64,000 nt of DNA from Rhabditoides inermis. Taxonomy: Eukaryota > Nematoda > Chromadorea > Rhabditida > Rhabditidae. Shown piece by piece: positions 1 through 64,000 of this stretch. The position numbers and the translations under genes are program-made. How positions within the stretch are numbered: position 1 is the first letter of the stretch; every line of letters begins with the position of its first letter. The stretch lies in contig CAWZYM010000402.1 of NCBI GenBank assembly GCA_963966185.1, positions 483,001-547,000 of the forward strand, written 5' to 3'. The notes below the pieces were generated by a model that made no database searches, was not told the origin of the DNA, and was given only the letters and a program-made list of their open reading frames with translations.

Positions 1-352
1 GGAAAAATCTCAACAAAAATCGTTTTGTACGTGTCATAATCATGTTTGCGAGGATGGGAAAAGTAACATGGGAGAAAAAGAAACCTACGACTGCGCAAAA
101 CCTTCGACCATCATAGGTTCTTATGAGTGATTTCGTTTTGTACGTGTCACCTATACGAACAGTTTCAAACCGTAGCTGCACTATTCCATTTTTCGATTTG
201 TGTGTATGTCAGAACAACTATAAACTATTCGATCTGTCATAATCATGTTTCCAAATGGAAAGTGAAAACCCACTCGTTGGCTGACTGGGAGAAAAAACTA
301 ATCTTCGACTGCGCAAAACCTACGACCATCTTAGGTTATTATGAGTAATTTC
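1..352. repeat. Degenerate ~205-bp direct repeat in an intron
   Basis: Roughly positions 30-130 and 235-352 are two diverged copies of one segment, sharing a TCATAATCATGTTT start, a GACTGCGCAAAACC block and a TAGGTT-TTATGAGT end. The second copy also contains, near 270-288, a segment that resembles the last codons of the neighbouring G-gamma exon. This lies in the first coding intron of the G-gamma gene and looks like an old local duplication that copied the exon end. No coding function is seen. Confidence 0.6.
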
Positions 353-391
353 AATCTATACGTATCTATCTGTAAGATGGAAATAACATAC

Positions 392-480
392 TCGTTGGCG
401 GACTGGGAGATGGGCTTGCGGTCGATGTTGAGCTGGTGGCGGAGCGACTCGACGCTGCGCTGCATATCAGACTTGTCCAT
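392..480 (-). CDS. gpc-2: G-protein gamma subunit, first coding exon (partial gene)
   Basis: The minus strand reads ATG at 480 and encodes 29 codons plus two bases before a GTATGTT donor at 391. The peptide starts MDKSDMQRSVESLR and continues with a QLNIDR helix, matching the N terminus of nematode G-gamma subunits of the GPC-2 type. These form the coiled coil with G-beta and are prenylated at a C-terminal CaaX box, which would lie left of the window. The sequence just upstream of the ATG is an AG acceptor (GGCAG then GT before ATG), so the leader is either trans-spliced or a separate 5' exon. The remaining exons are beyond position 1. The family assignment is strong; the exact paralogue is inferred. 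Confidence 0.85.
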
Positions 481-3400
481 ACCTGCCTAAACCTCTTCCA
501 TTTAGCATTTACTGTTTATGTTTCGTGTTCCACGTGTCAATCACGGAGCGTAGCATCGCACCGTCGATGTGGTCGAAAATTACGGGGTGCGAGAAAATAA
601 GCATTGCTCATGTGTGTGTGTGTGTGTGGATATAATTACGATTCGCAATACGCAACAGTACAGAGAGCGGACAGCTGTTTTAGAGAAAAATAATATGAGA
701 AGTGGTCAACGCTTTAGGATAAGCACGAACAGAGTCGACAGGGATCGGAGCAATTGGAAGGGGTGCGCAGCAGCAATTGACGAGGACGGCAGATGTGCGG
801 CGACCTCCCTATAGTGAGCCTAGTGGTGGCAGGGAGAGTGAAAGAGAGAGAGAGAGACGCGGGGTTGTGGAAGGATCGATATTTTCTGGCAGCGTCCGCC
901 CGCCGTTGGCCGCCACCCTTTCTCCAACCAATTCCGCCAAGAAGAGCTAATATGGGAGGGATAGAGTGCCGGGGGGATCAGCTAGTGTTATCTGGCATAA
1001 GCATACAATGCACCTGTAGACATGCTGCGACGTTAATATGTCGCTATGTGTCCAGTCGTGCTCTCGCTCACGACGTGTTTTCTCATTAATGAAACACACG
1101 GCGGTGTAAATTATGACTCGGGTTTTATATATACCCACTCAGAGTGTGAGTGAGTTAGCGGCTAGTGAGAGAGAGCGGGTGGGTAATGACAGCGGTGTGT
1201 GGGAACGATATAATCCCGTGCGAACGGCTATATCTGTTTATCCCACCAGATATCCCACATCAAAGAACGACGGTGTGTGGCAACAGTACAGAGCAACCAC
1301 GCAAACAAACACAAAAATAGCGGAAAAAGCGATAATGACGGGGTGTGGTGGTTGGTGAGAGATGAGGCTGTAGTGTGTGGCGTGTGTCTGCCCTGCTGCT
1401 ATCGATCGCGGGGCAGAGACGCAGACGGCGGCCAGAGCGCGACGACAGAGCATCGCGTATGCTAATGTGCGATGTACCAGTTGTTGAGAGAGGAGAAGAG
1501 AGCGAGAGGGAGAGGGGAGAGAGAGAGGGGGGAGGGGGAGAGAGGTGAGAGAGGGGCAAGGGAAATTACCGATGATTGCTTGCGCGCGAAACCTTTCTCG
1601 GTGATGGGGAAGGGACTGATTTATTGTGTACTTGTATTGTCCTTTGTCGGAGGGATCATGAAGAAAAAGAACATAATAATTATAATAATAAATTACTGCA
1701 TAACAAAGTGTTCTATAAGAGAAGCGATCTTAATAAATACACAATTAATGTATTTGCACTACTGTAAGTCTTCTCTCACTACAAATATGTCTTGAAAAGT
1801 CCATTTTCCTTGTACTTTTTCTAAATGCACTATGGTGTTAACAATATTCTTATTCAACTACAACTTGTTTGTACAACAATAATTACAGTACGATATGCTA
1901 CCGTAGTGCGCGGGTCGCTACCAATTCATTCCCCCATCTGGCTGCAAATACTAATCCGTATGTGATAATTGAAAGGTACGGGAGAGAATAGAAGAATGAG
2001 CGACTGTCCACCGTATTCAAAAAGGTGATAATAGGAACCAGGTGATCGTACCGTCCGCCGGAACTGTCATTACACCGGCTGCCAAAAATGATACACACGA
2101 GACGTTAACTATGTGTGTAGGTGTGATCGTTGAGTGCCCGGGTATCAATCAGGCGCTCTCGCTCACCTTCCCTCGCCTCTCTCAAAAAAACAGTTGCCAT
2201 CCCCCTCTCTCTCCTCTGTCACTGAGAGAGAGTGCTTTCAGCATGCCCCCCGCGAGCTTGATCTCATATCCGCGACTGACCACGCGTCATCGTCCCATTT
2301 GTCTGCACTATTTGATCACACTACTCGAATGAAATACACACACTCGTCGGCGAGCTTCTATTAGCCGCCGCTGCACAATGATCGAGTGCTTGTATTTGCG
2401 CGTGCCACTTACGCGACTCCTCCCTGCTGCGCTCTAAGATCTTCCACACACATAGAGTGAGGACAGCGCCCCTCTCTCGCTGGTACTGTTAGCTGGTAAT
2501 CCCGTGTGTGTCTAACATTCCATCGGGATATCATTACATCAGCTATGTACTGTACCGCCGCCAACCCCGACCTGCCACTCTCGCTCGCTCGCTCACGCCT
2601 TTTATTACCCTATCGGGAGAGAGAGAGAGAGAGACGCGGTGATGATGCCGTTATCACTAAAGTCTTTGCCGGATCGATGTGTAGAAGAGAGTGGGTGAGG
2701 CTGTCTGTCTGTAGCGTGCTGGTGGTTCTATCTCTCTCTCACACACACACCCCTACCACTCTCTCTATATGGTCCGCAGGTGGCTTCAATGTGTGCGCAT
2801 CCCCCCTCCCCCTCCTCCTGTCCCCCGCCTCGCCTGACCTTTCTCCTTATCTGACCTCTCCCCCCCTTCGCCCACGCACTTGCTGCAGCTCACACACACA
2901 TCGATTGACTTTGCCGATCCTCGCCCCCCATCGCTACTTGTTGTGTGCATGTTGCTAATCTTATCGCTATGTATCACTAGCGCTAACCAGTCTTGCCCCG
3001 GAAAGAGTGAGCGCGTGTATCCAGTGAGTGGGAGAGAGAGAGAAAGAGAGAGAGAAGAGTGAGACCATCGGCCATTCCACACACTGTTGCAATTCGGGCG
3101 GACTGCGCGAGTCGCCTCCTAATTTCGCGCACGCGTGCCGCTCTGTGTTCTTTCTTCCTTCTATCGGCCTTCTGACGTCCTCTCGCCGCTTCCTTCGCTC
3201 TCCCGTGATATCAACGCCCCGTCAATCAAGTCTCTCTATTGTGGTTAGTCACTACCTGCGGGTGTGACCTGTGGAAGAGAGAGTGAGAGAGAGTGAGAGA
3301 GAGAGAGAGTGAGAGAGTGAGAGACAGAGAAGGAGAGAGATAGCCGATCAATCATTTCGATTTCTCATCCCGTCGCGGGAGCGTTGTGTCCGGTGCCACT

Positions 3401-4066
3401 ACTGTGACACAGCTATTACTATTGTTTACTCCCCCGGTTGTCTTTCTGCAGCTCACCTGGAGAGTGTATTGTCACACAATACTCAGGTAACTCATACTTG
3501 TATACGGACGCTGCTGTAACATGGCGCGACTTCGCCACTTAATTGATTCGCTGATTGACAGGGGTTGCGAGAGAATGCGTGTGTGTGTGTGCGCGCGTGA
3601 GTGGTGAGAGAAATGACCCTTCTGAGAGATCGCTCAATTTCTCGCGTCGCCCCCCCGTCGTCGCTGTTTACTTGTTTACCGTTCCGTTCTGATAGCCCTT
3701 GGGTAGTTGTATACTCTGCAGTGTGTGGCTATTGTCAAGCTTCTTTCCGTTTTCTATCCCACCCGTTTTTCCGACCTTTTCCGATTGTCCATATTCTGTT
3801 CCCACATCTGCACATCGACATTTAGCAAAGAAGAAAAAGTGCGTCGCGTTATTTTCACATTTTCACATTTTCACATTGCACTAGCCGTCGCTTCAAATGT
3901 TTCAAATCCGTGTCCGTGACCGTCTTATTCACTCTGCAATATATCGTTCGAATGTTGCCGTGAATCATCGTCGTGATAGTAATGCGCGCTTTTTTCGTTG
4001 CGCAAAAGTTTGTGATTATATTATTATTGCAACGCTAAATGACTAAATCACATTTTTCTTTGCAGA
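481..4066. other. Intergenic region, microsatellite rich
   Basis: No convincing coding exon is visible between the G-gamma gene (leftward) and the proteoglycan-like gene (rightward), so it probably holds both promoters. It contains short GA or CT microsatellites near 1487-1555, 2616-2637, 3030-3057 and 3274-3340. From 3134 it is the left part of the segmental duplication. Confidence 0.6.
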
Positions 4067-5886
4067 ATGCGTTGTCTTCGGCTGTTGCTACTTCTCTCGC
4101 TCGCCTTTTCGCCCCTGCTCGCTCAGTCTCTGGATGAGGAAGAGGCAGTTCAAGTTCAGGGCGCCGGATCAGGCGACGGACCCAACGACTCGGACGACGA
4201 GGACCTTCAGGTATGCTAATTTCCCCCTGTTTATACCATTACGCTGCATTGATCCGTATCGTAATTGGCTCAGCGCATCGCCTGCTGGCAGAGGTTGATT
4301 TGCATAATTGGCTCATGCACACGCGTGTTGTTTGCGTAATCTGATCCTGGAGAGTGGGGCGCAGGTGGCATCTCTCGTCTTCTTGAATAGAGAAGTGCTC
4401 TCGGCAGCGACCCCAACATGTGTGTGCGCGAGAGAGAGAGAGTGCAAACATCAGGAGAGATATGCAAATCAGTGCCACCGTACGCGACGCCGGCCAAATC
4501 TTCTATGATAAGCTATCAAAGTGCGCGCCGCGTAAGCCCGTAAGTGGGTCAGTTTTGAAATTGCAACGGGGATAGGTGATGAATGCGCATTATTGTACGG
4601 CGAGCTAGGCCGCTTTGCTCACACTCTCCCACGCCTATCAACTAATCACCCCGCCCGGATGATAGCAAGAGCGCACGATCGCCGGTGTCCTTCGGCCTGT
4701 TGACTCATCGGATCGCTGGCGCTGTTTGAGCATCAGCCTTGTACCTTCTCCTCCCGCCGCGCTCTCTCTCTTCCCCTCTCTCTCTCTCCCTCTGCCAACG
4801 GGTCAATCCTAGGCAAACCGAGACAGCTTGTATGCCACACGGCGGCACAACATAAGTAGTAGCCCCCGCCGCCGCTGGAGGATCATGTTTTTCTCTATCT
4901 CTCTCTCCACCCTGGCAAAACGCAGGGCATATTACAGCAGCAGAGGGGGAAAGCTACAAAAACTGAAATGATGATCACGCGCTGTATGTGTCACTGGAAC
5001 ACTAGATCATGAGTTGCCTCTAGTACAATTACAGCAATACATACTGTAATCTGTATATAAGGCGCAAAACAGCACTGTCCCCCCGTTGCAGGAAAATCAT
5101 ATCATAAGCATCATAAGTTGCGTCAAAAACAAAAACTCTGTAATAATATTATTCGAAGCAAAACAAGTACAGTACCCGTTTCAGGGCTCTGGTCTGCCGG
5201 CGGAGCAGAACTACGAGACGACGCCGGTGGTGCATCCGAAGATGGTGCACACGATAGAGCGCGCGTCGACGGAGGGAGCGGAGGAGCGGACGACGACGGT
5301 GGTGGTGCGCCAGCGCCTGCCCACCTCGTCGCCCGTCCCCGACATGCCCCGCATCACGACGAGGCCCAATGAGGTGCGGTGTTTGTTACAGTTTTTCGTT
5401 GCTTGGTTTGTTTCGCAGTTTTTTGGGTTTCTTAAGATTTCATTGTTTATTTGATCACAAACACATTTGTTGGAACGGTAGAAAAAGTAATCACTTCTAG
5501 CAAAACAAGAAAATATCTTTTAACATATCTTCCAGGCCTCCACTGGCGGCGACACTATGTGGCTGCTGATGCTGCTAGCTGTGATCGTGCTGGCGATCCT
5601 CGTCGTTATAGCCGCCGTCGTGTGCTGTCGCAACATCAGCAGTGAGTCGCACGTCCTCATTTCCTTATTTGTGCTTTGCCGTCTTCGTATGTCTACTTGT
5701 ACAACATGATTATGCACATATTGGGCTAATCACATGCATAGCATACATACGATACGTTAATTTGTGGATCGCCGTCTTTGTAACTTTATACATTGATTTA
5801 CGACTTGTTTTTCAGGAAAGAAGCAGGCGTACCGGCCGGGCAGCCGCGAAACGCCCGACTCGCTACTCAACAAGTCCGACTACTAA
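4067..5886 (+). CDS. Small type I transmembrane, proteoglycan-like protein (syndecan-like candidate)
   Basis: Four exons: 4067-4210, 5185-5373, 5536-5641 and 5816-5886, joined in frame to 169 residues. Residues 1-20 form a signal peptide (MRCLRLLLLLSLAFSPLLA). An acidic stretch with Ser-Gly (GAGSGDG then SDDED) and a second GSG follow, typical of glycosaminoglycan attachment sites. Then comes a Thr/Pro-rich stalk, one membrane segment from MWLLMLLAV to VIAAVV, and a short basic tail starting CCRN and ending KSDY. The layout resembles syndecan, but the tail lacks the syndecan C-terminal EFYA, so the family name is tentative. A TTTGCAG acceptor lies one base before the ATG, implying trans-splicing or a 5' UTR exon. 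An AATAAA at 6318 can serve as poly(A) signal. Confidence 0.75.
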
Positions 5887-6317
5887 CTACTAGACGCCAT
5901 ATTCCAGATTGCAAATCTGCACTCATTCTCTCTCTCTCTCTCTCCGCACGCGTTCACTTATGCTCCTGTACGACCCGGCCATACTGTACCTAGGCCATCG
6001 TTATGTCATTGTAAATAGTGCTGCCGCTCTCTAGCGGATGGTTTTTTTTCGTGTCGATTTCGCCCACCAATACTCCTCATGATTCCACTAATACTAGCTT
6101 TTTGGTTCCCCCACCCGCTTTGCACAGATTCTGATAGTCGTGTGTTTGTGTGTTTGTCCCTGTCGCGCGCTGCACGTGTGTGTGTCTGTCCCGCCCATTC
6201 TCCCCCAGATTCTTGTTGTCGTAAAAAAAAACTGTCAAGGTGCAATTTCCGGGACTACGCTCAACAAAAACGCTGAGAACATGAATGAAGAAGAGAATAT
6301 ATCAGCTCGTTTACTTT

Positions 6318-6323
6318 AATAAA
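6318..6323 (+). promoter_or_regulatory. Poly(A) signal AATAAA for the proteoglycan-like gene
   Basis: AATAAA lies about 430 bases after the stop codon, close to the end of the convergent minus-strand gene L. The two 3' ends therefore nearly meet. The same motif is at 11258-11263 in copy B. Confidence 0.45.
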
Positions 6324-6390
6324 ATACGTCATACTTGAAATGGTGTTCGTGTTCTATGATTTTTGGTGGAGTATGTTGGATTCGTCGACT

Positions 6391-8290
6391 TTACTCGTTG
6401 AGGGCGAGGTTGGAGAAATCTGCAATCCATTTGTTTTTCAATGAACTTGAGAAATGCAGTCAAAAACAAAATTGCTGTCATGAACAAAATTCTTGCCAAA
6501 ATGCGCTCAAGAACCAAATTCTTGCCAGAATGCCGTCAGGAACCGAATTATATGTTTGTGAGCCTACCAATGGGGTAGCAGTTGTCGGCGTAGCAATAGT
6601 TCTGCTCCGGGCACAGCGTTCCGAAGATGCACGGACCGATGTAAGCAGCTGAAAGACAGTTCACTTTTCATTTTTGTGTAACAATATGCACAATACAAGT
6701 AGTTAAATCGCATGCAAATCAGTCAGCATCCATTGCCTGATTCTGATCGTCAGGTAGGAAAGCTTTTTTTATCTTTCTAAAACAAAAGAAAACAATGCCA
6801 TTCTCAAAAGGGAATATTAAAAAAAAGAAAACAATGCCATTCTCAAAAGGGAAAATTTCTTTTTTTTGTCCGGGTTTTTGCTTTCACTTACCGACTGGAG
6901 GGACGGCGCTGACGCCGGCAGAGTTCGGCACGCACTCGTCCTCGATGCAAGAGTACGGTCCGTCTGAATTAAAACAAGGGTTCTTTAGTGGCGATCGTGT
7001 CACCACTGCCTAGCGCATACACATGCATCACGTATGCAAAGTTCCCAAAACACGAATGTCTTTGAGAGCCATTCAAAATGTCAGTTCCATATTTCATTTC
7101 AGCTCTTTGAAAAAATGCCCTGCGCGGCCGTCCATATAGCCTGCGCCAGGGCGATAGTTTTCGATCTACCTCGCTTGCAGTTCGAAATACGGTGCCATAA
7201 CCGTCTGCCTCTCTTGTTTTGCGCGTTATTGCCGAGAGCTGATTCTCCGTCTTCTTCTGATCTACCCCATCGCGCGCAACTTATTGCGAGCATAGAACTA
7301 TAGGTATTGCGAGCAACTTTTTGCGAGCATAGAATGCGCAGCAGCAGCGCGCTCGCCGTTGCATGTAATCTATGACGATCGCCATCTCCTGCCGCACGTC
7401 CTCAAGCAAGCACGACTACATCTCCAAGACGGACAACTTCAAGAAGGACCGCACCAGTATCCCGCGACTTCCGCACGACAGAGTCCACTAAAGACGATTA
7501 CCTCAAGAAGGGTCGCATCTACAGTATCAGCGTCCCGAGAAGACTTCCACCCCAGCTACAGTATCCCGGCGTCATCGAGCGACCGAGGAGTTGTGCCACA
7601 AGAGCACGCAAAAAAGAGCCACAGAGCCACGTCTGCCACTGTACTTTATCTTTGCCCAAAAAAGCCTTTGTGCTAAACACTGACTCGTTTCTCACTGACT
7701 ACCGGTTCGCTGTAGCTTCAATATTTGATATATTTCGTTTTATATCATATTAGTTTTTTTTATTCACTTACCAATCTGGATTATCTGGATATTCAGCAAT
7801 ACGCTTTCTAATGTCGAACATTCGATACAAGTATTTTACTCACTGTCTGTGAATATTCAGCAATACGCTTTCTTTTTTCTGGATGTTTCTCTTTTTTCTG
7901 GATATTCGGCAGTACGCTTTCTATTGCCGAACATAAAAACTTATTTTACTCACTGTATGTGGGGCACTCCTGGTTGATGCAGACTCCGTTCGACGCGGCG
8001 TACTTGCACTCCGGGCAGTCCGTGTTCGTCGTTGCAGCTGGGAAAGTCGAGTTCAAAATTTTTCATACTTTGAAATTGAGTTAGCATTAAATAGTGAATT
8101 TATGTCTTGAATAATGTTCTTTTTATAGAAAGTTATATGGGTGATAACTCAACTTCGAAAACCAGAGAGTTATCTTTATCAGAAGTACTTTAAATGCATA
8201 TTTTCGACTCTCTCTCTCTCTCTCTCTCGAATAATCTGGCTCACCAGCGACAGCCACAAGAGCGAGGAGGGCGAGGGTAGTGAACTGCAT
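6391..8290 (-). CDS. Small secreted Cys-module protein, type L, copy A
   Basis: Five exons on the minus strand: 8245-8290, 7954-8037, 6892-6963, 6568-6648 and 6391-6419, all internal introns in phase 1, giving about 103 residues. Exon 1 is a signal peptide (MQFTTLALLALVAVA). Exon 2 carries a four-Cys segment (TDCPEC to ECPTY). Exon 3 has C-x4-C (CIEDECVP). Exon 4 has GPC followed by C-x5-C-x5-C-x4-C ending CYPI. The last exon is a short DFSNLALNE tail. The same modules and intron phases recur in the M, N and P genes, so these are one family. I do not recognise the family; the Cys spacing recalls short nematode Cys modules such as CC or EB domains, but that is a guess. A CATAAAAGG TATA-like element is at 8327-8335. 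Confidence 0.75.
6964..7953. other. Long intron 2 of gene L with a coding-looking block
   Basis: This ~1-kb intron is much longer than the others in the family. Around 7370-7680 it holds a GC-richer block with codon-like periodicity (a frame reading KHDYISKTDNFKKDRT) broken by stops, preceded by two short direct repeats of TTGCGAGCATAGAA (about 7284-7333). It may be a relic of an inserted exon or pseudogene. The identical block is in copy B at about 12310-12620. Confidence 0.35.
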
Positions 8291-8326
8291 CGTTGCGAAG
8301 GCGATGTCACAGAGAACAGTCGACCG

Positions 8327-8335
8327 CCTTTTATG
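8327..8335 (-). promoter_or_regulatory. TATA-like element of gene L copy A
   Basis: The minus strand reads CATAAAAGG about 40 bases upstream of the L start codon. In copy B the same site reads CACAAAAGG. Confidence 0.5.
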
Positions 8336-8748
8336 CGACCTGACTCGAACACAGATCACCCCGATTAATCCAAGGCTCGCGCGAATTCAATATGAGTTCC
8401 GCAATCCATTTTTTTCGCTCGCGATCGCTTGGCCACATTTTTGATTATTCTCGCGCACGGTAGTTTTTCTATATTCGAAACACATCGACATCAGAACACA
8501 GATCGGTAGATGGTAGATCAATCAGCTCTCGCAGTCTGTCCGGGGTCGCGTTTCAAGTTTTGATCGCGCAATCCCGGCTTTGCTGCCAGACCCATACCAT
8601 AACCAGCATAATCACAATACAACGAGACAGATCGCCATGTAAAAGAGCCCTTTACTGAACTACACACACACACACACACACACTAATTGGGGTCTGATCC
8701 GCGCGATGGTCTCCCATCTTGCAATGCGCATAGGCGGAACCATAAGAG

Positions 8749-8758
8749 TATAATAAAA
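8749..8758 (+). promoter_or_regulatory. TATA-like element of gene M copy A
   Basis: TATAATAAAA lies about 45 bases before the M start codon. Copy B has a cleaner TATATAAAA at the same place. Confidence 0.45.
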
Positions 8759-8859
8759 TGGAGGTGGCGGTAGATGTGGTCATCTGAGCATCACCTCAGC
8801 AATGCAGTACGCAACCGTCGCCCTCGTCGCTCTTCTTGTAGTCCCCGCCGGTGAGCCAT

Positions 8860-8862
8860 CTC

Positions 8863-8916
<54 letters not shown>

Positions 8917-8988
8917 TGTCTCTCTCTCTGTCTCTCTCTGTCTCTCTCTCTATATGTCTCTCTCTCTTTCTCTCTTTCTCTCTCAAAT
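8860..8988 (+). repeat. (CT)n microsatellite beside the exon 1 donor of gene M copy A
   Basis: A CT-rich tract interrupted by TGTCTC begins within about ten bases of the GTGAG donor. The copy B equivalent (13925-13998) is shorter. Confidence 0.85.
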
Positions 8989-9325
8989 TAAAGTTCAGCG
9001 GCCAAGTACGCGCTGAGCTCTGGTCCGTGCGTCAACCAGCTCTGCTCCAATAGCGGTGAGAATAATTGAAGAAACAGTGACTTTTATTTTTGTCTGGTAG
9101 ACATTGCTTGAGTCACAAATCGGCAACACATTCCGCAACATGCAGACAGTTTTGTCACGTTCTGAGTTCTGATTAATGAAATTAGATGAAACTCTGAACG
9201 CCCCTGTGTCACAAATGAGTCATAAATGAGTGGAATACTGTTTCTTTTTAAAAAAATGCACCCGACACTTGCTTCGAGGACGAGTGCGTGCCGATCGCGG
9301 CCGGAAGCCAGCCGAATCCTCCCAC

Positions 9326-9327
<2 letters not shown>

Positions 9328-9380
<53 letters not shown>
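9328..9380 (+). repeat. (GA)n microsatellite abutting a splice donor
   Basis: The donor of M exon 3 reads GTGAG and runs straight into an uninterrupted GA tract of about 50 bases. Confidence 0.9.
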
Positions 9381-9381
<1 letters not shown>

Positions 9382-10031
9382 CACGCGCCTCGACTGGTCC
9401 GTGCGTGAACGGCCTGTGCCCCAGCAACGGCGCCTACTGCCTCAGCGACTCGTGCTACCCGCTCGGTATTTTTTAAAGATTAATATTTTTATCTGCAAAG
9501 AGAATTGAGAGACACACTGACACACACACCAGAAAATGTACGATGCGGCAAGTATTGAGCTGACCCTAGGCTCTCTGTACCAAACATCGTGCCGCTCTGT
9601 GTTCTTTCTTTCTTCTATCGGCCTTCTGACGTCCTCTCGCCGCTTCCTTCGCTCTCCCATGATATCGACGCCCCGTCAATCAAGTCTATTGTGGTTAGTC
9701 ACTACCTGCGGGTGTGACCTGTGGAAGAGAGAGTGTGAGAGAGAGAGAGAGAGAGAGACAGAGAAGGAGAGAGATAGCCGATGACCACGATGTATGTGTC
9801 ACTGGAACACTAGATCATGAGTTGCCTCTAATACAATTACAGCAATACATACTGTAATCTGTATATAAGGCGCAAAACAGCACTGTCTCTAGCACAACAT
9901 AAAGTAAACGTCAGACTAAACTTTTGCTGATAAAAATCAACGACCACGCACCCTCAGAAATATCTTCAAAAAGCCTTTTTGTACACATCACAAAAAGAGG
10001 GTCGAAAATAAAAATACAGTTTTGATTGCAG

Positions 10032-10822
10032 GGCTCCGGTCTGCCGGCGGAGCAGAACTACGAGACGACGCCGGTGGTGCATCCGAAGATGGTGCACACG
10101 ATAGAGCGCGCGTCGACAGAGGGAGCGGAGAAGCGGACGACGACGGTGGTGGTGCGCCAGCGCCTGCCCACCTCGTCGCCCGTCCCCGACATGCCCCGCA
10201 TCACGACGAGGCCCAATGAGGTGCGGTTTTGTTTATGGTTTCTTTAGTTTGCAAATTTCGGCTGTCACAGTTTTTGTGTAAATATTGCGTTTATTTGATA
10301 ACAAACCTAAAAAAGAAAATTCGAAAATATTTGAACTTTGAAAACTGCGTGAAAAAAATTTCTGTTGCGTTAATGTGTTTCATACCGTCAGATGAAGAGT
10401 GGACGTTGTGGACATTATGAATTATCAGCCTAAATTGTTCCTATGATCACATCTAATCCCTTGCAGGCCTCCACTGGCGGGGACACTATGTGGCTGTTGA
10501 TGCTGCTGGCTGTGATCGTGCTGGCGATCCTCGTCGTCATAGCCGCCGTCGTGTGCTGTCGCAACATCAGCAGTGAGTCGCACGTCCTCATTTCCTTATT
10601 TGTGCTTTGCCGTCTTCGTATGTCTACTTGTACAACATTATGTGAGTATGCACATATTGGGCTGATCACATGCATATCATATGATACGTTAATATGTTGA
10701 TCGCCGTCTTTGTAACTTTATACATTGATTTACAACTTGTTTTTCTTTCAGGAAAGAAGCAGGCGTACCGGCCGGGCAGCCGCGAAACGCCCGACTCGCT
10801 ACTCAACAAATCCGACTACTAA
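10032..10822 (+). pseudogene. Headless duplicate of the proteoglycan-like gene
   Basis: Exons equivalent to exons 2-4 are at 10032-10220, 10467-10572 and 10752-10822. Splice sites and reading frame are intact, with very few changes (an EE pair is now EK). The first exon with start codon and signal peptide fell in the 1.6-kb deletion and no replacement exon is evident upstream. It is either a recent pseudogene or a source of exons for a chimeric transcript. Confidence 0.8.
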
Positions 10823-11330
10823 CTACTAGACGCCATATTCCAGATTGCAAATCTGCTCTCTACTTATTCTCTCTCTCTCCGCACGCGTTCACTTATGCTC
10901 CTGTACGACCCGGCCATACTGTACCTAGGCCATCGTTGTGTCATTGTAAATAGTGCTGCCGCTCTCTAGCGGATGGTTTTTTTCGTGTCGATTTCGCCCA
11001 CCAATACTCCTCATGATTCCACTAATACTAGCTTTTTGGTTCCCCCACCCGCTTTGCACAGATTCTGATAGTCGTGTGTTTGTGTGTTTGTCCCTGTCGC
11101 GCGCTGCACGTGTGTGTGTGTGTGTCTGTCCCGCCCATTCTCCCCCAGATTCTTGTTGTCGTAAAAAAAAACTGTCAAGGTGCAATTTCCGGGACTACGC
11201 TCAACAAAAACGCTGAGAACATGAATGAAGAAGAGAATATATCAGCTCGTTTACTTTAATAAAATACGTCATACTTGAAATGGTGTTCGTGTTCTATGAT
11301 TTTTGGTGGAGTATGTTGGATTCGTCGACT

Positions 11331-13226
11331 TTACTCGTTGAGGGCGAGGTTGGAGAAATCTGCAATCCATTTGTTTTTCAATGAACTTGAGAAATGCAGT
11401 CAAAAACAAAATTGCTGTCATGAACAAAATTCTTGCCAAAATGCGCTCAAGAACCAAATTCTTGCCAGAATGCCGTCAGGAACCGAATTATATGTTTGTG
11501 AGCCTACCAATGGGGTAGCAGTTGTCGGCGTAGCAATAGTTCTGCTCCGGGCACAGCGTTCCGAAGATGCACGGACCGATGTAAGCAGCTGAAAGACAGT
11601 TCACTTTTCATTTTTGTGTAACAATATGCACAATACAAGTAGTTAAATCGCATGCAAATCAGTCAGCATCCATTGCCTGATTCTGATCGTCAGGTAGGAA
11701 AGCTTTTTTTATCTTTCTAAAACAAAAGAAAACAATGCCATTCTCAAAAGGGAATATTAAAAAAAAGAAAACAATGCCATTCTCAAAAGGGAAAATTTCT
11801 TTTTTTTGTCCGGGTTTTTGCTTTCACTTACCGACTGGAGGGACGGCGCTGACGCCGGCAGAGTTCGGCACGCACTCGTCCTCGATGCAAGAGTACGGTC
11901 CGTCTGAATTAAAACAAGGGTTCTTTAGTGGCGATCGTGTCACCACTACCTAGCGCATACACATGCATCACGTATGCAAAGTTCCCAAAACACGAATGTC
12001 TTTGAGAGCCATTCAAAATGTCAGTTCCATATTTCATTTCAGCTCTTTGAAAAAATGCCCTGCGCGGCCGTCCATATAGCCTGCGCCAGGGCGATAGTTT
12101 TCGATCTACCTCGCTTGCAGTTCGAAATACGGTGCCATAACCGTCTGCCTCTCTTGTTTTGCGCGTTATTGCCGAGAGCTGATTCTCCGTCTTCTTCTGA
12201 TCTACCCCATCGCGCGCAACTTATTGCGAGCATAGAACTATAGGTATTGCGAGCAACTTTTTGCGAGCATAGAATGCGCAGCAGCAGCGCGCTCGCCGTT
12301 GCATGTAATCTATGACGATCGCCATCTCCTGCCGCACGTCCTCAAGCAAGCACGACTACATCTCCAAGACGGACAACTTCAAGAAGGACCGCACCAGTAT
12401 CCCGCGACTTCCGCACGACAGAGTCCACTAAAGACGATTACCTCAAGAAGGGTCGCATCTACAGTATCAGCGTCCCGAGAAGACTTCCACCCCAGCTACA
12501 GTATCCCGGCGTCATCGAGCGACCGAGGAGTTGTGCCACAAGAGCACGCAAAAAAGAGCCACAGAGCCACGTCTGCCACTGTACTTTATCTTTGCCCAAA
12601 AAAGCCTTTGTGCTAAACACTGACTCGTTTCTCACTGACTACCGGTTCGCTGTAGCTTCAATATTTGATATATTTCGTTTTATATCATATTAGTTTTTTT
12701 TATTCACTTACCAATCTGGATTATCTGGATATTCAGCAATACGCTTTCTAATGTCGAACATTCGATACAAGTATTTTACTCACTGTCTGTGAATATTCAG
12801 CAATACGCTTTCTTTTTTCTGGATGTTTCTCTTTTTTCTGGATATTCGGCAGTACGCTTTCTATTGCCGAACATAAAAACTTATTTTACTCACTGTATGT
12901 GGGGCACTCCTGGTTGATGCAGACTCCGTTCGACGCGGCGTACTTGCACTCCGGGCAGTCCGTGTTCGTCGTTGCAGCTGGGAAAGTCGAGTTCAAAATT
13001 TTTCATTTTTTGAAATTGAGTTAGCATTAAATAGTGAATTTATGTCTTGAATAATGTTCTTTTTATAGAAAGTTATATGGGTGATAACTCAACTTCGAAA
13101 ACCAGAGAGTTATCTTTATCAGAAGTACTTTAAATGCATATTTTCGACTCTCTCTCTCTCTCTCGAATAATCTGGCTCACCAGCGACAGCCACAAGAGCG
13201 AGGAGGGCGAGGGTAGTGAACTGCAT
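11331..13226 (-). CDS. Small secreted Cys-module protein, type L, copy B
   Basis: Five exons: 13181-13226, 12894-12977, 11832-11903, 11508-11588 and 11331-11359. The coding sequence appears identical to copy A (complement 6391-8290), with all splice sites kept, so this is a second intact L gene. The main regulatory difference is a T-to-C change in its TATA-like element. The CT tract in intron 1 is also shorter. Confidence 0.75.
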
Positions 13227-13262
13227 CGTTGCGAAGGCGATGTCACAGAGAACAGTCGACCG

Positions 13263-13271
13263 CCTTTTGTG
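13263..13271 (-). promoter_or_regulatory. Altered TATA-like element of gene L copy B
   Basis: The minus strand reads CACAAAAGG where copy A has CATAAAAGG. This may weaken expression of the B copy. Confidence 0.4.
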
Positions 13272-13576
13272 CGACCTGACTCAAACACAGATCACCCCGA
13301 TTAATCCAAGGCTCGCGCGAATTCAATATGAGTTCCGCAATTTTTTTTGCTCGCGATCGCTTGGTCACATTTTTGATTATTCTCGCACGGTAGTTTTTCT
13401 ATGTTGGAAACGCATCGACATCAGAACACAGATCGGTAGATCAATCAGCTCTCGTAGTGTGTGCGGGGTCGCGTTTCAAGTTTTGATCGCGCAATCCCGG
13501 CTTTGCTGCCATACCACAACCAGCTTAATGTCGTTGAAACGAGACAGATCGCCATGTAAAAGAGCCCTTTACTGAA

Positions 13577-13753
<177 letters not shown>

Positions 13754-13815
13754 TTGGGGTCTGATACGTGCGACGGTCTTCCATCTTCTAATGCGCATAG
13801 GCGGAACCATGAGAG

Positions 13816-13824
13816 TATATAAAA
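13816..13824 (+). promoter_or_regulatory. TATA box of gene M copy B
   Basis: TATATAAAA lies about 50 bases before the start codon at 13868. Confidence 0.6.
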
Positions 13825-13867
13825 TGGAGGTGGCGGTAGGTGTGGTCATCTGAGCATCACCTCAACA

Positions 13868-13928
13868 ATGCAGTACGCAACCGTCGCCCTCGTCGCTCTT
13901 CTTGTAGTCCCCGCCGGTGAGCCATCTC

Positions 13929-13971
<43 letters not shown>

Positions 13972-14945
13972 GTCTCTCTCTTTCTCTCTTTCTCTCTCAA
14001 ATTAATTTTCAGCGGCCAAGTACGCGCTGAGCTCTGGTCCGTGCGTCAACCAGCTCTGTCCCAACAGCGGTGAGAATAATTAAAGAAACAATGACTTTTA
14101 TTTTTTTGTCTGGTTCACATTGCTTGAGTCACAAATCGGAAACACATTCCGCAACATGCAGACAGTTTTGTCACGTTCTGACGTTCTGATTAATGAAATT
14201 GGATGAAACTCTAAACGCCCCTGTGTCACAAATAAGTCACAAATGAGTGAAATACTGTTTCTATTTGAAAAAAAAATGCAGCCGACACTTGCTTCGAGGA
14301 AGAGTGCGTGCCGATCGCGGCCGGAAGCCAGCCGAATCCTCCCACTGGTGAGGGGGGGGGGGGAGAGGGAGAGAGAGGGAGAGAGAGGGGGAGAGAGAGG
14401 GAAAGAGAGGGAGGGAGAGACAGAGACAGAGAGAGAGAGACAGAAAGAGAGAGAGAGAGAAAGAGAGAGAGATTCAGGCGCCTCGACTGGTCCGTGCGTG
14501 AACGGCCTGTGCCCCAGCAACGGCGCCTACTGCCTCAGCGACTCGTGCTACCCGCTCGGTATTTTTTAAAGATTAATATTTTTATCTGCCAAGAGAATTG
14601 AGAGACACACTGACACACACACCAGAAAATGTACGATGCGGCAAGTATTGAGCTGACCCTAGGCTCTCTGTACCAAACATTTAGCTGCTTGGAGGTTGGA
14701 ACTCTAACAATAATGAAATAATGTTTATCGAATGTCTGTCATTGGCGAGAATCATGATACTACGGATGTGTGGTAAAGAGTGAAAAGTGGTAGAAAAAGA
14801 ACATATGACAACTTGAGTGAGAGTCTACTGTCCCTGTTCAGACTTCTCGAGCCTCGAGGTCGTCGCTGCTGCCTCCACCACCGAGCGTCCTGGAAAGGAA
14901 AAAGGAAAGGGAAAGGGAAAGGGCAAGGGAGACAGCCAGCACTAA
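13868..14945 (+). CDS. Small secreted Cys-module protein, type M, copy B (intact)
   Basis: Five exons: 13868-13916, 14013-14069, 14282-14347, 14478-14558 and 14842-14945, all phase-1 introns, about 119 residues. Exon 1 is a signal peptide; exon 2 carries GPCVNQLCP; exon 3 CFEDECVP; exon 4 GPCVN with C-x4-C-x6-C-x4-C ending CYPL. The last exon starts DFSSLE and ends in a Lys/Gly repeat (GKGKGKGKG) before DSQH. Both acceptors lost in copy A are AG here. The last exon lies beyond the duplicated block. The basic KG tail is unlike the other family members. Function unknown; secretion is inferred from the signal peptide. Confidence 0.78.
14350..14475 (+). repeat. GA-rich tract in intron 3 of gene M copy B
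   Basis: An imperfect G/A tract with a run of about 13 G begins at the GTGAG donor. It replaces the pure (GA)n of copy A. Confidence 0.9.
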
Positions 14946-15345
14946 ACAGTCACTTATCTAATATTACAACCATAAATTGTTTTGCTTCGTTAATGCCGCT
15001 CGATCACGTGTGAAACACCTCAAAAAAACTTCTGACCTAGACTTTTTTCTCTCTAGAAATGACGCGACTGAGCGGTTTGAGTGCGCAATGCGCTTATAGG
15101 GACGCCTTCTTCCAAATACGCCCCCGATCAGCTGTGGAAAACACTCGACTCACGATATTTGCCCGCGGATCAGCCACTCTTGCCAGCTGCGCTCTCTTCA
15201 AATAGCCTGCTCTCTCGTCGAGGGACACTTTTCTGGCAGTCTCGCGCCGTCTCGTTAATCGCTGATCTCTAATCGCACCCAGGCTCCCTCTATTGTCTCA
15301 CAGCACCGGCTATATAGGGCGAGTTAGCCTGCTGAGAGTGGAATC
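14946..15345. other. Intergenic region upstream of gene N
   Basis: No coding exon is seen. A TATATAG element at 15311-15317, 29 bases before the N start codon, is the only regulatory candidate. Confidence 0.5.
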
Positions 15346-16110
15346 ATGCATTCACTCGCCCTACTCGCTTTTTGTGTGGCTGCCGCCTACGCGCAGTGTG
15401 AGTTGTTTTTTTTTATATTGCGTTTCAACGTATCATGGTGTTCTAGCGGTCATCTACAAGGTGGCCGTTGGTCCGTGCGTCAACCTGCAGTGCATGGAAG
15501 GTAAGTGGACCTGCTTTGTTTTTTACCATTTATATTTTCGTACTTCCCAACCTTTGCAAACATGTCATCGCAACTGATCAACATTTAGCAAAACTATCGA
15601 TCCATAAAATGGGAAGCTCCGCTCAATGCATTCGAACCGAGAGAAAAATGAAATCATAATCAATCAATAACCGCACTTCCAGCCCACCACTGCTACCAGG
15701 ACCAGTGCGTGCCGTACTCGGCAGCAAAGCGTCCCGATCCGCCGACCGCCGAGCCGATCGGCCCGTGCGTGAACACCTTCTGCCCCAAGGGCAACTACTG
15801 CCACAACGACAAGTGCCACCCGCTCGGTGCGTTTTTTAAAACTCGCAGTCGCGGCCACTGTCACCGCGCGGGCCTGCTGTCTTTGGGCCCTGAGCCGTTG
15901 TTTGTTGAAATCAGAAGTGACAAACTAAACGTACGACAAACTGCTACTGGTTGCAGTCGTATATGATTACATGAAAATTTCGCGTCCATAAATTCTATCG
16001 GACTTATTATTTTGCTTGCAGACTTCTCGGGTCTGGAGGTGGACACGGACGCGAAGAAGATCGAGGACAAGATCGCCGAGAAGGTCTTCGCCGACTTCAC
16101 CATGGCTTGA
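15346..16110 (+). CDS. Small secreted Cys-module protein, type N
   Basis: Four exons: 15346-15397, 15447-15500, 15683-15826 and 16022-16110, about 112 residues. Exon 1 is a signal peptide (MHSLALLAFCVAAAYA). Exon 2 carries VGPCVNLQC. Exon 3 is a fusion of two modules that are separate exons in M and P: CYQDQCVP, then GPCVN with C-x4-C-x5-C-x4-C ending CHPL. The last exon starts DFSGLE and continues with a charged helix (VDTDAKKIEDKIAEKVFADF). All introns are phase 1. AATAAA at 16172 follows the stop. It belongs to the same family as L, M and P; its function is not recognised. Confidence 0.78.
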
Positions 16111-16171
16111 ATGACGTCACGTCATAGTCCACCTTCGCATAATAACTGTAGCATGTACATATACGATTCGT

Positions 16172-16187
16172 AATAAAACTATTTATT
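16172..16187. promoter_or_regulatory. Back-to-back poly(A) signals of convergent genes N and P
   Basis: AATAAA on + at 16172-16177 and AATAAA on - (TTTATT on +) at 16182-16187 are five bases apart, so N and P copy A overlap at their 3' ends. The same pair is at 18073-18088 in the duplicate. Confidence 0.65.
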
Positions 16188-16239
16188 CGATTGCGCTAAG
16201 GGAATACTGCCGATGGTTCGTGTGACCAAGCACGGGCGA

Positions 16240-16637
16240 TTAGTTGAGCACGAGTCCGGAGAAGTCTGTAAGTAACACATGTTCAGTTGCCCTAGCGCAC
16301 TTCCCAGCAAGACCCAGCACGACATACAGTTCTATTCTTGATATAAATACAACCATCTGTCTCTGATTCTGGAAGTGAATTTTGGACCCATCCACTTTTG
16401 TATTTTTGACGCAGGTTTTCTGCAATAAGTTATTGTTATGTATTTCTCACCGGTCGGATAGCAGGCGTTTGCGTGGCAGTAGTGACCGGCCGGGCACAGC
16501 AGGTTCACGCAAGGGCCGATCGCCGCGGCTGTGAACAATAGTTTCCAGTGTATTATTGAGTTTGAGGTATCGCCTCTTGAAGGCGTGAAGCCGAAGCTTC
16601 TCACACAACAATCCAATCTAGAGTGCATATTCGGGAA

Positions 16638-16685
<48 letters not shown>

Positions 16686-17138
16686 AAGGGAGATAGAGAG
16701 AGAGAGAGACTCACCGGTGGGAGGGATGTGGTTGATTCCCGCGAACTCCGGAACGCACTCGTCTTCCAAGCACGCATGGTCTGCCATTTAGAAACTCACT
16801 TCACCCGCCAACTTTTTTTTAAACTCCGTATGCCATTGCTCATTATGCTGTCTTGCGCTGTTTCTCCGAATGTACACCGTAGTACATTTATTGTTATTAT
16901 TATTATTCACTCACCAGCCGGGCACACTTTGTACGCGCCCATATCGAGGCACGGACCGATGGTGGCGTTGTACTTCCACGCAGACGCTGAAGTTAGTTTG
17001 GGAGTGGAGAGAGAGAGGGAGGGAGGGAGAGAGAGAGAGATATAGAGATAGAGAGAGAGAGAGGAAGAAGGAGGAAGAAGAGTAGACAATCTCACCGACA
17101 GCCACAAGAGCGAAGAGAACGACGAGGAAGAACTTCAT
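16240..17138 (-). CDS. Small secreted Cys-module protein, type P, copy A
   Basis: Five exons: 17096-17138, 16915-16986, 16715-16780, 16451-16528 and 16240-16265, all phase-1 introns, about 95 residues. Exon 1 is a signal peptide (MKFFLVVLFALVAV). Exon 2 carries GPCLDMGAYKVCPA, exon 3 CLEDECVPEFAG, exon 4 GPCVN with C-x4-C-x5-C-x4-C ending CYPT, and the last exon DFSGLVLN. A TATAAAA is at 17188-17194 on the minus strand, about 50 bases upstream. GA/CT microsatellites fill introns 1 and 3. Function unknown. Confidence 0.78.
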
Positions 17139-17187
17139 TGTTGGAGAGGAGTTGAGCGTCCGATGTTCTCCCACCTCCCATCCTCCC

Positions 17188-17194
17188 TTTTATA
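17188..17194 (-). promoter_or_regulatory. TATA box of gene P copy A
   Basis: TATAAAA on the minus strand, followed by GGG, as in copy B at 19208-19214. Confidence 0.55.
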
Positions 17195-17524
17195 CGCACT
17201 CCTCTCTCAACCGCTCAGCTGGCACCACTCTCATAAGCCTATTCAAAATGCAAATCGTTCGAATTACTTCCCCCTTTTTTCGAACCGCGCGTTGGACTCA
17301 GCCGTTTTTCTGGTGTGTTCTGTGTTTAGTGCGAGTTTGATCCGACTACGTGGTTTCGAAAGTGAACAGCAACACAGTGTCCTGTCTACGGTTCTGCAAA
17401 ATAGGCCCATGGATAACGCATGAACAGCTTTGCACTTGTGCGCTGAGAACTCATCTGCAGAATCGGCCCCGGGCCGATTTTATTTTTTTTTGCAGACAGA
17501 CCTGATCGCTTGTAGAGGCAAAAC

Positions 17525-17602
17525 GTTTGCCGCGCACGGGATTCGAACTCTCGAGGTGAGATAAAATGGCGCGATACTACGCCACTACACCATCATGCCA
17601 CG
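17525..17602 (-). repeat. tRNA-derived (SINE-like) or tRNA pseudogene remnant
   Basis: The minus strand contains an A-box-like TGGTGTAGTGG and, about 40 bases later, a B-box-like GAGTTCGAATCCC. The acceptor and T stems do not pair, so it is not a working tRNA. It sits in the unique spacer between the two copies of the N/P duplication, close to a T-rich tract (17482-17492). A SINE head is the simplest reading. Confidence 0.4.
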
Positions 17603-17660
17603 TGTTGCGGGATGCGCTAACTAATAGTCGACAGCGCGCAACACTAAATGGCTTTTGATC

Positions 17661-18011
17661 AACACCTTCTGCCCCAAGGGCAACAACTGTCACAACGACA
17701 AGTGCCACCCGCTCGGTGCGTTTTTTTTTTAAACTCGCAGTCGTCGCGATCCGGCTACTGTCACCGCGCGGGCCTGCTGCCTTTGGGCCCTGAGCCGTTG
17801 TTTGTTGAAATCAAAAGGGACAAACTACGCCAAACTGCTCCTGGTTGCAGTAATAAATGATTACATGAAAAATTTTTTCTATCGGACACTAAATTCTATC
17901 AGACTTATTATTTTGCTTGCAGACTTCTCGGGTCTGGAGGTGGACACGGACGCGAAGAAGATCGAGGACAAGATCGCCGAGAAGGTCTTCGCCGACTTCA
18001 CCATGGCTTGA
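17661..18011 (+). pseudogene. 3' relic of secreted gene N
   Basis: Only the last part of exon 3 (17661-17715) and all of the last exon (17923-18011, same as 16022-16110) are present. The signal peptide, first Cys module and most of exon 3 are missing, and the sequence left of 17661 is unrelated. One codon differs within the remaining module (NN for NY before a Cys). It is a by-product of the second duplication. Confidence 0.82.
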
Positions 18012-18147
18012 ATGACGTCACGTCATAGTCCACCCACGCATAATAACTGTAGCATGTACATATACGATTCGTAATAAAACTATTTATTCGATTGCGCTAA
18101 TGGAACACTGCGATGGTTCGTGTGACCGAGCATTTTTTTTCGGGCGA

Positions 18148-18587
18148 TCAGTTGAGCACGAGTCCGGAGAAATCTGCAAATAACACATGTTCAGTTGCCC
18201 TAGCGCACTTCCCAGCAAGACCCAGCAAGACATACAGTTCTGTTCTTGATATGAATATAACCATCTGTCTCTGATTCTGGAAGTGAATCTTTGACGTTGA
18301 CCTATCCACTTCTGTACTTTTGACGCAGGTTTTCGGCAATAAGTTATTATTATTATGTATTTCTCACCGGTCGGATAGCAGGCGTTGGCGTGGCAGTAGT
18401 GACCGGCCGGGCACAGCAGGTTCACGCAAGGGCCGATCGCCGCGGCTGTGAACCTTTTCTTTTTATTTATAACAATAATTTTCTGTGTTTTTTTCAAGTT
18501 TGAGGTATCGCCTCTTGAAGACGTGAATCCGAAACTTCTAACACAACAACACTCCAATCTAGAGTGCATATTCGGGAAAGAAAAGAG

Positions 18588-18654
<67 letters not shown>

Positions 18655-18842
18655 CACCGGTGGGAGGGATGGGGTTGATTCCCGCGGACTCCGGAACGCA
18701 CTCGTCTTCCAAGCACGCATGGTCTGCCATTTAGAAAGTCACTTCACTCGCCCACTTTTTTTATTTTTTAACACCGTATGCCATTGCTCATTATGCTGTC
18801 TTGCGCTGTTTCTCCGAATGTACACCGTACTTAATACATTTA

Positions 18843-18882
<40 letters not shown>

Positions 18883-19048
18883 CTCACCAGCCGGGCACAC
18901 TTTGTACGCGCCCATATCGAGGCACGGACCGATGGTGGCGTTGTACTTCCACGCAGACGCTGAAGTTAATTTGGGAGTGGAGAGAGAGAGGGAGGGAGAG
19001 GGAGGGAGAGGGAGAGAGAGGGGGAAGGGGGAGATATATATATAGAGA

Positions 19049-19082
<34 letters not shown>

Positions 19083-19158
19083 AAGAGAGAGAACGAAGAA
19101 GTGAGTCAGACTCACCGACAGCCACAAGAGCGAGGAGAACGACGAGGAAGAACTTCAT
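18148..19158 (-). CDS. Small secreted Cys-module protein, type P, copy B
   Basis: Five exons: 19116-19158, 18888-18959, 18658-18723, 18368-18445 and 18148-18173, same lengths and phases as P copy A. Differences are few: FFLVVLLAL for FFLVVLFAL in the signal peptide, ESAGINPIPP for EFAGINHIPP in the third module, and a TGA stop instead of TAA. All splice sites are kept, so it appears functional. TATAAAA lies at 19208-19214. Confidence 0.78.
18589..18652 (+). repeat. (GA)n microsatellite beside a donor of gene P copy B
   Basis: On the coding strand it directly follows the GTGAGT donor of exon 3 as a CT tract. The copy A counterpart is at 16639-16709. Confidence 0.9.
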
Positions 19159-19400
19159 AGTTGGAGGGGAGTTGAGCGTCCGATGTTCTCCCACCTCCCA
19201 TCACCCCTTTTATACGCACTCCTCTCTCAAGCGTCCATGCAGGCACCGCTCACATGAGCCCTATTCAATATGCAAATCGTTCGAACTACTTCCCCCTTTT
19301 TTCGAACCACGCGTTGGACTCAGCCGTTTTTCTGGTGTGTTCTGTGTTTAGAGCGAGTTTGATCCGACTACGTGGATTTTGGTTTCGGAAGTAGGCACCG

Positions 19401-19966
19401 ACACTTCCACGTTTGCCAAAGTATTGTCAAAATCAGAACACAATTCGATTGATGATATGCGACTCGGATCATATATCTAGTGTTTGCAAAAGAAACAAAG
19501 CATCATTACTTAAAGAAGATCTCCGGGGAAAACAGAACTTGCGGGCGATCAGGGCAAATCGTATATGAAAAAATCAAATATACTTATAATTTTCTGAGAT
19601 GAATTCAAAAATTAGCATAAAAGAATATTTTACTACGAGTCCGCGATGGCTAAGATGCAACGAAATATCCCGCCCCTTGCGTGTTGCAACAGCACAGGGC
19701 GATCAGCTGATCGGTTGTTTCGCAGTTTTCTCTCGTTTTCTTGTGTTTGGTTGTGTTTGGTTTATGTTTTCATAATACCAACAAGATATTAGAACTAACA
19801 TTTACGCCTTTCACATTAATATGATTCAAATTGTACACGCATGATTGTTCTTTAAATTCTTTCGAAATGTGTCAGTGCCCTGTTTCATGCACGCGAGCTC
19901 ATCCCGAGTCTGTTTTTGTACTGATCGTAATTTGCAGGTTTATTATCCTTGTGCCGGTTACAAACA
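19401..19966. other. Intergenic region
   Basis: No coding exon, RNA gene or repeat is recognised here. Confidence 0.4.
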
Positions 19967-20220
19967 ATGTGCTGTAGCAGTACTCGGCTACTCGGCGAGG
20001 GGCTATGCGAAAAGCTGCTGAACAAGCTGGGCAACTGGCTGGGTATGGGCAGTGAGTGCAGGCGGACAAGCACCACACGTGAGTAATGTGTTTTCTATAA
20101 TTGCATATGGCAGCTGAGTTAATTTTGAAATGCTCCAACTACTGTTTATATGTACCGTGGTATTGTTACTCATTTACTCATTCTTCAGGTTATGTTCTGC
20201 ACCGCCGCGCCTGCGCCTAG
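19967..20220 (+). CDS. Possible two-exon microprotein
   Basis: An ATG at 19967 opens a 37-codon exon (to 20078, GTGAGT donor) encoding MCCSSTRLLGEGLCEKLL and a NKLGNWLG helix. It splices in frame to 20189-20220 (TTCTTCAG acceptor), ending RRACA and TAG, for 47 residues. A TTTGCAG acceptor lies about 30 bases before the ATG, as for trans-spliced worm genes. The frame has four or five Cys and an amphipathic segment. No family is recognised and the exon pair could be chance. Confidence 0.3.
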
Positions 20221-23200
20221 TTCCACTTCCACTCCCGGGAGTGTATTTCAGGCACGTTTTCAATTGTTATAAAGTGCGCCTAGTTTCACTGCATTTTCGC
20301 GCATCGGAATTCAGTCGTATGGTTGTAAACAGTTCGTGCTTTCTGGGAATATATTTTTAGGCACATCGCGTCTCCGTCATGGTATGGACGTCACGTCATC
20401 GACACGTAGCTTCATCATGTCAGGCCGTGTCTACTTTCTCATCCACCAGGAATCTTCGACTTGCAAAACTGTTTTAGTGGGATCATGTTTAATAAATGAT
20501 GTTCATATCATAAATTTCGTTTATGTTTGATTATGTCAATGTCAGTTATTCGGGGATTGTGAGTGCTCTGTGAGTGCGGTATCGACCATAAGTACTGATC
20601 GTTATTGGCGGTGTTCGTTATTGGCGGCGATCGTTATTGGATGTATTATTGGCGGTGTTCATAAAACATTTGTTTTCCACTTCGATATCATTTGCATTTA
20701 GTATCACAATATCACACAATTGATGATGAAGACTTCGTTGGTATGAGGGAGAGATGAGAGGCTGGCAGGCCGCGCCCTTTCCGGTTTGACCTACTCACTC
20801 GCGCCCGTGTGTTCGACCTCTCTCTCTCCTCTCATTCCCGCCAGCCCACGCATTTGTAAAATGGTCCCGCATGGAAAGGCTGTTGCAGACGCAACAATTC
20901 TAAACCTGGGTTTGACTGGTCCAGCCGTAGTGACTTATTCCCCGGTGATCTTCTTTAATAGGAGGATACATTTTTGATCAAAGAGATGTATGATAAGTGA
21001 TTGTTTAGGGACATTGTGCATGTAAGGTAAGCATGTAAGATTAATATATTTTTACGCTCATATTCGTGGCACAAAACAAAAAAAACTTCCTCTTTTTCAG
21101 CAATAGTAACTTGTGTGAAACTTAATTTTCGTTTTTGTACATAATAAACCATTGATGGAATCACGACATAATGTGCCGAGATGTACTATACACATAATAC
21201 CCTTTTACTTAATAAGTATTCAGATTACGATTATCCTAGATATTGAGACTTCACTCGAGAGCATTAAGCTCAAAATCGTGCAATTTTGTGCAATTGAATA
21301 TAAATACATATTCAATCGGATCTCAGCGCTTGATGAACCGTGATTAGAAAGTTTCGTTTTGGTGAGATATTAGTATTTACTGTGTCACTTATAGTTTCTC
21401 TGAACTTCGAACTTCGTAGAGTATTCGATGTTTGATATCGTCAATGAAAAAAGATGTTTCGACAGCGCTTTTGTAAAAAAAAACTCAAAAAATCGTATTT
21501 TGATTTGTAATGATCTTTGACTTTTTAGTTGTACCTGTTAGTTTTTTATTTTACATAACTAATATCCTCTATCAACCATCAAAACGTCGAACTTCATAAC
21601 AAAACGTCAAACTTCATAACCGTAAGTAGTCCCTGGAGACATTTCCAAGATATCATAGGCAGAAAAGACATCTCGTTTTCGCTGCATTTTCGTTTTCGAT
21701 CTTTTAACCCATTGATCTTTGTTTTTGAAACGACAGCTACGTGAAAACAGCTATCGTTCGTGAGTTCACTGCTTCAAAATATTGCAGAAAGAATATTTCC
21801 CGCTTTTCAATGGAATAACAATGCAACATATCTAGATCTTTCTAAGCTATCCAATCTCATACGAGATGAGTCAACAATCGTCTTTGCGGGTTTCAAAATG
21901 AGATTCATTCAATTTCAGACTCAGTTTTTCAGATTTATTTCTGAGTGTGTAAGTGTACAGCTAATCACAGTATAAAGGCTAAGCACATCAACACACCGTT
22001 CCAACCCCTGAAATTGAATGAGTGTTACCATTTTACATTTGCATAGATCCCACACTTACACGCAATCACATGAAAAACGGCTGTGAACTTAAATATGTTA
22101 AAGATTCAGCATATTGACTCGGATCCGGATTTATCTAACCATCAGATGAGCTTATAAGTAGTCGGGATACACACAAACGCAGGATGACGTTGCAAGTGGT
22201 GCGTTGGCTTTCTTCAGAGCTCTCACCAGGACACGATTCCGACCCTACCTGCGTCCGTGTCGAAATAGCTTTCTCCGCCATTCAAGAGCGCTCGTAAACG
22301 GGCCGGCAAAAACACTCAATTATCCTTGGATCGAGGTAATTTGCACATTAGCCGAGCAGACGGTGCGGCGTCTGCGCGCAGCCCGGACTTCCTTTCCACC
22401 ATCACTCCTACAGTATTCCTGTCCATCTACAGTACACCTGGCGGGCCTTCTACAGTAACCCCCGGTGTGTGTGTGCGTGGATTCTGGCAGCTCATCCATC
22501 ACTACAGCGGCGAGTAAGACAAACGAGCGAGCGGCGGCTCGCCGACCCTGCGCTCTCCTGCATTCCCGCACTCTCTCACTCTCACCTGCACATAAGGTCT
22601 GCGTCTCTCGCACTTCTCTCGCTCTCTTCCCACAGCACAGTCTCTCGCTAATCTCTCGCGTCTGCGTCTGCGCATAACGCGTGCTCTCTCGCGCGCTGTC
22701 AGTTCGCATTAGTGGACTCGTTTTGGAGCGCTGTGGTGGCGGGATGGAATACTGTAGCCTCTTTCGTCCACATACCGCCCAGTTTCCCCCATCTCTATCC
22801 GCGCCCCTTCTTTTTCCTTCTCTCGGCACAACTTTTATTTCTCGCACAGAGCGAAGAGAACACGAAAAAACACTTGTACACACAATTCGAACACACATTT
22901 TTGGGAGGGGTTGCGTCGGCGCCAATCAATCAATCAATAAATCAAATCACAAAGCTCATAGTAACACATTGACAATGACGCAACACCGCACACCATATCA
23001 AAGTGGGGAAATCGATATAGCGAGTGAGAGACATGAAATCATGTCTCAAATACTCACTCACACATACACAACTCATCAATCGGATATGTAAACAAACACA
23101 CAAGGATGCCGCCACGAAAAAATAGAGATAACTGGGTGTGGGGGCAAGTGGAGTATGACAGCGCGCATCATTGGGGGAGTGGGTGGAAACAGGAGGGGGT

Positions 23201-23226
23201 GGACTATGGTGTCTGGGAGGAGACGT
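20221..23226. other. Long intergenic region
   Basis: No convincing exons. 20560-20660 has repeated GTTATTGGCGG motifs. 22460-22680 is CT-rich low complexity. The right end abuts the 3' end of vab-3. Confidence 0.45.
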
Positions 23227-34320
<11,094 letters not shown>

Positions 34321-35537
34321 CTGCAAATGGAATCATATATTTTGTTTTAAATGAATGTTCACGGAATATACTCTATAAAATTGGATCGCGTTGCGCAGCA
34401 GTTGAGAACATCATGCGGACTTTGAAGAGGAAATATTGCATTTTACTAGTGCGTTTGTTGCGCTAGTTCAAGTTTTGTTGGCTATCACTCGTTTTTGGCT
34501 ATCAATAATTTTCATCAAATGTCACGGTTCGAATCGAGTATCGGGTAAGATCGTTTATATATAACCAGAGTTTCCGCGCGCTTGACTTGTGATCAGTGGG
34601 ATAAATCATAGATGATTGTTAATCGCTCAGAGCCCCGCGCGCCCCTAGGGCTAATCCACTCCAATCCAATCCACTATCGACCACCCTTCTATGAAGACGT
34701 GCGTGCATCGTCTACTTCTAGAAGACGTCATCCGTGAAATCGGAGCGGGGAGAGTGGGGGGGAGAGACAGAGAGAGAGATAGAAAGAGAGAGAGAGAGAG
34801 AGGGAGGCGCGAGCTAATCAGGCGTGCCACAACACACACACATACACACACACACGCGGAGTGCGGCGCACATTCAAAGCATTCGGACGACAACTACAAC
34901 TACACATGAGGATATATATGATTCGAGGATGATCGCCGCACCAGCCGAAATCGAGACGGCCGATTCGAATCGATATGCGCGCTAGTTGGTGGCGGGCGCT
35001 CCAATGCGCGGCCTACCGTACCCCACCCTGACTCCGCCCCCTTTTTGACCCCCATGTGTTGAATGAATGAATGCTGCTGCTGCGTGTGCGCTATCGATAT
35101 GCCGTGTTAACAGTGATGTAGTGTGATTGAGATATGCTTTATTTTGGATGCGTATTACGAACAGTTTTATGCAGGAAATGTGTTTCGTCAATTGCAAGTG
35201 CACTATGATTAGGTTCCCAGTTTTTCATTGCGAACAGCACGTTTCTTTTTTTACTAAATGCGTAATGAATCACTTTTTTTACTGTCATATCTACATTTCA
35301 TATCTACCGTATCCACGGTGTGAATTTCGCGCGCAACACACTCTTCTCTCTCTCTCTCTTTCACAATGCGGCTCTTTGACAATCGATGCTCGTCGCAGCG
35401 AGAGAGCGGGTGAAACGGGGAGCGCGCGGGGCAAAGACACGGAATCCGGAACAACGAGACGCAGAGAAAGAGAGACGGGGAGAAAATTGTGCATGGACGA
35501 CTAACAAGTTCGCATACACACATGTATGGCGAGTTGC

Positions 35538-35577
<40 letters not shown>

Positions 35578-38500
35578 TGGGACGAATAGAGAACACGAAA
35601 CAGAGGGCTGGACTGCGAAGCTCTATACGCATATATCTACACTGTATGCGTATACGGTAGAGGCGAGAGTATTTTATTCTGTCAGCCGTCAACCGGCGAC
35701 AAATCACCCCCGGTCGGTTATCGCCACTCATCTGATCTATCTATCGCGCACTCTTTCCCTCGCCTCTCTCGCCAGCGCGCACTATCTCGCGCGCTCACTC
35801 CACTCACTCACATCCGGGCGTTGCACAACTACACATAGGCAGATCGTGTATGATGATAGGTTGCATAACGGACCACTTCCGGAGAAAGAGAGAGGGGGGA
35901 ACCTCGGGAAAGGGAGGGGATCTGAGAGGAGGACCATATGCCATGGAGTAATTGAGACAAGGGTGTCAGCAAGCTGACGTAAGATGACAGTTTGGATGAG
36001 AGAGGAGGAGAAGCTGGTTTAAAGCGTGATCAGTCTTTTCGAAAATTGTCTCAAAAATAGTTCGAAGTGGTTGGAGGGCAATCGTAGATGGACATGGTTT
36101 GAAGCTATTCGGAGGTAGTTTAGAGTAGTTGGGAGGTAAGTAGGCAGGCTTTTTAGGAATAGAAGAGACTGACCGCTACTTTATGAAAGAAAGAGGAGTG
36201 ACGCTACTGTGGAATGTGTGTCGTCGTCGTTTTTTTTCTTGTTCTATAGGTGTCATGATCCGATTGGTGTTCCCTCTTGGAGAGAGTGACTCTCCCCCTT
36301 CCCTCTCTCTAGTATCCACCTGCCCCCATTGTAACTCTCTGTACCTCGAATCACTTCCGGTCCACTGCCGCAACTCTCCCACTTTCGTCCGCTCTCTCAC
36401 CCCCCTCTTTCTCTGCTCCTCCACCGCGCGCCACACACTCTCGCCCAACCGGCTGACATGCAGCTCTAATTGGAGGGGGATCTCTTCAGCTCTCGACTCT
36501 CATTGTCTTCCCAGTCCAATTGTGGGGTGTCCGTGTCGCTCAATCAAAACATCAAGCCAATTGCGAGAGCAAACTGGATTTCCTGATCATGGCGATGGGT
36601 GGCTTACACGCGCGATCCAATTAGTCTATCACACCTTTCTAATGAACCCACCACTAACAATCCCCCTACACAAGCAACCCATTGTGTGCTGCCGCAAAAA
36701 TGTATGCCCAACAAAAATTCCGGAGCGCCTCGAAATTCCACGCGCCTAATATGTTAATGGCAGGGCTTCGGAGGCGGCGGCGGCAGTATTGCGCAGCTGA
36801 CGTGCCCATTACCTTAGTACCTGTAATTAACGCTAGCGGCAACATGCGTGTAACAGGCTGGCTGCGGATAATCCGGGATGTGAGGAGCGGCGGCTGACCT
36901 GCGGCGCAGTCGGGCGGAAGTCGGAGACAGCGAGACAAGACAAGACAATGACAGCGAATGATGAGTGGATTAGTGTGGTGACACGCGCGCCGACACAGCG
37001 GGTGGCACAGTGTGCAGAGGTATGACTCAATTGGGATGGGTATAATGATTTGTCGAGGGTAGTGTACGGCAGCATCAGTTTTGGTGTATGAGTACGAATC
37101 AGCTCTATGAAGCTGAGTATGGATCACATTCTGAACAACGCTGAACATCAAAGTTTGTTCTGAAGTTCTTCCTGAGGTTCACATCGAGAAATTAGTGTTG
37201 TTGTTTACTATATATACCCGCTAGATTACCATCCTTGATCACTGTAATCCAATAGAGCCAATGACTATCGGATCCGCGGACGAGTCCTATGAAATCGGAG
37301 ACGAACAGAGAGGGAGAGAGAGAGAGAGTGCGGGTACTGTACTCGGTAATTACCCCGCGGCGTTGTGTGTCGGCGACTGTCTATAGAAAGGGAGAGAGAG
37401 AGTATCGGCTGGCGCTAATGAGTTGATGTGTTATTGTAGCCACGCGCGCATCCTCTCTCCCTCTCTCTCCTCTCCCTCCCATATAATGATGATGACTTAT
37501 ACACAGAGAGACCGGGCTTGAAAGGTGAACAAGGTCAGTGCAAACTATACGTGCGTATACATCACACCAGTAATTAGGCCGAGTACGGTAACGGGGAGAG
37601 GAACTATTCGAAACTCTCGATAAACCTATCCATCGGTACGAGAACACTATGCCAAAATCGGCAAAGGAGTATGTGAGTATGCAGATTAGTGGTTCTCGAG
37701 AAATGAGTTTCGCGCGCAAAATTCGGCATTTTCGATGGAAATGCGTTCAGGGGTGGTGTGACAATAGTGATTCGAACGGAGGGCGAGAGAAGGAGCGAGA
37801 GAGGGAGAGAGGAGAAAGAGAGGTGAACAGGCAATGCAAAATGCAATGATTGTCGGAATAACGGGCGAACAAACGATCATCATTGCAATTGGTCAAGGCT
37901 GTCACTACTCAATCCCTCTTTTCACCCTAGACCTAAGAAAAAATGGTACAGAGGACTTGATAATATGAAGGGGTCAATTGCTTCGGAAATCATTTCGAAC
38001 TAGGTGGAAGTGTTTTTTTGAAAGTGATTCGAAACAGTTGGGAGACTCGGAGGTTGGTGGGAGTATTGGAAAGGCAAAACGAAAGGCGTTTTGCAAGGCA
38101 CTTCGGAGGTATGTAGTTAGAAGGTATTTCGGGAGTAATTTGACTGACCGATCCGGCAGGAATATCACTTGTTACTACATAATAACGCGCCAGAATCATT
38201 TCAGAAAGACAGAAGAGTCAGGAAAAGCGAAGATAAGTTTCCAGGAGACGAAAAAGAACACACATCATCTCATCTCGAAGATCCTATCAGAACGCAGTTC
38301 AAACCATAGCCCACTCTCGCCACCACTATATTCACGATTCAGATTTTATACGCGCTCACGATTCAGTGCTGCGTGTACCTAACCGGGCTAACGATACAGC
38401 CAGTAACCTCGACGGACGCGCTACACTACATCACTACATCTACAGGTAAGTCGTCGGGAAAAGCTCGACGCTACTCGCCGTGCACCCACTCGCAACACCG

Positions 38501-39382
38501 ACTACTACTCGATTGAGCGAGAAGAGATGGAGAGGGAGAGAGGGGGAGAGGATGCATCGAATCGCCAACACGCACACGCATACACACACACCGGAATTCA
38601 TCGATGCATCACCAATCGCGCCCCTTCGAGTGAACTCACCTTGTGTGTGTGTGTGAGTCTGTGCGGCAGAGGCAGAGTCAGAAGGCGCGCTCAGTTGTCG
38701 CTCGCTCCACCGCTCCCGACGAGCAGCACCGTGAAATCCACTCAAGTCGCTCGGAAACGGGGCGGAGCACCCGCGCCCGCCGGCCAATCGAGGCGCGCCG
38801 GGGGCGGGGCGAGGCGCGCGGCGGCGAATGAGCGCCGCCGCGCTCGCTACCGTCGCTGCCCGGCTGATTCGATTAGCCGCCGAGTTGTGATCATCCTGAA
38901 TGGATGAACTCGACCGCACTCGAGACTCGCGAGTAGTTGGCGGCACGCAACGGCGACGAGCGGCCGACGAGCAGCCTGCGTGAATGTGTCCCTGTCGCTC
39001 CCTCAGCCAAATTCTCACCCCCGTATTCTTTACATTTCACTGTATTTGGCTAAACCGTACTGTTATTGCACCCAGCACTGTCTTTGTGCCACGGTTTCGT
39101 CGCATAATAACCGGTACGTTTGGAGTTACGGTAGCGCGCGCGCGTAATAATTCGGGTCTGCGCTGTGAGCGCAATTTGTATCGACCGGGACGTACAAAGT
39201 CAATTTGTAGTAGCAGGAAGCGCGCACCTCGCTTCACTGAACGCGGACCAGATGGAGAGTGGGGCGAGGGTGTGCGGTGGGGTGGGAGAGAACAAAGATA
39301 GCCACACGCGAGACAGCAGGTATATCGCGGAGGGCAGAGAGAATGTCGGATTAGTGGCACTCACATGTTACCGGTTGTCCTC

Positions 39383-39428
<46 letters not shown>

Positions 39429-40096
39429 GGAGCCAGTCGTGGTGGTCGTGGTTCCTCCTTCCTAGTCCGAAATCTCGAGACTCACCCCGTTTCACAGCCC
39501 ATCGCACTCGGCGCAAAAAAAGTGGGCGCGCCGATTCGATGATATCTTCAGATGGTTGAAAAAAGCACATGTCTAAACGACTATGTGTATCTCAATGCGC
39601 GGCGCAAAACATGTGTTGTGTCCATTTCCATTGTTGGTCTGGGAAGGGCTGTGGAAATGGTGTCACGTCGGTTGAGGCGTCAATTTGCACCGAGGGAGCA
39701 TATTCATAATCAATCAGCGCACCTCAACGCTTGACTTGTTGCCATCTGGCAGTGGCCGGAGGGCAGCGCGCGCGCGCGAATTAGCTGCTCGACATATGTT
39801 TCCCTACGACTCTCAGGTGCGAGAGCCAGCCGAGCGGCGATCAAAAAGGGCGCCGCCGCGTCATTACCTGATTAGCGCATCCAGAAAGCGTGTGCAAATA
39901 CGTGACATCACGCAGCACACCTGTTGTAAAAGAGATTACTGTAATCCTCGAACCTCGAATCGATAGTCGTGAGGTGGTGGCTGGCTCATTATTGACGTTT
40001 GTTTACACGAGTCGCGCCTAGGGGAGGATACGGTAGAGCCGCCACCGCGTTAGTTCGGCTTGGCTGCGTTTCCTCCATCGACGTTTTCCCCCCCCC

Positions 40097-40142
<46 letters not shown>

Positions 40143-40376
40143 GGCGTCTTGAAGCTCACATCGACTTGCCATAGAACCGGGCTAGGGAGACACACACTGT
40201 CTAAAGCACAGAAAATATGGCATGAGTATAGTTTGCGATGATGTCACCATGATTCCGTGAGATAAGCTCACTGATATGTTCCAATTCAGGCTTATCACTG
40301 ATCGCAATCTCTGAGGGATCATAAAGTGGATGGAATATAAGGAGACTCGAAATGAAGAAGATACTCAAGCTCGGTC
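34321..40376. other. Non-coding flank between vab-3 and the lectin gene
   Basis: About 6 kb without a supported exon; it probably carries the vab-3 upstream regulatory region. It holds several microsatellites: GA 34763-34802, GT 35541-35576, GA 39387-39421, CT 40100-40138. There is also a GC-rich patch near 38755-38850. Confidence 0.5.
38755..38850. promoter_or_regulatory. GC-rich promoter-like patch
   Basis: The most GC-rich stretch of the region. It contains GC boxes (GGGGCGGAG, GGGGGCGGGGCGAGG) and a CCAAT motif (GCCAATCG). It may be a distal vab-3 promoter, but no transcript evidence is available. Confidence 0.3.
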
Positions 40377-41563
40377 ATGGATCGATTTGTGCTTCTGCTC
40401 GTCGTTTTTGCCGTGGTTTCCAACGCGGTGAGTTTTCTTCTTATCTTCAAATCGTCCATCTTTCTCTTTCTCTACAAATATATATATCTTTATCTTCTAG
40501 CTCTAATTAGAATACTCTAGGCGCACGTTCCGTCGCGTCACCGTCGTGACAACTGGCTCTGCAAGGTGCGTATCGTACTAAAGTCTTCCGCCTTCAACTT
40601 CCTGTCTCATCATTTGAAACTCCATTACTTTATAGAAAAGAGTTTATAATATATTCACTAGGTCTGTTGGTCTGTTCTGCACAATTTTGAACGTTTTTAG
40701 CCGATCCCCGGGCATTGCCATTCGACGTGGACCTACTTCGAGCCGACAGACAGCTGCTACAAGGTAGTTCTCTCCTTTTCAAACTCACCTGCACAGAAAA
40801 AGGGTTATGTTCGAAACCGTTTCAACCGGCAAGACAAAAAACATACAGTAGAGATAAGTCGAATCATCACTATCGATCAACAAATCAAACATTTATTTTT
40901 ATTATGTCATATGTTTATCCGGATAGCACAATGTCATGACATTTTCATAAGTGCCATTGCAGCTCGCAGTAGCCGTTGAAGTACTGAGTTTTATCGTAAC
41001 TTTGAAATACTGCATCTCTTTCATTTCAGCGCTTCTTCTCCGCGTCGTGGTCGCAGAGGCTGACTGTGTCGCCCGCGGAGCCCACCTCACCTCCATACAC
41101 TCGCAGAATGAGCTCGACTTCGTTAACGGTAGCGTCTCGTCTATACGCCATAGAAGCAGAGCAGCTTCCAAATGTGCACAACATTAGTTTTTTACTTTAC
41201 CTATTCACAACTTTCACGAAATTCGCTCGATTTGTACGGAGATCATGTACAGTCAATTTACTATATGACAAGTCGCTATATAATACTGGAAACCTTGTTT
41301 TCAGAGATGTCTCGCTCGGGGCACAAGGAGAGCCAGCACCAGCAGGTGTGGATAGGGCTGCACAAGGTGGCCGACCAGTGGAAGTGGAGCGACGGCAGCG
41401 AGGTGGGTGGAAGAGAGAGCGAGATAGAGAGAGGGAGAGAGCGAGAGAGAAAGAGAGAGAGAAAGAGGAGGGAGAGAGAGAGAGAGGGGAGGAGGAGGAG
41501 GGAGAGAGGGAGAGAATGGAAGAAAAGAGAGGGAGAAGATGGAAGAAAAGAGAGGGAGAAGGA

Positions 41564-41614
<51 letters not shown>

Positions 41615-41713
41615 GAGGGAGAGAGGAGGGAGAGAGGAGGGAGAGAGGAGGGAGAGAGGGAGAAAATGGAAGAAAAGAGAGGGAGAAGATGGAAGAAAAG
41701 AGAGGGAGAAGGA

Positions 41714-41755
<42 letters not shown>

Positions 41756-41829
41756 AGGAGGAGGAGGGAGAGAGGGAGAGAATGGAAGAAAAGAGAGGGA
41801 GAAGATGGAAGAAAAGAGAGGGAGAAGGA

Positions 41830-41867
<38 letters not shown>

Positions 41868-41940
41868 GGAGAGAGGAGGGAGAGAGGAGGGAGAGAGGGA
41901 GAAAATGGAAGAAAAGAGAGGGAGAAGATGGGAGAAAAGA

Positions 41941-41988
<48 letters not shown>

Positions 41989-42042
41989 GGAGAGAGGAGG
42001 GAGAGAGGGAGAAAATGGAAGAAAATAGAGGGAGAAGATGGC

Positions 42043-42110
<68 letters not shown>

Positions 42111-42474
42111 GAGCGAGATGACCGCTTTCAAGTGGCAGAGGGACGTGGCAGAGGGACCAGCCGAATCACAGCCGCGATCACTGCGTGCAGGTAAACAACA
42201 ACAAAAACCATTATATTTTATATCAGTCAAGCTTCATCGGCTCACAGCACAGTACCAAAACACTCGAATACGGGGCACACACTACAGTGAAACTCTCGCC
42301 ATATACCAAAAGCGTACCATAACAGTGAACAGGCACAACTTACGACATTTGAGACGTTCGCGGACGAGTCTGACAGTCGGACAGTCGGGCTGACACCACC
42401 TGGGTGAGTGGAAGCCGCACGAGTGCTCGAAGGAGGCGCGCGCCTACGCATGCAAGCACCCCGCACTCCATTAG
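40377..42474 (+). CDS. C-type lectin-like secreted protein, possibly a pseudogene
   Basis: Exons seen: 40377-40427 (signal peptide MDRFVLLLVVFAVVSNA), 40521-40565, 40701-40763 (HCHSTWTYFEPTDSCYK), 41030-41128, 41305-41402 (VWIGLHKVADQWKWSDGSE), about 42138-42190 (TWQRDQPNHSRDHCVQ) and about 42409-42474 (GEWKPHEC to YACKHPALH). Together they form one C-type lectin fold with its WIGL, W-SDG, C and WND-loop landmarks. In the fourth exon the frame changes between SASWSQ and EADCVARGAHL; one G appears to be missing near 41058. The exon 6 and 7 acceptors are poor and the frame over the GEW segment is closed upstream. A 715-base polypurine intron lies between exons 5 and 6. It is either a decayed lectin gene or an assembly error near the repeat. 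Ca-ligand motifs such as EPN are not clear. Confidence 0.65.
41404..42119 (+). repeat. Polypurine GA minisatellite with higher-order structure
   Basis: About 715 bases almost without pyrimidines on the plus strand. GA runs alternate with a repeated block built of GGAGAAAATGGAAGAAAAG and GGAGAAGATGGAAGAAAAG, recurring about every 180 bases (near 41510, 41660, 41780, 41900 and 42010). It lies in the lectin intron directly after the GTGGGTGG donor. Long frames over it on both strands are artefacts. Confidence 0.95.
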
Positions 42475-43003
42475 CCGATTCTGCAAGGACAACAGCGTGC
42501 GATTTCTCCTTTGCGCCGCCCGCATGTAGGACTGTCGACAGTGTTATGCTATACATTGCTATACCCACTCTACCCGACAAGCTTACCAATTGTGGCAAGA
42601 CTCTTTTGTTAAGTTTTTCCATGCATCTATAAAATGATTCATTTTTTATTAAAACATGTTTTCGTTAGCAAGTGATAAACACAACTGATGAAGTTTTGTT
42701 CTGCCGTAATTCTGACTGGGAGACGCTGAAAGACTCGTGAAACTATAAATGTTGCAGTAGATCGTTATTTCATCTATATTTTACTAATTTTTGTTTGCAA
42801 AATATTTCACTCTTTGGTTCACCTTTATCTTATTACTAGGAGAATATTATTTTACCCCGCCCTTCGTTGTCTCATTAAATACCTGAAGGACATGGACAGT
42901 GCGAAAAATGGCTGGAACGTTGCAGTCAAAAAAAATCAAGATGCAACTTGATTGCTCTCAAAATACATACGATGGCGATCAATCTAGGGATAGCAGCCGT
43001 GTG

Positions 43004-43047
<44 letters not shown>

Positions 43048-43069
43048 CCCGCAACACACAATAAAATCG
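42475..43069. other. Intergenic region upstream of the F-box gene
   Basis: No exon recognised. A (CT)n tract at 43009-43044 ends about 25 bases before the F-box start codon. Confidence 0.5.
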
Positions 43070-44614
43070 ATGCGCGATCACTGCGCAATGTTCGCGTGCC
43101 TGCCGACTGAGCTCTTGTCGCGCGTCGTCGCGTTGCTGTGCTATGAGGACGCGCGCGCTCTCATGCTCGCCTCGCCCGACCTACTCATCCGCTCGCCCAT
43201 CGGACTGCGCATCGAATCGTTTGTCGCTCAGGAAAGAGAGGTGAGTGATTTTGTCTCTTCGCAAGACATTCGGGAGTGTTTCGAAGTGATAGCAAGGCAT
43301 TCCGAAGTGATCGGGGGTATTCGGGAATGTTCGGACATTGGAGAGTGTTTTGCAGAGACCGACCGCAACTAAACGTTCTATAACCCATTACGCAATATTT
43401 CAGATTGCACTTGAATTCGACGACTTCCATATAGTGATTCGCTATCGAGATTCGCATGTCTTTCACGATTTTGTTATTGCGATTTTGCAACGGTCGAGCA
43501 TTCGACAACTGATCTGGGTGAGTATGAATTCACTTATATTGTTCATGCGAATCTTGTTTAGAGTGTGAATTGGCCCTTGGACTCGTGGGTGACAATCGTT
43601 AATGGTCTGGCAGGATATCGTGTGAATGTGGAGTCATTTCGAATGGTACACCTTCAGGATGTCTTCAAAGCAACATTTTTTTTTCAGGAAAATAATCAAA
43701 ACCCTAAATTTTCGAATGTTGCTAAACAATTTTGTCAATGTATACGCGCAAAGGAGGTACGTATACTTATATTGTTGATGTTTATATAGTATATCCATGT
43801 TTAGGTAACACTTGGAACACACTGTTCTGGTTATGAAGACTTGCTCAACCTTGATATTGTAACGGAAATGTGGCTAGAAGTAGTATTACTCGTGATATTT
43901 TCAGGTCCGAAAATGTTCTGCATTACACTTGTCTCTCTTCAGTGATGTAGTCGATTCCGCGGTCTTATTATCCTTTGCTGCATCCCGAATCACGACACAC
44001 ATCCTACCCAGCGCAATTCCAGCAGCGATTCAAATTGTACAGGTTCGTGTTTCACTAGCATGTCTTTTCCACTGTACTTATTACGCGTCTAACGTAATAC
44101 GTCAGCGGGAATCGAAAATGTTTGTGTATAAACCTTCTTTAGACGTGATAATTTCAGGTCCACAAATGTTTTGCGTTGAATGGGGGGACCTTTACCTTTA
44201 CCTTTATTACTTTAGACCACGTTGCGCGGAGGACGGGTTGTCACGCTGCTCGACGTGAAGTGGTTGACGCGCGATGCGGGAGATGCAGCCTGGCGAGCGG
44301 TCGCCGACAGGGAAACATACACGACCAAAGCCGTGCGAGCAGATCACACATACAAGTGAGTCGTGGCCCGCACTTTGTCTTCGGTATCCGAACAGGCTGG
44401 CCTTTGGCAGTAGTCACACTCCTCATCGATGTTGCAGAGTCGACATTGTTAGCGAGACGTTCACGATGAAGTTTCAAGGAGCTGCCGGGTTTGAGGCGTG
44501 CGTTTTTGGATAGATTGAGCATGTCATCAACACAATGTTTTCAGGACCTTACGCGTGCAGAAGAAAAGCCGACAGACATCTTTCCGTTTTGAAGTGACAA
44601 AAGTTAGAGATTGA
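43070..44614 (+). CDS. F-box domain protein
   Basis: Eight exons: 43070-43240, 43404-43517, 43562-43756, 43805-43879, 43905-44042, 44216-44355, 44438-44497 and 44545-44614, in frame throughout, about 320 residues. Residues about 7-45 (FACLPTELLSRVVALLCYED and on) read as an F-box: LP at the start, L/V spacing and a final LASPDLL helix. F-box proteins bridge Skp1-Cullin ubiquitin ligases to a substrate through the rest of the protein. The remainder (DFHIVIRYRD, SWVTIVNGLAGYRV, HILPSAIPAAIQIV, VVTLLDVKWLTRD) matches no motif I can name, although large nematode F-box families often have such rapidly evolving tails. Short introns and TTTCAG acceptors are typical of worms. Confidence 0.75.
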
Positions 44615-44901
44615 TGACATGTGAATGTAGTTAAATTATGTAAGTGATCTCAAGCATACTTGTAAACGTTTCGATCTGTGAAAATATAAACAAATACCAA
44701 TTTAAATCGTATGTGAATGTATACTGTTACTGTACATGTGAATGTTTGCTGTTCAGTTTTGTGACCTATGGTTTCTATGGCGCCTTGGAACACTTGCCAA
44801 TGGAGTCGATCCCTCCGCAGAACAATCCCTTGAATCTTCTCGGTGTGAAGACATTCAGAAAAAAAACTTCAGCAAGTGTCCTGCTTCATCTGAGACAATG
44901 C
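44615..44901. other. Spacer between the F-box gene and the tRNA array
   Basis: No feature recognised. The array starts at CACGTTTTAGC near 44902, which corresponds to the sequence just beyond the 5' end of a tRNA-Ile gene. Confidence 0.5.
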
Positions 44902-45019
44902 CACGTTTTAGCAACGCAGTGTTCCGAATTCGATTTCTCTCGTATTTCATTTGACAACATCTCGACTCGATTTCAGTAAACACACTCTCATGCATTGTAG
45001 ACAGCAAGCAGTAAACGCA

Positions 45020-45132
45020 GCACGGATGGCCGAGTGGTCTAAGGCGCCAGACTCAAGCGATCGCTTCATACGAGCATGTGTGGGCATTCTGGTATCGGAA
45101 ACGATGCGTGGGTTCGAACCCCACTCCGTGCA
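45020..45132 (+). tRNA. tRNA-Leu(CAA), unit 1
   Basis: Acceptor stem GCACGGA pairs perfectly with TCCGTGC. The anticodon stem CCAGA/TCTGG encloses CT-CAA-G, a 29-nt intron follows the base 3' of the anticodon, and a class II variable arm (ATCG/CGAT) and T arm (GTGGG-TTCGAAC-CCCAC) complete a standard eukaryotic tRNA-Leu. Boxes A and B are intact and TTTT follows within ten bases. CCA is not encoded. Mature length 84 before CCA. All later tRNA-Leu entries match this unless a difference is stated. Confidence 0.95.
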
Positions 45133-45179
45133 AATCTTTTGCCAAAATGTAGTGGCAGTACACTGAACAACAAAACTTT

Positions 45180-45264
45180 TGCTCCATGGGAGGATCGAAC
45201 ACCCGACCTCGGCATTTCTTACAACATATAAGTACCACGCGCTAACCGACTGCGCCAATGGAGC
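45180..45264 (-). tRNA. tRNA-Ile(UAU), unit 1
   Basis: Acceptor GCTCCAT/ATGGAGC, anticodon loop CT-TAT-A, an 11-nt intron, and T loop TTCGATC give a tRNA-Ile decoding AUA. A TTTT terminator follows. Here the T stem has one T-T mismatch (GGGTG for GGGAG). Later tRNA-Ile entries match the canonical form (GGGAG/CTCCC T stem) unless stated. Confidence 0.88.
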
Positions 45265-45381
45265 ACGTTTTAGCAATGCAGTGTTCCAAATTCGATTTCT
45301 CTCGTATTTCATTTGACAACATCTCGACTCGATTTCAGTAAACACACTCTCATGCATTGTAGACAGCAAGCAGTAAACGCA

Positions 45382-45494
45382 GCACGGATGGCCGAGTGGT
45401 CTAAGGCGCCAGACTCAAGCGATCGCTTCATACGAGCATGTGTGGGCATTCTGGTATCGGAAACGATGCGTGGGTTCGAACCCCACTCCGTGCA
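45382..45494 (+). tRNA. tRNA-Leu(CAA), unit 2
   Basis: Same as unit 1; the downstream spacer is the TTACC/TTTTGG type. Confidence 0.95.
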
Positions 45495-45541
45495 AATCTT
45501 TTACCAAAATGTTTTGGCAGTACACTGAACAACAAAACTTT

Positions 45542-45626
45542 TGCTCCATGGGAGGATCGAACACCCGACCTCGGCATTTCTTACAACATATAAGTACCAC
45601 GCGCTAACCGACTGCGCCAATGGAGC
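45542..45626 (-). tRNA. tRNA-Ile(UAU), unit 2
   Basis: Carries the same T-stem mismatch as unit 1. Confidence 0.88.
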
Positions 45627-45743
45627 ACGTTTTAGCAATGCAGTGTTCCAAATTCGATTTCTCTCGTATTTAATTTGACAACATCTCGACTCGATTTCAG
45701 TAAACACACTCTCATGCATTGTAGACAGCAAGCAGTAAACGCA

Positions 45744-45856
45744 GCACGGATGGCCGAGTGGTCTAAGGCGCCAGACTCAAGCGATCGCTTCATACGAGCA
45801 TGTGTGGGCATTCTGGTATCGGAAACGATGCGTGGGTTCGAACCCCACTCCGTGCA
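45744..45856 (+). tRNA. tRNA-Leu(CAA), unit 3
   Basis: Canonical; last tRNA-Leu before the retroelement. Confidence 0.95.
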
Positions 45857-45903
45857 AATCTTTTACCAAAATGTTTTGGCAGTACACTGAACAACAAAAC
45901 TTT

Positions 45904-45983
45904 TGCTCCATGGGAGGATCGAACTCCCGACCTCGGCATTTCTTACAACATATAAGTACCACGCGCTAACCGACTGCGCCAAT
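45904..45983 (-). pseudogene. tRNA-Ile(UAU), unit 3, split by the retroelement
   Basis: Body, anticodon arm, intron and 3' acceptor strand are intact, but the 5' acceptor strand is cut after the fifth base. The missing bases (GCTCC on the minus strand) resume at 52042-52046, on the far side of the 6-kb insertion. A single extra T at 52041 is the only possible target-site duplication. Confidence 0.92.
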
Positions 45984-46073
45984 AAATAATAAACGCAACA
46001 TAATAATTGCGATAACAAACAAAACAAAAAAGGGGGTGAGACAGAGAGAAAGACAGAGAGATAAAAGATAAAA

Positions 46074-46146
46074 GCCGTTTCGGGTGTAAAACGCTATACG
46101 GCAAAACTTTGTCCCTCCCACCCTCGTCAGTAACGATAGAGAGACG
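46074..46146 (-). ncRNA. Hammerhead-like ribozyme core in the element 3' region
   Basis: Minus strand: CGTC (46143-46146), a 12-base gap, CTGACGA (the CUGANGA core), then GGGTG, a ~30-base loop and CACCC forming a perfect five-pair stem II, then GAAACG. ACG can pair with the CGT before the putative cleavage C, giving a three-pair stem III. The 12-base gap does not form a convincing stem I, so activity is uncertain. The duplicate is at 50611-50683. Confidence 0.3.
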
Positions 46147-46425
46147 TGTAATTTTTGAATGGATAGTATTGTATATGGTATATAAAAAGAAAGGAAAGAA
46201 AACGCGAAATAACTATCATAAGCAAGCAAGTTACAAGTAATGAGCACAAAACAGTGTGGAGACGCTTGAGAATTTGTTTGTGAGTGACTGCGCGAGGCAG
46301 TGGGATGGGTGTGGCGTGGCTACAGCGTAGTCTGCCGTAGGTCTCCTTGAGGTCACTCGCACTGAGTGTGCAGTGCTGGGTTTAGTTCAAAGATCAATAT
46401 TTCCGGTGCGGGCGTTAATCACTTC

Positions 46426-49188
46426 TCAATTAAAAAGTTTCAAAAAGGACTCCATTTTTTCAAGATTATATTTTATAGTGAGAGATTTATTCTGCATAAC
46501 TGCGTATGCAATTTTCATGTTTATTTCTTGACTGGGAAAACCGTTTCTTATAAATTTATCTCGTAGTTCTTTGATTCTAGACATAAAAGTCTTCGTCTCA
46601 GTACAACATCTGTATATTCTCAGTACTTCTCCATTCAAACAGTTCCACGATATGCTGCGTTTCATGTTTGTATTGTATTTTGGATAGCGGACTATTTCGA
46701 ACGAGTATTCATCTGTCTTATTATAAAGTGAAGTAATTATTTGATTTTTAATGGTTATTTCGAGATCAAGGAAGACTGTTTGTTTATCAGTGGCGCTTGT
46801 TTGTTCGAGTGTTAGTGAATTATGGTAAATAGACTGAATTTTTGAGATAATGTCATGGTCATTGTGTCTATATATTATCAGTAGATCATCCATGTATCTA
46901 TATCCTCTTACCTGGTAATGTTTGAAATTGGGATTTTGTTTCATGAATGTGTATTCCATGTGTGAGAGTGTCAAATCAGCAATGAGAGGAGAAGCATTAT
47001 TTCCTTGCGGAATGCCGGATATCTGTTGATATACATTGTCTCCATAGACAGCAAAGCTGTTTTGGAGGATATACTCAATCATAAATTTGACTTCATCTTT
47101 CGTGTAGGTTCTGTTGGTGTTTCGGGATGAATCATTTTCTTTAGGATTATTGTAAAAGACTTTATTGTAAGTTACGGTGATATAGTTTTTACCACTGTTT
47201 TTAAAACATAATTCTATCAGTTCGAACATGTGTTTCTTAACAACGTCATGTGGAAGATTTGTAAACAGACTGCTGAAATCTGCACAATAGACCAATTTGT
47301 TTGAAATGTTATCGATACCCCTAAGGTCATCGACGACTTCAATGCTGTTATCCACCGACCAGTACGGGGATGACTTTTGTCCATTTCGTTGTCTAATAGT
47401 TTCAGAATAGTTTTTGAAATGACTTTTCATGTGTTTTAGAATTCTTTGCGTATCTATAGAAATAGCTTTGATACTGCTATTATAAGCGCCTGTGATGAAT
47501 CTAAATTTTATTGGAGTTTTGTGCATTTTTGGGATGGCATAAATTTTGGGTAACGCTAGGTCCTTACTTTTGGTTTCGAGGTTGAGGCTTTTTGTGGTAA
47601 TTTCATGTCTTTTAATAATAGATGAATATGTTTCACGGTCATATATTTTATATGTGGGGTTAGAAGCAATATTTTTTCTCGTTACATGATCAAAACCTAA
47701 TTCTTTGTTCATGGTTATTACGTAAAGTTTTTTGCAAGTAAGTGCAAAATTACCTGCGGCTTTGTCAATGCATGTGATGATGAAGTGTTTTTGAAGTTCT
47801 TTTAGTTCTTTATGCAAAGAATGCCAATTATTTTCATTAGAATATGGAATGTATTGTTTTCTCAGCTTTATTTTAAATTGTGAGAGTATTGAATTTGTGA
47901 CAAGATTTTCAATGTTTTTATGGAGTTGATACTTGTTAGCAATAAGTTTGCAGAATTGGTTTAGTGTAGTTTCAACCTCAGTTTGGATATCATTTATTGT
48001 GTACCTTTTTTGTTCTCTGAATTTTGTTCCTTGTTCCATAAGGTTTCGTAGTTTTGGATTCTCGATTATGTTTAGATTTCCAGTTACTATATGATTGTGA
48101 TGAGAATTAATGAAGTTTTTATAAGTTGTTTTACATTCACATTCACTTTCAATGATGTTAGAAATCATATCGTTGTTCAATTCTTTTAAAAATGAGTTGT
48201 AATTTGCTATTTTATGGAATATAGAAAGTTCGTTCTCGTATGTTATTCTTACTTGTTGTATTTTACTTCCAACTAGCGTATTAGTTTCTTTAATGCATTT
48301 ATTAATAATTTTTGATAGATTAATATTTTCCATAAATTGGCCATAGTATCTTATTTTAACGTAGTGATAGTTGTCGGGCTTATGTATAGTATTTTCTTTT
48401 TTGTAATTTGTGAGAAAATTGCAAACCATTGCAAATATTTTTCTTTTGACGTATGGTGATAGTAGATTGAAGTCTAAATTATTGATCATGTAGTTTGTTA
48501 GCGTTTCTACTGAATGTTTGGATAAGCATCTGTAATATTTGTAGAGATCTGTTCTTTCAAGTGATTCTATATTTGTAAGCAATTCTTGTATAGATTTTGT
48601 GTTTTTACCCTTTTTAAGTGATCTTCTCTTTTTACCTCTTCTTTTCTTTGTTTCGAATTGAATATTTTGACTGTAAAATGGATGATTTTTAATCTTTCCA
48701 AGAGTTAAATTGTTTGAAATATTTCCAAAAGATTTTATTTGATCATTTAGACCAAATGGGTATGCTGATATTAATGTTTTAATCCAATATAGTTCTTTCG
48801 AAAGTCTAATTTGAGTGTTACTATTTTCTTCATGATTGTCAAGAATTTCTATCGTGAAGTCTTCTGGGTTGTGGTCGTTTGCTTGGAAATGATTACTTAT
48901 GTAAGTATTGTATTTATCGTTTTTGAAGGAATTTCTGTGTTTTGACATTCTTTGTTTCAGTGTTGTGCTAGTTTCGCCAACATACTGGATTTTACATTTG
49001 TTGCATGTAATAAGATAGATTAGGCACGTTGAAGAACAATTAGCATCACCGTATTTCATAGTAGGATGCGTAAATCCTGTTTGACTGCTTTTTGTTGTGT
49101 TTGCGAATTTTAGTTTGGGGCAGATAACGCACTGTTTTATAGTACAGCGTATTCCATTAGCTGTGGTTGAGGTGGGTATAATGGCCAT
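46426..49188 (-). CDS. Penelope-like element polyprotein: GIY-YIG endonuclease plus reverse transcriptase
   Basis: An uninterrupted 920-residue frame. Residues about 55-150 are a GIY-YIG nuclease: I57-Y58-L59, Y69-V-G71, catalytic Glu in ELYWIK (132) and Asn in FGLND (148), with the Cys pair C62/C65 and His pair H100/H106 typical of Penelope-like endonucleases. A CEC motif at 350-352 matches the CxC linker of N-terminal-endonuclease elements. The reverse transcriptase follows: PKIYAIPKMHKTP finger motif, motif A with D637 (CADFSSLF), motif B (GIPQGNNASPL), motif C YMDD (D767, D768) and VFLDLEI. A basic RGKKRRSLKKGK patch lies near 185-197. The enzyme would nick target DNA and prime cDNA synthesis from it. 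The frame extends upstream of this ATG for about 25 codons, so the start could be further 5'. Confidence 0.93.
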   Translation of the reverse strand: MAIIPTSTTANGIRCTIKQCVICPKLKFANTTKSSQTGFTHPTMKYGDANCSSTCLIYLITCNKCKIQYVGETSTTLKQRMSKHRNSFKNDKYNTYISNHFQANDHNPEDFTIEILDNHEENSNTQIRLSKELYWIKTLISAYPFGLNDQIKSFGNISNNLTLGKIKNHPFYSQNIQFETKKRRGKKRRSLKKGKNTKSIQELLTNIESLERTDLYKYYRCLSKHSVETLTNYMINNLDFNLLSPYVKRKIFAMVCNFLTNYKKENTIHKPDNYHYVKIRYYGQFMENINLSKIINKCIKETNTLVGSKIQQVRITYENELSIFHKIANYNSFLKELNNDMISNIIESECECKTTYKNFINSHHNHIVTGNLNIIENPKLRNLMEQGTKFREQKRYTINDIQTEVETTLNQFCKLIANKYQLHKNIENLVTNSILSQFKIKLRKQYIPYSNENNWHSLHKELKELQKHFIITCIDKAAGNFALTCKKLYVITMNKELGFDHVTRKNIASNPTYKIYDRETYSSIIKRHEITTKSLNLETKSKDLALPKIYAIPKMHKTPIKFRFITGAYNSSIKAISIDTQRILKHMKSHFKNYSETIRQRNGQKSSPYWSVDNSIEVVDDLRGIDNISNKLVYCADFSSLFTNLPHDVVKKHMFELIELCFKNSGKNYITVTYNKVFYNNPKENDSSRNTNRTYTKDEVKFMIEYILQNSFAVYGDNVYQQISGIPQGNNASPLIADLTLSHMEYTFMKQNPNFKHYQVRGYRYMDDLLIIYRHNDHDIISKIQSIYHNSLTLEQTSATDKQTVFLDLEITIKNQIITSLYNKTDEYSFEIVRYPKYNTNMKRSISWNCLNGEVLRIYRCCTETKTFMSRIKELRDKFIRNGFPSQEINMKIAYAVMQNKSLTIKYNLEKMESFLKLFN

Positions 49189-49888
49189 TTTTGACTTCCC
49201 TTCCCTCCGGCATTTGATATTGTTATTTTGATAGTAAGCGAATTGGGTGGTTGGGGTGTTCGGTGTTTAGTGGCCACCGAGCCGGAAGTAAGTGGGTGCA
49301 CTGTGGTGACAGAGTATATTTGTTGGTGAAGTGATGAATAATAAGTATTGGTCGGACTGGGTATCCCTGTCCCCTCATCACGGTAGGCGTCAGGACACAC
49401 CACTGTGCGGTAAGGTACCGTCCTGATCATTAATCCTCATCATGATGAAGGCGATTTTTTAAATTCCGAGGTTGAATCCTCGTGGTATTTTACTTAATAA
49501 TGGATGTCTTGGATAGGTTGTAAGCTCAATCAATGTAAATTTTATTTAGCCATTGTTGGTGATAATTGTTGATCAGCGCGGATGAAAGGCGAGTTTGTTA
49601 TTGTAGCGTTAGTTGAATACATTGTGACTGTTCTTTTATTTTAGAAGTTTTGAATTGGGAGGGAAAAGTTGTGTTTTGAAAAGTTGTTATGTCAGAAGGA
49701 AGGTAGTCAATAATGATTGGTAATCTTGAATGAATATAACCGTAAAATGTAGTAAGAGTGATCAGGACTAAGTCCTGATAGGATCAGTTGAATGTATTAG
49801 AGACAATGTCTCTTAAGAGTGGAGTCAGAAGAATAAACTTCTGAGTGCATTCCAAAGGAATACAGTAGTGAAAGAGTCACCGCCATTT

Positions 49889-50310
49889 GGCGGCGTGGTG
49901 GGTGAGGCGAACCTCGATCGCTGCCCGCTAGGGGTAGCGTGGTGGGTGAGGCGAACCTCGATCGCTGCCCGCTAGGGGTGGCGTGGTAGGTGAGGCGAAC
50001 CTCGATCGCTGCCCGCAAGGGGTAGCGTGGTGGGTGAGGCGAACCTCGATCGCTGCCCGCTAGGGGTAGCGTGGTGGGTGAGGCGGACCTCGATCGCTGC
50101 CCGTTGGGGGTAGCGTGGTGGGTGAGGCGAACCTCGATCGCTGCCCGCTAGGGGTGGCGTGGTAGGTGAGGCGAACCTCGATCGCTGCCCGCAAGGGGTA
50201 GCGTGGTGGGTGAGGCGAACCTCGATCGCTGCCCGCTAGGGGTAGCGTGGTGGGTGAGGCGGACCTCGATCGCTGCCCGTTGGGGGTAGCGTGGTGGGTG
50301 AGGCAAGCCT
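49889..50310 (-). repeat. 44-bp minisatellite in the element 5' region
   Basis: About ten tandem copies of a 44-base unit (plus strand GTGGTGGGTGAGGCGAACC, then TCGATCGCTGCCCGCTAGG). Variants of the unit recur every four copies (176 bp): the GTGGTAGG form at about 49984 and 50160, and the CGTTGGGGG form at about 50100 and 50276. It lies upstream of the ORF in the full copy only and is likely part of the 5' UTR or promoter. Confidence 0.85.
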
Positions 50311-50962
50311 CATAAGGAAACAAGCTCATGATAGCAAGTGTAGTGATGAGAATTAATGATTTAATATGTAAGAAGAAGAAAAAAGGAGAAAAGGGTTAGT
50401 GCATAATGGATAATAATTGCGAACTGAGATATTGATCATGCGATCGATATTCCCCCCCGGGTCAGAAAAGGGAGTGAGTCACAGACTACACAGTCACCGA
50501 ATCTTACCGGTACAAACAATAAATAATAAACGCAACATAATAATTGCGATAACAAACAAAACAAAAAAGGGGGTGAGACAGAGAGAAAGACAGAGAGATA
50601 AAAGATAAAAGCCGTTTCGGGTGTAAAACGCTATACGGCAAAACTTTGTCCCTCCCACCCTCGTCAGTAACGATAGAGAGACGTGTAATTTTTGAATGGA
50701 TAGTATTGTATATGGTATATAAAAAGAAAGGAAAGAAAACGCGAAATAACTATCATAAGCAAGCAAGTTACAAGTAATGAGCACAAAACAGTGTGGAGAC
50801 GCTTGAGAATTTGTTTGTGAGTGACTGCGCGAGGCAGTGGGATGGGTGTGGCGTGGCTACAGCGTAGTCTGCCGTAGGTCTCCTTGAGGTCACTCGCACT
50901 GAGTGTGCAGTGCTGGGTTTAGTTCAAAGATCAATATTTCCGGTGCGGGCGTTAATCACTTC

Positions 50963-52040
50963 TCAATTAAAAAGTTTCAAAAAGGACTCCATTTTTTCAA
51001 GATTATATTTTATAGTGAGAGATTTATTCTGCATAACTGCGTATGCAATTTTCATGTTTATTTCTTGACTGGGAAAACCGTTTCTTATAAATTTATCTCG
51101 TAGTTCTTTGATTCTAGACATAAAAGTCTTCGTCTCAGTACAACATCTGTATATTCTCAGTACTTCTCCATTCAAACAGTTCCACGATATGCTGCGTTTC
51201 ATGTTTGTATTGTATTTTGGATAGCGGACTATTTCGAACGAGTATTCATCTGTCTTATTATAAAGTGAAGTAATTATTTGATTTTTAATGGTTATTTCGA
51301 GATCAAGGAAGACTGTTTGTTTATCAGTGGCGCTTGTTTGTTCGAGTGTTAGTGAATTATGGTAAATAGACTGAATTTTTGAGATAATGTCATGGTCATT
51401 GTGTCTATATATTATCAGTAGATCATCCATGTATCTATATCCTCTTACCTGGTAATGTTTGAAATTGGGATTTTGTTTCATGAATGTGTATTCCATGTGT
51501 GAGAGTGTCAAATCAGCAATGAGAGGAGAAGCATTATTTCCTTGCGGAATGCCGGATATCTGTTGATATACATTGTCTCCATAGACAGCAAAGCTGTTTT
51601 GGAGGATATACTCAATCATAAATTTGACTTCATCTTTCGTGTAGGTTCTGTTGGTGTTTCGGGATGAATCATTTTCTTTAGGATTATTGTAAAAGACTTT
51701 ATTGTAAGTTACGGTGATATAGTTTTTACCACTGTTTTTAAAACATAATTCTATCAGTTCGAACATGTGTTTCTTAACAACGTCATGTGGAAGATTTGTA
51801 AACAGACTGCTGAAATCTGCACAATAGACCAATTTGTTTGAAATGTTATCGATACCCCTAAGGTCATCGACGACTTCAATGCTGTTATCCACCGACCAGT
51901 ACGGGGATGACTTTTGTCCATTTCGTTGTCTAATAGTTTCAGAATAGTTTTTGAAATGACTTTTCATGTGTTTTAGAATTCTTTGCGTATCTATAGAAAT
52001 AGCTTTGATACTGCTATTATAAGCGCCTGTGATGAATCTA
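50963..52040 (-). pseudogene. 5'-truncated upstream copy of the retroelement ORF
   Basis: Contains the last ~358 codons, from KFRFITGAYNSS through motifs A, B and C to the stop, with no disruption. Nuclease, CxC linker and fingers are absent, so it cannot encode a complete enzyme. Confidence 0.92.
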
Positions 52041-52163
52041 TGGAGCACGTTTTAGCAATGCAGTGTTCCGAATTCGAATTCTCTCGTATTTCATTTGACA
52101 ACATCTCGACTCGATTTCAGTAAACACATTCTTATGCATTGTAGACAGCAAGCAGTAAACGCA

Positions 52164-52276
52164 GCACGGATGGCCGAGTGGTCTGAGGCGCCAGACTTAA
52201 GCGATCGCTTCATACGAGCATGTGTGGGCATTCTGGTATCGGAAACGATGCGTGGGTTCGAACCCCACTCCGTGCA
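52164..52276 (+). tRNA. tRNA-Leu(UAA), unit 4
   Basis: The anticodon loop reads CT-TAA-G instead of CT-CAA-G, changing the codon read from UUG to UUA (and UUG by wobble). A linked D-loop change reads TCTGAGG. Stems, intron and boxes are otherwise canonical. Confidence 0.93.
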
Positions 52277-52323
52277 AATCTTTTACCAAAATGTTTTGGC
52301 AGTACACTGAACAACAAAACTTT

Positions 52324-52408
52324 TGCTCCATAGGAGGATCGAACTCCCGACCTCGGCATTTCTTACAACATATAAGTACCACGCGCTAACCGACTGCGCC
52401 AATGAAGC
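52324..52408 (-). tRNA. tRNA-Ile(UAU), unit 4
   Basis: Two wobble variants: acceptor GCTTCAT (U-G pair) and a terminal G-U in the T stem. Confidence 0.9.
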
Positions 52409-52525
52409 ACGTTTTAGCAATGCAGTGTTCCGAATTCGATTTCTCTCGTATTTCATTTGACAACATCTCGACTCGATTTCAGTAAACACACTCTCATGCA
52501 TTGTAGACAGCAAGCAGTAAACGCA

Positions 52526-52638
52526 GCACGGATGGCCGAGTGGTCTGAGGCGCCAGACTTAAGCGATCGCTTCATACGAGCATGTGTGGGCATTCTGGTA
52601 TCGGAAACGATGCGTGGGTTCGAACCCCACTCCGTGCA
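52526..52638 (+). tRNA. tRNA-Leu(UAA), unit 5
   Basis: Same UAA anticodon and D-loop G as unit 4. Confidence 0.93.
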
Positions 52639-52685
52639 AATCTTTTACCAAAATGTTTTGGCAGTACACTGAACAACAAAACTTT

Positions 52686-52770
52686 TGCTCCATAGGAGGA
52701 TCGAACTCCCGACCTCGGCATTTCTTACAACATATAAGTACCACGCGCTAACCGACTGCGCCAATGGAGC
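52686..52770 (-). tRNA. tRNA-Ile(UAU), unit 5
   Basis: T-stem G-U variant; acceptor canonical. Confidence 0.92.
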
Positions 52771-52887
52771 ACGTTTTAGCAATGCAGTGTTCCGAATTCG
52801 ATTTCTCTCGTATTTCATTTGACAACATCTGGACTCGATTTCAGTAAACACACTCTCATGCATTGTAGACAGCAAGTGGTAAACGCA

Positions 52888-53000
52888 GCACGGATGGCCG
52901 AGTGGTCTAAGGCGCCAGACTCAAGCGATCGCTTCATACGAGCATGTGTGGGCATTCTGGTATCGGAAACGATGCGTGGGTTCGAACCCCACTCCGTGCA
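52888..53000 (+). tRNA. tRNA-Leu(CAA), unit 6
   Basis: Canonical; leader of the CTGGACTCG/GTGGTAAACG subtype. Confidence 0.95.
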
Positions 53001-53047
53001 AATCTTTTACCAAAATGTTTTGGCAGTACACTGAACAACAAAACTTT

Positions 53048-53132
53048 TGCTCCATGGGAGGATCGAACTCCCGACCTCGGCATTTCTTACAACATATAAG
53101 TACCACGCGCTAACCGACTGCGCCAATGGAGC
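53048..53132 (-). tRNA. tRNA-Ile(UAU), unit 6
   Basis: Canonical. Confidence 0.95.
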
Positions 53133-53249
53133 ACGTTTTAGCAAGGCAGTGTTCCGAATTCGATTTCTCTCGTATTTCATTTGACAACATCTCGACTCGA
53201 TTTCAGTAAACACACTCTCATGCATTGTAGACAGCAAGCAGTAAACGCA

Positions 53250-53362
53250 GCACGGATGGCCGAGTGGTCTAAGGCGCCAGACTCAAGCGATCGCTTCATA
53301 CGAGCATGTGTGGGCATTCTGGTATCGGAAACGATGCGTGGGTTCGAACCCCACTCCGTGCA
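53250..53362 (+). tRNA. tRNA-Leu(CAA), unit 7
   Basis: Canonical. Confidence 0.95.
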
Positions 53363-53409
53363 AATCTTTTACCAAAATGTTTTGGCAGTACACTGAACAA
53401 CAAAACTTT

Positions 53410-53494
53410 TGCTCCATGGGAGGATCGAACTCCCGACCTCGGCATTTCTTACAACATATAAGTACCACGCGCTAACCGACTGCGCCAATGGAGC
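53410..53494 (-). tRNA. tRNA-Ile(UAU), unit 7
   Basis: Canonical. Confidence 0.95.
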
Positions 53495-53611
53495 ACGTTT
53501 TAGCAATGCAGTGTTCCGAATTCGATTTCTCTCGTATTTCATTTGACAACATCTCGACTCGATTTCAGTAAACACACTCTCATGCATTGTAGACAGCAAG
53601 CAGTAAACGCA

Positions 53612-53724
53612 GCACGGATGGCCGAGTGGTCTAAGGCGCCAGACTCAAGCGATCGCTTCATACGAGCATGTGTGGGCATTCTGGTATCGGAAACGATGCG
53701 TGGGTTCGAACCCCACTCCGTGCA
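53612..53724 (+). tRNA. tRNA-Leu(CAA), unit 8
   Basis: Canonical; spacer of the TGTAGTGG type. Confidence 0.95.
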
Positions 53725-53771
53725 AATCTTTTGCCAAAATGTAGTGGCAGTACACTGAACAACAAAACTTT

Positions 53772-53856
53772 TGCTCCATGGGAGGATCGAACACCCGACC
53801 TCGGCATTTCTTACAACATATAAGTACCACGCGCTAACCGACTGCGCCAATTGAGC
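53772..53856 (-). tRNA. tRNA-Ile(UAU), unit 8, damaged form
   Basis: Two unpaired positions: acceptor GCTCAAT (A opposite G) and the T-stem T-T mismatch. Probably poorly functional. Confidence 0.7.
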
Positions 53857-53973
53857 ACGTTTTAGCAATGCAGTGTTCCGAATTCAATTTCTCTCGTATT
53901 TCATTTGACAACATCTCGACTCGATTTCAGTAAACACACTCTCATGCATTGTAGACAGCAAGTAGTAAACGCA

Positions 53974-54086
53974 GCACGGATGGCCGAGTGGTCTAAGGCG
54001 CCAGACTCAAGCGATCGCTTCATACGAGCATGTGTGGGCACTCTGGTATCGGAAACGATGCGTGGGTTCGAACCCCACTCCGTGCA
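53974..54086 (+). tRNA. tRNA-Leu(CAA), unit 9
   Basis: One change, T to C at the loop base just 3' of the intron (GCACTCTGG). Confidence 0.93.
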
Positions 54087-54133
54087 AATCTTTTGCCAAA
54101 ATGTAGTGGCAGTACACTGAACAACAAAACTTT

Positions 54134-54218
54134 TGCTCCATGGGAGGATCGAACACCCGACCTCGGCATTTCTTACAACATATAAGTACCACGCGCTAAC
54201 CGACTGCGCCAATTGAGC
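54134..54218 (-). tRNA. tRNA-Ile(UAU), unit 9, damaged form
   Basis: Same two mismatches as unit 8. Confidence 0.7.
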
Positions 54219-54335
54219 ACGTTTTAGCAATGCAGTGTTCCGAATTCAATTTCTCTCGTATTTCATTTGACAACATCTCGACTCGATTTCAGTAAACACA
54301 CTCTCATGCATTGTAGACAGCAAGCAGTAAACGCA

Positions 54336-54448
54336 GCACGGATGGCCGAGTGGTCTAAGGCGCCAGATTCAAGCGATCGCTTCATACGAGCATGTGTGGG
54401 CATTCTGGTATCGGAAACGATGCGTGGGTTCGAACCCCACTCCGTGCA
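54336..54448 (+). tRNA. tRNA-Leu(CAA), unit 10
   Basis: Loop base 32 is T instead of C (CCAGATTCAAG); anticodon unchanged. Confidence 0.93.
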
Positions 54449-54495
54449 AATCTTTTACCAAAATGTTTTGGCAGTACACTGAACAACAAAACTTT

Positions 54496-54580
54496 TGCTC
54501 CATGGGAGGATCGAACTCCCGACCTCGGCATTTCTTACAACATATAAGTACCACGCGCTAACCGACTGCGCCAATGGAGC
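54496..54580 (-). tRNA. tRNA-Ile(UAU), unit 10
   Basis: Canonical. Confidence 0.95.
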
Positions 54581-54697
54581 ACGTTTTAGCAATGCAGTGT
54601 TCCGAATTCGATTTCTCTCGTATTTCATTTGACAACATCTGGACTCGATTTCAGTAAACACACTCTCATGCATTGTAGACAGCAAGTGGTAAACGCA

Positions 54698-54810
54698 GCA
54701 CGGATGGCCGAGTGGTCTAAGGCGCCAGACTCAAGCGATCGCTTCATACGAGCATGTGTGGGCATTCTGGTATCGGAAACGATGCGTGGGTTCGAACCCC
54801 ACTCCGTGCA
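54698..54810 (+). tRNA. tRNA-Leu(CAA), unit 11
   Basis: Canonical; GTGGTAAACG leader. Confidence 0.95.
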
Positions 54811-54857
54811 AATCTTTTACCAAAATGTTTTGGCAGTACACTGAACAACAAAACTTT

Positions 54858-54942
54858 TGCTCCATGGGAGGATCGAACTCCCGACCTCGGCATTTCTTAC
54901 AACATATAAGTACCACGCGCTAACCGACTGCGCCAATGGAGC
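54858..54942 (-). tRNA. tRNA-Ile(UAU), unit 11
   Basis: Canonical. Confidence 0.95.
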
Positions 54943-55059
54943 ACGTTTTAGCAATGCAGTGTTCCGAATTCGATTTCTCTCGTATTTCATTTGACAACAT
55001 CTCGACTCGATTTCAGTAAACACACTCTTATGCATTGTAGACAGCAAGCAGTAAACGCA

Positions 55060-55172
55060 GCACGGATGGCCGAGTGGTCTGAGGCGCCAGACTTAAGCGA
55101 TCGCTTCATACGAGCATGTGTGGGCATTCTGGTATCGGAAACGATGCGTGGGTTCGAACCCCACTCCGTGCA
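55060..55172 (+). tRNA. tRNA-Leu(UAA), unit 12
   Basis: UAA anticodon with D-loop G, as unit 4. Confidence 0.93.
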
Positions 55173-55219
55173 AATCTTTTACCAAAATGTTTTGGCAGTA
55201 CACTGAACAACAAAACTTT

Positions 55220-55304
55220 TGCTCCATAGGAGGATCGAACTCCCGACCTCGGCATTTCTTACAACATATAAGTACCACGCGCTAACCGACTGCGCCAATG
55301 AAGC
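55220..55304 (-). tRNA. tRNA-Ile(UAU), unit 12
   Basis: Both wobble variants, as unit 4. Confidence 0.9.
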
Positions 55305-55421
55305 ACGTTTTAGCAATGCAGTGTTCCGAATTCGATTTCTCTCGTATTTCATTTGACAACATCTCGACTCGATTTCAGTAAACACACTCTCATGCATTGT
55401 AGACAGCAAGCAGTAAACGCA

Positions 55422-55534
55422 GCACGGATGGCCGAGTGGTCTGAGGCGCCAGACTTAAGCGATCGCTTCATACGAGCATGTGTGGGCATTCTGGTATCGG
55501 AAACGATGCGTGGTTTCGAACCCCACTCCGTGCA
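55422..55534 (+). tRNA. tRNA-Leu(UAA), unit 13
   Basis: UAA anticodon; in addition the last T-stem pair is lost (GTGGT before TTCGAAC), which also alters the B box. Confidence 0.82.
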
Positions 55535-55581
55535 AATCTTTTACCAAAATGTTTTGGCAGTACACTGAACAACAAAACTTT

Positions 55582-55666
55582 TGCTCCATAGGAGGATCGA
55601 ACTCCCGACCTCGGCATTTCTTACAACATATAAGTACCACGCGCTAACCGACTGCGCCAATGGAGC
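55582..55666 (-). tRNA. tRNA-Ile(UAU), unit 13
   Basis: T-stem G-U variant. Confidence 0.92.
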
Positions 55667-55783
55667 ACGTTTTAGCAATGCAGTGTTCCGAATTCGATTT
55701 CTCTCGTATTTCATTTGACAACATCTGGACTCGATTTCAGTAAACACACTCTCATGCATTGTAGACAGCAAGTGGTAAACGCA

Positions 55784-55896
55784 GCACGGATGGCCGAGTG
55801 GTCTAAGGCGCCAGACTCAAGCGATCGCTTCATACGAGCATGTGTGGGCATTCTGGTATCGGAAACGATGCGTGGGTTCGAACCCCACTCCGTGCA
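55784..55896 (+). tRNA. tRNA-Leu(CAA), unit 14
   Basis: Canonical; GTGGTAAACG leader. Confidence 0.95.
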
Positions 55897-55943
55897 AATC
55901 TTTTACCAAAATGTTTTGGCAGTACACTGAACAACAAAACTTT

Positions 55944-56028
55944 TGCTCCATGGGAGGATCGAACTCCCGACCTCGGCATTTCTTACAACATATAAGTACC
56001 ACGCGCTAACCGACTGCGCCAATGGAAC
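55944..56028 (-). tRNA. tRNA-Ile(UAU), unit 14
   Basis: Acceptor base 2 is T (GTTCCAT), a U-G wobble. Confidence 0.9.
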
Positions 56029-56145
56029 ACGTTTTAGCAAGGCAGTGTTCCGAATTCGATTTCTCTCGTATTTCATTTGACAACATCTCGACTCGATTTC
56101 AGTAAACACACTCTCATGCATTGTAGACAGCAAGCAGTAAACGCA

Positions 56146-56258
56146 GCACGGATGGCCGAGTGGTCTAAGGCGCCAGACTCAAGCGATCGCTTCATACGAG
56201 CATGTGTGGGCATTCTGGTATCGGAAACGATGCGTGGGTTCGAACCCCACTCCGTGCA
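56146..56258 (+). tRNA. tRNA-Leu(CAA), unit 15
   Basis: Canonical. Confidence 0.95.
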
Positions 56259-56305
56259 AATCTTTTACCAAAATGTTTTGGCAGTACACTGAACAACAAA
56301 ACTTT

Positions 56306-56390
56306 TGCTCCATGGGAGGATCGAACACCCGACCTCGGCATTTCTTACAACATATAAGTACCACGCGCTAACCGACTGCGCCAATTGAGC
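56306..56390 (-). tRNA. tRNA-Ile(UAU), unit 15, damaged form
   Basis: Same two mismatches as unit 8 but with the TTTTGG spacer, so the damage and the spacer type have been recombined. Confidence 0.7.
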
Positions 56391-56507
56391 ACGTTTTAGC
56401 AATGCAGTGTTCCGAATTCAATTTCTCTCGTATTTCATTTGACAACATCTCGACTCGATTTCAGTAAACACACTCTCATGCATTGTAGACAGCAAGCAGT
56501 AAACGCA

Positions 56508-56620
56508 GCACGGATGGCCGAGTGGTCTAAGGCGCCAGACTCAAGCGATCGCTTCATACGAGCATGTGTGGGCATTCTGGTATCGGAAACGATGCGTGGG
56601 TTCGAACCCCACTCCGTGCA
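56508..56620 (+). tRNA. tRNA-Leu(CAA), unit 16
   Basis: Canonical. Confidence 0.95.
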
Positions 56621-56667
56621 AATCTTTTACCAAAATGTTTTGGCAGTACACTGAACAACAAAACTTT

Positions 56668-56752
56668 TGCTCCATGGGAGGATCGAACTCCCGACCTCGG
56701 CATTTCTTACAACATATAAGTACCACGCGCTAACCGACTGCGCCAATGGAGC
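56668..56752 (-). tRNA. tRNA-Ile(UAU), unit 16
   Basis: Canonical. Confidence 0.95.
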
Positions 56753-56879
56753 ACGTTTTAGCAATGCAGTGTTCCGAATTCGATTTCTCTCGTATTTCAT
56801 TTGACAACATCTGGACTCGATTTCAGTAAACACACTCTCATGCATTGTAGACAGCAAGTGGTAAACGGCAGTAAACGCA

Positions 56880-56992
56880 GCACGGATGGCCGAGTGGTCT
56901 AAGGCGCCAGACTCAAGCGATCGCTTCATACGAGCATGTGTGGGCATTCTGGTATCGGAAACGATGCGTGGGTTCGAACCCCACTCCGTGCA
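56880..56992 (+). tRNA. tRNA-Leu(CAA), unit 17
   Basis: Canonical gene; the leader has a 10-bp insertion (GTAAACGGCAGTAAACG). Confidence 0.95.
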
Positions 56993-57039
56993 AATCTTTT
57001 ACCAAAATGTTTTGGCAGTACACTGAACAACAAAACTTT

Positions 57040-57124
57040 TGCTCCATGGGAGGATCGAACTCCCGACCTCGGCATTTCTTACAACATATAAGTACCACGC
57101 GCTAACCGACTGCGCCAATGGAGC
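57040..57124 (-). tRNA. tRNA-Ile(UAU), unit 17
   Basis: Canonical. Confidence 0.95.
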
Positions 57125-57241
57125 ACGTTTTAGCAAGGCAGTGTTCCGAATTCGATTTCTCTCGTATTTCATTTGACAACATCTCGACTCGATTTCAGTA
57201 AACACACTCTCATGCATTGTAGACAGCAAGCAGTAAACGCA

Positions 57242-57354
57242 GCACGGATGGCCGAGTGGTCTAAGGCGCCAGACTCAAGCGATCGCTTCATACGAGCATG
57301 TGTGGGCATTCTGGTATCGGAAACGATGCGTGGGTTCGAACCCCACTCCGTGCA
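57242..57354 (+). tRNA. tRNA-Leu(CAA), unit 18
   Basis: Canonical. Confidence 0.95.
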
Positions 57355-57401
57355 AATCTTTTACCAAAATGTTTTGGCAGTACACTGAACAACAAAACTT
57401 T

Positions 57402-57486
57402 TGCTCCATGGGAGGATCGAACTCCCGACCTCGGCATTTCTTACAACATATAAGTACCACGCGCTAACCGACTGCGCCAATGAAGC
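57402..57486 (-). tRNA. tRNA-Ile(UAU), unit 18
   Basis: Acceptor wobble GCTTCAT as in units 4, 12 and 34 but with the canonical T stem: a recombinant between subtypes. Confidence 0.92.
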
Positions 57487-57603
57487 ACGTTTTAGCAATG
57501 CAGTGTTCCGAATTCGATTTCTCTCGTATTTCATTTGACAACATCTCGACTCGATTTCAGTAAACACACTCTCATGCATTGTAGACAGCAAGCAGTAAAC
57601 GCA

Positions 57604-57716
57604 GCACGGATGGCCGAGTGGTCTGAGGCGCCAGACTTAAGCGATCGCTTCATACGAGCATGTGTGGGCATTCTGGTATCGGAAACGATGCGTGGGTTCG
57701 AACCCCACTCCGTGCA
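57604..57716 (+). tRNA. tRNA-Leu(UAA), unit 19
   Basis: UAA anticodon with D-loop G; a single UAA unit rather than a pair. Confidence 0.93.
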
Positions 57717-57763
57717 AATCTTTTACCAAAATGTTTTGGCAGTACACTGAACAACAAAACTTT

Positions 57764-57848
57764 TGCTCCATAGGAGGATCGAACTCCCGACCTCGGCATT
57801 TCTTACAACATATAAGTACCACGCGCTAACCGACTGCGCCAATGGAGC
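57764..57848 (-). tRNA. tRNA-Ile(UAU), unit 19
   Basis: T-stem G-U variant. Confidence 0.92.
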
Positions 57849-57965
57849 ACGTTTTAGCAATGCAGTGTTCCGAATTCGATTTCTCTCGTATTTCATTTGA
57901 CAACATCTGGACTCGATTTCAGTAAACACACTCTCATGCATTGTAGACAGCAAGTGGTAAACGCA

Positions 57966-58078
57966 GCACGGATGGCCGAGTGGTCTAAGGCGCCAGACTC
58001 AAGCGATCGCTTCATACGAGCATGTGTGGGCATTCTGGTATCGGAAACGATGCGTGGGTTCGAACCCCACTCCGTGCA
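57966..58078 (+). tRNA. tRNA-Leu(CAA), unit 20
   Basis: Canonical; GTGGTAAACG leader. Confidence 0.95.
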
Positions 58079-58125
58079 AATCTTTTACCAAAATGTTTTG
58101 GCAGTACACTGAACAACAAAACTTT

Positions 58126-58210
58126 TGCTCCATGGGAGGATCGAACTCCCGACCTCGGCATTTCTTACAACATATAAGTACCACGCGCTAACCGACTGCG
58201 CCAATGGAGC
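58126..58210 (-). tRNA. tRNA-Ile(UAU), unit 20
   Basis: Canonical. Confidence 0.95.
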
Positions 58211-58327
58211 ACGTTTCAGCAAGGCAGTGTTCCGAATTCGATTTCTCTCGTATTTCATTTGACAACATCTCGACTCGATTTCAGTAAACACACTCTCATG
58301 CATTGTAGACAGCAAGCAGTAAACGCA

Positions 58328-58440
58328 GCACGGATGGCCGAGTGGTCTAAGGCGCCAGACTCAAGCGATCGCTTCATACGAGCATGTGTGGGCATTCTGG
58401 TATCGGAAACGATGCGTGGGTTCGAACCCCACTCCGTGCA
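58328..58440 (+). tRNA. tRNA-Leu(CAA), unit 21
   Basis: Canonical. Confidence 0.95.
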
Positions 58441-58487
58441 AATCTTTTACCAAAATGTTTTGGCAGTACACTGAACAACAAAACTTT

Positions 58488-58572
58488 TGCTCCATGGGAG
58501 GATCGAACTCCCGACCTCGGCATTTCTTACAACATATAAGTACCACGCGCTAACCGACTGCGCCAATGGAGC
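58488..58572 (-). tRNA. tRNA-Ile(UAU), unit 21
   Basis: Canonical. Confidence 0.95.
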
Positions 58573-58689
58573 ACGTTTTAGCAATGCAGTGTTCCGAATT
58601 CGATTTCTCTCGTATTTCATTTGACAACATCTCGACTCGATTTCAGTAAACACACTCTCATGCATTGTAGACAGCAAGCAGTAAACGCA

Positions 58690-58792
58690 GCACGGATGGC
58701 CGAGTGGTCTAAGGCGCCAGACTCAAGCGATCGCTTCATACGGGCATTCTGGTATCGGAAACGATGCGTGGGTTCGAACCCCACTCCGTGCA
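58690..58792 (+). tRNA. tRNA-Leu(CAA), unit 22, short intron
   Basis: Ten bases are deleted inside the intron (29 to 19 nt); exons are unchanged. Confidence 0.92.
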
Positions 58793-58839
58793 AATCTTTT
58801 GCCAAAATGTAGTGGCAGTACACTGAACAACAAAACTTT

Positions 58840-58924
58840 TGCTCCATGGGAGGATCGAACACCCGACCTCGGCATTTCTTACAACATATAAGTACCACGC
58901 GCTAACCGACTGCGCCAATTGAGC
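58840..58924 (-). tRNA. tRNA-Ile(UAU), unit 22, damaged form
   Basis: Same two mismatches as unit 8. Confidence 0.7.
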
Positions 58925-59041
58925 ACGTTTTAGCAATGCAGTGTTCCGAATTCAATTTCTCTCGTATTTCATTTGACAACATCTCGACTCGATTTCAGTA
59001 AACACACTCTCATGCATTGTAGACAGCAAGCAGTAAACGCA

Positions 59042-59154
59042 GCACGGATGGCCGAGTGGTCTAAGGCGCCAGACTCAAGCGATCGCTTCATACGAGCATG
59101 TGTGGGCATTCTGGTATCGGAAACGATGCGTGGGTTCGAACCCCACTCCGTGCA
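59042..59154 (+). tRNA. tRNA-Leu(CAA), unit 23
   Basis: Canonical. Confidence 0.95.
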
Positions 59155-59201
59155 AATCTTTTACCAAAATGTTTTGGCAGTACACTGAACAACAAAACTT
59201 T

Positions 59202-59286
59202 TGCTCCATGGGAGGATCGAACTCCCGACCTCGGCATTTCTTACAACATATAAGTACCACGCGCTAACCGACTGCGCCAATGGAGC
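59202..59286 (-). tRNA. tRNA-Ile(UAU), unit 23
   Basis: Canonical. Confidence 0.95.
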
Positions 59287-59413
59287 ACGTTTTAGCAATG
59301 CAGTGTTCCGAATTCGATTTCTCTCGTATTTCATTTGACAACATCTGGACTCGATTTCAGTAAACACACTCTCATGCATTGTAGACAGCAAGTGGTAAAC
59401 GGCAGTAAACGCA

Positions 59414-59526
59414 GCACGGATGGCCGAGTGGTCTAAGGCGCCAGACTCAAGCGATCGCTTCATACGAGCATGTGTGGGCATTCTGGTATCGGAAACGATG
59501 CGTGGGTTCGAACCCCACTCCGTGCA
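59414..59526 (+). tRNA. tRNA-Leu(CAA), unit 24
   Basis: Canonical; same 10-bp leader insertion as unit 17. Confidence 0.95.
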
Positions 59527-59573
59527 AATCTTTTACCAAAATGTTTTGGCAGTACACTGAACAACAAAACTTT

Positions 59574-59658
59574 TGCTCCATGGGAGGATCGAACTCCCGA
59601 CCTCGGCATTTCTTACAACATATAAGTACCACGCGCTAACCGACTGCGCCAATGGAGC
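59574..59658 (-). tRNA. tRNA-Ile(UAU), unit 24
   Basis: Canonical. Confidence 0.95.
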
Positions 59659-59775
59659 ACGTTTTAGCAAGGCAGTGTTCCGAATTCGATTTCTCTCGTA
59701 TTTCATTTGACAACATCTCGACTCGATTTCAGTAAACACACTCTCATGCATTGTAGACAGCAAGCAGTAAACGCA

Positions 59776-59888
59776 GCACGGATGGCCGAGTGGTCTAAGG
59801 CGCCAGACTCAAGCGATCGCTTCATACGAGCATGTGTGGGCATTCTGGTATCGGAAACGATGCGTGGGTTCGAACCCCACTCCGTGCA
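59776..59888 (+). tRNA. tRNA-Leu(CAA), unit 25
   Basis: Canonical. Confidence 0.95.
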
Positions 59889-59921
59889 AATCTTTTACCA
59901 AAATGTTTTGGCAGTACACTG

Positions 59922-60015
59922 CTAAGGCGCCAGACTCAAGCGATCGCTTCATACGAGCATGTGTGGGCATTCTGGTATCGGAAACGATGCGTGGGTTCGA
60001 ACCCCACTCCGTGCA
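59922..60015 (+). pseudogene. 5'-truncated tRNA-Leu in unit 25
   Basis: A 127-bp internal duplication repeats tRNA-Leu from CTAAGGCGCC in the D loop to the 3' end. The 5' acceptor strand and A box are missing. Confidence 0.93.
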
Positions 60016-60062
60016 AATCTTTTACCAAAATGTTTTGGCAGTACACTGAACAACAAAACTTT

Positions 60063-60147
60063 TGCTCCATGGGAGGATCGAACTCCCGACCTCGGCATTT
60101 CTTACAACATATAAGTACCACGCGCTAACCGACTGCGCCAATGGAGC
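60063..60147 (-). tRNA. tRNA-Ile(UAU), unit 25
   Basis: Canonical. Confidence 0.95.
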
Positions 60148-60264
60148 ACGTTTTAGCAATGCAGTGTTCCGAATTTGATTTCTCTCGTATTTCATTTGAC
60201 AACATCTCGACTCGATTTCAGTAAACACACTCTCATGCATTGTAGACAGCAAGCAGTAAACGCA

Positions 60265-60377
60265 GCACGGATGGCCGAGTGGTCTAAGGCGCCAGACTCA
60301 AGCGATCGCTTCATACGAGCATGTGTGGGCATTCTGGTATCGGAAACGATGCGTGGGTTCGAACCCCACTCCGTGCA
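60265..60377 (+). tRNA. tRNA-Leu(CAA), unit 26
   Basis: Canonical. Confidence 0.95.
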
Positions 60378-60424
60378 AATCTTTTACCAAAATGTTTTGG
60401 CAGTACACTGAACAACAAAACTTT

Positions 60425-60509
60425 TGCTCTATGGGAGGATCGAACTCCCGACCTCGGCATTTCTTACAACATATAAGTACCACGCGCTAACCGACTGCGC
60501 CAATGGAGC
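60425..60509 (-). tRNA. tRNA-Ile(UAU), unit 26
   Basis: The 3' acceptor strand reads ATAGAGC, giving one C-A mismatch. Confidence 0.82.
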
Positions 60510-60626
60510 ACGTTTTAGCAATGCAGTGTTCCGAATTCGATTTCTCTCGTATTTCATTTGACAACATCTCGACTCGATTTCAGTAAACACACTGTCATGC
60601 GTTGTAGACAGCAAGTATTAAACGCA

Positions 60627-60739
60627 GCACGGATGGCCGAGTGGTCTAAGGCGCCAGACTCAAGCGATCGCTTCATACGAGCATGTGTGGGCATTCTGGT
60701 ATCGGAAACGATGCGTGGGTTCGAACCCCACTCCGTGCA
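60627..60739 (+). tRNA. tRNA-Leu(CAA), unit 27
   Basis: Canonical; start of the TGTATTGG spacer subtype (units 27-33). Confidence 0.95.
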
Positions 60740-60786
60740 AATCTTTTGCCAAAATGTATTGGCAATACTCTGAACAACAAAACTTT

Positions 60787-60871
60787 TGCTCCATGGGAGG
60801 ATCGAACTCCCGACCTCGGCATTTCTTACAACATATAAGTACCACGCGCTAACCGACTGCGCCAATGGAGC
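60787..60871 (-). tRNA. tRNA-Ile(UAU), unit 27
   Basis: Canonical. Confidence 0.95.
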
Positions 60872-60988
60872 ACGTTTTAGCAATGCAGTGTTCCGAATTC
60901 GATTTCTCTCGTATTTCATTTGACAACATCTCGACTCGATTTCAGTAAACACACTCTCATGCATTGTAGACAGCAAGTAGTAAACGCA

Positions 60989-61101
60989 GCACGGATGGCC
61001 GAGTGGTCTAAGGCGCCAGACTCAAGCGATCGCTTCATACGAGCATGTGTGGGCATTCTGGTATCGGAAACGATGCGTGGGTTCGAACCCCACTCCGTGC
61101 A
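60989..61101 (+). tRNA. tRNA-Leu(CAA), unit 28
   Basis: Canonical. Confidence 0.95.
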
Positions 61102-61148
61102 AATCTTTTGCCAAAATGTATTGGCAGTACTCTGAACAACAAAACTTT

Positions 61149-61233
61149 TGCTCCATGGGAGGATCGAACTCCCGACCTCGGCATTTCTTACAACATATAA
61201 GTACCACGCGCTAACCGACTGCGCCAATGGAGC
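61149..61233 (-). tRNA. tRNA-Ile(UAU), unit 28
   Basis: Canonical. Confidence 0.95.
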
Positions 61234-61349
61234 ACGTTTTAGCAATGCAGTGTTCGAATTCGATTTCTCTCGTATTTCATTTGACAACATCTCGACTCGA
61301 TTTCAGTAAACACACTCTCATGCATTGTAGACAGCAAGTAGTAAACGAA

Positions 61350-61462
61350 GCACGGATGGCCGAATGGTCTAAGGCGCCAGACTCAAGCGATCGCTTCATA
61401 CGAGCATGTGTGGGCATTCTGGTATCGGAAACGATGCGTGGGTTCGAACCCCACTCCGTGCA
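61350..61462 (+). tRNA. tRNA-Leu(CAA), unit 29
   Basis: The A box has GAATGG for GAGTGG, which may weaken transcription. Confidence 0.85.
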
Positions 61463-61509
61463 AAACTTTTGCCAAAATGTATTGGCAGTACTCTGAACAA
61501 CAAAACTTT

Positions 61510-61594
61510 TGCTCCATGGGAGGATCGAACTCCCGACCTCGGCATTTCTTACAACATATAAGTACCACGCGCTAACCGACTGCGCCAATGGAGC
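61510..61594 (-). tRNA. tRNA-Ile(UAU), unit 29
   Basis: Canonical. Confidence 0.95.
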
Positions 61595-61710
61595 ACGTTT
61601 TAGCAATGCAGTGTTCGAATTCGATTTCTCTCGTATTTCATTTGACAACATCTCGACTCGATTTCAGTAAACACACTCTCATGCATTGTAGACAGCAAGT
61701 AGTAAACGCA

Positions 61711-61823
61711 GCACGGATGGCCGAGTGGTCTAAGGCGCCAGACTCAAGCGATCGCTTCATACGAGCATGTGTGGGCATTCTGGTATCGGAAACGATGCGT
61801 GGGTTCGAACCCCACTCCGTGCA
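61711..61823 (+). tRNA. tRNA-Leu(CAA), unit 30
   Basis: Canonical. Confidence 0.95.
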
Positions 61824-61870
61824 AATCTTTTGCCAAAATGTATTGGCAGTACTCTGAACAACAAAACTTT

Positions 61871-61955
61871 TGCTCCATGGGAGGATCGAACTCCCGACCT
61901 CGGCATTTCTTACAACATATAAGTACCACGCGCTAACCGACTGCGCCAATGGAGC
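61871..61955 (-). tRNA. tRNA-Ile(UAU), unit 30
   Basis: Canonical. Confidence 0.95.
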
Positions 61956-62071
61956 ACGTTTTAGCAATGCAGTGTTCGAATTCAATTTCTCTCGTATTTC
62001 ATTTGACAACATCTCGAATCGATTTCAGTAAACACACTCTCATGCATTGTAGACAGCAAGTAGTAAACGAA

Positions 62072-62184
62072 GCACGGATGGCCGAGTGGTCTAAGGCGCC
62101 AGACTCAAGCGATCGCTTCATACGAGCATGTGTGGGCATTCTGGTATCGGAAACGATGCGTGGTTTCGAACCCCACTCCGTGCA
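62072..62184 (+). tRNA. tRNA-Leu(CAA), unit 31
   Basis: Loses the last T-stem pair (GTGGT), as in unit 13. Confidence 0.82.
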
Positions 62185-62231
62185 AATCTTTTGCCAAAAT
62201 GTATTGGCAGTACTCTGAACAACAAAACTTT

Positions 62232-62316
62232 TGCTCCATGGGAGGATCGAACTCCCGACCTCGGCATTTCTTACAACATATAAGTACCACGCGCTAACCG
62301 ACTGCGCCAATGGAGC
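62232..62316 (-). tRNA. tRNA-Ile(UAU), unit 31
   Basis: Canonical. Confidence 0.95.
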
Positions 62317-62433
62317 ACGTTTTAGCAATGCAGTGTTCCGAATTCGATTTCTCTTGTTTTTCATTTGACAACATCTCGACTCAATTTCAGTAAACACACT
62401 CTCATGCATTGTAGACAGCAAGTAGTAAACGCA

Positions 62434-62546
62434 GCACGGATGGCCGAGTGGTCTAAGGCGCCAGACTCAAGCGATCGCTTCATACGAGCATGTGTGGGCA
62501 TTCTGGTATCGGAAACGATGCGTGGGTTCGAACCCCACTCCGTGCA
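62434..62546 (+). tRNA. tRNA-Leu(CAA), unit 32
   Basis: Canonical; longer T terminator (six T). Confidence 0.95.
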
Positions 62547-62593
62547 AATTTTTTGCCAAAATGTATTGGCAGTACTCTGAACAACAAAACTTT

Positions 62594-62678
62594 TGCTCCA
62601 TGGGAGGATCAAACTCCCGACCTCGGCATTTCTTACAACATATAAGTACCACGCGCTAACCGACTGCGCCAATGGAGC
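62594..62678 (-). tRNA. tRNA-Ile(UAU), unit 32
   Basis: T loop reads TTTGATC: the invariant C56 is lost, which damages both the fold and the B box. Confidence 0.72.
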
Positions 62679-62795
62679 ACGTTTTAGCAATGCAGTGTTC
62701 CGAATTCGATTTCTCTCGTATTTCATTTGACAACATCTTGACTCGATTTCAGTAAACACACTCTCATGCATTGTAGACAGCAAGTAGTAAACGCA

Positions 62796-62908
62796 GCGCG
62801 GATGGCCGAGTGGTCTAAGGCGCCAGACTCAAGCGATCGCTTCATACGAGCATGTGTGGGCATTCTGGTATCGGAAACGATGCGTGGGTTCGAACCCCAC
62901 TCCGTGCA
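62796..62908 (+). tRNA. tRNA-Leu(CAA), unit 33
   Basis: Acceptor GCGCGGA, a G-U wobble at the third pair. Confidence 0.92.
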
Positions 62909-62955
62909 AATCTTTTGCCAAAATGTATTGGCAATACTCTGAACAACAAAACTTT

Positions 62956-63040
62956 TGCTCCATGGGAGGATCGAACTCTCGACCTCGGCATTTCTTACAA
63001 CATATAAGTACCACGCGCTAACCGACTGCGCCAATGGAGC
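62956..63040 (-). tRNA. tRNA-Ile(UAU), unit 33
   Basis: T stem GAGAG gives one A-C mismatch. Confidence 0.8.
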
Positions 63041-63157
63041 ACGTTTTAGCAATGCAGTGTTCCGAATTCGATTTCTCTCGTATTTCATTTGACAACATCT
63101 CGACTCGATTTCAGTAAACACACTCTTATGCATTGTAGACAGCAAGCAGTAAACGCA

Positions 63158-63270
63158 GCACGGATGGCCGAGTGGTCTGAGGCGCCAGACTTAAGCGATC
63201 GCTTCATACGAGCATGTGTGGGCATTCTGGTATCGGAAACGATGCGTGGGTTCGAACCCCACTCCGTGCA
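63158..63270 (+). tRNA. tRNA-Leu(UAA), unit 34
   Basis: UAA anticodon with D-loop G. Confidence 0.93.
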
Positions 63271-63317
63271 AATCTTTTACCAAAATGTTTTGGCAGTACA
63301 CTGAACAACAAAACTTT

Positions 63318-63402
63318 TGCTCCATAGGAGGATCGAACTCCCGACCTCGGCATTTCTTACAACATATAAGTACCACGCGCTAACCGACTGCGCCAATGAA
63401 GC
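63318..63402 (-). tRNA. tRNA-Ile(UAU), unit 34
   Basis: Both wobble variants, as unit 4. Confidence 0.9.
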
Positions 63403-63519
63403 ACGTTTTAGCAATGCAGTGTTCCGAATTCGATTTCTCTCGTATTTCATTTGACAACATCTCGACTCGATTTCAGTAAACACACTCTCATGCATTGTAG
63501 ACAGCAAGCAGTAAACGCA

Positions 63520-63632
63520 GCACGGATGGCCGAGTGGTCTGAGGCGCCAGACTTAAGCGATCGCTTCATACGAGCATGTGTGGGCATTCTGGTATCGGAA
63601 ACGATGCGTGGGTTCGAACCCCACTCCGTGCA
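63520..63632 (+). tRNA. tRNA-Leu(UAA), unit 35
   Basis: UAA anticodon with D-loop G. Confidence 0.93.
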
Positions 63633-63679
63633 AATCTTTTACCAAAATGTTTTGGCAGTACACTGAACAACAAAACTTT

Positions 63680-63764
63680 TGCTCCATAGGAGGATCGAAC
63701 TCCCGACCTCGGCATTTCTTACAACATATAAGTACCACGCGCTAACCGACTGCGCCAATGGAGC
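63680..63764 (-). tRNA. tRNA-Ile(UAU), unit 35
   Basis: T-stem G-U variant. Confidence 0.92.
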
Positions 63765-63881
63765 ACGTTTTAGCAATGCAGTGTTCCGAATTCGATTTCT
63801 CTCGTATTTCATTTGACAACATCTGGACTCGATTTCAGTAAACACACTCTCATGCATTGTAGACAGCAAGTGGTAAACGCA

Positions 63882-63994
63882 GCACGGATGGCCGAGTGGT
63901 CTAAGGCGCCAGACTCAAGCGATCGCTTCATACGAGCATGTGTGGGCATTCTGGTATCGGAAACGATGCGTGGGTTCGAACCCCACTCCGTGCA
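63882..63994 (+). tRNA. tRNA-Leu(CAA), unit 36
   Basis: Canonical and complete; its partner tRNA-Ile lies beyond the window. Confidence 0.95.
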
Positions 63995-64000
63995 AATCTT

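Follow-up and report, generated by a model that had tools for sequence, protein, structure and literature searches.

The window, a stretch of 64,000 nucleotides from the Rhabditoides inermis genome, contains the first part of a tandem array of tRNA-Leu and tRNA-Ile genes that probably consists of potentially functional nuclear tRNA genes, amplified and with their similarity maintained through unequal exchange or gene conversion, and that belongs to a genome-wide set of at least five tRNA arrays. This reading starts from what the array directly displays: its structure, copy number and block duplications, a mature consensus in common with dispersed genes, and T4 terminators. The Leu/Ile array is itself a new version of a known arrangement, and the genome-wide pattern of arrays is the main point.

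Architecture of the Leu/Ile array

TRF resolved a 362-bp unit at 44902-45983, 52040-59921 and 59922-64000, with matches of 97-99%. Each unit carries one Leu and one Ile gene tail to tail with a spacer of about 47 bp between them, the tRNA genes making up about 55% of its length. Anchored on the Leu 5' end, 36 units were counted in the window, at a pitch of mostly 362 bp and with none in reversed orientation; they contain 36 tRNA-Leu genes on the forward strand and 35 tRNA-Ile(UAU) genes on the reverse strand, all with introns. The main features are as follows, with the strand given where one applies:

44902..45983, array block 1, three units, the third cut within tRNA-Ile (TRF, sequence, unit positions)
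45020..45132, forward strand, representative tRNA-Leu(CAA) with a 38-nt 5' half, a 29-nt intron and a 46-nt 3' half (Rfam, 50.3 bits)
45133..45178, convergent spacer of unit 1, with the Leu T4 at 45137-45140 and the Ile T4 at 45172-45175 on the opposite strand
45179..45265, reverse strand, representative tRNA-Ile(UAU) with an 11-nt intron (ARAGORN, Rfam)
52040..64000, array block 2, 33 units inside the window, continuing to ~68,200 (TRF, unit positions)
52164..52276, forward strand, Leu gene with anticodon TAA, an isoacceptor shift linked to A-to-G at gene position 22
59795..60048, 127-bp partial duplication that leaves the 3' half of a Leu gene orphaned at 59991 (TRF)

Beyond the window edge the array continues to ~136,200 in window coordinates, and in its entirety it comprises 118 Leu and 123 Ile copies across ~91 kb (contig C402, 527.9-619.2 kb), bordered on either side by non-repeat sequence. 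Array periods found by TRF were 362, 127 and 489 bp; there were no short periods, and thus no short tandem repeats in the spacers. The initial annotation had described a unit of ~362 bp with two intron-bearing convergent tRNA genes, present at least 36 times in an array leaving the window, and both descriptions agree with our results from TRF, Rfam and the unit positions. Its view of an unbroken array at 44902..64000 had to be abandoned, since 45984-52039 is a Penelope-like element. The array is in fact interrupted twice, by this element and, further on, by mobile elements nested over 41 kb; after ~68,200, it resumes at ~109,070 and runs to 136,200 (window coordinates).

Rfam matches at or above the gathering score numbered 70 in the window, accounting for 35/36 Leu genes (the exception being 55422-55534) and 35/35 Ile genes. 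We take the array genes to be of Leu-CAA and Ile-UAU type; the assignment was based on the split halves and on an intron at position 37/38, the usual position of tRNA introns, together with metazoan Leu-CAA and Ile-UAU sequences. ARAGORN, run with introns, gave Ala or Ser names to nearly all copies listed, which were wrong because the intron was misplaced, and Leu(caa) to at least two. Folding of the pre-tRNAs yielded z-scores of -1.6 to -2.1, with Leu lacking a clean cloverleaf, and favours no reading over another. Among the 118 array Leu genes the anticodon is CAA in 108, TAA in seven and AAA, a Phe anticodon, in three, the last being otherwise identical to the consensus. Further Leu-TAA genes lie at 52526, 55060, 55422, 57604, 63158 and 63520. 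Across the whole array, T4 lies no more than 15 nt downstream of 117/118 Leu genes and no more than 18 nt downstream of 123/123 Ile genes, and both T4 runs of the convergent spacer are free of substitutions among aligned units, in accord with the earlier placement of both terminators inside the shared spacer of ~47 bp.

Homogenisation and dispersed copies

The 118 units include 81 distinct 362-mers, and identical successive blocks of three to four units recur. Blocks of neighbouring units share variants by duplication, as is characteristic of a concertedly evolving tandem gene family, and these block duplications point to unequal exchange. The consensus mature halves are kept in 70/118 Leu and 81/123 Ile copies, and in both genes of 47/118 units; the remaining 48/118 Leu and 42/123 Ile copies differ from the consensus there. 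Variation was compared in 109 of 112 aligned units (dropping those at 45744, 67854 and 135761, the last unit), with 6/118 units, five of 626 bp and one of 489 bp, outside the alignment. Variable sites amounted to 44/159 in exons versus 42/116 in the divergent spacer (P = 0.15), and exons versus all spacer gave P = 0.23; there was no significant constraint on the exons. A very strong surplus of variable positions first obtained for the divergent spacer (84/116) was withdrawn, as units 45744 and 67854 bore end insertions, and the surplus vanished once these units, plus the last one, were removed. Over the same 109 aligned units, the 11-nt Ile intron had no substitutions.

Genome-wide searches detected 126 Leu and 128 Ile 5' halves, of which eight per type lie outside C402 among the matches listed. 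Subtracting these eight places from the totals gives an array share, at the mismatch limits used, of 118/126 Leu and 120/128 Ile 5' halves (~94% each), with the strands in agreement. The proposed two-isotype, convergent, all-intron tandem array is upheld, and the majority of the genes of both types lie inside it. Reversed control patterns had no match in 172.6 Mb, so that chance is not at issue. The mature halves of the dispersed Leu genes equal the array consensus in 8/8 cases and those of the dispersed Ile genes in 3/8, the remaining five differing by a compensated acceptor pair, and the flanks of the dispersed genes, judged by eye, are unrelated to the array. A pattern search for canonical Leu-UAA gave five matches on four contigs, none of them arrayed; they represent the dispersed canonical type only, because the pattern misses the array form with its D-loop one base longer. 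No spliced Leu retrocopy was found in a search allowing up to three mismatches, and therefore no trace of expression of this kind in the genome.

These observations are best explained by an origin in which a unit with a dispersed-type tRNA-Leu(CAA) and a tRNA-Ile(UAU), tail to tail, was amplified to about 120 copies that unequal exchange or gene conversion probably keeps similar through concerted evolution. Pol III would start at the internal promoter of each gene and stop in the shared spacer, the pre-tRNAs would then be spliced, and the array may raise Leu-CAA and Ile-UAU gene dose in some stage or tissue.

The Penelope-like element in the array

The tRNA-Ile gene at 45907-45986 is cut by the Penelope-like element, which has the following parts:

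45984..52039, reverse strand, whole retroelement, inserted in the tRNA-Ile acceptor stem, with a 2-bp AT common to the flanks
45987..47500, direct copy 1 of the pLTR-like 1.5-kb terminal repeat (genome copies compared)
46426..49188, reverse strand, 920-aa ORF with a GIY-YIG domain at residues 56-139 (PF01541, E 2e-8)
49893..50311, 44-bp tandem repeat of 9.5 copies within the retroelement (TRF)
50524..52037, direct copy 2 of the 1.5-kb terminal repeat (genome copies compared)

The terminal repeats are direct, with one truncated; the two 1,514-bp copies are 100% identical, and the second stops at the array. The 920-aa ORF had no Pfam RT match and no PDB match, and its relatives P0002 and P0003 have PF00078. 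At least 45 genomic pieces match the terminal repeat, the window accounting for two (40/193 candidates scored). Targeting of tRNA genes by the retroelement was considered and rejected: ARAGORN found no tRNA gene in 20/20 flanks retrieved, for which the junction was readable in 18 (two of these sharing one flank), and the flanks matched the array unit over just 9-19 bases, mostly in the element's own end. The window also has a Pax-type paired box in two pieces, the first exon identified by PF00292 and the second piece by eye.

Other arrays and competing explanations

At least four further tRNA arrays were detected, and the arrays of this genome have one to five tRNA genes per unit:

C402, Ser array, 147 genes, ~23 kb from the Leu/Ile array
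C220, Gly-Lys-His array, 419 genes, running to the contig end
C302/C303, Tyr-Asn-Lys array with U1 snRNA, 40 Tyr copies, the C302 array reaching the contig end
C117, Arg-Val-Trp-Ile-Gln array, 25 Val copies

The two-gene convergent layout is absent from all four. Genes are less variable than spacers in the Ser array (32/84 versus 50/73 sites, P = 0.0002, 145 units) and slightly more variable in the C220 array (33/363 versus 32/569, P = 0.048, 46 units of 925-940 bp). The 51 Tyr matches divide into 40 arrayed and 11 dispersed, and anticodon variants occur within arrays for both Leu (CAA/UAA/AAA) and Ser (CGA/AGA). The two 5S rRNA array loci inspected contained no tRNA.

Arrays of this kind are known mainly from an amoeba, a few animals and some plants. 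The 3.18-kb tDNA repeat of Xenopus laevis is an animal tandem unit with several tRNA genes, larger and with more genes than the 362-bp unit. The layout had been called unusual in the initial annotation, which applies to the convergent unit; tandem arrays of several isotypes have already been reported from Entamoeba (PMC2652664), man (PMC4041453) and plants (PMC12652284). The Entamoeba arrays, as described in PMC2652664, similarly consist of tandem units with up to five tRNA genes of differing types, in several arrays per genome, probably homogenised by concerted evolution and in some species including an intron-bearing Leu-TAA. Almost all tRNA genes are arrayed there, whereas dispersed copies of both types persist here, in an animal; the E. 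histolytica spacers reported in the same source have short tandem repeats, unlike the 362-bp unit. The human tRNA variable-number tandem repeat at 1q23.3 is likewise an animal tandem unit with several tRNA genes, but its unit is given as 7.3 kb, with less than 6% tRNA genes and a CTCF site (PMC4041453), compared with ~55% of 362 bp here. Multi-isotype units with introns in Tyr are described for Arabidopsis Ser-Tyr-Tyr and other plant tandem genes (PMC12308677, PMC12652284), although the Ser-Tyr-Tyr cluster, of 27 units, belongs to a plant and is reported as silenced in most tissues (PMC12308677). Large mixed clusters, holding much of the tRNA gene set, are recorded for fish (zebrafish, stickleback) and Nematostella, yet most adjacent pairs in that survey are parallel (PMC2888827) and the Leu/Ile unit is convergent.

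A possible, if doubtful, alternative is that the array would be a satellite-like passenger, spread and homogenised by recombination alone and mostly silent like Arabidopsis Ser-Tyr-Tyr. Its exons, like those of the C220 array, are without significant constraint, many copies have substitutions, the eight dispersed genes per type could be enough, mobile elements are tolerated within it, and silenced tandem tRNA genes have a described precedent (PMC12308677). However, the commonest array sequence is still the mature sequence of the dispersed genes for both types, T4 terminators are retained almost everywhere, the Ile intron is unsubstituted in the aligned units, and the Ser array, also on C402, is under constraint. 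Potentially functional, amplified genes remain our preferred reading. A bolder version appears unlikely: an Entamoeba-like rebuilt tRNA supply, with most copies of many types and U1 snRNA in expressed arrays, the arrays acting as nurseries of anticodon change, and intron-bearing Leu-UAA (seven in the array versus five dispersed canonical found) and Leu-AAA (three copies) used in translation.

Other explanations carry far less weight. Binding of TFIIIC and Pol III could be the main role of the array, which would then insulate or organise the nucleus and make tRNA only secondarily; the human 1q23.3 repeat offers a precedent for this proposal (PMC4041453), and two arrays do lie ~23 kb apart on C402, but the sequence itself calls for no such role and we regard it as quite improbable. 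An assembly artefact, with repeats collapsed or expanded into an array that is not real, is very improbable: assemblers fail at tandem repeats and the C220 and C302 arrays reach contig ends, but the variety of 362-mers, the non-repeat flanks on both sides, the two different insertions each bordered by array on both sides and the absence of any N in stretches L001-L016 all argue against it. Least probable is a source of antisense or double-stranded RNA, in which convergent read-through would yield tRNA antisense for small-RNA pathways; the units of the window are tail to tail and a small-RNA idea for such layouts has been published (PMC2888827), but T4 stands behind nearly all genes on both strands, and read-through should therefore be low.

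Taken as amplified and potentially functional tRNA genes, the arrays make R. inermis an animal in which unequal crossing over can change tRNA gene dose, in several arrays at once, so that the way tRNA copy number relates to codon use and to concerted evolution could be tested directly. High redundancy has been suggested as the factor that drives anticodon shifts (PMC3923123), and the anticodon variants of the Leu and Ser arrays represent a natural record of such shifts under high redundancy.

Structure and extent of the Leu/Ile array

In the 172.6-Mb Rhabditoides inermis assembly (599 contigs), units of 362 bp repeat head to tail on contig C402 (window: C402:483001-547000) from window position 44902, bearing out the convergent, intron-bearing tRNA pairs reported in the initial annotation. 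The window holds 36 Leu genes, every one on the plus strand, and 35 Ile genes, every one on the minus strand, of which 35 and 35, respectively, matched the Rfam tRNA family. Because of the introns, ARAGORN gave most array copies a wrong isotype, although it called Leu(caa) for at least two; it was therefore set aside for isotypes, and the genes, judged by their halves against metazoan sequences, are assigned to tRNA-Leu and tRNA-Ile(UAU).

Features of the Leu/Ile array
Each unit, plus strand: tRNA-Leu gene (38-nt half, 29-nt intron, 46-nt half)
Each unit, between the Leu and Ile genes: convergent spacer, 47 bp
Each unit, minus strand: tRNA-Ile(UAU) gene, 11-nt intron
Each unit: divergent spacer, about 116 bp
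45984-52039, ORF on minus strand: Penelope-like retroelement, interrupting the unit 3 Ile gene within its acceptor stem

The tandem units from 44902 to 64000 are present as described, but the run is not uninterrupted, since it includes this retroelement and a 127-bp partial duplication in unit 25. As was also anticipated, the array leaves the window: it reaches about 68,200, gives way to a 41-kb nest of mobile elements, restarts at about 109,070 and stops near 136,200 (window coordinates), where five 626-bp units each carry an additional Leu 3' part and an additional Ile gene. The whole array counts 118 genes for Leu and 123 for Ile, spread over some 44.6 kb of repeat sequence (limits rounded).

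With 2 or fewer mismatches allowed, the Leu 5' half matched 126 places in the genome; for the Ile 5' half, with 3 or fewer, there were 128. Among the matches listed, at least eight of each, all perfect, lie outside C402, and the strand counts (123 + 3 for Leu, 3 + 125 for Ile) agree exactly with 118 and 120 on C402, so that about 94% of the genes of both types sit in the array. Dispersed genes were compared by eye with the array consensus. Eight dispersed Leu genes share both mature halves with it in flanks unrelated to those of the array (two have flanks identical to one another), and two, on C399 and C301, also have an intron identical to that of the array. Among eight dispersed Ile genes, three have the array's mature sequence, five differ in the acceptor stem by a compensated G-C pair, and none has the array's intron.

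The Penelope-like element has a single 920-aa frame with a GIY-YIG domain and two direct 1.5-kb copies of a terminal repeat, which has at least 45 matching pieces in the genome, many at 99-100% identity. Targeting of tRNA genes was considered and rejected, as the flanks at the 18 of 20 junctions that were readable showed no such preference. The 41-kb insert (about 68200-109070) has a pair of inverted arms of about 11 kb each, 99.7% identical, whose frames resemble capsid, protease and ATPase by eye, making the pair a Polinton-like candidate; the insert also has reverse-transcriptase-type frames. The window also contains a paired-box exon (PF00292), which marks the DNA as animal, and, at both 6478-6857 and 11418-11797 (4,940 bp apart), the same pair of short tandem repeats with 29-bp and 39-bp units, which suggests duplication.

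Further arrays and precedents

At least four further tRNA arrays were found, bringing the main anticodons arrayed in this genome to fifteen.

Other tRNA arrays
C402, window coordinates 159,201 to at least 183,956: Ser array, unit about 157 bp, 147 tRNA-Ser genes
C220:116113-203198, reaching the contig end: C220 array, unit 932 bp, 419 tRNA genes by ARAGORN
C302:884000-900404 (to the contig end) and C303:1-37562 (from the start): C302/C303 array, unit about 1.27-1.29 kb
C117:0.3-19.1 kb: C117 array, unit about 0.77-0.81 kb, 25 Val copies by pattern

The Ser array (anticodons CGA in 86 and AGA in 61 of 147 genes, from 159,347) breaks off for about 1.8 kb between 173 and 175 kb; by eye its anticodon mixture repeats every 15-16 units or so, and the unit at 159201 is shortened, with anticodon AAA. 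The C220 unit carries Lys-UUU, two His-GUG and two Gly-UCC, and part of that array is inverted. In four stretches read, the C302/C303 unit combines U1 snRNA (six copies, 128-131 bits) with Asn-GUU, Lys-CUU (one or two genes) and a Tyr-GUA gene that has an intron; counted by pattern, there are 11 Tyr copies on C302, 29 on C303 and 11 more dispersed, and the two parts are perhaps one array divided between contigs. The first two C117 units contain Arg-UCU, Val-CAC, Trp-CCA, Ile-AAU and an oppositely oriented Gln-UUG. A canonical Leu-UAA pattern gave five matches across four contigs and no array.

Units of about 700 bp at C131:194892-225214 each hold two opposed tRNA-like modules, one of them found again on C418, C419, C420 and C509; their stems look non-canonical by eye, as might be expected of a tRNA-like satellite or SINE-derived repeat. 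Tandem 5S rRNA arrays with differing units lie at C109:977-11189 (about 1,442 bp) and C197:2429-22203 (about 561 bp).

Tandem multi-isotype arrays are already known from Entamoeba (PMC2652664), man (PMC4041453) and plants (PMC12652284). Fish and Nematostella have large mixed clusters, and pairs are mostly parallel across the species surveyed (PMC2888827), whereas the R. inermis array is convergent. Passages of PMC4300560 and PMC2695483 describe no such arrays, and the literature searched, mostly outside subscription journals, yielded no report of a convergent all-intron two-gene array or of a tRNA-U1 array.

Selection and expression

Array structure, copy number, block duplications, the consensus common to dispersed genes and the terminators are direct observations. 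Pol III would transcribe each gene from its internal promoter and terminate inside the shared spacer, both pre-tRNAs would be spliced, and the array would increase gene dose. The main rival is that the array may be a mostly silent satellite; an Arabidopsis Ser-Tyr-Tyr cluster is silent in most tissues (PMC12308677). Runs of four T, the Pol III terminator, are retained in 117 of 118 Leu and all 123 Ile genes. Consensus mature halves are intact in 70/118 Leu and 81/123 Ile genes, and both together in 47 of 118 units; of the 35 complete window units, 23 keep the Leu consensus and 12 keep both. A genome search found no spliced Leu retrocopies.

Across 109 of 112 aligned Leu/Ile units, exons showed no significant reduction in variability against the divergent spacer (44/159 vs 42/116 sites, P = 0.15) or against all spacers (P = 0.23); an apparent strong exon constraint, traced to two units carrying inserted sequence, was withdrawn. 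The two introns pooled vary less than the divergent spacer (7/40 vs 42/116, P = 0.03), with no variable site among the 11 of the Ile intron, and the Leu intron by itself is not less variable (P = 0.28). Genes vary clearly less than spacers in the Ser array (32/84 vs 50/73, P = 0.0002; 145 units) and slightly more in the C220 array (33/363 vs 32/569, P = 0.048; 46 units, only those of 925-940 bp). Support for selection across the arrays is therefore mixed.

Repeated unit blocks and anticodon variants

Distinct 362-mers number 81 of 118, and runs of three or four consecutive identical units reappear 3-30 units apart, the signature that unequal exchange or conversion leaves. The anticodon variants follow this pattern: a Leu-UAA haplotype with two linked changes occupies seven units at four places in the array, and anticodon AAA occurs in three units whose Leu gene is otherwise unchanged.

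Leu-AAA genes
117048, 118863 and 123574 (window coordinates, beyond the window on C402): Leu genes with anticodon AAA, otherwise identical to the consensus

If their tRNA is made, these Leu-AAA genes would read Phe codons.
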